This document shows, one piece after another, positions 1 to 64,000 of a stretch of DNA of 64,000 nucleotides. How positions within the stretch are numbered: position 1 is the first letter of the stretch; each line of letters opens with the position of its first letter. The stretch is from Macrotis lagotis (lineage: Eukaryota > Chordata > Mammalia > Peramelemorphia > Peramelidae). A model generated the notes under the pieces. That model made no database searches. It was not told the DNA's origin and worked only from the letters and a program-made list of their open reading frames with translations. The translations under genes and the position numbers were made by a program. The stretch spans positions 203,026,685-203,090,684 of the forward strand of contig NC_133662.1 of NCBI RefSeq assembly GCF_037893015.1, in the 5' to 3' direction.

Positions 1-1143
1 TATTACTTTAAGGAAATCTCCATTTATTACTAAACTTTCTAGTGTTTTTAATAGGAATGGATGATGTAATTCTTTCAAGGGCTTTTTTGGCATCTATTGA
101 GATAATTATATGATTTCTGTTGGTTTTGCTATTAATATGTTCCATTATGTTGAGTGTTTTCCTAATATTGAACTATCCCAGCCTACCTGGTATATATCTT
201 ATGTGATCATGGTGTATTATCCTCATAATAATTTGCTGTCATCTCATTGCTAAAATTTCATTTAAGATTTTTACACCAATATTCATTATAGAGATTAGTC
301 TATGGTTTTCCTTGGCTATTTTGGTTCTTCCTGATTTAGGTATGAACACCATGTTGGTGTCATAAAAGGAATTTGGCAGAACTCCTTGTCCTAGTTTTAA
401 AAATAGTTTATGTATAATTAGAATTAATTTTTCTTTAAATGCTTGGTAGAGATCACTTGTAAATCTATCTAGACTTGAAGACTTCTTAAGTAGTTTATTC
501 ATGGTTTCTTCAATTTCTTCTTCTGAAATGGGGTTAAGTTTTTATTTCCTCTTCTATTTATCTGGGCAGTTTGTGTTTTTGTAACTATTCATCCATTTCA
601 CTCAGGTTGTCAAATTTATTGGCATACAGTTTGGCAAAGTAGCTCTGAATTGGCTCTTTAATTTTCTCCTCACTGGTGGTTAGTTCACCCATTTCATTTT
701 TGATACTGGTAATTTGATTGCCTTCTTTCTTTTTTAATGAGATTAATCTAAAGATTTGTCTATTTATTGATTTTTTACATAAAATCAAATCTTAGTTTTA
801 TTTATTAGATATATAGTTTTCTTGATTTCAATTTTTTTATTTTCCCCCTTGATTTTCAGATTTTTAGTTTGGTATTGGGAATCTTTAATTTGTTGGGTTT
901 TTTTTCCTAGCTGTTTTACTTTTGTGTCCAATTCATTGATCTCCTCTTTCTCTATTTTATTCATATAAGCATTTAGAGATACAAAGTTTCCCCTCAAAAC
1001 TTCCTTGGCTGCCTCCCTTAAATTTTAGTGTGATGTTTCATTAGTTTCATTTTCTTGGATATAATTATTATTTCTATTATTTGCTGTTTGATCTATCCAT
1101 TATTTACAATTAAGTTATGTGGTTTCCAATTAGCCTTTGGTTT
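1..1143 (-). mobile_element. L1 ORF2 fragment (reverse transcriptase N-terminal part), runs off window start
   Basis: Read on the minus strand this is the part of L1 ORF2 between the endonuclease and the RT core. The best surviving stretch (239-502) carries the L1-typical [13 protein letters not shown] segment followed by N-H-R-L-I-S-I. Reading left to right moves toward the 5' side of ORF2. Stops and frameshifts break it into pieces, so it is dead. It meets a plus-strand L1 3' part near 1150; the pair has the layout of an L1 with an inverted 5' segment, but two separate insertions would look similar. Confidence 0.85.
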
Positions 1144-1169
1144 ACCTTTCTAGGGTACAAAATTTAGAG

Positions 1170-2740
1170 ATGAAGGGAGAAAAAATTAGGAGAACAAGTA
1201 AGAGTTTGTCTGTCAAGATATATGGAGAGGGGTGGAATTTATGACTGAAGAGATAGAGAACAGTATAAAAATGCAAAATGGATTATTTTGATTTCTTCAA
1301 ATTAAAAAGGTTTGCATAAACCCCTGATAATAAAGATTAAAAGGAATGCCAAAACCTTGTTAACAATTTTTAGATAGTGTTTCTGATAAAGGATTAATTT
1401 CTGAAGTATATAGAGAATGGAGTCAAATTTATAAGAAAATGAATCATTTCACATTGGAAAAATGATCAAAGGTTATGAAAAGAATTTTTTCAGATGAAGT
1501 TGACTGTATATAGTCATAAAAATGTTCCAAGTCTTCATTGTTTAGAGATATGAAAATTAAAACTCTGTGATACTATCTCATACTTATCAGATCAACTAAA
1601 ATGACAAAAAAAGAAAAATGAAAGATATTGGAGGAGATGGAGGAAAACTGAGCCATTAATGCATTGTTGATGTAGTTGTCAACTGATCCAACCATTCTGG
1701 AGAGCAATTTGGAACTATTCCAATATCCTTTGCACTATAACTACTAAGTCGGTATCCCAAAGATATTATAAAAAAAGCAAAAATAACCTGATGTACAAAA
1801 ATATTAAAGCAGGTCTTTTCATAGTGGCACAAAATTGGAAATTGATGCCCATCAGTTGGGGAATAGTTGAGTAAGTTGTGGTATATGAATATGATGGAGT
1901 ACTATTGCTCTGTAAGAAATCATGAGTTGGCAGCCTTCAGAAAAGCCTGGAAAGACTCAAAAGATGTTGAATTAAATGAGCAAAAGTGGGAGAAGATTGT
2001 ATACATTAACAGCAACATTATGTGATAATCAACTTGTGATGAACTTGGCTCCTCTCAGCATTTCAAAAAAGACTTGTAATGGAAAATGACATGGAAAATG
2101 TCATCCACACCCGGACAAAAATTGTGGCATTTGAATGAAGATCAAAGCATATTATTTTCATTTTTTAAAACTTATTTCATATTTTTGTTCTTTTTCTTTT
2201 TCCCCTTTAGTTCTGATTTTTCTTTCACAACATGACATATATATATATATGGAGGAAAGCTAGGTGGTTCACTGGATTGGGCACTGACCTTGGAGTCAAG
2301 AGGATAGGAATTTGAATCCAGCCACAGAAACTTGATTCTTACCACCTGTGTGACCTTGAGAAAATCACTTAATCTTGATTGCCTTCGCATTCAGGACCAT
2401 CTCTCCAGCTGTGGTGACTCATATCTGGCCACTAGACCCAGGTGGCTCTGAAGGAGAAAGTCAGGTTGGTGACCTTACAGCAACCCCAATTCATGTGCTC
2501 ATCATGGCATCACCTCCCTGATGTCATAGTGTTCTTCAATAATGAAGGACAAAGACCTTCAATGTATAAATATGTTAAACATGATTGTACATATATAACC
2601 TATATCTCATTTACACTGTCATGGAGAAGGGAAAAGGAAGAGGAAAGGGTAGTAGAAAAATAAAGAAATCAAAAGCTTACAGACAGATGAATGATGAAAA
2701 TTCTTTGCATGTAATTGAAAAAATTTAACATTGAAAGAAC
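1170..2740 (+). mobile_element. L1 3' part (ORF2 C-terminus and 3' UTR), split by a SINE
   Basis: Plus-strand L1. The beginning matches the ORF2 C-terminal region around 9725 (CTGTCAGAT..ATGG, then TTTATGACT). It continues through the conserved 'tactattgctctgtaagaaatcatga' region (1901-1926) and the 3' UTR. A composite SINE interrupts the 3' UTR at 2250-2566, after which the UTR resumes and ends near TGCATGTAATTGAAAAAA, the 3' terminus of the older L1 type in this window. No intact frame remains. Confidence 0.8.
2250..2566 (+). mobile_element. Composite marsupial SINE: tRNA-like head plus RTE-associated tail
   Basis: The head (about 2252-2395) shows the usual marsupial tRNA-SINE order: GGTGGTTCACTGGATTGGGC, a degenerate B box (GAATTTGAATCCAGCC), then 'tgtgaccttgagaaaatcactta'. 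The tail (about 2396-2566) carries 'aaggagaaagtcaggttggtgacct' and 'catcacctccctgatgtcat', a module also found reversed at 43.9-44.1 kb. I believe such tails are shared with RTE-class LINEs that mobilise them; that link is from family knowledge. It sits in an L1 3' UTR. Confidence 0.75.
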
Positions 2741-4634
2741 ATTGAATAACATTGAAATAACAAAAAAGAGCAAAGGGAATGATTTAGACTGATTCATTTT
2801 TAAAAAAAAATTTTCTAACTCTAGCCTCTAGCATATTAATTTACACATTTGAGGAGGGTAAATTGCCTAGATATGAGATTGTGTCACCATAGTGAACCTT
2901 GTATAATAATTCAAATCATAGCAGATTATCAACTCACCTATCACAATAGTTTTTAGGAAACTTTCTGAAACATTGGCACATTAGGTCTCTTGCCTAGGGT
3001 CACACTTAGAGTTCTAAGGCAGGACTTGGAACCAAATTTTTCCTGACTTCAGTCAGGCATTATGAACTGCAACACCACAACTCTTTTGTTCCTGGGACAC
3101 AGAAAGTACTTATTTTTTAATTTGTTGAAATGTAAATTAACTTGATCCATAAAGCAGTTGTAATAAGTTCCTGAAAAGTGCTTACCCTTGGTAATTTCTC
3201 ATCATCATCCAGGTTAAGAGTCAGAGAAAACCTGATATTTAAACTCATTATAAATACACTCAAGTAAATTCTACTCAGTCTTTTGAAGGTTTAGCTCTTG
3301 TTCCTGGGTGGTTTGGTTGTTCTTTGAATAAAATGTTGAAATGTCTTATAGAATAGATATTCAAAAGTATGCTCAGTGTGGGGCAGGGCCTAACAGATCT
3401 GGTACCAAATTTACTTCCAACTATCTACTGGCTGATCTTGTTACAAAGGCAAAAGTGTCTGTATTTCAAAAGAAATGTGGTAACAGCTAAAGACTTTGAA
3501 TAGCTCATTTGCAGCTTCAGAAACTTCAGAGATTATGCCAACACCCCTAAAATGTATGTAAGCCTACATCACCATCAATTTAAGTTTGTAGGGGACAGCT
3601 TCTTTGTCTCATCTGAAGGAGCATCTTCCTGTGGAAGCTGGCTTTGCTGTTTTCATTAGAATACAAAATCCTTCAATTTAGGGAACATCACCTTCCCTAA
3701 CCCCTTTCTGAGGCCCATGAGGGAGCCTGGCTCCTGCCTGGTTGAAAAGTACATTGTTTCTATCACACAATTCGACAGATGGGTTCCAGGGAATCCTTCT
3801 GGTATAACTGGCAGAGTTTATTTACCCTCTCACAATTAGAGCACTTAGATTTCAGGATTCTGAAGCAAGGAATTATCACCTACAGTGCTGACACTTTAAA
3901 TTCTGTATCCTCAGAGAAAAACACTTTAGCAAAAAAAAGACTTCCTTTTCTTTGTTAACAGTACTTTGGGAATAGATTTTTTTCCCCTCTAAGGGTTATT
4001 ACATTTTTTAAAATTCATAATGATGGTTTCATTGAAATGGAGAGTCCACAAGTGAAGAGTTTTCTCTAACAATGTCATCACTCATCCTGAAGTTTATTCA
4101 CTTAAAGCACTACCAAGTTCACTAAAAATTTAAGTGACTTGCTCAGGGTAATACAGGGTTAGGATTGTATATGACCTTGCATCTTTTTTGGAACAAAGGT
4201 GAGCTTTCTATTTCTTCCTCAATACTACTTTTCCTTCTTTTTTAGAGGAAGATACTAAGTCACTATTCTTTACTTTATTTTACTTTACTTTATTTTAAGG
4301 TTTACAAAGCAATTTCTTTACAACAACTCTTCTGAAGTGCAATCACTATTTTGTGGATCAGAGAATAAGGTTGTTATGTTTCATCAATTTTTCCACATTC
4401 ACAAAGCTAACAGATATGAACCCAATATTTTTCCCTAATCTACCATTCTGCTTCATTTGTGGAGAGTTGTCCCTGTCTTTTTTATACCTTTATTTTATGC
4501 AGAAGAAAAATCAGGGTGTTATTTATGATCTAAATTCTGTCATTGAATTCATATCTTCAAAATTATGAGACTGAGGTTGTACTGTGCTGGGGAGGACAAT
4601 GGATTTGGTGTCAACTGCAAACAATTCATTTTAA
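2741..4634. other. No gene; old unique sequence with one SINE relic
   Basis: I find no coding signal. About 2950-3085 resembles a decayed minus-strand tRNA-type SINE (TTGCCTAGGGTCACACTTAGAG, later ACTTCAGTCAGGCATTATGAACTGC). A short similar trace lies at 4130-4160. The rest shows no recognisable structure. Confidence 0.5.
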
Positions 4635-4756
4635 GTTGCACATGTGCAAATTGTTTTAACATATCTCCATATTAATCATGTGAGAAAGGAATCAGAACTG
4701 AGAAGAAAAGAAAATCATGAGAAAGAAAGAAAATACATAAAAGAAGTTTTAAAAAG
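4635..4756 (-). mobile_element. L1 3' UTR scrap
   Basis: The string GTGAGAAAGGAATCAGAACTGAGAAGAAAAGAAAATCATGAGAAA matches the 3' UTR of the minus-strand L1 at 44.56-44.65 kb in the same orientation. About 120 bp remain. Confidence 0.55.
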
Positions 4757-4985
4757 AAAACATAGTATTATGTAACGCTTTGGGATCTACAAAGTATTTT
4801 GGACTTAAAATCTCATTTAATCCTCCCAAAAAACTAGCTGTTGCATTCTATACTTTTGTAGTGAGATACTTGTGTTTTTTTCTGAATGTTATATTTTACA
4901 AGTAGAAACTGAGGCTCAGAGAGGGGAAACACCATAACTTTATAATAGATCAAACAACTTAATATTCAAAAATTTGAACCTAGGT
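4757..4985 (+). repeat. MIR/THER1-like core-SINE relic
   Basis: It shows the ancient therian signature 'aaactgaggctcagagagggg' (4908-4928), preceded by 'ctcatttaatcctcc' and followed by a decayed 'ttgaaccta'. Very old and divergent. Confidence 0.55.
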
Positions 4986-5094
4986 TTTTCCAGTTGCTAA
5001 ATAAATATTAGAATAATTTACTTACTCAGAAAATCTAGGGGTAAAATGAAGCTATATCATTTAATCTTTGTTTATATCACATATTAGAAATGAT

Positions 5095-5245
5095 AGATGT
5101 ATGAGACACCTAGTCCAAACTCTTTATTTTACAGTTGAGGAAACCAAGATAGAGCAGTTAAATGATTCCCCAAGGTCATTTAACTAGTAAAGTGGAAAAG
5201 TTGGAACTCAACTTGGGCCTAAATTCAGCAATCAGCTCAAGATAA
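5095..5245 (+). repeat. MIR/THER1-like core-SINE relic
   Basis: It contains 'ttttacagttgaggaaacc', then 'agtta..tgattccccaaggtcatttaactagtaa', the decayed core of the MIR-type SINE. Boundaries are approximate. Confidence 0.55.
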
Positions 5246-6284
5246 CATCTGTGGATTTAAAAAGTAAGGATATGAGATGAGAAAGGTTAGTTCTTGTATT
5301 TTTTTAAAACGTGTATCATTTCAGCTAATATTTTTTGACAAATTATTCCTTTTGTACAAAACACTTGTCAAATACTTGTTATACAAGGGCAGTCATTAAC
5401 AGTCACTGATTTCAAAGAAAATATATTTTTATTGGGGACAAAATGCAGAAGAAAAAATTAACAATTGCATGATTATAGAAGATGTCATGGAGGAATTGAG
5501 GTAGTAAGGTAGTGATCATGGGATAAGACTTGTGCAAATGTTTGGAACCATGCCATGCAAAAACCAAGCACAAGAAACAGACAGATTGCATCCCCAAAGC
5601 CTAGAAGATTTCCTGATATACAGTATAATAGGTATTCATTGATAATTAATTTGTTAAAAAATAAAATTCATTAAGTTAATTTAATTCAACAAACATTAAA
5701 AACCTAAAAGTGCAAGGTACTATGTTATATTCTAGGAAATCCAAGAGAAAAAGAAATGGTTCCTTCACTAAGGATCTTATGTTGTCTGAGAAACTTAGAG
5801 ACTACTGGGAATGATGAGAAATAACATTTTAAAAGGTGGAAAAAGCAGGTTATAGGCAGATTTTTTAAAGATATTTACTGTCAAGTGGAAGGGTCTGTAT
5901 TTTATCTGAAAGGGAACCATAAAGCGCCACTGGCTGTTACAGAGTCTTGAAGATGGTAAAGCCTCTGCTTCAAAGAGAATATTTTGGCAGTTTTGTGGAG
6001 AAATTTTTGAATCAAATTTGTGGGGAATTGCAATGATAAGGGGCATCTCTCAGATGATTTTTAATGGTTTTATCTTCCTGGCTAGTCTTTGTTCTACAGG
6101 TTTAGTTGTCTCACATGATCTGACCAAAGATTTTTCTTTTTTTTTTTTTTTATTCATTCTGACTCTGGGGTTTGGGCCATTCTGGTGCTGTAAAATTTTT
6201 TTTTTATAATGGCTAAAATGTCATGTTCTTTAAATAAATAAAGGATGAAAAGGAACATTTTGCCATTTTCTTAGTCCAAAAATA
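5246..6284. other. No gene or recognisable element
   Basis: AT-rich sequence with short T-runs (6137-6150, 6197-6206). Short open stretches here have no family resemblance and no initiation or splice context. I see nothing to annotate. Confidence 0.5.
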
Positions 6285-6455
6285 ATCTAACAATAGCTCA
6301 CATTTATATATCATTTTTTCAGCAAAACCTCTGTAAAATAGGTAATGATATTATTTGCACCATTTTAAAAGTGTAAGGAAATTTTTGCTTAGAATGGTCG
6401 AGTGATTTGCACAGGGATACACAATTCATATTCTAGGTCAGGATCAGGTCAGTGT
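6285..6455 (+). repeat. MIR/THER1-like core-SINE relic
   Basis: 'agctcacatttatatatca', 'taaaataggtaatgatattatttgcaccattttaaaa' and 'agtgatttgcacagggatacaca' match the MIR-type order (size class, 'bar' statement, gel-filtered 'gacttgcccagggtcacaca' core). Heavily decayed. Confidence 0.5.
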
Positions 6456-6534
6456 GATCATTAATATTAAGATTTGAAACAAATGAGATACCAGAAAGTC
6501 ATCTAATTTTTTAAATATAAATTAATAAATAAAA

Positions 6535-7015
6535 ACATTAAAAGAATATTGAGTTGTGTGTACCTGGGCAAGTTTGAGTGGAGAAAAGTAGCTAGTAGAG
6601 GGGTAGGAAAGGTTTTCTTAAAAAAGTTGGAATTTTGTCTGAGTCTTAAAGAAACTCAAGGAAGTTAGTTTGCAGAGTCAATGAGGGAGGACATTCAGGT
6701 AAGGGAGAGTAAGTTCAAAACGGTAGAGAGAAGGAATATGGAGTATCAACAGTACAGATGGATCACAGAGTGTTTGGAGGGGAAGAAAGGACAAGTAGAC
6801 TGAAAGGGAAGAAAGGGGTAGAAGGGTAGAAAGTTTGTGAACTTTTAAATATCAAAGAGAATATTTTAAACTTTATCCTAGAGGTGTAAAGTCATTTGAG
6901 TTTAATATGATCAGTAGTATGATTGGATCCATATATTAGAATAATCATTTCAGTAACAGAATGGAAGAAAGTATTGGAGTGGAGTGGAGTACAGGCAGAG
7001 AGACCAATTAAAAGT
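6535..7015 (+). repeat. Old dispersed mammalian repeat of uncertain class
   Basis: This block has the phrase order of a widespread ancient mammalian interspersed repeat: 'gagtcttaaagaaactcaaggaa', 'agggaggacattcaggtaagg', 'atcaaagagaatattttaaactttatcctagaggtgtaaagtcatttgagttt', 'ggagtggagt..caggcagagagaccaatta'. I recognise the pattern but cannot assign it to an LTR or DNA-transposon family without a library search. Confidence 0.4.
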
Positions 7016-7149
7016 CTATTTATAACAAAATATACACTAAAAAAATCGGAAAGTCAATGAATCAATAAACTTAAATAAGCATGAAAGAGAAAGATGAAAT
7101 ATCAAAATAGCAGGAAATATATAAATTAGAAACAGAACTCATAGAAATG

Positions 7150-8265
7150 GTAAATAACAGTTCAATTGGGTTTTCTTTTCATATTAAAAGTTCATCTATT
7201 TTATTGATTTTTATCAAAAAATCATCTCAGTTTTAGTTATCAGTTCAACAGTTTACTTATTGTCAAGTTTATTAATTTCTCCTTTTCTTTTCAGAATTTG
7301 AAATTTAGTATTTGTTTAGGGATTTTTAATTTTTTTCGCTAGCCTTTTTAGCTGCATGCCCAATTCAGCTCATTTTTTTTTTCCAAATCAGGATAATTTT
7401 AAGGTCAATTTTTTGCTAAATATACTTTTTTGTTGAAAGAAAATTTTGCTGGGTAGCTGATTTTTGGTTTAAATCCAATTTCCTTTGTTCTATAGGTTAT
7501 CATATTCTAGGCCCTTCAATCTTTTAATGTTAATCCTGAAAATTACTTGAAATTTGAATTGTTTCTTCCTGACTGCCAGCAAGATTTTCATCTTGATCTG
7601 TTAATCCTGGGATTTGATTAATTATGCTATTATTCTGTGGTCTTTTCTTGTTGAATTCCTTTCATATTGTAATCAATGGATATTTTCAATGACTTTATCA
7701 CTCTCTGCTTCTAGAATATCAGAACAATTTTCCTTGTTGATTTTTTGAAAGATGTTTTCCATGCTCTTTTTTTGATGATGACTTTTAGATAATCAATATT
7801 TCTTAAATTATCTTCCCTGGATCTCTTTTCCAGTCAGATCTTTTCAATGAGATATTACACATTTTCTTCAATTTTTTTTCATTGTTTTAAAAATTTTGGG
7901 GATAGCTAGGTGGTACAATGGATACAACACTGGCCCTGGAGTCAGAAGTACCTGATTTCAAATGCTGCCTCAGACAATAGTTGCAGAGCCTGTGACCTTG
8001 GGCAAGTCACTTGATCCCATTGCCTTAAATAAATAAAATAAAAAAAATAAATTTGCTTGAGTGACTCTTGATGTCTCACAGAGTCATTGGTTTCCACTTG
8101 GTTCAAGTATATTTTTCAAGGAATGATTTTTTTAAGTTAACTTTTGCATCTCATTTTCCATTTGATCAGTTCTATTTTTAAAGGAGCTGAAATCTTTTCC
8201 CATTTATCCAATTGCATTTTTGAAGTAATTATTTTATTTTTTCATTTGTCCAATTGTACTTCTCA
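7150..8265 (-). mobile_element. Old L1, 3' side (ORF2 scrap and ORF1), split by later insertions
   Basis: 7150-7370 reads on the minus strand as the linker of L1 ORF2. 7375-8265 is the C-terminal and middle part of L1 ORF1 (antisense of 'aatattagaacaattttcc', 'gagatatta..cattttcttcaa'). The same ORF1 resumes at 13598 after HAL1 copy H3. A SINE at 7892-8050 also splits it. No intact frame survives. It is the outermost and oldest layer of the 7-14 kb nest. Confidence 0.75.
7892..8050 (+). mobile_element. tRNA-derived marsupial SINE
   Basis: Near full length: GGGGATAGCTAGGTGGTACAATGG head, 'cactggccctggagtcagaag', B-box-like 'ttcaaatgctgcc', 'ctgtgaccttgggcaagtcactt', 'cccattgcctt' and an A-rich tail. 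It sits inside relic L1 ORF1, whose sequence continues on both sides. Confidence 0.85.
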
Positions 8266-8472
8266 AAATTTTTATGTATTTGCACATTATTAAAAGTCTT
8301 GTGTAAGAGTAAACATAATCTCCCCTCCACCTCCACCCTCAAAAATAAAAAAAAAAAACACCTCATGAGAAATAAAGTGAAAGAAAGAGAAAAAAATGTA
8401 TTTCAGTTTGTGTTCTGATTCCATCAGCTCTATCTTGGGTGAATCACATTCTTCAACATAAGTCCATCAAAG

Positions 8473-8484
8473 AAGTAACTTCCA
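8473..8484 (+). repeat. Target-site duplication, left copy, of the U6-L1 chimera
   Basis: AAGTAACTTCCA directly abuts the first base of U6. The right copy AAGTTACTTCCA is at 10955-10966, directly after the A-rich tail; one mismatch in twelve. The same site without an insertion is visible in copy H2 near 23033-23044. Confidence 0.9.
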
Positions 8485-8591
8485 GTGCTCACTTCAGCAG
8501 CACATATACTAAAATTGGAACAATACAGAGAAGATTAGCATGGCCCCTGCACAAGGATGACTCGCAAATTCGTGAAATGCTCCATATTTTT
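8485..8591 (+). ncRNA. RNU6: U6 snRNA retrocopy, the 5' half of a U6-L1 chimera
   Basis: A complete 107-base U6 spliceosomal snRNA sequence, from GTGCTC to the terminal CCATATTTTT. It keeps the 'tactaaaattggaa' segment, the ACAGAGA box (8525-8531) and the catalytic AGC triad region ('gattagcatggcccctg'). I count about eight differences from the canonical mammalian sequence as I recall it, several of them CpG-to-CpA/TpG changes typical of a methylated, non-functional copy. Upstream lies HAL1 sequence, not a U6 promoter with PSE and TATA. The last T of U6 is joined directly to L1 sequence in the same orientation, so this is a template-switch product and almost certainly a pseudogene. Confidence 0.93.
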
Positions 8592-10954
8592 AAATCATAT
8601 GATCATATCAATAGATGCTGAAAAAGCTTTTGACAAAATACAGCATCCATTCCTATGTAAAACACTAGAGAGTGTAGGAATAAATGGACTGTTCCTTAAA
8701 ATAATTAACAGTATCTATCTGAAACCATCAACAAGCATTATATTCAATGGGGAGAGGCTAGAGGCATTCCCAATAAGATCAGGGGTGAAAAAAGGGTGCC
8801 CATTATCACCACTACTATTCAATATTGTATTAGAAATGTTAGCTTCAGCAATTAGAGAAGAAAAAGAAATTAAAGGAATTAGAATTGGGAAGGAAGAGAC
8901 AAAACTCTCACTCTTTGCAGATGACATCATGATCTACCTAGAGAATCCCAATAAATCATCTAAAAAACTACTGGAAACAATTAGCAATTTTAGCAAATTT
9001 GCAGGTTATAAAATAAACCCTCATAAATCCTCAACTTTTCTATATATGTCTAGCAAGAAATAGCAGGAAGAGCTAGAAAGAGAAATCCCATTCAAAGTAA
9101 CCTCAGACAATATAAAATATTTGGGAGTCTATTTGCCAAGACAGTCTCAGAATCTTTTTGAAAACAATTATAAAACACTCGGCAAATATCAACTGCTCAT
9201 GGATAGGTAGAGCTAATATAATAAAAATGATAATTCTACCAAAACTGAACTATCTGTTTAGTGCCCTACCAATCAAAATTCCAAAAAAATTACTTTAACA
9301 AGTAAGAAAAAATTGTAAGTAAATTCATATGGAGAAATAAAAAGTCAAGAATTGCCAGGAGCTTAATGAAAAAAAGTGCAAAAGAAGGTGGCTTAGCCCT
9401 ACCTGATCTAAAATTATATTATAAAGCATCAGTCATCAAAACTGTGTGGTACTGGCTAAGAAATAGAGTGGTGGACCAGTGGAATAGACTAGTTGTAAAA
9501 GCAGGAGATGATTATAGTAATCTGCTGTTTGATAAACCCAAAGAGTCTGACCATTGGGATAAAAACTCCCTCTTTGATAAAAATTGCTGGGATAATTGGA
9601 AGTTAGTATGGAAGAAACTTAGATTAGACCAACACCTCACACCCTTTACCAAGAGAAGATCCAAATGGTTACAGAACATAGACATAAAAAACAATGCTAT
9701 AAGCAAATTAGAAGATCAAGGACTAGTCTACCTGTCAGATCTATGGAAAGGGGAACAGTTTATGACTAAGGAAGAGTTGGAGAACATCACCAAAAACCAA
9801 TTAGATGATTTTGATTACATTAAATTAAAAAGCTTTTGCACAGATAAAACCAATGTAACCAAGATCAAAAGAAATGTAGTAAATTGGGAAATAATCTTTA
9901 CAACTAATGATTCTGACAAAGGACTCATTTCTAAAATATACAGAGAACTGAGTCATATTTTTAAAACAAAAAGCCATCTCCCAATTGATAAATCTTTAAA
10001 GGATATGCAAAAGCAATTTACAGATGAGGAGATCAAAATAATCCATAGCCATATGAAAAAATGCTCTAAATCATTAATTATTAGAGAAATGCAAAGTAAA
10101 GCTTCTCTGACCTCTCAGATTGGCCAGTATAACCAGGAAGGATAATGATCATTGTTGGAAGGGATGTGGGAAATCTGGGACACTATTACACTGTTGGTGG
10201 AGCTGTGAACTCATCCAACCCTTCTGGAGAGCTATTTGGAACTATGCCCAAAGGGCAACAAAAATGTGCATACCCTTTGACCCAGCAATACCACTACTGG
10301 GTCTATACCCTGAAGAGATGAGGAAAAAGGGTAAAAACATTACTTGTACAAACATATTTATAGCAGCCCTGTTTGTGGTGGTAAAGAACTGGAAATCCAG
10401 TAAATGTCCTTCAACTGGGGAATGGCTTAGCAAACTGTGGTATATGTATGTCATGGAACACTATTGTTCTATTAGAAACCAGGAGGGATGGGATTTCAGG
10501 GAAACCTGGAGGGATTTGCATGAACTGATGCTGAGTGAGATGAGCAGAACCAGAAAAACACTGTACACCCTAACAGCAACATAGGAGTGATGTTCAACCT
10601 TGAAGGACTTGCTCACTCCATCAGTGCAACAATTGAGAACAATTTTGGGCTGTCTGCAAAGGAAAGCACCATCTGTATCCAGCTAAGGAGCTGTGGAGTT
10701 TGAACAAAGTGCAAGGACTATTCACTTTAATTTTAGAAAAAAAAATAGATAGCTTATTGTCTGATCTTGTTACCTCTTAGACTTCTCTTCTCTTTAAGGA
10801 TATGATTTCTCTCTCATCACACCCAATTTGGATCAAGGTACAACATGGAAACAAAGTAAAGACCGACAGAGTACTTTCGGGGGGAAGCAAGATTGGGGGA
10901 ATTTTGTAAAACTGAAATAATATCTTTAATAAAAATAAATTTAAATTAAAAAAA
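8592..10954 (+). mobile_element. 5'-truncated L1 (ORF2 RT core to 3' UTR), the 3' half of the U6-L1 chimera
   Basis: It begins inside the ORF2 reverse transcriptase at AAATCATATGATCATATC. The first frame (to 9063) holds [12 protein letters not shown], the [16 protein letters not shown] segment and the catalytic F-A-D-D box (near 8918-8929). Later frames (9366-10145 and 10120-10584) hold the C-terminal half, including the Cys-rich 'CWKGCGKSGTLLHCWWSC' zone and the terminal 'MLSEMSRTRKTLY' segment. A few frameshifts and stops separate them. The 3' UTR ends with GGGGGAAGCAAGATTGGG and an A-rich tail. This is one of the best-preserved L1 pieces in the window. The polymerase activity it represents is the one that could have copied U6, HAL1 and SINE RNAs. 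Confidence 0.92.
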
Positions 10955-11079
10955 AAGTTACTTCCATATTTTTCCACAGTTGCTGTTGCTTATTGTAATT
11001 CCCTCCATCCATTCTTCCCCACTACCATCTATTATGTTCTCTCTCTGCTTTCACTATGTCCCTCTTCAAAAATGTGTTG

Positions 11080-11215
11080 TGGGACAGCCAAGTGGAGCCG
11101 AGACCCCAAGCCTATATCCCCCACCCCCACCCCAAGACTCAGTAACCACCCAGTCCTGTGGTCCCAGATAGGCCATCCAATCCCATCACCTTGCAAATAG
11201 TAAATATCATATCTT
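11080..11215 (+). mobile_element. SINE module C inside HAL1 copy H3 (antisense to HAL1)
   Basis: Decayed tRNA-SINE: GGGACAGCCAAGTGGAGCCG, 'aagactcagtaaccacccagtcctgtggtcccagataggcc', 'atcccatcaccttgcaaatag'. It occupies the same place as the module at 23147-23300 in copy H2 and is absent at the matching place in H4. Confidence 0.65.
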
Positions 11216-11324
11216 ACTATCTTCTTCCATGATCTACCCTCTCCTCTGTCCCCTATATCCCCACTCCCCTCATCTCCTTTTTCCCATCCCCTTTATCTCC
11301 TTTTTGGTCTAGAATTCTATGCCT

Positions 11325-11330
<6 letters not shown>

Positions 11331-11377
<47 letters not shown>
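11331..11377. repeat. (CA)n microsatellite
   Basis: Uninterrupted alternating AC run of about 47 bases in the 3' region of HAL1 copy H3. Confidence 0.97.
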
Positions 11378-11382
<5 letters not shown>

Positions 11383-11739
11383 AAAGGTATGTATGCATAT
11401 ATGTTGTTTCCTTTCTGAGTCTTTTCTGATGAGAATGAAAGCTCCCTTAACCCCTCACTTCACCACTTCCATACCATTGCAAAAGCTATTTCTTGACTCT
11501 TACATAAAATATCTTAGGCTATTCTACCTCTCCTTTCCTTTCTCTTAGTACATTTCCTTTTCACCCATTAACTCCAATTGAAAAATATAATATACCTTCT
11601 AATTAGGCTCTCTCCTGTGTCTTGACTATAAAAGCTTCTTTTAACTGCTCTAATAAATAAGGTTCATATGAGTATTATCAGTATATCTTCTCATGAAGGA
11701 ATGCATTCAGTTCATCATCATTAGATCCATTATAATTTA

Positions 11740-12812
11740 CCCTTTCTCATCTACCCTCTTTATGTTTCACCTGCGTCTTGTATTTGGAGATCAAACTTTC
11801 TGTTCAGCTCTGGTTGTTTCAATAGGAACATTTGAAATTCCCATGTTTCATTGAAAGTCCATTTTTCCCCTCTGAAAGAGGATGTTCAGTTTTGCTGAGT
11901 AGTTGATTCTCAGTTGAATTCCAAGTTCTTTTGCCTTCTAGAATATTATATTCCAAGTCCTATGAGCCTCTATTGTGGATTTTGCTAAATCCTGTGTTAT
12001 CCTGACTGCAGCTCCATGATATTTGAATTTTTTTGTTCTGTAGTATTTTCTCTTTGACTTGGGAGTTCTGAAATTTGGCTATAATATTCCCAGGATTTGG
12101 GGTTTTGGGTTCTCTTTCAATAGGAGATCGGTGGATTCTCTCAATTTCTATTTTGCCACCATTTCTAGGATATTCAGACAATTTTCCTGAAGAAATTCTT
12201 TCAAAATGAAGTCAAGGATCTTTTCCTGATCATGACTTTCAAGTATCCTAATAATTTTTAAATTGTCTCTTCTGGATCTGTTTTCCATATCCATTGTTTT
12301 TTTTCTTTGAGAAATTTCACCTTTTCTTCTAGTTTTTTATTCTTTCAATATTGTTTTATTATGTTTTGATTCCTCATAGTCATCAACTTCCTTTAGCTCC
12401 ATTCCTCATTGAAGGATTAGCTTTCCTCAGAGAGCTTTTGCATCTCCTTTTCCATCTAGCAATTCTGCTATTTAATATATTTTCCTCCTCATTAACTTTT
12501 TGAACTGTTTTTTACATTTGACCTAAACTAGTTTTTAGCATGTTATTTTCTTCAGCATTTTTTGGATCTCCTTGACTAAATTGTTGAGGTGGTTTCCATG
12601 TTTTTCCTGCATCTCCCTCATTTCTCTCCCCAATTTTTCCTCTACCTCCCTTACTTGATTTTCAAAATATTTTTTGAGCTCTGAAATAGTGTGATGCCAA
12701 CTCCTATGTTTCTTGGAGGATTTAGATGCAGAAACTTGAACTTTATCATCTTCTGAGTATGTGTATTGATCCTCCATGGGATCAAAGTAATTGTTTATGG
12801 TCAGGTTCATTT
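11740..12812 (-). pseudogene. HAL1 copy H3 ORF1 relic
   Basis: Minus-strand remnant of an L1-type ORF1 (RNA-binding nucleic-acid chaperone). The N-terminus at 12810 begins MNLTINNYFDPMEDQ and enters a charged, heptad-rich region with V-E-E-K-L-G-R-E-M-R-E-M-Q-E-K, the start of the ORF1 coiled coil that drives trimer formation. Later parts are recognisable only piecemeal (11960-12181 holds the E-R-I-H-R-S-P motif and 'NIIAKFQNSQVKEKILQ', the RRM/C-terminal area). Several stops and frameshifts separate the parts. No ORF2 follows, as expected for HAL1. Confidence 0.7.
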
Positions 12813-13597
12813 TTTCTGTTTTCTCATTTCCCTAGGCTGTTCCCTGGTTTGGGGGTACTTCCTGAGCTTTTGAGTATTATTGGAACACCCTTGCAAGGAC
12901 CTCAGTTCCTTCAAGGTCTTATGACTGCTCTCCTGGTCTGTGCTCTTGTCTGTGAAAGAACACAAGCCCTCCCCTCTGCCCTGGGACTATGAGGAAGATT
13001 CTTGCTCTGTAACAATAGGTGGTCCCAGACTATGACCAGGGTCTGGATATGGACAAAACACCAGAGGAGAGCCCTCGATAGTCTCCCCCACCCCCTAACT
13101 TTTGTGGGCTGAGCCCTCTGCAAGCAGCTGCAAGGTGGCTCCCTGCTGGGCAGGCCTGCTTCCATTTCCTGGGATGTGGGTTGTACTGGCTGCAGTGATG
13201 TGAGGAGGGCCATGCTGGCCTGGGCTTTGTGCTAGCTCTGGAAGAGGTTTCCCCCTGATCTTCCAAGTTGTGGTTGGTGTTCCCTGGGCTGCAGGTCAGG
13301 AAACTGCTTCTGCTGCTAGGAGCCAGTACTCCCTGGAACTCAGGCACCCAGAAGAATGGAACTGCTTCACTCTGGTGCAATATTCCTGGCTGTGCTGCTA
13401 CCCCCTCTACCCCCATGGAACAGAGCTTTCCCAAGATCTTCCAGGTTACCTTGGGCTGGAGAATTGTCTCACTGGACCTTTCTGTGGGTTCTGTCTCTTG
13501 AAAATTTAGTTAGAACCTTAATTTTAAGGTTTTTGTAATATTTTGGAGAGAACTCCTAGGAAAGGCCATTCTCGTGCCACCATCTTGGCTCTGCCCC

Positions 13598-14440
13598 TGT
13601 CTAATTGCATTTTTAAAGAATTTATTTTCTTCAGTTAATTTTTGTGTTTCCTGTAGCAAGCTGTTGAATTTACTTTGCATTTCTTTTCCCATTTTAAAAC
13701 TTGATTTTTAAAATACTTTTTGAGATCTTTCAAGAAACTTTTTTGAACTGGTGACCAATTAATATCCCCCTCTTTGGATTCACATGTATTACTTTTTCTT
13801 CCATTCTCATCTGAGATGGTTTTGTGCTCTTCCTTATGTTCATAGTAGCTCTCTATAGTCCCAACTTTTCTCTGATTTTTCTTACCCATTTTGAGCTTTA
13901 CTTTTGGACCAGAGGGGCACTATCCCAAGCTCTTTATGTTGGGGAGGGATCCACTAGTAAATCTACCACATTGAGATCACTAGTGGCTTGCTTACTGAAC
14001 TGGAGTTGTCCAAAGCAGGACCCCCTACATTGAGAATGCTAGCATCTTACTCATTGAACTAGGAACTTCTTTGTTGAGAACACTAACAATTTGCTCACTG
14101 GGATGGGCCTTCTAGTCCAGTCACAACAACTAAAGAGAAGATCTGATGTACCTATGTTGGATCCTTTCAAACTGGTTTGCTGTGCCACTGTGACTGGGAA
14201 CCTCTGCTTGACCTAAACTACAATTTGTCTCAGCTGAATTGGGCTCCCTGACCTGGGCTCCAACTTCCTGCTCCTTGACACACTCCCACTCTGCCCTAGT
14301 GAGGTAGACCTTGTTCTTTCATGAGTTCTGTCATTCCAGAATCCATTTAAAGAGTTGATTAACATTGTTTCTGAGTGAAGCACAGAACTTATGGAAGTCC
14401 CTGGCTATGATCTTCCTCGCATCTCTCCCCCTCACCCCCA
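13598..14440 (-). mobile_element. Old L1, 5' side (ORF1 N-terminal half and 5' UTR)
   Basis: It resumes the ORF1 interrupted at 8265. 'attttctgtagca' type coiled-coil sequence (13620-13760) leads to the N-terminus near 13889 (M-G-K-K-N-Q-R-K-V), then a GC-richer 5' UTR with 'gaccagaggggcac' and repeated 'cattgagatcact'-like phrases to about 14440. Dead copy, host of HAL1 H3. Confidence 0.65.
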
Positions 14441-14577
14441 ACCATGAATACTTTTTCTTAACAAATTTATTTTTTAATAAATACAGAAAATGGTAGTACT
14501 AGTGAGTTCCTTCTGGAATCATCTCCTAATTGTTTTACATAAATTTTGTTTGTACATTTCTCTTGCACAATTTTCCC

Positions 14578-14680
14578 CCATTAGATTGTGAATTAAATGC
14601 AGGAACTTCTTTTATCTTTCTTGAATCTTTAGTGTTTAGCATAGTGTAAGTGAATATAATAAATGCTTAATATAACTTTT
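14578..14680 (+). repeat. MIR/THER1-like 3' tail relic
   Basis: 'tagattgtgaattaaatgcaggaac...cttgaatctttagtgtttagcatagtgtaa...aataaatgctta' follows the classic core-SINE tail order (GTGAGCTCCTTGAGG.., AGCACAGTG.., AATAAATGCTT). Confidence 0.6.
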
Positions 14681-14764
14681 ACTCAAATGACTCCCTATAG
14701 TTATCTTGTATATGTGTAAATATATGAATATTAGGACTGAAGAAGTTCTTGAATTCATTGAATG

Positions 14765-14945
14765 TTCATTAGAAAGTATTGAACTTTGAGACATGGGATA
14801 TGTATTCAAATCCCACATGGCCTATTTTTCTACTGTTGTGAGCTTGGACAAATGACTTAATTTTGAGATTCCTTTGTTTTCACATCTGTGAAGTGAGAGT
14901 TGGATCAAGTGCTTTCTTTCTAAATACCTTCTAATTCTATAAATA
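14765..14945 (+). repeat. MIR/THER1-like core-SINE relic
   Basis: 'ttcaaatcccacatggcc' (B box), 'gtgagcttggacaaatgacttaattt', 'tcacatctgtgaagtgagagttggatcaagtg' and 'taccttctaattctataaa' are the ordered landmarks of the therian core SINE. Confidence 0.7.
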
Positions 14946-16084
14946 ATATTCTATGGCAAAAAAACTTATAAAATCAGAAATTTACTAGTAGCAGAACTTT
15001 TGCTCCATCTCAGGCTCTTTCTCCTTCAATTTCATCTATTTATTCCTGGATATAAACATCATTGACCTAACAGTAAAACTATTTTTTTGTGCTTGGTTAT
15101 CTCATTTGGATAGTATGTACAAGCTAAGGTCAAGTTAAAAGACCGTTTCTTTGCTAGCTTGGAGCTTATAACTGGTCAGTCTTTTGCCAGGGTATGTTCA
15201 GAATATGAATGAACCCAATTCAAATTAATCAACAATCCTTGGGAGAAAGATGAGTTCAGAACTTTGAATAAATAGAAGGAATAAGTAAACTGGCACTGAA
15301 ACAGAGCACTATTTTATATAAATGAAAGATGACCCACTATTATTAACCATTTAGCTGTCTATAATGTAAGCACAAACCCCTATGTTTCTGTTTATTAAAA
15401 ATCAACAATGACTTCGGAGTAGGAACTTGTCTTATATGATCTATTTATTTTATACAGATATGATTTTTCTCTTTTTCTTTTCTTTGTATACCACACTTTT
15501 CTTTTATTTTGCCCACTGTTGTATTTCCTACTAATTCATTCTCTATTAATTTCAGAATGAAAGCCTTAGAAAATCATTTGCTGTTTAATGACACTTTACT
15601 GTCTTAAAATTGGCACAGTACATTGTAACATGAGTTCTTCAATGGAAAGATAATCCATAAATTTAGAAGAGGAAAAATTAGTCATTACACTGCGTCTTTA
15701 TACCTCATCCTTGAAGTATCCTGTGCTTGAAATAGTCAGACCAGGAATAGGCTTTGTTTTTTGTTTTTTTTTTTTTTTAGCTATCAAGGTATTATGGCCT
15801 TTGCACCAATACTTACATTTCAAAAGTGTTATTTGTACCTCTGACAGAAAACCACCTAGTCATAGTCCTTCCATAACCCCAAAACAAATATGAAATACAA
15901 ATTAAAATATGAAATTACCAAAGAATAGTATTTATAAATCTTTAAAGGTGCCAAAGATAGAAGATTTTTGCGTTGAAAGAAAATAAGTTAGATTGTTGAG
16001 ATAATTAGTTGAGTTTTCATTTTCCTGTGGAAATGTATCAATTAGTTATATTCCAAATGTCATCTCCTTTTTAACTAGTATTAA
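14946..16084. other. No gene or recognisable element
   Basis: AT-rich unique-looking DNA. I find no coding frame with family resemblance, no repeat boundary and no RNA gene. Confidence 0.5.
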
Positions 16085-16479
16085 TATATACTCCATTTTC
16101 AGTAGTTTTTACCAATATACACTAAGCTTAATTATATTTTTAAAAGCATATTTCCATATTAGGCATGTTGCAAAAGAATATTTAGAACTAAGGGGGGAAA
16201 AAAGATCATGAGAGAAAGAAAAAAATGTAAAAAAAGTTTTTAAAATTAGACATAATATTCTTTGTTCTGAATTCAGACTTCATAGTCTTGTCTCTGGATG
16301 TGGATGGCATTTTCCATAACACACCTTTCAGGATTGTCCTTAATCACCAAACTGCTGAGAGTAGCTTTGTCAGTTATGCTTGATCAACTCAGGATGTTGT
16401 AGTTTTTGTGAACAATATTTCCCTGGTTCTGTTCAGTTTACTCAGTGTCTATTTGTACAAGTCTTTCCACTCAGTATTT

Positions 16480-16625
16480 ATATTTTTTTATTTTTATTTT
16501 TTGCAAGGCAATAGGGGTTAAGTGGTTTGACCAAGGCCACACAGTTAGGTAATTATTAATTGTTTGATGCCAGATTTGAACTCAAGTACACCTGACTCCA
16601 GGCTGGTGCTCTATCTACTGCCCTA
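16480..16625 (-). mobile_element. tRNA-derived marsupial SINE with perfect TSD
   Basis: On plus it reads 'tttttgcaaggcaataggggttaagtggtttgaccaaggccacacagttaggtaatta...ttgaactcaagtacacctgactccaggctggtgctctatctactg'. The 13-bp duplication CCACTCAGTATTT is perfect at 16467-16479 and 16626-16638. Confidence 0.92.
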
Positions 16626-16940
16626 CCACTCAGTATTTCTTAGAGAAAAACCTAGCTGTGAAAATTGTTTCCCAGTTTTATGCATTTCTTCTAATCTTGG
16701 TTACAGTGATTTTATTTGGGCAAAACCCTTTTCTTTCCTTCCATCCAATCTTCCCCCTCTTTGTATTTATCTTTCTCTTTTCCCCATGCACCATTGCTTT
16801 GCTTTTGACAGCTACCTGTCTCATAAGGTCCTTTGCCCTATTAGCTCCAACTTCCCTATAAGGGAGCATTAATTTTTAAAACCAAGTGGGATTGTCTACC
16901 ATTCCCTTTTTTGAACCAAATCTGTTAAGAGTAAGATTTA

Positions 16941-17096
16941 TGGGGGTGGCTAGGTGGCACAGTGGAGAAAGCACGGGCCCTGGAGTGAGGAGTGCTTCAC
17001 TTCAAATCTGGTCTCAGACACTTAATAATTACCTAGCTGTGTGGCCTTGGGCAAGCCACTTAATCCCATTTGCCTTGCAAAAAAATTCTAAAACAA
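16941..17096 (+). mobile_element. tRNA-derived marsupial SINE (full length) with perfect TSD
   Basis: It has GGGGGTGGCTAGGTGGCACAGTGG, 'ctggagtgaggagtgc', 'ttcaaatctggtc', 'ttaataattacctagctgtgtggccttgggcaagccactt' and 'cccatttgccttgcaaaaaaa'. The 14-bp duplication AAGAGTAAGATTTA is perfect at 16927-16940 and 17097-17110. The body is close to the consensus phrases, so it is one of the younger SINEs here. Confidence 0.95.
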
Positions 17097-17290
17097 AAGA
17101 GTAAGATTTACTCAGTGTTTACACTTTCCTTTGTTTGCCTCTATTATAATAGGTCTGTTGTCATGCTTTGTATTAATTGTTCTCTAATTAACCTTTCTTT
17201 TCCAAGGATAATCCTTTTTTCACCTCTTAGTTTTTTATACCTGGCTTATACCTAGTCCATCTGTGAAAGTGCATTCCTTTAATAGAAGTA

Positions 17291-18765
17291 TACTTCTTTA
17301 TTTTTAGCTGATATTTTGTTTTTTCCCAAATATGTTATGAAGGTTTTTCAACATTCATCCATGTGCATATGTATATTTTAAATTGCAAAATTTCCTTCCA
17401 CATTTGCTTCCCACTCCCTTCCCTTAGCAGTGAACAGTCAGGTTAATATTATACATATTACATTAATGTTAAACATGTTTAGAGATTAATCATTTTCAGT
17501 ATGAGGAATTAGGATTAAGGGAAAGAAATACATGAGATATTTTTTTTTAAAAAGTCAATGTAGTGTTCATCAGATTCTGAAGGAATTTCTTCTTTGTTTT
17601 TCTTCCTTGGGATTGGGAAAGCATTGTTTATAGCAGGTCTTATTGGGTTGTCCTAGCTGTCTGAACTGCTGGGAACATCTACAACCATCAGGGTTCATCA
17701 TCTCACAATGTTGTTAATGTGTACATTGTTCTCTTGGTTCTGCTGTCTTCACACAGCATCAGATCCTGCAATTCATTCCCTGCTTCTCTAGAGTCTGACC
17801 ATAAATGGTTAGAACAATACTACTCCATAATATTCATGTACCATAACTTGTTTTAACATTTCCCAATTGATGGACATCCCCTCAATCTCCAATTATTTGC
17901 CATTACAAAAGGAACTGCTATGAATATTTTGGAACATTTTGGGGCTTTGCTCATTTTTTATGATTTCATCTGGATATAGGCCTAGAATTGGTATTGTTGG
18001 ATCAAAGGGCATGAGCAATTTTTTGCTCTTTGGACATAGTTCTATATTACTCTCCAGAATGGTAGAACTAGTTCACAACTCTACTAGCAATTCTTTAATG
18101 TCCCAATCATCCCATAACCTCTACAACACTTATCATTTCCCCCTTTTTGTCATTGTAGCCAATGTGATATGTGTGAGATTATACCTCAAAGCTGTTTTAA
18201 TTTACATTTCAGTAATAAATAGTAATTTTTAGCATTTTTCATATCATCATATATAGCTTTAATTTCCATATTGAAAACTGTCTATTCATATCCTGTAACC
18301 ATTTATCAATTGGAGCATGACTTGCAACTTATAAATTTGATGCAATTGTCCATATATTCTAAAATAAGATCTTTATCACAATTCCTTGTTGTGAAGATCA
18401 TTTCCCAGCTTTCTGCTTTCCTTCTAATTTTGGCAGCATTGATCTTATTAGTGTAAAAACTTTTAAATTTAATATACTTAAATATACTTAAAATCATCCA
18501 TTTTGCAGTTTGTAATATACTCTATTTCTTATTCGGTCACAATTTTTTTCTTCTTTCCATAGATCTGATAGATAGAGTATTTATTGGTTTATTAATTAAT
18601 CTATATGTCACCATTTATGTCTAAATCCTATACCCATTTTGACTTTATTCTTGTATAGGGTAATTTTTGCTATGCTGTTTTCTAGTTTTCTTAACAATTT
18701 TTGTCAGAGTGAGTTCTTGTCCCAGAAACTAATGCCTTTGGATTTGTCAACCAATAGATTACTGT
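17291..18765 (-). mobile_element. 5'-truncated L1 (3' UTR and ORF2 C-terminus)
   Basis: Antisense L1 3' UTR ('ttcaacattcatccatgtgcatatg', 'gaggaattaggatt', 'ttcatcagattctgaaggaa') is followed by the ORF2 C-terminal part ('aacatttcccaattgatggacatc', 'ggaattggtattgttggatcaaagg'). Near 18765 it stops and a second L1 3' UTR begins, so it was 5' truncated or joined by a later event. Confidence 0.75.
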
Positions 18766-20535
18766 AGTCCCCTCCCTAATGATGAAAAGTCAGGTTAGCA
18801 TTACACATGTATATTTTTAATAAACATGCTAAAGACCATTTTTGGTATGAGGAATTAGGATTTAGGGAGAGATATAAGTGATAATTATAACAAAGTGTTC
18901 ATCAGATTCTGAAGTTATTTTTTATTTCTTCCTCTGGATGGGGATAACTTTGTCATACTCTTCTAATACAGTTATTCTAGCTCTTTGATCAAGGTTGATC
19001 ATCTCATAATGCTGTTGCTAATGTTACATTGTAGTACTCTTGTTTCTCTCCTCTTCACTCAGTGTCAGATACTGTTAGCTCATTCCATACCTCTCTAGAC
19101 TCCCACTATTTATGGTTCATATAGAACACTAATATTCCATAGCACTCATATGCCATAATTTGTTTAGCAGTTCCCCAATTGATGGGCATTCTTTCAATTT
19201 CCGATTCTTTGTCACTACAAAAAATGCTGCTATGAATATTTTGGAACATTTGGAATTTGTCCCATATTTTAAGATTTCTCCTGATGTAGGTCAAGAATTG
19301 GAATTGTTGAGTCAAAAGAGGATGAATATTTTTATTGGTCTTTGGGCATTGTTCCACATTGCTCTCCATTATGGTTGGCTCCATTGATAATTCCATCAGC
19401 AGTGCATCAGTGTCCCATTCATATCACAATCTCTCTGGCACTGATCATTTTCCCCTTTTGTCATTTTAGTCAATCTGATAGGTGTGAGATGATACTTCAT
19501 AGTAGTTTTAATTTGTATTTCTCTAATCATTAATGATTTGGAGTATTTTTTCATCTGATTATATAATATCTTTAATTTATTTATTTGGAAACTATCTATT
19601 CATATCCTTTGACCATTTATCAATTGGGGAATGACATATAACCTTATAAATTTGGGACAATTCTCTACATATTTTAGAAATGAGGCTTTTATCAGAACTC
19701 CTAGGTATGAGAATTATTTCCCAGTTTTCTGCTTTCCTTCTAATTTTGGCAGCATTGATTTTATTAGTGCAAAAACTTTTTAAATATAGTCAAGATCATT
19801 CATTTTGCAAACAATATGCACTCTTAATCTTGTTTTAAATTAGTCCCCTTTCCAGAGATCTGATAGATAATTTCTTGGTCTATTAACTTATCTATGGTGT
19901 TGCCCTTTATGTCTTAAATCCTGTACCCCTTTTGAACTTATTTTGGTATAGGGTGTGAGATGTAGATCTATGCCTAGTTTTAGCCATACCATGTTCCAGT
20001 TGTCCCAAAATTTTGGTCAAATAGTGAGTTCTTATTCCAGAAGCTAATGTCTTTGTGTTTGTCTAACAATGGATTGATGTAGCAATTAACTGTGATTTCT
20101 TTTGAACCTATCCTAATCCACTTATCCATTAGTCTGTTTCCTTAACAGTACCAGAAAGTTTTGATGACTGCTGCTTTATAATGCAGTTTTATATCTGGTA
20201 GAGCTAGGCCATCTTCTTTTATATTTTTTTCCACCATTTCCCTTGCTATTCTTTGCCATTTTATTGCTTCAGATAAATTGTGTTACTATTTTTTTCTAGC
20301 TCTGTAAAATAGTTATTTGATTGGTAAGGCATTGAATAAGTAATTTAATTTGGGTAGAATTGCCATTTTTATTATATTAGCTTGACCTAATCATGAACAA
20401 TTGATATTTTTTCCAGTTATTTAGATCTGAGTTTATTTGAGTGAGAAGTGCTTTATACTTGTTTTATACAGTTTCTGTGTTTGTCTTGGAAGGTAAATTT
20501 CCAAGTACGTAATGTTGTCTATAGTTACTTTATAC
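18766..20535 (-). mobile_element. Second L1 3' part in series (3' UTR to ORF2 interior)
   Basis: It starts again in the L1 3' UTR ('gatgaaaagtcaggttagcattacac', 'gaggaattaggatttaggg', 'ttcatcagattctgaag') and repeats the C-terminal region ('ccccaattgatgggcattctttc', 'ttggaattgttgagtcaaaag') with many differences from the preceding copy. It breaks off near 20535, where sequence equivalent to 20120-20440 starts over at 20570-21000. Confidence 0.75.
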
Positions 20536-20585
20536 CACTATTTCTTTTAACCTATATTAATCAACTGATATATTATTCTATTTCT

Positions 20586-20699
20586 TTTTTTATTTTTGAA
20601 TTTTACAATTTTTCCTCCAATCTTGCTTCCCTCCTCCCACCCCACACAGAAGGCAGTCTGATAGTCTTTACATTGTTTCCAGTTTATACCTTGATCCAA
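20586..20699 (-). mobile_element. 114-bp L1 stub with perfect TSD
   Basis: The plus strand begins with a T-rich tail, then 'gaattttacaatttttcctccaatcttgcttccctcc...agtctttacattgtttccagtttataccttgatcc'. This is the reverse complement of the last part of the L1 3' UTR seen at 10830-10925. TATTCTATTTCT is perfectly duplicated at 20574-20585 and 20700-20711. Confidence 0.85.
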
Positions 20700-21696
20700 T
20701 ATTCTATTTCTTAACCAGTACAAAGCAGTTTTGATGACTGACACTTTATAACATAGTTTTAGATCTGGTAGAACTGGATCACCTTTATTTACATTTTTTC
20801 TACCAATTCTCTTTTTATTCTTGTCCTTTGTTATACTTTTTCTAGCTCAGTAAAGTAGGTATTTGATAGTTTAATTGGTAAATCAGTGAATAAACAATTT
20901 AATTTGGGTAGAATTGTCATTTTTATTATTTCAGCTCAACCTAAACATGTGCTTTTGACATTTTTCCAATTATTTAGATCTGACTTTATTTGAGTGAGAA
21001 GTGCTTTTACAATTGTGTTCATACAGTTTCTGGGTTTGTCTTGGGAGGTAGATTTCCAAGTATTTAATGTTGTCTATAGTTATTTTAAAGGAATTTCTCT
21101 TTCTATCCCTTGTTCTTGGACTTTGTTGTTAATTTATAGAAATCATTTATAGATGATTTATATGGGTTTCTTTTATATCCGGCTTCTTTGCTGAATTTGT
21201 TAACTTTTCCAAGGAGATTTTTAGATGATTTTCTTGGGTTCTTTTAATAAACCATCATATTATCTTCAAAGAGTGAAAGTTTTGCTTCCTCATTGCCAAT
21301 TTTGATTCTTTCAATTTATTTTTCTTCTCTTATTGCTAGAGCTAACATTGCTAAAACCATATCAAATTAGACAGGGCGATGAGAATCTGAGTTTATCCCC
21401 TTTTCATATAATATTTGTTGGTGCTTTTTAGATAGATATTAATGAAAACTCCATTTATTTCTAAACTTGCTAGTGTTTTAATAGGATGCATTTTTATCAA
21501 AGGACTTTTAAGTATCTATTCAAATGATTATATGATGTCTATTGGTTTTGCTATTGATAGTTCAATTTTGTTGAGTCTTTTCCTAATATTGAACCATTCC
21601 TGCCTACCTGGTATAAATCCTACCTAATCATCATGTATGGTTCTGGTAATAAAATTCTATAATCTCATTGTTAAAAGTTATCTAAGATTTTTGCTG

Positions 21697-22225
21697 GAAT
21701 ACTATTGTTCTATAAGAAACCATAAAGTGTTGGACTCTAGAGAAGAATGGAATGAATTATGGGTTCTGATGCTGAGCAAAGGGAGTAAAACTAAGAGAAC
21801 AATGTACATATCAACAGCAACATTATGAGATGAACAACCTTGATAGAAGCAGCTCGTCTAGGAAGTCCAGAGAGCTAGGACTACTGTATTTTACTGCTTA
21901 CAGTCTATTTTTTCTCCAATCAGAGGAAGAAAAACAAACAACATAATACACAGGGAAAAAACTTTCCAAATACGATTTACACTTTATAAAAATTATCTCT
22001 TATATATCTCTTTTCCTTAATCCTAATTCCTTATTCCAAATGTTACTAATTTGTAAATATTTTTGGCAAAATGTGTATATAAAATGTTAACTTGATTGTT
22101 CCCTGCTGAGGGGTGGGGGATGGGAAGGGAGGGTGGAGGCAAATTTTGTAACTTGAAAATGTACATGTGCATATGAATGAAAATAAATAAATAATTTTAC
22201 CCCCCCCCCAAAAAAAGAAAGAAAT
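21697..22225 (+). mobile_element. 5'-truncated L1 3' end inserted in a minus-strand L1
   Basis: It begins in the terminal ORF2 region ('ggaatactattgttctataagaaaccataaa', 'gttctgatgctgagcaaagggagtaaaact', 'acaatgtacatatcaacagcaacattatgagatga'), continues through the 3' UTR and ends at 'aaataaataaataattttaccccccccccaaaaaaag'. Host ORF2 sequence ('aagatttttgc' before, 'aaatttttacac' after) flanks it, giving an imperfect TSD. Confidence 0.75.
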
Positions 22226-22603
22226 TTTTACACTATTGTTCATTAAGTATGTTATTTTCTTTTTTGTTAATCTAGGATGTTTGTAATTTTGTAAATATTC
22301 ATTCATTTCATTCAGGTTATCAAAATTATTGGCATAGAGTTTGGCAAAGTAATTCTGAATTATCTCTTTAATTTCTTCCTCATCAGGGTTAGTTCACCCT
22401 TCTAATTTTTTTTCCTCCTATATTTGTTTTTATTTTTTCTTTTAATTCTCATTTTGTACAAATGTTTTTTTACATTAATAAAATATTCTTGTTTAAGAGT
22501 AAACAAAATAACCCTCCCCCCCATGAATATAGACTTGCTTGGGCGATAAAGTAAAGGGGAGAGAAAAAAATTAAAATTAAAAAAAATAATAGTAATAATT
22601 GTA

Positions 22604-22758
22604 GTTATGGCCAGGTGGCCCAATGGGCAAAGCACCAGCCCTGAAGCCACAAGCACCCGAGCCCACATCCAGCCCTGTAGAGCCAACAATCACCCAGCTG
22701 TGTGACATGCAAGCCACCTGGTCCCCACTGCCCTGCAAAAACCAAAAAGAAGAAAAAA
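22604..22758 (+). mobile_element. SINE module A inside HAL1 H2 (antisense to HAL1)
   Basis: 'gttatggccaggtggcccaatggg', 'caccagccctgaagccacaag', 'cacccagctgtgtgacatgcaagcc', 'ccactgccctgcaaaaacc' and an A-rich tail. Its counterpart in H1 is about 36583-36718. It is absent from H3 and H4, where the flanking HAL1 sequence is continuous. Confidence 0.85.
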
Positions 22759-22792
22759 AAGACCCAAAATAATATAAAACAGTAATAAGAGT

Positions 22793-22955
22793 AGGGGTGG
22801 CTGGGTGGCAGACAAAGCATTGGCCCTTGAGCCAGGAACACCCGGGTCCAAATCCAGCCTCAGACACCCAAAGATCACCCTGCTATGTGGCCCCAGGCAG
22901 GCCACCCAGCCCCATTTGCCCTGCACCCTCCCCCAAATAATAATAATAATAAAAA
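22793..22955 (+). mobile_element. SINE module B inside HAL1 H2 (antisense to HAL1)
   Basis: 'aggggtggctgggtggcagac', 'gccaggaacacccgggtccaaatccagcctcagacac', 'ccctgctatgtggccccaggcaggccac', 'cccatttgccctgc', ending in an AAT repeat. The B box GGGTCCAAATCC is well kept. Its H1 counterpart is about 36388-36545. Confidence 0.88.
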
Positions 22956-23146
22956 ATGTGCTTCAGTCTTTGTTCCAACACCATCAACTCTGTCATGGGT
23001 GGATCGCATTCTTTATGGTAAGCCCATCGCAAAAGTTACTTCCATATTTTTCCAACATTGCCATTGCTGATAGCAACTCCCTCCTTTCTTATTTCTCCAC
23101 TACCATGTACTATATTTTCTCTCTCCTTTCACTCTGACTCTGCTTT

Positions 23147-23300
23147 AGGGTCACTGAGTGGTGCAGCAGACAGATCCCTGGTCCTGGGGCCAAGAAGCCC
23201 TGAGCCCCCATACCACCCCTTAGACCCAGAATCCACCTGGCCGTATGGTCCTGGACAGGCCTTCCAATCCCAACCCCTTGCAAGAAGTAAAAAAGAAAAT
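23147..23300 (+). mobile_element. SINE module C inside HAL1 H2 (antisense to HAL1)
   Basis: 'agggtcactgagtggtgcagc', 'ccctggtcctggggcc', 'agaatccacctggccgtatggtcctggacaggcc', 'ccccttgcaagaagtaaaaaag'. This is the module nearest ORF1 and the only one also present in H3 (11080-11215). Its H1 counterpart is about 36040-36195. Confidence 0.82.
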
Positions 23301-23775
23301 ATGTTATATCTGACCACTCTCCCCCCGCCCCATGGTCCATCCTCTCCTCCTTTATTCACATCCCTACCCCTTCCCCCTGCTCTCCCCTCCTTCTTACTCC
23401 AGATGCCTATACCCCATTGAATATATATGCTGTTTCCTCTCCTAGCCACCTCTGATAAGAGCAAAGGTTCCCTCATTCCCCCTTGCCTCCCCCCTTCCAT
23501 ATCATTGCAATAGCTCATTGTAATAAGAAAAAATCTTATTATATGTAATATCTTGGCCTATTCCACATATCCTTTTTCTTTCTCCCATTACATTTCCCTT
23601 TTTTTTATATAGACTCCATTTTTACACCATATTTTATCTTTGAATTCAGCTTTCTCCTGGGCTTCAACTATAAAAGCTTCCTCTACCTGCTCTATTAACT
23701 GAGAAGGTTTATATAAGTATTATCAGTGTCATTTTTCTATGCAGGAATACATGCAGTTCATCCTCATTAAGTCCC

Positions 23776-24891
23776 TCATATTTCCCCCCTCTCCTCCAAT
23801 CTCCATGCTTCACCTGAGTCTTGTATCTGAAGATCAAACCTTCTGTTCAGCTCTGGCCATTTCAAAAGGAACATTTGAAATTCCCCTGGTTCATTGAAAG
23901 TCCATCTTTTTTCCTGGAAGAGGACATTCAGCCTTGCTGGGTAGTTCATTCTTGGCTGCATTCTAAGCTCTTTTGCCTTCTGGTATATTACATTCCAAGC
24001 CCTGTGAGCTTCCAATGTAGTTGCTGCTAAGTCCTGTGTGATCCTGACTGCAGCTCCACGATATTTTAACTGTGTCCTTCGGGCTGCTTGTAATATTTTC
24101 TCTTTGACTTCAGAGTTCTGGAACTTGGCTGTAATATTCCTAGGGGGTGTTTTTTTGGGATCTCTTTCTCAGGGGGGATCTGTGGATTCTCTCCATTTCT
24201 ATTTTGTCCTCTGCTTCTAGGATATCAGGGCAATTTTCCTGTAGTAATTCTTTGAAAATGATGTCAAGACTGTTTTCCTGATCATGACTTGCAGGTATTC
24301 CAATAATTTTTAAATTATCTTTCCTAAGACTGTTTTCCATATCAGTTGTTTTTTCAATGAGATATTTCACATTTTCTTCTAATTTTTCATTTTTTTGGTT
24401 TTGAAGTATTGATTCCTGATTTCTGGTAAATTCATCAATCTCCCTGAATTCTATTCTTTGTCTGAAGGATTTGTTCTCCTCAGAGAGTTTTCTTATCTCT
24501 TTTTCCATCTGGCCAATTTTGCTTTTTAAGGCATCCTTCTCCTCAATAACTTTTTGAACTGTTTTATCCATTTGACCTAAGCTGGTTTTTAGTATGCTAT
24601 TGTCTTCAGCATTTTTTTGGATTTCCATGACTAAGATGTTGACTTCATTTTCATGTTTTTCCTGCATCTCTCTCCTTTCTTTTCCCAGTTTTTCTTCCAA
24701 CTCCCTCATTTGATTTTCAAAGTCTTTTTTGAGCTCTGTCATAGCCTGAACCCAATTTCTGTTTTTTTCTTGGAGTCTTTAGATGCAGGAGCTTGTGCTT
24801 CCTCATCTTCAGACTGAGTATTTTGATCCTTCTTGGGCTCATAGGCAAAGTATTTCTCAATAGTCTTCCTCTTGCTTCTCTGTTTGCTCAT
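23776..24891 (-). pseudogene. HAL1 H2 ORF1, broken
   Basis: L1-type ORF1p homologue. The start at 24891 is equivalent to the ATG of H1. The coiled-coil region (best piece 24140-24742) is rich in heptads, for example E-L-E-E-K-L-G-K-E-R-R-E-M-Q, and is followed by the RRM-like core 'IIGIPASHDQ' and E-R-I-H-R-S-P. A frameshift near 24140 separates this from the C-terminal domain (23776-24015, 'PARLNVLF..KRW', ending in R-G-E-I). Another shift lies near 24745. The family protein binds L1 RNA in trimers. This copy cannot encode the full product. It is close to the H1 protein over the shared parts. Confidence 0.82.
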
Positions 24892-25628
24892 CTTCCCAGC
24901 CTGGGCCTGGTTTGGGGGTGCTTCCTGAGCTTTTGGGACACTCCCACAAGGGTCTCAGTGTGTGAGGCTCTGTTCTTCCTCCTGGTCTGTGAATGACCAT
25001 AAGCTCCCCTCTCTGCCACGGGGCTGAGGTGGGGGGTGCACTGCTGTTCTGTGTGTGGACCTAGAACTGCTATCACTATCTGAATGTGGTCAGAGCCCCA
25101 GAGTCCTATTCCAGCCTTAGAAGACAGAGCTCTGCAATCTCTCTTCACTCCCCTCCCTCAGCTCAATGGGATCATGCCCTGGGGGCTCCTGCTTACTGGC
25201 TCTGCCTGCTTCTGTTTCAGGATCTGCACTGCTGAAAGACCAAGCTGCTGGCTGTGTGCCCTGAGGGCTGGGCTCCACATGCTGACTCTGGCAGAGGTCC
25301 TCTGCTGTTCCCCCACTTTGTGCCGGTGCTCCCCGGGGTGCAGCTCAGGAGATTCCCCCGCTGCTGCAAGCCATGGTTCCCAGCGCCTTGGGGCTGCCTC
25401 CGGGAGGCTGAAGTTCTTTCGCTCTGGTGGGCCACCCCTCTGGTGGGCAGCCCCTCCAACCCCAGGGAGCAGAGCCTTTCTGCTCTTTTCCAGGTTACCT
25501 TGAGTAGGAGAACTGCCTCGCTGGATTCCTTTGTGGGTTCTGTCTCTTGAAAATTTAGTCCTTAGTTTCAAGTGTTATCAGAGAGCACCTATGACTTGAT
25601 CCCTTATTGTCACCATCTTGGCTCCGCC
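24892..25628 (-). promoter_or_regulatory. HAL1 H2 5' UTR, likely internal promoter region
   Basis: GC- and CpG-richer than its surroundings, it begins with GGCGGAGCCAAGATGG, the place where L1-class elements carry their internal RNA polymerase II promoter. Short overlapping open frames on both strands are by-products of the composition. Promoter function is inferred from the family, not seen. Confidence 0.5.
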
Positions 25629-28600
25629 CACCCTTCTACTTTTTGATACTAGTAATTTGGCTACTTGCTTTTTTCAAATCAGATTAACCAGAGGTTTGTC
25701 TTATTTATTAACTTTTTCATAAAATGAATTCTTAGTTTTCTTGATAAGATCAATGGGTTTATTGCTTTCAGTTTTATTAATATCATCCTTGATTTTCAGA
25801 ATTTCTAATTGGTATTTAATTGGGGATCTTTTAATTTGTTCCTTTTCTAGTTTTTTTTTTATTTTCATACCCAATTCATTGATCTCTTCCTCTGTTTCAT
25901 TCATATAAGCATTTAGAAATGTAATGTTTCCTTGTAATGCTGCCTTGGTAGCATACCACAATTTTATTTTTACTTTTATCATTTTCCTGTATATAATTAT
26001 TGTTTTCTATGACTTGTTCTTTGACCTACTTATTTTTTAAGATAGGTTATTTAGTTTCCAATTAGTTTTTGGTTTATTTTTCTGTGACTTTATTACAGGT
26101 AATTTTACTGCATCTTAATCTGAGAACTATGCATATATTATTTCTGCCTTTTGACATTTAATTGTAAGATTTTTATGCCCTATTACACGACCAATTTTGG
26201 TATAGGTGTTATGTACTACTGGGAAAAAGTACATTCTTTTCTATTCCCATTAAGTTGTCTCCAGAGGTCTATCATATCTAAGTTTCCTAAGATTTCATCC
26301 ACCTTCTTAACTTCCTTCTGAGAGAGGAGAGTTTCAGGTTCCCCATTATTAAAGTTTTGCTGTCTATTTCTCCTTGTAATTTACTCAACTTTTCCTTTAG
26401 GAATTTGGAAAATATACCACTGGGTGCATGCATATTCAATAATGATATAGCTTCATTTTCTGGGTGTGTTTTAAGATGATGGAATTTCTTTACTTATCCC
26501 TTTTAATGTGATTTGTTTTGCTTTTGCTTTATCTGAGATCAAGATTGCTACCCTGATTTTTTCCCTTTTGATTGAAATACAGCATATTTTGCTTCATCTT
26601 TTAACCTTTAACCTGTATGTATCTCTCTGCTTCAAATGTGTTTCTTGTAAAAAACATATTGTAGGATTCTTGTTTTTACTCCATTCTACTCTCCAGTTCC
26701 ACTTTAGAGGACAGTTTATACCATTCACATTTACAATTAAGATAACTAATTCTGAATTTTCCTCCATGCTCTTTCCCCATTTATATTTTTCTCTTTCCTT
26801 TTCTCTTATTCCTTCTCATAAAAATTTTACTCCCTTTCCCCTTTAACGTTTCTTTTAAAATTTAACTTTCAGTTTATTTTCACTTATACCTTTGCCTTCC
26901 CTTTTATCAGTCTCTTCTTCTCTAATCTTTCCCTTCTACTGCCCCACCTCTTCCCTGTAGAATAGGATAGATTTTTAAACCCAAGTAGGAATGTATCTTA
27001 TTCCCTCTCTGGTCCAAATTTTTTTTAATATAATTTACTCAGTGTTCACACCCTCCATTCTTTCCTTCTAAAATGATAAATCTTTGTACCTCTTCACCTT
27101 GTGTTAATACTCAAGATTTTGAATAAGGTATCATCAACTGCAGCTTAATTATTTGATTGCTTGATAAACTAAAAGTGTTATCAAAATACCATCACAGATT
27201 GATTGCTTGATTGATAAGTAGCATTGCCTCAAAGTCACTAGGTAGCCTCCCTTCATCTGTTTCATTAGAACACTTTTCAAGAGTCTGGAATAAAATCATA
27301 TTATAATTAATTTTCACCTTATCTCCTTATCAAGTACCCTTCACGGACACACAACTCTCAGGAGTCAAATATTATCCAAAGCCAATTCTTTTCATGAACT
27401 ATTTATAACCTTTTCCCCAAGTATATTTTCTCCTACACTCCTTCCCTCCCCACCCCTTGTTATATAAAGTATTGATTAAGTCCAACTTGGATTTAATTAA
27501 CTATAAGATTCTCAAAGGGCTCCCTTTTAGGGTTGTATACAATTGGATAGCCTTGACTAACATTTGTTTTGTTTTGTTTTGTACTTCTCCTTTACATTTA
27601 ACTTTTTATGCATTTCTTAAGTATATTTTGTGATTGAATTCTCTGGTTAGTTCTGGTATTTTTGTCAGCAAATTTTGGAAGTTCTCTATTTTGTTGAAAA
27701 TCCATCTTTTTCCCTGACAGTATATGCTGAATTTTGCAGTGACTTCTTGGTTGCAATCCTAGGTCTTTTGCTGTCTGACTTATGGTAGTCCAGGTTCTTT
27801 TGTCCTTCGATGTTGAGGTAGAAGTACATTTTTCAAGTCATAAACATCATAAATCAGCATCAATTTATACTCATACCCTTTGTCTGAGTATCCTCCCTCC
27901 AGCTGTTCCAATAGAAATACAACTATCATTAGCTAAAATACCATCACATCTTGATGAACTTAAATCCATACCCTTGTCTGAGTATTGTTCCTACAGTTGA
28001 AACAATAGACATACCCACACCCTCTGTCTAATTATTTTTCTTTCAAATAATATAAAAAAATTCTCAAGGGTTACAGGTATTGTTTTCCTGTTTAGTCATA
28101 TTGACTAACTTTTTTCCCTCGGTGATATTAACATTTTTTCTTTTCTTTTTTTTTAATGAATCTCTTGAGGCTTGAATATGAAGATGACACTTTCTGTTAA
28201 ATTCTGATCACTTTATCAAGTAAATGTTAAAGTCCTCTAATCAATCTAAAGATGATTCCATCTTTTCCCTTGAAAGAATATGTTGAACTTTGAAGTTGTA
28301 ATCCAAATGCCTTTGTCCTTTGTAATATCATATCCTAGGTCTTTTGACTCTAATGCTGAAGCTGATAAGTCCTATGGCTCCCTGATATTTAAATGGCTTC
28401 TTTTTTTTGGCAGCTCACAGTATTTTCTCCTTTAGTTGAGAATTCTGATATTTCATTATAATTTCCTTGGAGTTTGTATTGCGGAATCTCTAGTAGGATA
28501 GTAGGATAGCTTTCCATGATAATTTCTTGCAAGACATTGTCCAGGTTCTTTTTCTGATAATGACTTTCAGGTAAACCAATCATTTGTAAATTATCTCTTT

Positions 28601-29532
28601 TGAATCAAGTAGATCATTGTTTCCTAATATATGCTTTACATTTTCTTCTATCTTTTAGCCTTTTGATTTTGTTTAGTAGAATCTGGGTGTCTCCTAGAGT
28701 CATTAGTTTCTATTTGTCCAATTCTAATGTTTTAAGGGTTTATTTTCTTCACTTAGCTTCTGTAATTCCTTTCTCAGGAGATTAATCATAGATGAGTTGT
28801 TATCTTTTACTTGTTGATTAATTTTACTTTTTCAAGAGTTACATTCCTTTTCCAGTTGGTCAATTTCATTTTTAAGTATATTATTTTCTTCAGTTGATTT
28901 TTGATATTTCTCCTGTATGACTCTCATTTCTTTTCTCCATTTTTCTTCTTCCTCACTTCTTTGGTTTTAAAAATTCTTTTTGACCTCTTCCAAGAGCTAG
29001 ATTTGAAACCAATTCAAAAACCTATTTGAAGTTTGATATGCAGGCATTTTGTCATTGCTTTCCTCCTCTGAGATGTTTTTGTCATCCTTCTTATAATAGC
29101 AACATTTTATGGTTTGAATTTATTTTTCTTTTTACTATTTTGGTAGTTGAAGTCTGCTCTTGTGACAAAGAAGTCATAGTCCTTAAGTCTTTTTATGTTT
29201 GGCCCTCATTTACTGCTTGCCTTTGAGGTTGAGTATGGTTTTTCAGGTGCTAGAGGTGTTTTCCTTGCATTAGTTTAGTCCATTTCATTCCTGCATGTTG
29301 CTCAGTGTTCCTGGGGCTTGAACTTTGTTTTGCAAAATGGAGCTGGCAAGCCTCAATGTTGGTCTGCTGCACTGCTGGCTTGTTGACCCAGGATCTGAAC
29401 TGCATTATTGCTAAACGCCTCTCCCTGGCTTTTCAGCTCTCCTGCCTTAGCTAGGCTATGATCCCCGTGTTACCCAAGTGACCTTTATTGAAGTTTCTCC
29501 ATGACATCTTGAATAGAGAGCTTATTTTACTG

Positions 29533-29581
29533 TTTTATTTATGTATTTATTTATTTATTTATTTATTTGTTTATTTATTTA
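29533..29581. repeat. (TTTA)n microsatellite
   Basis: About twelve imperfect TTTA/ATTT units. Confidence 0.95.
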
Positions 29582-30006
29582 GTCTGAGTTCTAATCACTT
29601 TAGGGTCTGTGTAGAGGCTTTATTTAAAGTTGGTTCAGGAAAAAACTCTAGGAGTTTCTTAACTTTGCACCACTATTGTAGCACTGCTTTGGAAGTCTCT
29701 TAAATTAGATTTAGAGAATAAACATTATATATTCATTATTTTGTATATGCTACTGTGTTTATTCTTCTTTTGGTTCTATTCATTGCACTTTTAACTCTTC
29801 ATGTGAAAGAATTTACCTGAATCTTCCTTTACCTTCCTGTCATACTTATTGTGCTTCTCTTTCTAATCTCTTAATTATTTTTATATCATTCCTTCAAATT
29901 TACCATATGCCTATACCCTATCTAGATATATTCCTTCTAGCAATACTATTTGCATTATAATTTTTAAAAATTATGACTATCATCTTCCCCTAAAGAGATG
30001 TAAACA

Positions 30007-30007
<1 letters not shown>

Positions 30008-30047
<40 letters not shown>

Positions 30048-30179
30048 GAGGCAGTGGGGTTAAGTAGCTTGTCCAAGGCCATAGCTAGGTATTTATTAAG
30101 TTCCTGAGGCCAAATTTTAACTCAGGTCCTCTTGACTCCAGGGCCAGTGCTCTAGCCATTGCACCACCTAGCCACCCCC
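30008..30179 (-). mobile_element. tRNA-derived marsupial SINE with long A-tail
   Basis: A poly-T run of nearly 40 bases on plus is the A-tail. It is followed by 'gcgaggcagtggggttaagtagcttgtccaaggccatagctaggtatttattaag...ctcaggtcctcttgactccagggccagtgctctagccattgcaccacctagccacccc'. The body is full length. Confidence 0.92.
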
Positions 30180-30363
30180 GAACCCTTTGTTTTCTACTCT
30201 TTTTTATCCTTTAAGGCTTCTCTTGGGTCTTGATGCTGAAGATGAATTTTTTTTTGTAAATTCTGGTCTTCTTATAAAAACTTGGAATCTTTCTGTTTCA
30301 ATGAATGATCATTTTTTCCCCTTGGAGTTTCATGTTTAATTTCACCAGGCAGGTGATTCTTTT

Positions 30364-30513
30364 TTCTTTGTTTGTTTTTTGCAAGGTATTGGGGTTAAGA
30401 GACTTGCCTGTGCTCACACAACTAAGTATGAAGTGTCTAAGGTCTTACTGAATTCAGGTCCTCCTGACTCCAGGGCTAGGTATTGTAGCCACTATAACAC
30501 CTAGCTGCCCCTA
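30364..30513 (-). mobile_element. tRNA-derived marsupial SINE
   Basis: 'tttttgcaaggtattggggttaagagacttgcctgtgctcacacaac' through 'ggtcctcctgactccagggctaggtattgtagccactataacacctagctgcccc'. A probable imperfect TSD is 'aggcaggtgattcttt' before and 'aggtaggtgatacttt' after. It sits in ORF1. Confidence 0.88.
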
Positions 30514-32312
30514 GGTAGGTGATACTTTCTTTTAGTTCAAGTTCCTTTGTCTTCCAGAATATCAAGATTCATGATTTCTTAGCTTTTAATGTGGCAGCTG
30601 CAAAGTCCTATGTAATCCTGATTGTTGTCACTCAATATTTGAATAGCTTTATTCTGTCCACATGCAACATTTTTTTGCTTTCACCTAACATTTCTGTATT
30701 TTGACCATAATGTTCCTTGGGGTTTTTAATTGGGAAATATCTTTCCTGAGATGGACAGTGGATTCTTTCAATGTCTATTTTGTCCTTTTATTCCAGGATA
30801 TTGGGATAATTTTCTTTAATAATTTCTTGAAAGATGCTCTTCAAGCCCTCCTTTTGATTATGACTTTCAGGTAGCTCAATGATTCTGACATTGTCTCTCC
30901 TTAATATGTTTTCCAATACATGAGATATATTTATATTATATAAATATGATCTATATTTTTTCTATTTTTTCATCTTTTTGAATTTACTTGATGATTCTTA
31001 ATGTCTCATAGAGTCTTGAGCTGCTACTTGGCCCAATTCTGACTTTTATGGACCTTTTTTTTTTGGTAATCTTCAGTTGGTTTTTGTACTTCCTTTTCCA
31101 TTTGACAAATTAGACTTTTTTAAAATAATTGTTTCACTTTTCCAAATTATCAATTCTTTTTTTTCCAGAATTTTCTTGTATCAATGTCATTTCTTTTTCT
31201 AAGTTTTTTTTCCCTAACATTTGTGTATGATTTTAAGTTCCATTTTAAGTTCTTCCATGACTTCCTTCAGGCCTTAAGATTACTTCCAGTTTACTTTGTA
31301 GTTTTGTAAGTTTTTTGGAACTGTTGTCTTCTGATTTTGTGTATTGATCTTCCCCTGTTACCATAATAACACTTTTGCAGTCATATTCTATTTTTTTATT
31401 GATTTTGCTCATCTTTTTTGACTTTTTCCCTTTCATTTAAATTTAGACTCTTCTCCTGGGCTAGAAGGGGCACTGTCTTAGACTTCTTGTTCCAGAGGCA
31501 GCAGATCACAGAAGTTTAACTGTTACTGTACTGATGTTTCACTGAGGTCCATGGGGGAACCCTTTATATCTGGTGCTGCTTGGAGGTGATGGGACTATGA
31601 TGTGGCCAGTACCAATGGAGGCTATTGGAGTCTGGTAGGATGACTTGTGCTGGGGTTTTGGTGGTGTTGTCTGGTACATGCTAATGCCAGTGAGATATTT
31701 CTGTATTTCCTTAAGGCTACATTGAATCACAAAGTGATCTGGCCACAAGTGATTGCCATTTGCTTAGTTACCCATAGGATTGTCATCTACTATTTTGCCC
31801 AAAGCTATTCTGAGGCACATGGGGGTGTGGTCCTCATGATATAGCTTGCTTACTCCACTGCACTGAGGTTTAGAGATCCACTGCTGATTTGATGAGGTAG
31901 GGCTTGCTGCTGACTTGTTGAAATGCTTCCTATCCTGCAATTCCATTTTATCTGAGTGAGACACCCTTTCTTGTTCATCTTTGGTCTGAAAGATTATTTC
32001 ATCCCATCTGTTTCAAGTTTTTTTTTTGGGGGGGGATGCACTGTTTTGTGATTGGAGTTGAATATGGGTAAGTTATAGTATTTTCATGTTTACTCCAGTA
32101 CCTTTGATTCAAAAAGTTGATTCTGTATATCCTCTTTACCCTCTGGTTCTAAGAGATCTCAGAACACTTTTTAAAAGATTTCTTGAAACTAAAATTTCAC
32201 TAATTTAGGGAGCTCCTTGTAAGACTTTTATTCAGATGTTTGACAATATTGGACATTATAGAGCAGTATGGAATACTGAGTGGTCAGATGACTTATTTAA
32301 AGTCATCCAGTT

Positions 32313-32477
32313 GGGGGCAGCTACATGGAACAGTAGATAGATTGCCAGCCCTGTAGACAAGAGGACTTGGGTTCAAATCTGACCACAGACACTTATTAAT
32401 TACCTTGCTGTATGACCTTGTGCAAGTTACTTAACCCAATTGCCTTGGGAAAAAAAAAAAACAACAGACAAAAAAAT
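32313..32477 (+). mobile_element. tRNA-derived marsupial SINE with TSD
   Basis: 'gggggcagctacatggaacagtagatag', 'ggttcaaatctgaccacagacacttattaattacc', 'tatgaccttgtgcaagttacttaacccaattgcctt' and an A-tail. The TSD is AGTCATCCAGTT (32301-32312) versus AGTCATACAGTT (32478-32489). Confidence 0.92.
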
Positions 32478-34469
32478 AGTCATACAGTTTTGTAAGACTT
32501 AAATTTAAAGCTATTCTTGATTACAATTTATTCAAACCCCATACCTTATAATAGAACTTTTAAAAAAAGGTAGGAAGGGTAGCATAACCAAGATGTCAAA
32601 AGCAGGGAATTCCCTTAGTTCTCCCCTAAACCCCTTTAAATAACAACTCTAAACAAATTTTAGAGTGGTAGTACCCACAACAAGAAGAAAGGAAACAATT
32701 TTTCTGACCCAAGACAAGTTAGAAGGTCAGTAGGAAAGGACTACTGTAGCAGAATGATAAAAGAGTGCAAAAGAGAGCACACCAGTGCAGACTAGCTCCC
32801 AGCACTTGAGGAACAGGCTACAGGGCAATTGAATTATGGTGGCAGTGGTAGTTTCCAGACTTGTTAGATCACAGATGCCAAAGACAACTTAGAAAGTCTG
32901 GATAAAAGGTCTGTCACACCTGGGTTAAATCAAATCAGAGTCTAGTGAAGGACATGGCAGCCCAGCCCTAGTCAACCAGAAACAGGCCTTGAATCAGCAG
33001 AGATGGAAGTAATTTCCTGAGCTCTCTGATCATAGATCGTAAAGGTGTTGGAAAGAGAGACAAGGGGACTTTTTGCTATCATTGAGGCAGGACTCTGTTA
33101 CTTTTTCTATACTTTGTTCTGGATCTAAGTACAGTAAGAGGAAGAGAGGTAGCACAGGGGAAAGGGCAAAATTTTGGGGCAGAAAAGATGTTTGTAGTCA
33201 CTAATAGACTAGAGCATAAGCCAGGAGAGGAGGAAACACACTTCTTCTTAGACTGTGACTGACCTGACCTAAAACCTTGCAGATCCCTAGAAGGATCTCT
33301 GAAAATAACTGCACCAAATTCCTAAAGGTTGGGAGAGTATACTCTGCAAACTGGAAGCAGAGCTCTACTATAACAGAGTTAAAATAAAGTTATAGATTCA
33401 GAAAATGAACCAAGAGAAAGAAACAAACTAAAAAACTTCAACAAAAAACTCAGAAAAACAATTAAAAAACCCACAAAAATCATCACCCTCTGTTCACTAT
33501 GTTTCTATGGAGGCAAAAATGATCAAAATTCATAACCAGAAGTGTATAACAAAGTCAAAGCTTCTCCATCTCAAGGCTCCAAGAAAAATATGCATGGATT
33601 TCACATCATGGAACAATTCAAAAAGAATTTTGAAAATCAAGTAAGAGAGGTAGAGGTAAAATTGGGAAGGGAAGTGAAAGTGATGTAAGAAAATCATGGC
33701 TGAGGGGCAGAGCCAAGACGGTGACATGAAGGGATTGAGTCTTAGGAGCTCTCTGATAAAAACTCATAAACTAAGGACTCTTAACTAAACTTTCGAGAGA
33801 CAGAACCCACAAAGGGGGTTCCTACTCAAGGTAACCTGGAAAAGAGCAGAAAGGCTCTGCTCCCCGGGTTGGAGGGGCGGCCCGCTGGAGGGGTGGCCAC
33901 CAGAGCCAAAGAACTTCAGCCTCCTGGAGGCAACCCCAGGGCGCTGGGAGCCGCAGCTCACAGCAGCGGGGGAGTCTCCTGGGCTGCACCCCAGGGAGCA
34001 CCGGGCACAAAGTGGGGGAACAGTGGGTGACCTCTGCCAGAGCGAGCATGTGGAGCCCAGCCCTGAGGGCACACAGCCAGCGGGCTGCCTCTGGAACCCA
34101 GGGAGCCAGCAGCTTGGTCTTTCAGCAGCCTAGACCCCGAAACAGAAGCAGGCAGAGCCGATAAGCAGGAGCCCCCAGGTCATGAGCCCATTGAGCTGAG
34201 GGAGGGGAGTGAAGAGAGAAAGACTGCCCAGCTCTGTCCTCTGCCCCTGGAACAGGACTCTGGGGCTCTGACCACATTCAGATCCTGATCCCAGTCTAGG
34301 CCCCCCCCATAGAACAACAGGGCCCTCCTCACCTCAGCCCCATAGCAGAGGGGGGTGCTTATGGTCATTTACAGACCAGGAGGGAGGACAGAACCTCACA
34401 CACTGAGACCCTTGTGGGAGTGCCCCAAAAGCTCAAGAAGCACCCCCAAAACAGGCTTAGGTTGGGAAA

Positions 34470-35580
34470 ATGAACAAGCAAAGAAACAAGAGGAAGACCA
34501 TTGAGAAATATTTTGCAAATGAGCCCAAGAAGGATCAAAATACTCAGTCTGAAGATGAGGAAGCACAAGGTCCTGCATCTAAAGACTCCAAGAAAAACAG
34601 AAATTGGGTTCAGGCTATGATAGAGCTCAAAAAAGACTTTGACAATCAAATGAGGGAGTTGGAAGAAAAACTGGGAAAAGAAAGGAGAGAGATGCAGGAA
34701 AAACATGAAAATGAAGTTAGCAGCTTACTCAAGGAAATCCAAAAAAACTGAAGAAAATAGCATGCTAAAAACCAGCTTAGGTCAAATGGATAAAACAGTT
34801 CAAAAAGTTATTGAGGAGAAGAATGCTTTAAAAAACAAAATTGGCCAGATGGAAAAAGAGATAAGAAAACTCTCTGAGGAGAACAAATCCTTCAGACAAA
34901 GAATAGAATTCAGGGAGATTGATGAATTTACCAGAAATTAGGAATCAATACTTCAAAACCAAAAAAATGAAAAATTAGAAGAAAATGTGAAATATCTCAT
35001 TGAAAAAACAACTGATATGGAAAACAGACTTAGAAAAGATAATTTGAAAATTATTGGAATACCTGAAAGTCATGATCAGGAAAAGAGCCTTGGCATCATT
35101 TTCAAAGAATTACTACAGGAAAATTGCCCTGATATTCTAGAAGCAGAGGGCAAAATAGAAATGGAGAGAATCCACCGATCCCCCCGAGAAAGAGATCCCA
35201 AAAAACCAACCCCTAGGAATATTATAGCCAAGTTCCAGAACTCCCAGGTCAAAGAGAAAATATTACAAGCAGCCAGAAGGCCACAGTTCAAATATTGTGG
35301 AGCTGCAGTCAGGATCACACAGGACTTAGCAGCAACTACAGTGGAAGCTCATAGGGCTTGGAATACAATGTATCGGAAGGCAAAAGAGCTTAGAATGCAG
35401 CCAAGAATGAACTACCCAGCAAGGCTGAACGTCCTCTTCCAGGGAAAAAGATGGACTTTCAATGAACCAGGGGAATTTCAAAGGTTCCTTTTGGAATGGC
35501 CAGAGCTGAACAAAAGGTTTGATCTTCAGATACAGGACTCAGGTGAAGCATGGAGATTGGAAGAGAGGAGGGAAATATGA
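34470..35580 (+). pseudogene. HAL1 H1 ORF1, nearly intact
   Basis: L1-type ORF1p homologue of about 370 codons. It starts M-N-K-Q-R-N-K-R-K-T and has a low-complexity acidic N-terminus, a long coiled coil ('ELEEKLGKERREMQEKHE', then 'IGQMEKEIRKLSEENKSF'), an RRM-like core ('LKIIGIPESHDQ', 'EMERIHRSP') and a C-terminal domain ('NIIAKFQNSQVKEKILQAA', 'PARLNVLFQGKRWTF') ending R-R-E-I. Two lesions are visible: a frameshift near 34740 and an in-frame TAG at 34939-34941. Everything after 34987 is open. Family role: RNA binding and chaperoning in the retrotransposition particle; a HAL1 must borrow ORF2p from L1. Confidence 0.87.
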
Positions 35581-36039
35581 GGGACTTAATGAGGATGAAC
35601 TGCATGTATAGAAAAATGACACTGATAATATTCATATGAACCATCTCAGTTAATAGAGCAGGTAGAGGGAGCTTTTATAGTTGAAGCCCAGGAGAAAGCT
35701 GAATTCGAAGATAAAATATGCTGTAAAAATGTAGTCAATAGGAAAAAAAAGGGAAATGGAATGGGAGAAAGAAAAAGGAGAGGGGGAATAGTCCAAGATA
35801 TTTCACATAATAAGATTTTTTTATTACAATGAGCTATTGCAATGATATGGAAGGGGGGAGGCAAGGGGGAATGAGGGAACCTTTGCTCTCATCAGAGATG
35901 GCTAGGAGAGGAAACAGCAAATATACTCAATGGGGTATAGACAACTGGAGTAAGAGGGAGGGGGGAGCAGGGGGAAGGGTTGGGGATGTGAATAAAGGAG
36001 GAGAGGATGGACCATGGGGGGAGAGTGGTCAGATATAAC

Positions 36040-36195
36040 ACATTTTCTTTTTTACATCTTGCAAGGCGCTGGGATTGGAAGGCCTGTCCAGGACCATAGG
36101 ACCAAGTGGATTCTTGGCCTAAGGGGTGGTATGGGGGCTCAGGGCTTCTTGGCCCCAGGACCAGGGATCTGTCTGCTGTGCCACTCAGTGACCCT
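36040..36195 (-). mobile_element. SINE module C inside HAL1 H1
   Basis: 'tttttacatcttgcaaggcgctgggattggaaggcctgtccaggaccatagg' to 'gtctgctgtgccactcagtgaccct'. Same place, orientation and divergence pattern as the module at 23147-23300 in H2. Confidence 0.82.
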
Positions 36196-36387
36196 ACAGC
36201 AGAGTCAGAGTGAAAGGAGAGAGAAAATATAGTACATGGTAGTGGAGAAATAAGAAAGGAGGGAGCTGCAATCAGCAATGGCAATGGTGGAAAAATATGG
36301 AAGTAATTTTGTGATGGACTTATCATAAAGAATGTGATCCACCCAGGACAGAGTTGATGGTGTTGGAACAAAGACTGAAGCACATTT

Positions 36388-36545
36388 TTTATTATTATTA
36401 TTTTGGGTAGGGTGCAGGGCAGGTGGGGCTGGGTGGCCTGCCTGGGGCCACATAGCAGGGTGATCTTTGGGTGTCTGGTGCCGGATTCAGACCCAGGTGC
36501 TCCTGGCTCAAGGACCATTGCTCTGTTTGCCACCCATCCACCCCT
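36388..36545 (-). mobile_element. SINE module B inside HAL1 H1
   Basis: The ATT repeat, then 'ggtgcagggcaggtggggctgggtggcctgcctggggccacatagcagggtgatctttgggtgtctgg' to 'gctctgtttgccacccatccacccc'. Counterpart of 22793-22955 in H2. Confidence 0.85.
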
Positions 36546-36582
36546 GCTATTATTACTATTTTATTTTATTTGGGGTCTTTTT

Positions 36583-36718
36583 TTTTCTTCTTTTTGGTGG
36601 GGATTGGGTGGCATGCATGTCACATGGCTGGGTGATTATTGGGTTTACGATGGATATGGACTCGGGTGCTCATGTCTCCAGGGCTGGTGCTTCGTCCGTT
36701 GTGCCACCTGGCCATTGC
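36583..36718 (-). mobile_element. SINE module A inside HAL1 H1
   Basis: 'tttttttttcttctttttggtggggattgggtggcatgcatgtcacatggctgggtgatta' to 'tccgttgtgccacctggccattgc'. Counterpart of 22604-22758 in H2. Confidence 0.83.
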
Positions 36719-37530
36719 TACAATTATTACTATTATTTTTTCAATTTTAATTTTTTTTCTCTCCCCTTTACTTTTTCGCCCAAGCAAGTCTATTTATATT
36801 CAGGGTGAGAGGGTTATTTTGTTTACTTGTAAACAAGTATATTTTATTAATGTAAAAAAATATTTCTACAAAATGAGAATAAAAAATAAATTAAAAAAAA
36901 GAAAATCATGAAAAATAAATTAACATTTGGTAAAGTAGTCACAAAAAATCCTGAAAAAAAATAACTCCTTAAAAAGCAGATTAAGTCAAATTGTAAAAGA
37001 GGTACAAAAAGTCAATGAGGAGAATGCTTTAAAATGTAGAATTGGTTAAGTGGAAAAAGCAACGCAAAAATTTTCTCAAAAGAAAAAAAAATCTCCTTAA
37101 AAAGTTAAATTGTTCGAATGGAAAAAGAGATACAAAAGTTAACTGGATCATTAAAAATCAGAATTGAGTAAATGGAAGCTAATGACCCTAAGAAATCAAG
37201 AAACAAAACCAAAACACTAGAGTGAAAAAAAAGAAGGCAATGTGAAATATCTCATTGCCAAAGTAATTTACCTGGAAAATAGATCCAGAAGAGAAAACTT
37301 AAAAATTATTGGATACTACAAAAGCCATGATAAAAAAATAGCCTAGACATAATCTTTCAAGAAATTATCAAGAAAAACATTCCATAAATTCTAGAAGGAG
37401 AGAGTAAAATAGAAACTGAAAGAATTTACTCATTACCTCCAAAAGGAGATGTCCCAAATGAAAACTCTCATGAATATTATAACCAAATTCCAGGGCTTCC
37501 AGATCAGGGAGAAAATATTAAAAGCAGCAT

Positions 37531-37584
37531 GTATCTATCTATATGTACATGTACATGTACATGTATATGTATATGTACATGTAC

Positions 37585-37628
<44 letters not shown>

Positions 37629-37728
37629 ATCTCTATATCATCTATATCTATATCTATATCTATATCTATATCTATATCTATATCTATATCTATATCTATA
37701 TCTATATCTATATCTATATCTATATTAT
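37531..37728. repeat. Compound microsatellite (TGTACA/TGTATA)n then (TATATC)n
   Basis: 37539-37626 alternates TGTACA and TGTATA hexamers, then a short bridge, then about sixteen TATATC/CTATAT hexamers. Open frames in all six readings here are repeat artefacts. Confidence 0.97.
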
Positions 37729-37735
37729 ATTTCAT

Positions 37736-38195
37736 CTGTAGTGAAAAATGCAGGGGTAGCAAACCTTATCTTAGAGAAAACAATTGCAAAAATAGATTTC
37801 ATTAAAAGAGATAAGAAAAGAAACCACATTCTCCTAAAAGATACCATAGACAACTCTGTGAAGTCCTTATTTTACATTTAGCAGCTTCTGTATTTCCCCA
37901 TCACTTTCATTAAACCAGTCTTTTTGTTTGTGAGTATTCTGGGCTAAAGGAGCTAATGCAGTGCTGTTCACCAGAACTCTGAAAGGGGCCTACTCTTTTT
38001 CTGTTCCACTACTGCCAACTGTGTGTTGGCACAGTTTTCCCTCCAAGCTAACAACAAATTGTTTCTACTCAGAGAAACACTCTAATCTCTTGACATTAAT
38101 TCGTCTAGTAGTCATCTGCCTTGGAGCTACCACTTTTGTTGAATGTGAATGTTTAACTTAGAGGATGAGTCTGTGATTAGTCTAGCACTCTGCAC
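37736..38195. other. Unassigned sequence, possibly repeat-derived
   Basis: The first 120 bases read in one frame as K-I-D-F-I-K-R-D-K-K-R-N-H-I-L-L-K-D-T-I-D-N, which looks like a fragment of a mobile-element protein I cannot name. The following part ('gctaatgcagtgctgttcaccagaactctgaaaggggcctac') precedes the RTE relic and may belong to the same element. Confidence 0.3.
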
Positions 38196-39110
38196 CGTAC
38201 ATTGCACATGAGAACTCTTCAGAGTTTACCGGAAGGATAGTTCATCTATTTCTAAGAATGCAGCATTTAATTTCATCAAAAGTTAAGTATAAGAAAAGTT
38301 TGGAGAGATAAGAGCTCCTGGGTCATTAAAAAAGCATGTGGGATTCAATTTTATGTAGACAGTAAGAAAACAAAATTCTTTCATTATGCCCTGAAGGCTA
38401 TTTAAGGGTCAAAGACCTATGGTGCATCTCAGATACTCAGTGCTGATGAATCCACCTTGATTAACAATGGGGATATGATCCTAGACAGATGGGCTGGACA
38501 CTTCCAAGGTGATCTTAACAAAACATCATCTGTCAATGCAGAAACCACTGACTATTTACCTCAAGTTGAAGTCAATCAATTCCTAGCTGAAGTTTTGAAT
38601 GTTATTAGGCATTCTTTTAAAGAAGGAAAGAACCTGGTGTTGATTCTATTCCAGTGAGATCTAAAAAGATGGGGGGGGGAGTCCATTGCTCAGTCAAAAA
38701 TTCATTGAAATTTTCCAGGTTGTTTGGCATGAAGAGGCTATCCCCCTAACAATTCAAGGATGACTCCATCATCCAATAAATTGTCTTGTGAAAATCATAG
38801 GGGTATTTTTCATTTAGTCCTTACTGGTAAGATTCTTATCAGTCTTTTGCAATACATTGGAAGATGGTCACCTCCCTGAGAACCAGTGTGACTTCAGAAA
38901 AGGTCAAGGAACAATTGATGTGCTTCCCAATAATTCTAGAAAAAATGCCAGGAATAGAGCAGAAGTATGTACATATATTACATGTTTTATATGTACATAC
39001 TTCTGCTCTATTTGAAGACCTGTGCAAGGCCTTTGTTACCATCAGTCATGAGGCTTTATAGAAAAAATATGTCAAAATTTGGTTGAATGGAGAAGTTCTT
39101 TAGTATTGTC
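38196..39110 (+). pseudogene. RTE-class LINE reverse transcriptase relic
   Basis: The frame at 38457-38657 shows I-L-D-R-W-A-G-H-F-Q, then 'VEVNQFLAEV', typical of the segment just before the RT domain in RTE/BovB-type LINEs. Downstream pieces give the equivalents of the next RT blocks ('ENHRGI', 'GKILISLL', 'EDGHLPEN', 'DFRKGQGTID', 'KAFVTISHEAL'). Many stops and frameshifts break it, and a palindromic insertion disrupts the RT block at 38954-39011. This class is the likely source of the tails of the composite SINEs in the window. Confidence 0.72.
38954..39011. repeat. Perfect 24-bp inverted repeat with 10-base loop
   Basis: The left arm 38954-38977 begins ATAGAGCAGAAGTATGTACA. The right arm 38988-39011 is its exact reverse complement. 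The loop is TTACATGTTT. It interrupts the RTE RT reading frame, so it arose after the LINE inserted. Confidence 0.95.
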
Positions 39111-39129
39111 TGTCAATGTATGCAACTAA

Positions 39130-41135
39130 AATTGCTAGAGAAAGAGAAATTAAAAATCCCCAATTAAATGTCATATTAGTAATTCTAGACATTAAAGGTG
39201 AGATTATTAAAATCCAAAGCAAGAAAACTATTGATTTAATATACCAAGTGTTGGTTTTATGAAAAATGCAATAAAATAGATGAACCTTTGTTTAATATAA
39301 TTAAAAATAAGAATAGGAAATTACCAGTATCAAAAATGAAACAGTTGAATTCGTTACCAAGGAGGAAGAAATAAAAATAATAATTGATAACCATTTTGCC
39401 CATATATATGCCAATAAATTTTACAGCCTAAGTGAAGTGGATGAATATTTACAAAAATATAAACTGCCCAGGTTAAAAGTAGAGGAAATAAAATACTTAA
39501 ATAACCAATTTCAGAAAAAAAGCAATTGAACAAGTCATCAATGAACTGCATAAAAAATATGCAGGACCAACTGTATTCACTAGTGAAATCTACTAAACAT
39601 CTATAAAGCAATTAATTCCAATTCTATATAAACTATTTGAAAAAATAGGTGAAGAAGTTCTGCCAAGTTCTTTCTATGACACCAGTATGGTGCTGATACT
39701 TAAGAAAAGTCAAAATTGAGAAAGAAAATTATAGAACAATTTCCCTAATCAATATGGATGCAAAAATTTTAAATAAAATATTAGCATAGAGATTACAGTA
39801 ATTTATCACTTGGGTAATAAGCAAAGAACAGGTAGAATTAAGACCAAGAATGCAGAGATGGGTCAATATTAGGAAAGCAATCAACATAATTGCCCAAATC
39901 AGTGACAAAATTGGCAGAAATCATATGATTATTTCATTAGGTGGTGAAAAAGTTTTTGACAAAATGCAGCACCCATTCCCATTAAAAACTTTAGAGAGCA
40001 AAGGAATCGATGTAATCTTCCTTAAAATGATAAGCAATATCTATCTAAAACAATTAGCAAGCATTATATGTAATGGGAATAAACTAGAAGAATTCCCAAT
40101 AAGATCATGGGTGAAACAAAGACACTACTGTTATTCAGTATTTCATTAGAAATATTAGCTCTAGCAACAAGAGAAGAAAGAGAAAGGAATTATAATCAGT
40201 AATGACAAAATGAAACTCTCACTTTTTACAGTTGATATGATGACATATTTAGAAAACCCTAGAAAATCATTTAAAGAACAACTGGAAACATTTAGCAACT
40301 TTAGAAGTGTCAGGATATAAAATTAACCCACATATATCAGAACTATTTATTTATATTATTAACAAGATACAGAAGCAAAAGATAGAAAGAGAAATTCCAT
40401 TTAGAATAATTGAAGACAACATAAAATACTTGGGTGTCTACCTGCTAAGGCAATTTCAGAAACAATATGAAAACAACTATGAAACACTTTTCACACAAAT
40501 AAAATGAGACCTAAATAACTGGACAAATGTAAATTGCTCATGGGAAGGTATAATGAAAATGACAGTTCTAATAAATTGAATTACATATCCAATTCCATAC
40601 CAATCAAACTTTCAAAAATACTTTAGTGAATTAGAAAAAATAGTAACTAAATTCATATGGAGGAACAAAAGGTCAAGAATATCAAGGGAATAAATGGAAA
40701 AATGCAAAGGAAGGTAGCCTAGCCATACCAGATTTAAAATTATATTATAAAACATCAGTCAATAAAACTGTTTGCTACTGTCTAAGAAACAGAAGATCAG
40801 TGAAATAAATTAGGCCCCAAAAACAGCAGTAAATGACCATGGTTATCTACTATTTGAAGAACCCAAAGATTCCAGTTTCTAGGATAAAAACTTGCTCCTA
40901 GATAAAAACTTCTGGAAAAACTGGAAGATAATATGGCAGAAACTAGATATAGACCAATATCTCATACCCAATACCAAGATATGGTCAAAATGAATACTAG
41001 ACTTAGAAATAAAAGGTGATATTGTATGCCAATTAAGGATCAAGGAATGGGTTACCTGTCAGATCAATAGAAAGGGGAGGAATTTATGACTAAAGAAGAG
41101 ATAAAGAATATTATAAAAAACAAACTTAAAAAGGT
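39130..41135 (+). mobile_element. L1 ORF2 relic (linker, RT and C-terminal part), no 3' UTR
   Basis: It starts in the ORF2 linker ('gagattattaaaatccaaagcaagaaaact') and passes through the RT: 39850-40149 holds I-S-L-G-G-E-K-V-F-D-K-M-Q-H-P-F, where the first RT aspartate motif region is kept. The FADD box position reads as altered 'LFTVDMM' (about 40218-40240). It continues to 'atttatgactaaagaagagataaagaatattataaaaaacaaa' and stops. Multiple stops; inactive. Confidence 0.8.
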
Positions 41136-41514
41136 TTAGGGTAGTTGATAGAAATTGTTAAGTAAAAATGCTTTCACTTTTATGCTTTAACTTTAAAGTA
41201 TATAAACCTTTATTAAAACTAATTGACATTGTGATTAAATGGACCTGGGATATAGTCACTCATCTAAATGAGAGTTAAACATAGCCATTTGGGGATTGGG
41301 TCAAGAGCATTAGATGAGAGACATTCCTAGAATCTAAAAAAAATGTAGCCAACCTAACGCTTGGATTTTGAAACCAGTTTACTTGCTACAGTACGATTTA
41401 GTAGCATATACATAGAAACAACTGATTGTTTCACCTGATAGTGCCCCTACTAGATGATGTTAACTAGAACCTGTTTTATAAATATCAGTATATGGACATA
41501 ACCATCATTTTCAC

Positions 41515-41625
41515 CAGAATGTAACCTTCTTTAGGACAGGGATTATGGTTTTTTTTTGCCATATCTTTTGCAATTAACACAATGCCAGGAGCCTCGTGTC
41601 ACAATAATTCATGATTGATTGTAGG
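41515..41625 (+). repeat. MIR/THER1-like 3' tail relic
   Basis: 'agaatgtaaccttctttaggacagggatta', 'gcaattaacacaatgccaggagcc' and 'aataattcatgattgattg' follow the order of the therian core-SINE tail. Confidence 0.6.
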
Positions 41626-41780
41626 ATCATGGGATGAGAAGGTATGAATGGTGATCCATAGTCTTTTTGATACATAGTCTTTTTGATACCTACATAAGTA
41701 AGATAATAGCCTTTAAAGTATGTGTGTGTACATGCACATATATGTGGTATATAAATATACACATAACAAGCCTACACGCT

Positions 41781-41782
<2 letters not shown>

Positions 41783-41845
<63 letters not shown>
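41783..41845. repeat. (TA)n microsatellite
   Basis: Uninterrupted alternating TA of about 63 bases. Confidence 0.97.
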
Positions 41846-41850
<5 letters not shown>

Positions 41851-43341
41851 AAATGGTACACAATAGCTATTGAAATAAACGCAATATTTTGATCAAGAAT
41901 ATTCCATGTGATTCTCACTTTTCTGAGTGATAGATTGATGAAAATGTCAAATGTCTAATACCAAATGTTTTTGACAGTGGCATTTCAAATGTAGATAACA
42001 ACCAATAAATATTTAACCAGAATATTTTAAATTGTTTTTAAACTACATAGGCACATAACATTGTTTGAATATTTCTTATGCTCACAACACCTCTGCTTTG
42101 CTCTCATAAATATTTTACATGGGCTATAAAAAAAATTAAAAAAACCTGAAGCAGAGTACTCTATATCCCCATATGATTGCAATGTTTAAGGCATTATTAG
42201 GGAAAAAGTCCCTAAATCACTATTGGGAGCTTTAGAACTATGACTCCTACTGTTTGACAAATGACAATCTTTTCGTGGTAAGAGATAATTTTTAACATCA
42301 CTCCTCTGTATGAAGTTTATATGAAAAATGGTAAAAGACAGGGGCTTATTGAGAGAATGCCACTGACCCACTAACACCATTATGTACAGAAGATTATTAA
42401 GGATTAAATAATATGCTAATTTTATTTTTAAATGAAGATAAGGTATGAAAATATGATTCTAGGTTCTTGGAGGACAAGAGAGTTGGACTATAACAGCAGG
42501 TATATTACCAAAACCATTTCCCATTGAGAATATTAAAGGATAATTTCAATGTTTGTCAGCTTTCATGACCTCTAATGTTGAGATGAAGAGTGAATTTCTC
42601 TCTGCATCCCACATCCTCATAGTGGCATGAATATATTATTATAGCAGGTGAATCTGATAGGATAATTCTTAGGTAGTTTCAGCTCATTCAATAGTTAATT
42701 AAAGAGATATTTTTAAGACGGAAAAGATAGGGAAATCAACAGTGATTCAGCACTTAACTTAGACTTTCTTCCCTCATCTATATAGGGCAAAGAACCACTG
42801 TAAATTTTCTGGCCTTAGAATAACTGACAAATCTGAAGAACCCAGGTTTTAAGACCTAAGGTGAAAAGGAAGCAATGTCAATATGACCTGAAGCCATCAT
42901 GAAGCTTGAGCCTTAGCCCCTTGAGGCAGTCTAATCTAGTTTCACTAGATAGTTGTAAAAACAATCTAATGTAACATATGTATTTATGGATTTGGAAGAA
43001 GCAGAATTTGGAACTTCAAGATAACCCTGGCCTGGCACAACTCTGAAAATACATCAATCATTTGCATATTTGAAAACATCCAGGTGATTCATTATATTTT
43101 CATTCTTTAATCAGGTATTTTGTCATATAGAAATTTTATTACAGATGTTCACTTGTACTGTTCCACTCAGACTTATAAGGACACTCATCGACCAATTACA
43201 TTGAGTTCCTTATAAAATTTAAGATAGAGAAGCCACAAATACAATTTGCACATTAAGCAATATAATTTTGATGGTTATTTAATATTTAATTGTATAATTT
43301 CCTGTACATCATAAACATATATGAATCATGTTAAAATGTTA

Positions 43342-43600
43342 GAGGCAGCTAGGTGGAACAGTGGATAGAGTACTGGATATGGTTTCAGGAAAACTTGAAT
43401 TTATATCCAGCCTCAGACTTTTTCTATTTGTGTGACCCTGAGAAGGTCCTTTAATCTCTACTTGCTTCAGTTACCCTCGACCTGGTTTAACCTATTTGCA
43501 AAATTGATTTTCCCAGGATATGACTGCTGTGCATGCCATTGCTCTTTGGAGTCTTGGACGAGAGTTAGATGAAACATAGACACCAAAGGTGAATGATATC
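43342..43600 (+). mobile_element. Composite SINE with RTE/BovB-like tail
   Basis: tRNA-like head 'agaggcagctaggtggaacagtggatagagtactgg', 'tatatccagcctcag', 'gtgtgaccctgagaaggtcc'. The tail near 43550 reads 'gagtcttggacgagagttagatgaaaca', a decayed match to the 'gagtcggacacgactga' tail known from RTE-mobilised SINEs. Confidence 0.65.
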
Positions 43601-43921
43601 CCTGAAAAGGGCACAGCAAGCCCTCACATCAGAGGTTGTAGTCCTTCCTGAAAACCCCACTCATTATACATTATGTATACAAATACATTAGTATTTACAT
43701 ATATATGAGAATGTTCATACAGATTCCAGCTAAGGTGTAACTGGCTGGTTGATATGGTAAACTGCCACCAATCCTAGAATAGCTAATTTTATTAGTACCT
43801 CATGTATAACATAACAGTTTTTGAGACCCAAAGAAATCTATTTTACTGAAGAAAAGGAGGCTAATGATTGAGTTGGAAATCTTATCAACAGGAAAATTTT
43901 GCCAGAAATATGAATATCTAC

Positions 43922-44165
43922 TTTGTTGTAGTTGTTAGTCCTTAGTTTTTGAAGTGGACCATCAGGGACACGATGCCATAACATGATAGCGACTTGGATT
44001 TAAATGGGGGAGCATTGTTCAAAGTTGCCAGCCTCATGTTCTCCTCCAAAACCTTCTGGAGGATGTCAAGTGGTCAGATTTAGAGATGGCCCTGGATGCA
44101 GTAGGAATCATTAACCTTTTTAAGATAAGATCCTGAAGTTCTCACATTGACTGAGTTAACGTTGA
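43922..44165 (-). mobile_element. RTE-tailed SINE, tail module reversed
   Basis: The reverse complement of the tail seen at 2396-2566: 'gtccttagtttttgaagtggaccatcagggacacgatgccat', 'aagttgccagcctcatgttctcctcc', 'ggccctggatgcagtagg', then 'cctttttaagataagatcctgaag'. The tRNA-like head is not evident. Confidence 0.68.
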
Positions 44166-44898
44166 TTTCATGATTAAGAAAGAAATGAAGCATAAAATGA
44201 CCTCTTGCATAGTCAGAAATAAATCAGTCTTGGAGAGGAAGAACCTCAAGTTTTCTGAATAATACAGAAACAATTACCACTTATATTTACTATGAACCAG
44301 ACAGAGTCCAAACTAACCAAATGGGACTTTGCCTGAGACCTATAGTTGGGTCATTTGTAAATCCAAAGATATGTTTTTAAAATATTATTTCATTTAATTT
44401 TTTCAATTACATGCAGAAATTGTTTTCAACATTCAACCTTTTTGTAAGTATCTGAGTTTCACATGTTTCTACCATCCTCCCTTGTCTTTTCCCTATGCAT
44501 GACAGTTAGTAAATTGATATATATTATATATGTATAATCATTTATAATAGTTTCATTTCTGTCATGCTGTGAAAAAGGAATCAGAACTACAGAGGGGGAA
44601 AAACATGAGAAAAAAGAGCAAAAAAAATAAGTTTTAAAAAGTGAAAATAGTTTGCTTTTGTATGCTTTCAGACTCCACAATTTTTTGTTCAGATGCGGGT
44701 GGCATTTTCCATTGCAAGTCTCTTAGAATTTTCTATGGTCACTGAAATACTGAGAGGAGCTAAATCCATCATAATTGATGATCATATAGTGTTGCTCTTA
44801 ATGTGTAAAATGTTTTCCTATTTCTTCTCATTTCACTCAGCATCAGTTCATGCAAATCTTTCCAGGCTTTTCTGAAGTCTACCCATACATGATTTCTT

Positions 44899-44933
44899 TT
44901 TTTAAAGATTTTATTTATTTTGAGTTTTCCATT
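44899..44933 (-). mobile_element. 35-bp ultra-truncated L1-class insertion
   Basis: Between perfect 11-bp duplications CATGATTTCTT (44888-44898 and 44934-44944) lies a 35-bp piece. On the minus strand it ends GAAAACTCAAAATAAATAAA then ATCTTT and a short A-run, like the extreme 3' end of the L1 at 10910-10950. Confidence 0.75.
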
Positions 44934-47900
44934 CATGATTTCTTATAGAACAATAGTTATCCATCATATTCATATACATAATTTGTTCACCCAGTTGATG
45001 GACATCCATTTATTTTCCAAACCTTTATCACTACAAAAAGAATTTTTATGAATATTTTTGCACATGAGTGTCTTTCCCCCCTTTTTGTAATCTCTTTGAG
45101 ATATAGACTTAGTAGTGGTATTGTTGGATCAAAGGCAATGAACATTTTTATTGTCCTTTGGGCATAATCCAAATTGCTCTCCAGAATGGTTGGATCAGTT
45201 CACAACTTCACCAATAATGAATTAATGTCCCAGATTTCCCACATCCCATTCAACATTGATCATTATCCTTTCTGGTTATATTGTTCAATCTCAGAAGTGT
45301 GAAGTGATACCTCAGAGATGCCTTAATTTGCATTTCTATAATCAATAATGTTTTAGAGCAATTTTTTATATGACTATAGCTTTTATTTCCTTATCTGAAA
45401 ATTGCCTTTGCATAGATATGCAAAGATATATGATCATTTGTCATTTGGGGAATGATTTGTTTTTGTTTTTTAAATTTGACTCAGTTCTCTCTATATTTTA
45501 TTCCCTTTTCAGAAAATAAACTTATAAAATAATTGTTTCCCAATTTAGGACATTTCTTTTGATCTTGGTTACAGTGGTTTTGTTTGTGTAATAGCTTTTT
45601 AATTTGATGTAATCAAAATTATCCTGTTTGTTTTTTATGGTGTTCTCTATATCCTTCTTGGTCATAAACTGCTGGCCATTTCGTAGATCTGATAGGTAAA
45701 CTATTCATTGTTTCCTTAATTTGCTTATAATATTGTCTTTTAAGTCTCAGCCATGCACCCATTTTGATCTTATCTTGGAATTGGGTGTGAAATTCTGGTC
45801 TAACCCTAGTTTATACCATACTGTCTTTTGGTTTTCCCAGCAGTTTTTATTGAAGAGTGAGTTAACACAGGAGTTGTATTCTTTGGGTTACTATAATTAC
45901 TGTAATCATTTTCTACTGTCTCTTTTGCACATTATCTATTCCACTGATCCACCACTCTATTTCTTAGCCAGTTCTGGACAGTTTTGATGTCTGATGCTTT
46001 ATAATAAAATTTTAGATCTGGTAAGGCTAAAATCTTTTGCAATTTTTCTTAAATCCCTAGATATTCTTGACTTTTTGTTTTTCCATATAAATTTAATTAC
46101 TATTTTTTCTAGCTCACTAAAGTAATATTTGGTAAGTTTGATTGGTATGACACTGAATAAGTAGTTTAATTTAGATAGAATTATTTTTACTATGTTAGCT
46201 CGACCTATCCATGAGTAGTATTTACCTAGTTGTTTGTGTGAAAAGTGTTTTATAATTGTTTTCATAGAGCTATCAAGTTATTTTAAATGGAATTTCTCTT
46301 TTTAACTTTTGTTACTGTATCTTGTTAGTTTCATATAAAAATGGTGAGGATTAATGTGGATTTATTTTATGTCCTGTGAGTTTGCTAAAGTTGCTAATTA
46401 TTTCCAATAGTTATTTTTGATGAATTTTTAGGGTTCTCTAGGAATACCATTATATCATCTGCAAAGATTGAAAGTTGTGTTTCTTCATTCCCACTTTTAA
46501 TTCCTTCAATTTCTTCTCTTCTCTTAGTGCTAAAGCTAACATTTCTAATACAATATTGAATAGTAGTGGTAATAATGGACATCCTTCTTTCACCCCTTAT
46601 CTTAGTGGGAATGTTTCTAGCTTATCCCCATTGCATATAATGCATGTTGATGGTTTCAGATAGATTGATAGAAAAGCTTTTTCAGCAACTATTGAGATAA
46701 TCATATGATTTTTGCTAGGTTTGTTATTGATATAGTCCATTATGTTAGCAGTTTCCTAATATTGAACCAACCTTGCATTCCTGGAATAAATCCTGCTTGG
46801 TCCTAGTGTACTGTCCTAGTGATAACTTGCTGCAATCACTTTGCTAATATTTTATTTAAGATTTTTACATCCATATTCATTACAGAGATTGATCTATAAT
46901 TTTTTCTCTTGTTTGACTCTTCCTGGTTTAAGTATCAACACAATATTAGTGTCATAGAAGGAATTACATAGAGTTCCATCTTCACCTATTTTTCCACATT
47001 GTTTATATAGAGTTGGAACAAATTGTTCTTTGAATGTTTGATAGAATTCCCTTGTGAATCCATCTGACCCTGGAGCTTTGTTCTTCTGGTGTTCATTAAT
47101 GGTTTGTTGAATTTCTTTTTTCTGTGACACGTTATTTAATTATTTTATTTCCTCTTCATTTAACCAGGGCAAATTATATTTTTGTAAATATTCATCCTTT
47201 CATTTATATTACCAAATTTATTGGCATACAGTCAGGTAAAATAATTACAAATTATTACTTTAATTTCTTCCTCATTGTTGATGTATTTACCCTTTTCAAT
47301 TTTGATAACTACCAATTTGGTTTTCTTTCATTTTATAAATCACGTTATCCAAAGGTTTATCCATTTTATTCATTTTTTTTTCATAAAACCAACTCCTGGT
47401 TGTATTTATAAGCTCAATAGTTTTCTTGTTTTTTTTTATTTTTTTTAATTTCTCCTTTATTTTTCAGAATTTATAACTTGGTATTTAATTGGGAGTTTTA
47501 ATTTGCTCTTTCTCTAAATTTTTTATTTGCATGCTCAGTTCATTCATTTCCTCTTTCTCTATTTTATTCATTTAAGTATTTAAAGATATAGTATATCCCC
47601 TAATAACTGCTTTGACTGGATCTCATAAGATTTGGTATGTCATTTCATTATTGTCATTGACGTGGTTGAAATCATTATTTTTTTCTATGATTTATTGTTT
47701 GATCCACTCATTCTTTAAAATGAGGTTATTTAGTTTCCAATTAGTTTTAGGTTTATCTCTACATGCCACTTTATTTCACTTGATTTTTAATTGCATCATG
47801 GTCTGAAAAGCATGTATTCAATATTTTGGCCTTTCTGCTATTGATTATAAGATTTTTTTGGCCTAGTGCATGGTCAATTTTTGTGCAGGTGATATGTCCT

Positions 47901-48676
47901 GAAGAAAAAAAAGATATATTCTTTTGTATCCCCATTTAATTTTCTGCAAAGTTCAATCATGTCTAAGTTTTCTAAAATTCCATATACCTCCTTAACTTCT
48001 TGCTTGTTTATTTTATGGTTAGATTTATCTGAGAGAGGAAGGTTGAACTCTCCTATCAGTAGAGTTTTAGTGCATATGTCTTCATGTAACTCATTCTCCT
48101 CTAAGAATTTGGATGCTAGAACACTTGGAGCCTAAATATTTATTATTGAAATTTCTTCATTGTCTCTGGTAACCTTTAGGAGAATATAGTTTCTTCCCTT
48201 ATCTCTTTTAATGAGATCTATTTTTGTAGCTTCTTTTTCTGAGACATTATTTACTTTTCCTGCCTTTTTCACATCAGCTGAAGTTTAATATCTTTATTCT
48301 GTATGTATCTTTCTGCTTCAAATTAATTTCTTATAAGCGGCACATTGTAGGATTTTGATTTTTAATCCACTCTGTTATCTGCTTCCATTTTATGCAAGAG
48401 TTCATCCCATTCACATTAAAAATTATAATTATTAATTATTTATTGCCCTCCATACTATCTTGCCTCTGCATTTTCACCCATTTTTCACCTTATTCCTATT
48501 CTCCAGTATTTGTCTTCTGAATACCACTTACTTCAATGTGTTTGCCTTCTACTATTAAACCCTTTCCCTTTTCCTTCTCCCTTTCCATTTGCCTCTTCTT
48601 CCTTCCCTTCCTTCTGTCAGTTCCTCCTTTCCCCCTCTTAATATGTGAAAGGTAAGATAAATTTCTAAACTCAACT

Positions 48677-48678
<2 letters not shown>

Positions 48679-48713
<35 letters not shown>
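48679..48713. repeat. (GT)n microsatellite
   Basis: About 17 GT units in the L1 intergenic region. Confidence 0.97.
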
Positions 48714-48715
<2 letters not shown>

Positions 48716-50775
48716 TCAAATTCCTCTTTGAGTCAAATTTGATGAGAATAAGATTCAGGCAGTTCTCATCTTCCCCCTTCTTCCTCTCTATTGAAACAGG
48801 TCCTTTGCTCCTCTTCAATTGATGTAATTTATCCCATTTTCTCCTTTCCTTCTATCTCTTTACTGTCTCCCCTTGTTAATTAAATATTATTTTTAGATCA
48901 TTCCATTAGTCATGGAAATGCCATGATTGTGCATTACATTTGGCTACTAGAGTTACAAGTCTCAAGAGTTACTAGTATCTTCCTCCCAGATGAGGATATA
49001 ACAAGTTTGACCTTATTGGATAACAGTAATTTTTTCTTTTCCCATGTTTACCTTTTCATATAGCTCTTGAGTCTCCTGTTTGAAGACAAAGTTTTCTATT
49101 TAATTTTGGTTTTTTCTTCAGGTAAAGCTGACAGTCTCCTATTTTTATAAATATCTATCTTCTCCCCTGAAATAGAAGGCTCAGTTTTATTGGATAGTGG
49201 ATTCTTGGCTACATTCCAAGTTCTCTTATTCTCTGGAATTTCATATTCCAGGTTCATTGTAATCCTGACTGTGACTCCTTGGTATTTGAATTGCTTCTTT
49301 CTGCCCACTTGCAGGATTTTCTCCTTGATCTGATTGTTCTGGAGGATGGCCACATTATTCCTTATTGTTTCCATTTTGGGATCCATTTTGGAGAGGATTC
49401 ATGTAGTCTTTAAATGATTATTTTTCCCCTCTGGTTCCAGAATATCAGGGTAGTTCTCCTTCACCATATCCTGAGAATGTAGTCCAGGCTTTTTATTTCC
49501 TTCAAGGTTTACAAGCAGTCTTATGATTCTTAAATTGTCTCCCTGGAGCTATTTTTCCAGGTCGGTTGTTTTGGCAATGAGGTATTTAAGATTTTCTTGT
49601 ATTTTTCCTTTGTTTAAAAAAAAAATATTTAAAAGATTCTTGGTGTGTCATGAAGTCATTAATTTCCACACTTTCCAATATTTTTCATGGAGAAGAATTT
49701 TTCATTTAACTTTTGCATCTCCTTTTGCAATTTTTCAATTCTGTTTTTGAAAGCATTTTTATCTTTTTACATTTCCCTAATTATGTTTTCAAAGGGTTTG
49801 TTTTATTGTTCTAAGATGTTAATTTTCTCTTGCATATGGTTCATTTTATCTTGCATTTCTTTTCTCAATTTTTCCATTTGATTTTTAAACTCCTTTCTGA
49901 TCTCTTCTAAGAAAGATTTCTGGCCTGGAGACCGATTCATATTCTCCTCTGATGCCCCACCACTTGCTGAGACAGTATTCTTAACTTCAGGGTAATATTC
50001 AATGGACCTTGATTTGTACTGATCTTTCTTTATATTGGGTCATTTTCCTCAGTTCTTGCTTTGGAGGATTGGCTGGTTCACAGACCTTCAGTGTTGAGAT
50101 CCCTATTGACCTTGCTCAATGACTTAGGAACCCCAGGAGGTTACTCAGTGACTTGGCCAGTAAGCAATGCCAGACACTTTCTCTGGAAGATCTGTGTTGT
50201 TGGTTAGTAGCCAGGTTCCTAGACCTGGGGCAGAATTTGTACTGTCCTTTCACAGTCTGGGCTGGGCTAAAAAGTTAATGAATTTAATCAGCAATCAGTG
50301 CTGGGGGAATCTGGTGTCCACATCCAGCAAGTTCTTGTGAACACCTGGTCTGCTTCTGTGTTTGTGCTGGAGAATGTCAGACCCTCCCACAAGAGCTGAG
50401 TGGGGGGGGGGGCGATAGGGAAAAGAGGGATTAGTTGGAAACATGGGGACTCACTGCCCAGGTCTTCCCATCCAGCTGAGCTGACCAGACGGATATCTTG
50501 GCCACTGACTGACATGCCACACACATACCAAACACTTCCACTGCTTTTCTCAGGTTAGTCCTCTGGCTTTACTATACCACCCCTGGACTGGCTCTCTGCT
50601 CATGGCTCCCAGCACCCACATTCCCTTGTGAAAGACCTTGCTAGGAAATGTTCCCCTTGGTTGTTCTTTGGGTTCTGTGAATCCAAAATCTGTTTTCATA
50701 TTAGTTCTGAAGTAAAGTCAGGAAATTTCAAAACAATGTTTGCTTTCTCTCCACCATCTTGGCGAAGTTCCACTT

Positions 50776-51028
50776 CAGATCTTTTCTGTCTAACCATATG
50801 CTAACAAATCTGACAATCTAACTAAAATGGATAAATATCTACAAAATGTAAGCTACTGAAACTGACAGAAGAGGAAACAAAATACTTTAAAAAAACAGTT
50901 CAGAAAAAGAAATTGAAGAAACCATAAATAAACTCCCTCAGAAAAAAATCTCCAGGGCCAGATGAATTTACAAAATATTGAAGGAACAATTGATTTTATA
51001 TAAACTTTTTAAAATAGGAGGATTTTTG
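50776..51028 (+). mobile_element. L1 ORF2 fragment
   Basis: Plus strand: 'atggataaatatctacaaaatgtaagctactgaaactgacagaagaggaaac', then 'aaatctccagggccagatgaatttac' (K-S-P-G-P-D-E-F), the ORF2 segment before the RT. About 250 bp, between two minus-strand L1 parts. Confidence 0.75.
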
Positions 51029-51540
51029 CTGATTCTATTTTTAACGTTCTTTTCTTTGTCCATTTGTCCAATTGTGTTTTTTTTGGGTTTTTTTTTTTAA
51101 TTGTGTTTTGAAGGGCTTTTTTTCCATTCAATTTTTGTGTTCCCCTTTCCAAGTCATTGAGCCTCTTTTGCCTAACTCATTTCTTTTCTCAAATTTTCTA
51201 CTTGACTTTTAAAATTCTTTTTTATCTCTTCCAAAAGTATTTTTTAGGCTTGGGACCAATTCGTATTCCCCTCTGGGGCAACACCTAAGGTATTTTTCCT
51301 TTGTCTTCTTTGGAAATGGTGTTTTGATTTTCCCTTATTGCCATAGTATCTTTCTACGTTTAGGGTTTCCTTTTTTGTTTTACTCATGTTAGCCTACTTT
51401 GGGGTTTTAAAAGTTGAGCTCTGCTTCTGGACCACAAAGGGGACATTTCTCAAGTTCTTGGACTGGAGGACAGAGGTATGCTCAAAACATTCTGTTCTGG
51501 GAATTCAAGTGTTTGGCTTTGATTTTTTATTATGAATTAT
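51029..51540 (-). mobile_element. L1 ORF1 N-terminal and 5' UTR fragment
   Basis: Antisense coiled coil ('tttgtccaattgtgtttt', 'cctaactcatttcttttctcaaattttctacttgacttttaaaattc'), then the ORF1 start region and 5' UTR ('ggaccacaaaggggacatttctcaagttcttgg'). Confidence 0.65.
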
Positions 51541-52157
51541 AGTACTTTTAGGATGGCACACCATGTACATGGGTGAATATCTCTTATTATATGTATATAA
51601 CCTTCTAGGAATCACTTAATTTGAGGAATTTCATTCTATTTTCAAAAAAGTTAATTTGAGTAAAGGTTCATTTTAGTAAATTGCTGTTTCTTTGCATTAT
51701 ACTACAGATAATTTTCCCTTCTTTATCCCCCTGATACCATTCATTATTTGTTCATATTAACTCATTAGGGAAGAATGGAATTGCTGTTTCTACTTACACA
51801 ACCTGCTTATGTATCTTATAAAATTCCTCCATCTTTTTGTAAACCCTGTTTGCCTTAAGGAATACTCCCTCTTTTACTTTATCTCATAACGTTTTAAAAA
51901 TTACAAAACAATTTATAGGTCATTACTACCTCTATGACCACTTGTGTTTCCTCCATTAAAGTGTGAAAAGTTCATCCTTATAAAATCCCTTCTGATTATG
52001 CATTCATAGTTACCTTTTTATTATTCTCTTATCTTAAATATTTATATTTCCAAGTATTTTTCAAATCCAGTTTACTAATCAGGAATATCTGAAAGGAAAA
52101 ATAAATATTATGTTGTATTATTTTAAAACTGATATTAACCTGATATATATATATATG

Positions 52158-52219
<62 letters not shown>

Positions 52220-53039
52220 ATAGTATCAGATCTCCTTTTGAAGAGTAAGCAATTTTTAAAGGATATGAGTGGGTAATATGATCACTCTGAGCCTGCTCTT
52301 TAATTAATTTGAACTTGACCTTCCTCAGAGGACAAGTTTATGGTACTTGTTTTCTAATTAACATAAGGTATGACTTGATTTACATGGACAAGACCAAACT
52401 GAATGGAAATTTATTGAGATGTCTTTTTTTTAGTTACTATAAAGCAATTAACATTAATTTTGTATTAGGCAGGAGCAGAATCAAGGCCAGACTTCTCCCC
52501 TCTGCATGAAATTAAGCAATTAGGGGAAGTTGAGAACTCTTAACTTATCTCCTCATTAAAATGTCTACCAGTTGAAATAGCCCTTTCTTTCCCTGGCGAG
52601 ATCCTAATGATGTATTATGAGGCCTATCCAAAAGAGAACACAACAGGTTTAGAAAGTCTCATTGGTCCTCACTTTGGTTCTATGACATAAATGGAGGAAT
52701 ATCAATGATTCCTTTATAATCAGGTCACATGCCACTGTTAATACATATCTCTCTTGGAGAATTGCTTTAGTTTACTCTTTTTAAAAATTAAGCTCATGAT
52801 ATTTGAAAAGTCTCTCTATTTCATTGAAGTTATACTTTTTTTGTAGAAAAAACTTGATCTAGTCCTGTTATTTTTTTTGTTATTTCATCTTTTTTTATTT
52901 TTCTCCTGCTTTTGGTTCTTGACCATTTTTTAAATTTGTTTTGGAAAAAAATCACATCTTCTGAACTTCATTAAAATGATACCTAATATATCCTGTGTTA
53001 TCCTGCTTGCAAATTCTTGCTGGCTAATGAAAGTTATTT
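51541..53039. other. No gene; unique sequence
   Basis: AT-rich, with a TA run at 52143-52215 listed separately. I see no coding or RNA-gene signal. Confidence 0.5.
52143..52215. repeat. (TA)n microsatellite
   Basis: Alternating TA of about 73 bases with two interruptions near its left end. Confidence 0.95.
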
Positions 53040-53155
53040 AGATTATTTTGTTTTATGTATTAGTTTGATAGTTTTCTTACCTTCAATTTTATTAATTCCT
53101 TCTTTGATTTTCAGAGTTTCTTAGTTGGTTTTTAATTAACGATTTTTTAATATCG
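53040..53155 (-). mobile_element. L1 ORF2 linker scrap
   Basis: 'gtattagtttgatagttttcttaccttcaattttattaattccttctttgattttcagagtttcttagttgg' matches the linker antisense at 25740-25830 and 58000-58080. Confidence 0.65.
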
Positions 53156-53289
53156 AAAAGTAGTTTAATATTTCATGCATTTAATACTCAAATAAGAATA
53201 CAAAAGTAGATTGTGTTATGAAAGTTTTAAATATTAATGAAAAATGTTAAATAATACCTGACAAAAACAAAGTCTAAGAAATTTCTATA

Positions 53290-55162
53290 TTGCTTCTTTT
53301 TTATTTTATATTATTACAATAATCTTCTTATGAGAGGAAACTTAATCCCCCCACCTTGCTCCAAGAAGATGAGAAACCTCAAGAATACTGAGAAAGAAAA
53401 ACATATACTTCAGTCTGTGTTCAGATTCCAATGGCTCTGTCTTTGGGTTGAGTTGCCTTCTTAACATAAGTCTACCAGAGAAGCTGCTTTAATATTTCTC
53501 CCACAGTTGCTATTACAAGCTGTATTTCCTTCCACTCTATTCCTCCCCACTCTCATTTATTCTATTCTCTCTCTTCTTTCATCCTGTTGCTGTCCAAAAT
53601 TGTGGTATCTGAGTACCATCTCTGACAATCTTCCCTCTTCTTCTATCACCTATCCCCCCCCTTCCTTCCCCCACATTCCCCCTTATCCCATCCCTTTCTT
53701 CTCATTTTTCTCTAGGGTAAGATAGATTTCTGTACCCTATTAAGTGTATATTCTGATGAAAATGAAGGCTCACTCATTCCTACTCACCTTCCTTCATTGC
53801 ACTCCACTGAAAAATCTTTTACTTGACTCACATGAAGTATCTTAGTTCCCTCTTCCTCTCCTTTATCTTCCTCCCAGTACTTTCCTATATCATCAGTTGA
53901 CTCTATCTTTTTACTATATTATACTATTATAATCTGCTCCTTCCTGTGTCCTGTCTATTTATGCTCCTTCTAACAACTCTTATAAATGAGAAAGTTCATG
54001 AGTTATCAATATTTTCTTTCTGTGCAAAATACAAACAGTTCAACATCATCAAGATCCTCATAGTTAGTCCTTCTTGTTCATCCCCTCTCTGGTTGACCAG
54101 AGTCATGTACTTGAAGATCAAACTTTCTGTTAAGCATTGGTTGTTTCAATAGGAAAGTTTGAAAGTCTCCTGCTCCATTAAAAGTCCATCTTTTTCCCTG
54201 AAAGAGGATATTCAGTTTTTCTGGGAAGTTTATTCTTGGTTGTAAATCAAGATCTTTTGCCTTCTGGAATATCATACTCCAATCCCTATGAGTCCTTAAT
54301 TTGCTGCCAGATCCTATGTAATCCTGACTATAGAGCCATAGTAGTTGGAGTATTTGTTTCTGGAAGCTTTTAGCATTTTCTCTTTGACTTGGGAGTTTTA
54401 GAATTTGGCTATAACATTCCTGGAAGTTTTTATTTTGGGTTCTCTTTCAGGAGGTAACTAGTGAATTCCCTCAATTTTTATTTTACCCTCTGCTTTTAGG
54501 ATCTCAGGGAAATTTTGTTGTACTATTTCTTGAAAAATGAAGCCTAAGCTCTTTTGCTGGTTGTGACTTTCAGGTAGCCCAATAATTTTTAATTTATTTC
54601 TTCTAGATCTGTTTTTGAGGTCAGTTGTATTTTCAATGAGATCTTTCACATTGTCTTCTATTTTTTTGGCTTTTTTGGAAGAATTTTATTTCTTCCTGAT
54701 TTCTTGTAAAGTCATCAGCTTCTTTTGGTTCCATTCTGCATTTGAAGCAGTGAGCTTTTTCAAGCATTCTTCTCCTGATTTGCCTTTTGTTTTACTTTTT
54801 CCACTTGCCCTAAACTGTTTTTTTTTTTATGTTTGCAAGGCAAAAGGGGTTATGTTTCCAGGGCGGGTGCTTTATCCACTACACCACCTAGCCGCCCCCC
54901 CCACCCTAAATTGTTTTTTAACATAATATTTTCTTCTGTGGGTTTTTTTTTTTGGTTTTTCGCCAAACTGCTGATTTGGTTTTCATGATTTATCTGCATT
55001 TTTCTCATTTCTCCTCCTAATTTTTCCTCCACCTCCGTTAATTGCTTTTCAAAGTCTTTTTTTGAGCTCATCCATAGTCTGGGCTCAATTTCAATTTCTC
55101 TTAGATGCTTTGTATACAGAAGCTTTGAGATTGTCTTCTTCTGAATCTTCCATGGGACTAAA
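53290..55162 (-). mobile_element. HAL1 (half-LINE) copy H4, without SINE modules in its 3' region
   Basis: Left end: 3' region 'gagaggaaacttaatccccccacc...aaaaacatatacttcagtctgtgttcagattccaatggctctgtc', colinear with H3 (8310-8440) and H2. Then 'tgttgctgtccaaaattgtggtatctgagtaccatctctgac' runs straight through where H3, H2 and H1 have SINE module C. ORF1 relic at 54078-55160 ('MIFQKAKDLDLQPRINFPEKLNILFQGKRW', 'LKIIGLPESHNQQ', 'VEEKLGGEMRKMQ'). The 5' UTR is missing; an LTR-like piece follows. Confidence 0.78.
54824..54903 (-). mobile_element. Internally deleted SINE with TSD
   Basis: The tail end 'ttatgtttgcaaggcaaaaggggtta' is joined directly to the head end 'ttccagggcgggtgctttatccactacaccacctagccgcccc', so the middle (about half the SINE, including the B box) is gone. 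The TSD is CCCTAAACTGTTTTTT (54808-54823) versus CCCTAAATTGTTTTTT (54904-54919). Confidence 0.82.
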
Positions 55163-55476
55163 GTTGTTGAGAGCTACTTGAGCAAGTTTGGGTGAGAGGT
55201 CAGTTATAACTAAATGACCTAAGCTTTGATGGCCCTCAAACCTGAAGGCTTTCCATGGAACTCTGATTAGATAACACAGTTGCATCATTCGTGGTCTCAC
55301 TTGTTGATAGCCCTGTTAGAGAATTTCTTGACATCCTACACAAGTTAGAATTACATCATTTTTTCCCTGTGTGCTAATTTTGTGGGTTTCTTCTATAAGA
55401 ATTGTTTGATACTTGCAATAAACAGCTCTGCTAAGATGTCCTGCTAGCATTCAACACCTGATGTATGTGTGTGTGT

Positions 55477-55527
<51 letters not shown>

Positions 55528-55562
55528 CTCCTGAGCTGAATTGATCTCCTGCTAGTCAAGGG
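55163..55562 (+). repeat. LTR-like piece (possible solo LTR)
   Basis: It lies between HAL1 H4 and an L1 and matches neither. It starts TGTTGAGAGCTACTTGAGCA (from 55165), carries AATAAA (55419-55424, in 'ttgcaataaacagctctgc') and has a GT run in the presumed U5. No clear terminal CA or TSD could be fixed, so this is a weak call. Confidence 0.35.
55465..55522. repeat. (GT)n microsatellite
   Basis: GT run of about 58 bases with one CT interruption. Confidence 0.97.
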
Positions 55563-58187
55563 ATTGCAAGTGATGTTTTCACTCTTTTTCATAACCTCTT
55601 CAGGGTATATACCCATTAGTGGTATTGCTAGATCAAAGGATATGCTTACTTTTGTTACCCTTTGGGCAGAGTCCCAAATTGCTCTCCAGAAAGGTTGGAA
55701 GAGTTCCCAGCTCCGCCAACAATGTATTAGTGTCCCAGATTTCTTGCATCCCTTCCAACATTGATCATTGTCCTTTCTGGTCATATTGGCCAGTCTGAGA
55801 GGTGTGATGTGGTATCTCAAAGATGCTTTAGTTTGCATTTCTCTAATAAGTAATGATTTAGAGCAATTTTTGATGACTGTGGACTGCTTTGATTTCCCCA
55901 GCTGTAAATTGCCTTTGCATATCCTTTGGACATTTGTCATTTGGGAAATGGCTTGGTTTTTTTTTTGAAAATTTGACTCAGTTCTCTGTATGTTTTATAA
56001 ATGAGTCCTTTGTCAGAAATACTAGTTGCAAAAATTGTTTCCCAGTTTACAACATTTCTTTTTATCTTGGTTACAGTGGTTTTGTCTTTTTTTTTAATTT
56101 CATGTAATCAAAATTATATACTTTGTTTTTAATGATGGTCTCCATCTCTTCCTTGGTCATAAACTGCTTCCCTTTCCATGGATCTGACAAGTAAACCTTT
56201 CCTTATTCTTCTAGTTTGCTTATAAAATTGATTTGTGTCTAAATCCTAGATCTTATTTTAGTATAGGTCTAATCAAATTTTCTTCCATACTAACTTCCAA
56301 TTTTACCAACAGTTTTTATAAAAGAGAGAGTTTTTATCCCAATAGCTGGACTCTTTGGGTTTATCAAACAGCAGATTACAATAACCATTTCCTGCTATTG
56401 CACCTAGTCTATTCCACTGATCCACAATTTTATTTCTTATTCAATATTAGACAGTTTTGATGACTGATGCTTTATAATATAATTTTATATCTGGTAAGCC
56501 TAAATCACCCTCTTTTGCATTTTTTTCATGAAATCACTGGAAATTTTTGACTTTTTATTTCCTCCATAAAAATTTACTTACACCTTTTTTTGATTGGTAG
56601 GTTGCTAAACAAGTTGTTTAGTTTTGGTAGAATTGTCATTTTTATTATATTAACTCAACCTATCCATGAACAGTTGATGTGTGCCTGCCCAGTTATTTAA
56701 GTCTGATTTTATTTGTGTGGGAAGTGTTTTGCAATTTTTTTCAAAAAATTTGTGAGTCTACCTTGGTAGGTAGACTCCCAGGTATTTTATTTTGTCTGAG
56801 TTTTCTTTGAAAAGGATTTCTGTTTCTAGCTCTTTCTGCTGTATCTTGCTAGTCATATATAGAGATGTTGAGAATTTATGAGTTTATTTTATATTCTCCT
56901 ACTTTGCTAACATTCTTAATTATTTCTAGTAGTTTTTTAGATGAGTTTTTAGGTTTCACTAGATATTCCATGGTGTCATTTGCAAAGAGTGAGAGTTTTG
57001 TCTCCTCCTTCCCTATTCTAATTCCTTCAAATTTATTTTTCTTTTCTTATTGCTGAAGCTAATATTTCTAATACAATATTGAATAATAGTGGTGATAATG
57101 GACTTCCTTGTTTCACCCTGATATTATTGGGAATTCCTCAAGCCTATCCCCATTGCATATAATGCTTGCTGATGGTTTTAGATAGATATTGTCTAAGGAA
57201 AATACCATTTATTCCTGCACTCTCTAATGTTTTTTATTAGGAATGGATGCTGTATTTTGTCAAAAGCTTTTTCAGCATCTATTGATATGATCATATGATT
57301 TCTGATAGGTATGTTATTGGTATAATTAATTATACTAACAGTTTTCCTAATATTGAACCAACCCTGCATTCCTGGAATAAATTCTACTTTGTCATAATGT
57401 ATTATCCTAATGATAACTTGTAATCATTTTGATAATATTTTATTTAAGATTTTTGCATCTATATTCATCAGGGAGATAGGTCTATAATTGTCTTTCTCTG
57501 TTTTAACTCTTCCTGGTTTAGGCATTAGCACTATATTGGTGTCATAGAAAGGGGGGGCAGAGTTCTGTCTTCATCTATTTTTCCAAAGAGTTTATATAGA
57601 ATTTGGCACCAATTGTTCCTTAAATATTTGATTAGAATTCACTTGTGGAATCCATTTGGCTCTGGAGATTTTTTTTCTTAGGGAGTTCAATAATGGCTTG
57701 TTGAATATCTTTTTCTGATATAGGGTTATTTAAACATTTAATTTCATCTTCATTTAATCTGGGCAATTTATATTTTTGTAAATATTCATTGATTTCACTT
57801 AGATTGTCAAATTTATTTGCATATAGATGGGCAAAATAATTCCTGAATTATTACATTAATATCCTCCTCATTGGTGATGAAATCATCGTTTTCATTTTTG
57901 ATACAAGCAATTTGGTTTTCTTCTTTATTTTTTTAAATCAAATTGACCAGGGTTTATCAATTTTATTGGTTTTTCCATAAAACCAGCTCTTGGTTTTATT
58001 TATTAGTTCAATAGTTTTCTTGCTTTTCATTTTATTAATTTCTCCTTTAATTTTTAGAGTTTCTAATTTGGTATTTAATTGGAGATTTTTAATTTGTTCT
58101 TTCTCTAATATTTTTAGTTGTATATTTAGGTCATTGAGTTCTTCTTTCTCTAATTTATTCATGAAAGCATTTAAAGATATAATATAT
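55563..58187 (-). mobile_element. L1 ORF2 relic, interrupted by the provirus
   Basis: From the ORF2 C-terminal antisense ('tcaggg tatatacccattagtggtattgctagatcaaagg') through the RT (56865-57056 region, 'tttgcaaagagtgagagttttgtc' is the FADD-box antisense) to the linker ('ccataaaaccagctcttgg', 'tttcttgcttttcattttattaatttctcc'). It ends abruptly at 58187, where the LTR begins. Confidence 0.8.
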
Positions 58188-58561
58188 TGTCCGGGGTCTT
58201 CTTCCCCGACCCCCGAGTGAGCTCCTCAGTGGGCACTGCTTCAGGCGTCCCTGGTATTTCCCTCCCCCGGGATCAGCGAGGAGGGACTCAGGCAGACACG
58301 TCTTCAGGAGGCATATGTTTTATTAGGTGCAGAGGGATCCCCCGAATAGCTCAGGGTGATGGCTAATATAGGGAGTTAGTTCTGGGCTGCCACCCCGATC
58401 CGCCCCGAGGGCGGAACCTACCACCCGATTGGAGCAAGCGACACAGGCCAACCAGGCGAAGCCACTGCTCCCCTTAAGGAGCCGTGTCTTCTTTGGATTG
58501 GCCTGACCTCACTCTCGGGGAGGTCCTATCCACTCAGGCGGTCAGGGCCGACCCCCCAACA
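58188..58561 (-). mobile_element. Endogenous retrovirus 3' LTR (374 bp)
   Basis: On the minus strand it starts TGTTGGGGGGTCGGCC and ends CCCCGGACA, a TGT...ACA LTR. U3 has two CCAAT boxes (58497-58501 and 58428-58432) and a TATA-like CTATATTAG (58363-58371). The poly(A) signal AATAAA is at 58319-58324. It is GC-rich, sharply unlike the flanking L1. The left flank ATATAT (58182-58187) would be the TSD; the partner lies outside the window. Confidence 0.93.
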
Positions 58562-58574
58562 ACTCCCCCTTTTT
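58562..58574 (-). other. Polypurine tract
   Basis: AAAAAGGGGGAGT on the minus strand directly abuts the LTR. This is the primer site for plus-strand DNA synthesis. Confidence 0.9.
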
Positions 58575-58644
58575 GTTTAACACAATTAGCGCCCCACCTG
58601 CTTATGGGGGGGGGCAGAGCACCCTGGCTCGGCTCGGTCAGTAA

Positions 58645-60572
58645 TCACACAGGGGCTGCCCGAGCCCGGCGATGGCGTGGGCCTAGGAGGTCCGCTTTCA
58701 ATGCCTCCAGAGAACGAGAAAAGATGAAGAATAATAGTTTCAGGATACATGGGAAAAAGAGACAAATCACAATAAACATTCCTACAGCCAGCAAGAAGGA
58801 AAACAACCATATCAGGTGGAGGGCACCCGCAAACCATTTTAGAAAGGAGTCTTCTTGATCATCCCACTCAGCTCTGAAATGGGAGGAAATGTTGTTGAGC
58901 TGGGCTATCAGCATATCTAATTGGTGGATGTCATTGGAGGTGTTGTAGGCTAACATCGCCCCCTGTAACGCCTGTTTAACTCTACCCCAGTCCGATGGGA
59001 ACTGTGACATATTTACAGGCAAATTAAGCACACAGAGAGGCTGATACTTATAATGGCATTGAAGTTTCATGTACCCTGCCATAATGGCCAGTCTATCCCC
59101 TAACCAGAGGACTGTTGTTTCCAATGCTCCTATTTGCTTCTGTTTAAGGGAGTCAACATGTTGCTGGTAATGCCAGAGGGAGACCTGGTTTGTCATGAAT
59201 GTTTGGATAGTAGAAGCTAACATAGTCACCTCACTCTCTATTTCCTGGATCTGCCATTCCTCATACATCTCAACAGCCAAGTTCACCAAACCCAAAACAT
59301 CCCCGATCCCATCCCTCCTGGTACGTAACAACTTTTCCCCCGACACTGCACGGTACAATTTTTTCACCAAAGAATCAGCGGGGGACAACGCAAAATCTTC
59401 TGCTTTGACAGGTAGGAGTTGGTAGGGAGGGGATACAGCTAGGAACACAGCATACCCAGTATGATTATACCGTAAAACATTTGTAAAAATCGGGTCAGTA
59501 CAAGTGATGTTAAAAAGGGGTAAACCAGCGGATTCCCCTTTTTGTTGAATAGTCAGGTTAGCAGGGGGACAAAGAAGGAAGAGAGCGTCCGGAGGGGTGT
59601 GCGCGGTGGCGCTCAGCCGGTAGCACAAGCGGTCCGTGCCGTCCTTGGTTTGATGGCAAGAGCTGTTAAGAGTCTTAAACACATTATACCATTGTTGGAA
59701 TGAAAAGTCATGGCAGGCAGTGTCATTACGAGGGCATGGCCACAGGTGAAAAGAGGCGTTCACACCCCCTAAGACCGCTCCTATTTTCCAGAGGTAGGGA
59801 TGCATCTGTCCATACGGTAGGCAACAGGAGTGGGAGAGGGTCTCATGGTGTACGTGGTGTGGTTCTGCTGTCCATCCCAAAACCATAACTCAGTGTTGTT
59901 AGGTAGCCCAAGCGGGCCTAGTCTTGGGATGCCCGTGGAGCAGGGTACCGTAGGTATGAATACTTGCGAACGGTGGCCTACTGGGCAGGGTGGTAGGGAA
60001 TGCAAAGGCACTGTGGAATTAGGATAAGAGGAATTCTCCGGAGGGTGCTGCTCAATGGCCATGAATGAAAGATTAACCGCAGCAGTATGGTTGTTCAGGT
60101 CCGGAATCGGCCTCGGAGTTTCTGTGCTGTTGTATGGCTCTAAGGGTATACAATGGTTCTTAACAGAGGTTCCGTTATCTGGGGAAGAGGAGGTGTTCCC
60201 ACCCGGCCATAGCCCGTGTGGAGGACGGGCTACCACACAAATAGGCGTGGTAATGGAGAGCAGGGTGAGGGGCTTCTTTAATGGTCTTTCCATCGGTATG
60301 GGTAATGTACCGTGTTCATGTAAGCCCAGCACAACGGTGGCGTTGCCATGCAACTTTAATGGCACTGTCTGGCTCCCCCATCCCATTATACGAAGGGACG
60401 GTACTCCCCTCGCAACAGCCCAATATGTCTCTCCTCGTTCATCAGCAGCCCTCCGTATAGGAGAGGTCAGATTGTACCACTTCCCGCCCTTGCCCCAAGG
60501 AAGAGGGGTGACGGGTTGCAATCCACATAGCAAACCCACGATACTTAGCCATACAGGAGCTTGTGCCTTCAT
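58645..60572 (-). pseudogene. env: Retroviral env, split by one frameshift
   Basis: Surface plus transmembrane envelope protein gene in two overlapping frames: 60572-59781 (263 codons) and 59886-58645. The first has a hydrophobic leader (about residues 1-23) and many N-glycosylation sequons. The frames separate near 59790, inside SU, by a one-base-type shift at a short A-run, so no full-length product is possible. In the second frame a basic R-T-R-R (residues 188-191) is a likely furin-type cleavage site. Downstream are helical heptad regions, a C-X7-C pair (277 and 285), a Trp-rich membrane-proximal stretch and a membrane span of about residues 358-390. The CX6CC motif and immunosuppressive-type segment of gammaretroviral TM are not seen, which fits a betaretroviral-type env. 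The start lies 17 bases after the end of the pol reading frame. Confidence 0.88.
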
Positions 60573-60588
60573 AATTCTTCGTGTCCTG

Positions 60589-63231
60589 CTAGGTCGTTGC
60601 CTTCTTCTGCTCCGATATCTTTTCCTTCATCTCTTCACAGGCCCTGGTCCATTTGACGGGCACCCAGCGTGTTCCCTCACCTGTTTGGAGACATAAGAAT
60701 CCCTTTCCCCACACCCTAACCTGTGCAGGGCCGTGCCAACGACCCTCCTCATCTCTCCACTAAACTGTGGTCGGACTTTGCGAGTGTGCTTTTTTATCAT
60801 GTTTTTGTGTTTGTTGTTCATCATGTTTTTGTGTTTGTTGTTCATCATGTTTTTGTGTCTGTGTTGATGTTGACAGCATCTGTTTCATGGCAGGGGTGAT
60901 GCCTTGTTCATTATCAATCAAATAATTCCTAGTGAATACTGCTGTTGCTACCTGGGCTGCAGTGAGTCTACCACGCACTCCCCCTTTTTGTTTAATGAGA
61001 GTGCGCTTCAAGGACTGATTGGCACGCTCCACGATGGCTTGACCGGTGGGGTTGTAAGGGATACCGGTAACATGAGTGACACCGAATTGGTGGCAGAAGC
61101 GAGCAAAAGCAGAGGAGGTATAGGCCGGGCCGTTGTCGGTTTTTAACAACTGGGGTATCCCGTGGGTGGCAAAGCAGTGAAGACAATGAGCAATCACATG
61201 GCGTACAGCCTCACCAGGCTGCAGAGTGGCCATAATAAAGTTAGAAAAAGTGTCCACAGTGACATGAATCAGGCTGGCCTGAAAGTGGGTGACATCCATC
61301 TGCCAAATGTCATTAGGGGCCAGGCCCCGGGGGTTGGTGGCACGTACAGTCGGGGCAGGGCGGAAAGGGACACAATGCCTGCATTGTCGGACAATGCGAC
61401 GTGCCTCTTCCTTAGGAAGACCATAAAGCCGTGCAAGTGTTTTTGCCGGGAGATGAAATGTGTCATGAACAATAGAAGGATCTGCATACATGACTATCTC
61501 ACTTTTGATATCAGGGTCAAGGAGAGCCGAGTCAGCTATGGCATTCCCTGAGTAGATTGGGCCAGAAGTGGACACATGAGATCTGACATGTAAGACATAG
61601 AGGGGGTCAGAGCAGTGTAGGAGAGACCGTTGTGCTTGGTGTAAAAGATCTATGACTGCAGAATTGGACAAAGAAAGATCTGCTAGAGCTAGCTGTTGCA
61701 ATAAGACAAAGCAGTAATAGCTATCAGTGATTAAGTTAAAAGGCTCATAAGCACACAGTTCTAAGGCTATCACAATGGCTTGCAATTCATTCTTTTGAGC
61801 TGAGGTATATGGGGTTTGTGACACCTTCAATATCTTCCTGTCTGGAATATAAATAGATGCTCTATGGTGTTTGGTAGCATCCGTAAAAACATTGACTCCC
61901 TGTACTGGTTGAGGAACTACAGGGTTGGAGGGATACTTCAAAGGGAGTTGCAACCATCCTCGTAATGAGGGAGGTGGATGGCCCTGAGAAGTGGGATAAG
62001 TAGACAATAACATGGCCCACTCCTCTGAGTTCTGTGCTAGATGAGTAAGTATTGCAGGATCCTCCTGGAGCAGTAACATAGGAATGGTACCAAAAATAGT
62101 GATTGCAGCTTCCGCTGCTTTCAAAAGGAGTTGTGCATCCACTTCAAACTTGGAGGGTATAGACTTCATGGATTTAGATGAATGTACCCATTGTAAAGGA
62201 CCTGTAACTTGGAACACTACTCCGGCCTTACCCAATGAAGGATGACACACCAGAGTTACATAAACCGGAGTGGCTGGATCTAATCGGGCAACAGTTGATG
62301 TGGATGCCAAGTCCTGTATCTGGGTAACAGCTTCCATGGCTGCAGGGGTCCATGTACGAGGCGAGTTCAAATCAGATGAGCCTTTTAAAATATTATACAA
62401 TGGATACATCATATCATTGGAAATAGGAACTACATTCCTTAGCCATTGGATTGAACCAATTAATTTCTGAAAGTCATTTAATGTAGAAACTTGAGCTGTA
62501 TCAATCTTAGGAGATTTCTTCACTAAATCCTTGTATACCTGATGTCCTAAATATGTGTAGGGAGGTTCTGTTTGTATCTTTTCAGGGGCAACTTGTAATC
62601 CATATGCTGCTAGGGCTGAGGTAATCTTTTGTAAAATAAGCGAGACAACAGTCCGGTGGGATGCAGAAATTAATATGTCATCCATATAATGAATAATAAT
62701 GGCTCCCGAGTGTTCTCGCCTAATGGGCATCAAAATCTGTGCAACATAAACCTGACATAGAGTGGGACTGTTTGCCATGCCTTGGGGAAGGACTTTAAAC
62801 TGAAAACGCTGAGCAGGTTCTTGATAATTTACAGCAGGTACACTAAAGGTGAAGCGTTGCCTATCTACAGGGTTAAGGGGTATACTATAAAAACAATCCT
62901 TTATATCTATAACAGTTAGGGGCCAAGTCTTTGGAATGGCAACTGGAGAAGGCAACCCAGGCTGGGTGGTACCCATAGGTTGTAGAGTGGCATTTACCTT
63001 TATTAGATCTACTAACATTCTCCATTTCCCACTCTTCTTTTTGATTACAAAAACTGGGGAATTCCATGGGCTGGTGGATGGCTCTACTTGTCCAGCCGAT
63101 AAAAGTCCTTGTACTATGTTAGCAAGGGCCTGTAATTTCTCTTTGGTGAGGGGCCACTGATCTACCCAAACCGGTTTGTCGGATCTCCACGTCAGTGGTA
63201 TGGGTTGCGGCCCTCCAGTGACCCCTAGTGG
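60589..63231 (-). pseudogene. pol: Retroviral pol (RT, RNase H, integrase) with one in-frame stop
   Basis: Entered by -1 frameshift from pro at 63231. Counting from the open frame's first Met (63291): RT with V-I-D-I-K-D (127-132), L-P-Q-G (168-171) and Y-M-D-D (202-205); RNase H acidic residues D471, E502, D523 and D587; integrase H609, H613, C637, C640 zinc site and a D666, D719, E755 catalytic triad with 35 residues between the last two. All catalytic residues are present and the frame is open for 823 codons. It stops at a TAG (60760-60762), after three 8-residue Q-T-Q-K-H-D-E-Q-type repeats. Beyond the TAG the same frame stays open to 60589 and still shows the integrase C-terminal signature (W-H-G-P, then V-W-G-K-G), so the stop is a lesion. 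HERV-K/MMTV-like by motif. Confidence 0.93.
60796..60867 (-). repeat. Three-unit 24-bp coding minisatellite in pol
   Basis: The units 60796-60819 and 60820-60843 are identical; 60844-60867 is a variant. The 24-base length keeps frame and encodes Q-T-Q-K-H-D-E-Q-like repeats between the integrase core and C-terminal domain. Confidence 0.95.
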
Positions 63232-63905
63232 TTTAAAGCTGTGTCTGTAGTTAGAGACAAGCCCAAAGTTTGCAAAACATCCCTCCCCCATAGGGACATA
63301 GGAATAGGAAGTACCAAAGGGCGGAAGATCCCTGCCACATCATCACTTCTCCATTTTAGAAATCTTAGGGATTTTTTCGCCAAAGTTCCTCCTGAAACTC
63401 CCGTGATGTCTTGGGGAGTTTTTGAAAGTTCCCAACAGGGCTGCCAATCTTTTGTGGATATGACCGAGACATCAGCACCTGTATCAATTAAACCTACAAT
63501 CTCCCTTCCCTCCACTATAAGTGGTAAAGTGGGACAGTGGGCTGATATAGTCTGTGTCCAGGCCACAAATGTGTCCTCATGGGTACGTTCTCTCCAATCC
63601 TTATCTATCCAGGGGAGGGAAATAGCAAGAGCAACAGGCTCACCGCCTTTTAGTTCTATCGGGTAATGGTGGGGATTTGTAACAGTTATAGAAGTCTGGC
63701 CTGGGCTTAGGAGCTGTGTGTGGACAATGACCTGAGGAGCGAGAGCAGTTCCAATCACTAAACGGTGGAAGTCCCTAGGGGAGGCTTTAACAGTAGTCGT
63801 AGTCCATGGGCTCAATTCTGTGCTCTCTGAGAGGGGAATAGTAACCGAGGGATTTAATAAATCAGACCTGGGGTCGGGCCCTCGGCTTCTCGACCCCTCT
63901 TCCCG
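63225..63905 (-). CDS. pro: Retroviral protease (pro), intact, expressed by frameshift
   Basis: Aspartic protease of the provirus. The frame is open from the gag-pro slip site at 63905 to TAG at 63225-63227 and lies in -1 relative to gag. Numbering from a TTG codon at 63815: the catalytic L-I-D-T-G-A-D (109-115) and C-terminal W-G-R-D-V-L (176-181) match HERV-K-type proteases. About 100 residues precede the protease; 'ITVTNPHHYPIELKGGEPVALAI' resembles the last strands of a dUTPase, which betaretroviruses encode here, but the domain is too short to be whole. No dedicated start codon is needed because synthesis continues from gag. It is followed by the pro-pol slip site six bases before the stop. 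Confidence 0.9.
   Translation of the reverse strand, partial: REEGSRSRGPDPRSDLLNPSVTIPLSESTELSPWTTTTVKASPRDFHRLVIGTALAPQVIVHTQLLSPGQTSITVTNPHHYPIELKGGEPVALAISLPWIDKDWRERTHEDTFVAWTQTISAHCPTLPLIVEGREIVGLIDTGADVSVISTKDWQPCWELSKTPQDITGVSGGTLAKKSLRFLKWRSDDVAGIFRPLVLPIPMSLWGRDVLQTLGLSLTTDTALNH
63231..63237 (-). promoter_or_regulatory. pro-pol -1 ribosomal frameshift site T TTA AAC
   Basis: On the minus strand the pro codons read GCT TTA AAC CAC TAG. The heptamer T TTA AAC is in the correct X XXY YYZ phase and lies six bases before the pro stop. A -1 slip enters the pol frame (P-L-G-V-T-G-G). An imperfect downstream stem (GTCACTGG about 10 bases after it, with CCACTGAC) is possible. Confidence 0.88.
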
Positions 63906-63911
63906 TTTCCC
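63845..63911 (-). promoter_or_regulatory. gag-pro -1 frameshift signal: G GGA AAC plus H-type pseudoknot
   Basis: The heptamer G GGA AAC (63911-63905) is in gag phase. After a 7-base spacer: stem 1 GGGGTCG (63897-63891) pairs with CGACCCC (63876-63870). The stem-1 loop holds CCGAGGG (63885-63879), which pairs with CCCTCGG (63851-63845) as stem 2. Both stems are perfect 7-bp helices. The gag stop (63856-63854) lies in loop 3. The same heptamer is used by Mason-Pfizer-type betaretroviruses. Confidence 0.88.
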
Positions 63912-64000
63912 TGCGGCCCATCATTGCTATACTTCTGGTTCTTATTTTTCTGTCTACAATGCTTTGCTATATGACCAGGTTTACCACAGACAAAGCACTT
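63854..64000 (-). CDS. gag: Retroviral gag, C-terminal end (nucleocapsid), partial
   Basis: The last 48 codons of gag; the rest is outside the window. The first visible residues form a complete CCHC zinc knuckle (C2, C5, H10, C15: C-F-V-C-G-K-P-G-H-I-A-K-H-C), the RNA-packaging motif of nucleocapsid. A basic Lys/Arg/Gln tail follows, and the TAA stop is at 63856-63854. Gag overlaps pro by about 50 bases beyond the slip site. Confidence 0.93.
   Translation of the reverse strand, partial: KCFVCGKPGHIAKHCRQKNKNQKYSNDGPQGNGKRGREAEGPTPGLIY

Follow-up and report, generated by a model that had tools for sequence, protein, structure and literature searches.

How do four HAL1 copies in one stretch of the Macrotis lagotis genome come to carry three, three, one and no SINE modules in their 3' UTRs (H1, H2, H3 and H4, respectively)? 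HAL1 (half-L1) is said to go back to Bao and Jurka in 2010. The window, that is the whole stretch analysed, spans 64,000 nt (GCF_037893015.1, NC_133662.1 203,026,685-203,090,684), and the comparison covers four HAL1 copies. H1 (33699..36898, + strand) and H2 (22411..25628, - strand) are full-length elements with modules C, B and A and lie within an older L1-type ORF1 and an older L1, respectively. H3 (8266..13597, - strand) has module C alone and extends from 8266 to 13597 because a U6/L1 chimera (8485-10954) sits inside it and splits it, and H4 (53290..55162, - strand) is 5'-truncated with empty module sites. We favour, at a probability of about 0.9, a history in which a HAL1 took up SINE C by TPRT and passed it on, the line of H1 and H2 later gained A and B, and L1 trans-mobilised the composite.

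Excerpts of two accounts describe HAL1 elements as L1-derived, with ORF1 only, an A-rich tail and TSDs, and as dependent on the L1 machinery (PMC5753468, PMC5322556). The ORF1 remnants of H1 (34470..35580, + strand) occupy frames at 34470-34751, 34705-34941 and 34987-35580, the last of which has L1 RBD-like and dsRBD-like domains and matches PF02994 (48.5 bits) and PF17490 (24.7 bits) over 34987-35577, as an L1-type ORF1 should; the named relatives of H1 ORF1 are mostly marsupial L1 RRM-domain proteins. Five H1 sense frames within 35829-36908 gave no Pfam match at E 1 in a search run without a positive control, BLAST found no match between H1 and those frames of the U6/L1 chimera (8592-10584) that were assigned to ORF2 by eye, and, judged from its sequence, H1 probably lacks ORF2, as expected of a HAL1. 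TSDs and an A-rich tail are clear in H1 and H2 and decayed in H3.

Modules were placed by alignment of the four 3' UTRs and by profile search, in which they are clearly homologous to the stand-alone SINEs of the window. By profile search, and with strands given for the SINE, H1 holds module C at 36054..36196, B at 36407..36545 and A at 36591..36719 (all -), and H2 holds A at 22603..22743, B at 22793..22931 and C at 23146..23288 (all +). The single module of H3 has a profile envelope at 11072..11201 (+), with the SINE head at about 11081, and shares only 62-63% identity with the C modules of H1 and H2. All seven modules are antisense to the host HAL1 and its ORF1. The A/B site is uninterrupted in H3, within 8360-8425, and both the A/B and the C sites are uninterrupted in H4. 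A preliminary description had reported tRNA-type modules in these numbers, with C, B and A at matching antisense sites in H1 and H2, C alone and a continuous A/B flank in H3, and no interruption at the module sites of H4, and the alignment and profile search agree with it on these points. H4 also bears a sense SINE fragment of its own within ORF1 (54820-54899, profile search) and is thus not SINE-free. ARAGORN reported no tRNA in the window, and a SINE pattern search returned no match in either a viral or a genome contig set.

H1 is flanked by the TSD AAGAAAATCATG (left copy 33687..33698, right copy 36899-36910), and H2 by CACCCTTCTAATTTTT and CACCCTTCTACTTTTT (22395..22410 and 25629-25644), which differ by one mismatch. 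The TSD of H3 is decayed (8247-8267 and 13598-13618, 15/21 matching), and inspection by eye showed none for H4, which is 5'-truncated. As a chance control, pairs of 40-nt segments drawn at random from the window had an exact 12-mer in common in 28 of 20000 trials. When flanks were joined, L1-type sequence crossed both the H1 and the H2 insertion points; for H3 and H4, flanks joined in this way had no match spanning the junction. H1 and H2 are 91.9% identical and oppositely oriented, as they would be if one segmental (inverted) duplication had produced both, and independent insertion of modules into identical sites would be a further way to their likeness. Both ideas are scarcely credible, since H1 and H2 are separate insertions by their different TSDs and their two different older L1-type host elements, and since both carry three modules at the same sites and on the same strand. 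The preliminary description had likewise argued against a segmental duplication.

Module C has a 12-bp TSD of its own (AAAATGTGTTRT), one copy of which survives in H3 (upstream, 11069..11080, +) and the other in H2 (downstream, 23296..23307, +) and H1 (36035-36046), and the corresponding site in H4 is empty. Across copies the TSD reads AAAATGTGTTGT / AAAATGTGTTAT, an 11/12 match that was reached by 11 of 20000 random stretches, and module C thus behaves as a single TPRT insertion event. No TSD could be pinned for modules A and B. Site patterns among the four copies separate H1 and H2 from H3 and H4 at 168 sites, vs 5 and 7 for the other two splits, and K2P distances are 0.086 (H1-H2), 0.36 (H1-H3) and 0.44 (H1-H4). 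The copy tree agrees with the distribution of modules among H1-H4. Between H1 and H2, module C (0.070) is close to the flank (0.086), and modules A (0.180) and B (0.123) exceed it, perhaps through CpG decay.

Shared module sites, the TSDs, the nesting in different older elements and the copy tree support capture of SINEs and their inheritance by a HAL1 lineage. A marsupial HAL1, L1-derived and with ORF1 but without ORF2, would have gained, by L1-type TPRT, the tRNA-type SINE C in antisense orientation within its 3' UTR; this copy would have turned into a source and carried C into its descendants H3, H1 and H2, and the line ancestral to H1 and H2 would later have gained A and B, which adjoin each other near the 3' end. 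We infer that transcription of the composite began at the element's own 5' end and that the RNA was bound by the ORF1p it encoded and inserted by an L1 enzyme in trans, with which the form of the TSDs agrees; the SINE parts would be its passengers. H4 would retain the ancestral state. The composite half-LINE/SINE retrotransposon proposed in the preliminary description is thus borne out by the shared sites, the TSD of C, the TSDs of H1 and H2 and the copy tree. Of the stepwise capture from none to one to three modules proposed there, capture and inheritance stand on the sites, TSDs and tree, and the order 0-1-3 has one copy each for its states 0 and 1. The locus would then present a non-autonomous LINE growing stepwise into a composite, with copies bearing no, one and three modules preserved together.

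The preliminary description had also proposed as many as three antisense pol III promoters, and here the modules disagree: their boxes are decayed, and none of the seven has A and B boxes both intact. A complete A box (11/11) is present in four modules and lacking in three (both B modules and C of H3), and a complete B box (9/9) is present in none. Among the nine stand-alone SINEs of the window, three have the complete A box, two the complete B box and none both. The module SINEs are unlikely to be pol III genes at the present day.

About half of the SINE T positions are C in all seven modules (A replaced by G in the sense of the HAL1 RNA), vs only 3-13% in the nine stand-alone SINEs. In modules A, B and C of H2 taken together, T>C was counted at 51/97, vs C>T at 8/94 and A>G at 16/97, and the HAL1 flanks show no comparable bias (A>G 45/527, G>A 29/237, p 0.11). 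GC-biased gene conversion alone was rejected as the cause, given the strand specificity of the bias. Nothing tested here explains the bias. One candidate, tentative and short of an even chance, is that the modules stem from a T-poor SINE subfamily to which none of the nine stand-alone copies belongs. Some ten T sites read C in almost all modules, and conversions are shared between A and B (15 sites in both, 7 in neither, 5 in A only, 0 in B only, p 0.0009); outside T-before-G sites, however, sharing does not exceed chance (p 0.24, 1 and 1, in small tables), so the shared sites are those expected near saturation. Certain conversions are confined to a single module, and conversion still reaches 50-61% at sites where C is absent from every stand-alone copy. 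Moreover, at alignment column 84, in the B box, all eight stand-alone copies with a letter there have T and all seven modules have C, a change that presumably weakens pol III transcription of a source. Such a subfamily accounts for the bias in part at most.

ADAR-type editing, in which the antisense SINE in HAL1 RNA would pair with sense SINE RNA and the deaminated adenosines would be reverse transcribed into new sources, strikes us as somewhat unlikely. The A-to-G changes are clustered and on one strand, as in ADAR hyperediting; they are restricted to the modules, absent from the flank, and present in modules of two or three separate captures. H1 and H2 also disagree (C/T) at 10/51 converted sites vs 5/81 kept C sites (p 0.024), as if conversion had continued past their split. 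According to an excerpt of one account, ADAR disfavours adenosines with a 5' G relative to those with a 5' A, C or U (PMC8586724), whereas here conversion after G (25/34) was as frequent as after U (37/53) or after A (28/39), and the low rate after C (20/70), contrary to that rule, is explicable by CpG decay. The H1 3' UTR holds no exact 12-mer inverted repeat, and a partner RNA must therefore come from elsewhere. ADAR-like editing fits in part, matching the strand and the boundaries and breaking the 5'-neighbour rule.

Selection on HAL1 RNA, for adenine removal or for G runs (G-quadruplexes, avoidance of splice sites or stop codons, a coding frame), is quite unlikely. Mean G4Hunter scores are raised in the seven modules (0.27-0.84, vs -0.10 for the antisense consensus), but GGG runs were not more numerous than under random placement of equal changes in any of the seven (permutation, P 0.10 to 0.80), and for the mean score itself P was 0.052 in C of H3 and lay between 0.16 and 0.69 in the remaining modules. 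T was converted no more often when followed by A than when followed by T or C, and conversion of A was similar before G (40/65) and before A (35/52). Sense frames do cross modules in both H1 and H2 (in C, for example, 72 and 76 aa) and correspond partly between the two copies; those of 213 aa (H1) and 110 aa (H2) do not. Changes between H1 and H2 at codon positions 1/2/3 number 5/4/3, 12/10/14, 4/8/7 and 9/5/6 in four frames through modules, without a third-position pattern, vs 1/3/6 in one 66-codon ORF1 stretch used as a control. In protein searches, a module frame of 213 aa (E up to 0.1) and another of 129 aa (E up to 1) returned no relatives, and a sub-threshold MobI Pfam match in one H2 frame (E 0.3) was taken as chance.

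It is a doubtful conjecture that a strand-specific A-to-G process rewrote every SINE that the HAL1 lineage captured in antisense, only where HAL1 RNA could pair with abundant host SINE RNA, and that retrotransposition fixed the edits. If true, the modules would preserve, in fossil form, RNA editing as a driver of retrotransposon evolution, and, if confirmed genome-wide, the A-to-G bias of the passengers would offer a natural test of whether RNA editing durably marks retrotransposons.

H1-H3 have the same L1-derived, ORF1-only plan, A-rich tail and TSDs as described HAL1 elements, and differ from them in having a 3' UTR with one or three SINEs in antisense, which the excerpts of those accounts do not mention (PMC5753468, PMC5322556). 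Compared by description only, and with an excerpt of the source, the modules resemble the short CORE-SINEs of marsupials (WSINE1, SINE1_Mdo type) in their tRNA-related head, short body and A-rich tail, but are fixed within HAL1, decayed in their boxes and T-depleted (PMC3403934). As excerpted, SVA and other composite non-LTR elements likewise join unrelated repeats that L1 copies as a unit; the SVA parts (Alu, VNTR, HERVK10) lack an L1 ORF1, whereas here a coding half-LINE is the chassis, with the SINEs embedded in its 3' UTR (PMC5753468). L1 template-switching chimeras, in the excerpts of two accounts, also combine L1 with small pol III RNAs, but there the RNA is joined to L1 in one insertion event, whereas module C has its own TSD and therefore entered a DNA copy (PMC13174262, PMC4476161).

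BLAST of H1 against the window placed the 3' UTR of HAL1 (half-L1) at four sites: H1 (33699-36898, +), H2 (22411-25628, -), H3 (8266-13597, -) and H4 (53290-55162, -). H1 and H2, at 3.2 kb, are full-length copies; H3 shares their 5' end and is broken by a U6/L1 chimera, and H4 is 5' truncated. H1 retains an L1 ORF1 in broken frames, with RBD-like and dsRBD-like domains, followed by a 3' UTR of approximately 1.3 kb; five sense frames of H1 across 35829-36908 gave no Pfam match. The H1 ORF1 fragment returned 36 matches, the named organisms being Vombatus, Notamacropus, Monodelphis and Macrotis lagotis (two matches, 74% identity over 33% of the query and 86% over 19%), plus one Bacteroidales MAG label taken as host DNA. 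Because these named relatives are nearly all marsupial, so is the window. H1 is nested inside an older L1-type ORF1 (33514-37528, +), directly past which lies a TATGTA six-base array (37536-37730, 32.5 copies).

Alignment of the 3' UTRs revealed tRNA-type SINE blocks, or modules, numbering three in H1 (C 36054-36196, B 36407-36545, A 36591-36719), three in H2 (A 22603-22743, B 22793-22931, C 23146-23288), one in H3 (C 11072-11201) and zero in H4. All seven are antisense to their own HAL1, and their order is constant, with C closest to ORF1, B next and A at the 3' end. A SINE profile built from the seven blocks and run on the window scored the modules at 80-126 bits and picked up nine stand-alone copies of this SINE type at 18-79 bits (near 16944, 30178, 16632, 7900, 32320, 30505, 43346, 54897 and 2259); three more matches (E 0.55, 5.1 and 9.5) were discarded as chance. 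The observation made in the preliminary description is right. The ORF1 part of H4 holds a SINE with an internal deletion (54820-54899, -) in the sense direction of HAL1, and the profile found no SINE at the matching place in H1-H3.

The module C target site duplication (TSD) is readable upstream of the SINE in H3 (AAAATGTGTTGT, 11069-11080) and downstream of it in H1 (AAAATGTGTTAT, 36035-36046, reverse complement) and H2 (AAAATATGTTAT, 23296-23307), the first copy being lost in H1/H2, and H4 is continuous through the site, reading AAAATTGTGGTATC. Module C is therefore best read, from these sequences, as one TPRT event predating the split of H3 from H1/H2. AT-rich repeats by the module A and B junctions obscure their TSDs. 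H1 and H2 were inserted separately, as their own TSDs differ and L1-type sequence reads across both joined flanks, those of H1 matching 12436-12771 and 28859-28995 and those of H2 matching four L1 copies (534-1151, 39135-39500, 47136-47778 and 57754-58183); the joined flanks of H3 and of H4 matched nothing across the junction. H1 and H2 nonetheless share all three modules, at matching places. With the modules excised, K2P distances are 0.086 (H1-H2), 0.36 (H1-H3 and H2-H3), 0.38 (H3-H4) and 0.44-0.45 (H4 to H1/H2), and 168 site patterns group H1+H2 against H3+H4, the two alternative groupings having 5 and 7. This tree, unrooted and with one copy each for the states of zero and one module, fits the proposed gain of C and later, singly or as a pair, of A and B.

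TSDs, shared sites and tree together make a composite HAL1/SINE element well supported on four copies, but its supposed corollary of up to three antisense pol III promoters is not supported. SINEs were scored with A-box and B-box patterns that are our assumption. The A box is complete (11/11) in four of seven modules, both B modules and the H3 C module falling short, and the top B-box matches reach 6 to 8 of 9, so that no module has a complete B box. Among the stand-alone SINEs, three of nine have an 11/11 A box, two a 9/9 B box and none both. Given these decayed boxes, antisense pol III transcription from the modules is unlikely today, a judgement that concerns the present and not the time of capture.

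The aspect most deserving pursuit is unexpected: the captured SINEs have lost A on one strand. Taking the consensus of the nine stand-alone SINEs as reference, each module has C at 50-64% of the T positions (3-10% in the stand-alone SINEs), with C>T at 3-19%. Pairwise alignment to the consensus gave T>C at 15/33 to 19/32 in six modules, 12/19 in the H3 C module (67 bases aligned) and 1/33 to 4/32 in the stand-alone SINEs; using two single stand-alone SINEs as references left the picture unchanged. As A>G on the SINE strand is only 10-25%, the bias is one-stranded and amounts to A>G changes in the RNA of HAL1. Parsimony assigns to the three module stems 38 T>C changes (17 on later branches), 5 C>T (6), 12 A>G (8), 14 G>A (17) and 13 transversions (38). 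The HAL1 flank around the modules, counted at sites with H1=H2 and H3=H4 and with direction taken from H3=H4 (unrooted), showed no bias (A>G 45/527, G>A 29/237, p 0.11); sites across modules and copies are non-independent, and p values serve as guides only.

Conversion in at least one copy reached 11 of 32 site-by-module cases for T before G and 47 of 55 for other T; either the CpG formed there decayed back or such sites were spared. A T-poor SINE subfamily could account for the converted sites that every module has, but modules share sites no more often than by chance once T-before-G sites are excluded, and all seven modules have C in place of the B-box T, which would be odd in a source transcribed by pol III. 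Editing of HAL1 RNA by ADAR agrees with the strand and boundaries of the bias. ADAR is known to avoid A after G (PMC8586724), yet 25 of 34 such sites were converted; at one of them, column 138, three stand-alone SINEs have C, which may already have been the state of the source SINE. Selection for G runs was unsupported by test, and frames through the modules lacked a coding pattern. ADAR-like editing and a subfamily origin combined with some later process rank close together, and neither is offered as shown.

An endogenous retrovirus (about 58190-64000, -), apparently located in an L1, extends beyond the window with open frames of up to 843 aa that by eye are env-, pol- and protease-like; a 24-nt tandem repeat (60796-60862, 2.8 copies) lies within its long pol-like frame. 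Among the matches listed in the open-licence full-text literature, no title or abstract opening concerned a SINE-bearing HAL1, and the lineage may be catalogued in Repbase or Dfam. The chimera within H3 (8473-10966, +; TSD AAGTAACTTCCA / AAGTTACTTCCA) joins a complete U6 (8485-8591, Rfam 113.5 bits) to a 5'-truncated L1 with long frames that by eye are ORF2-like, and is of a known type (PMC4476161).
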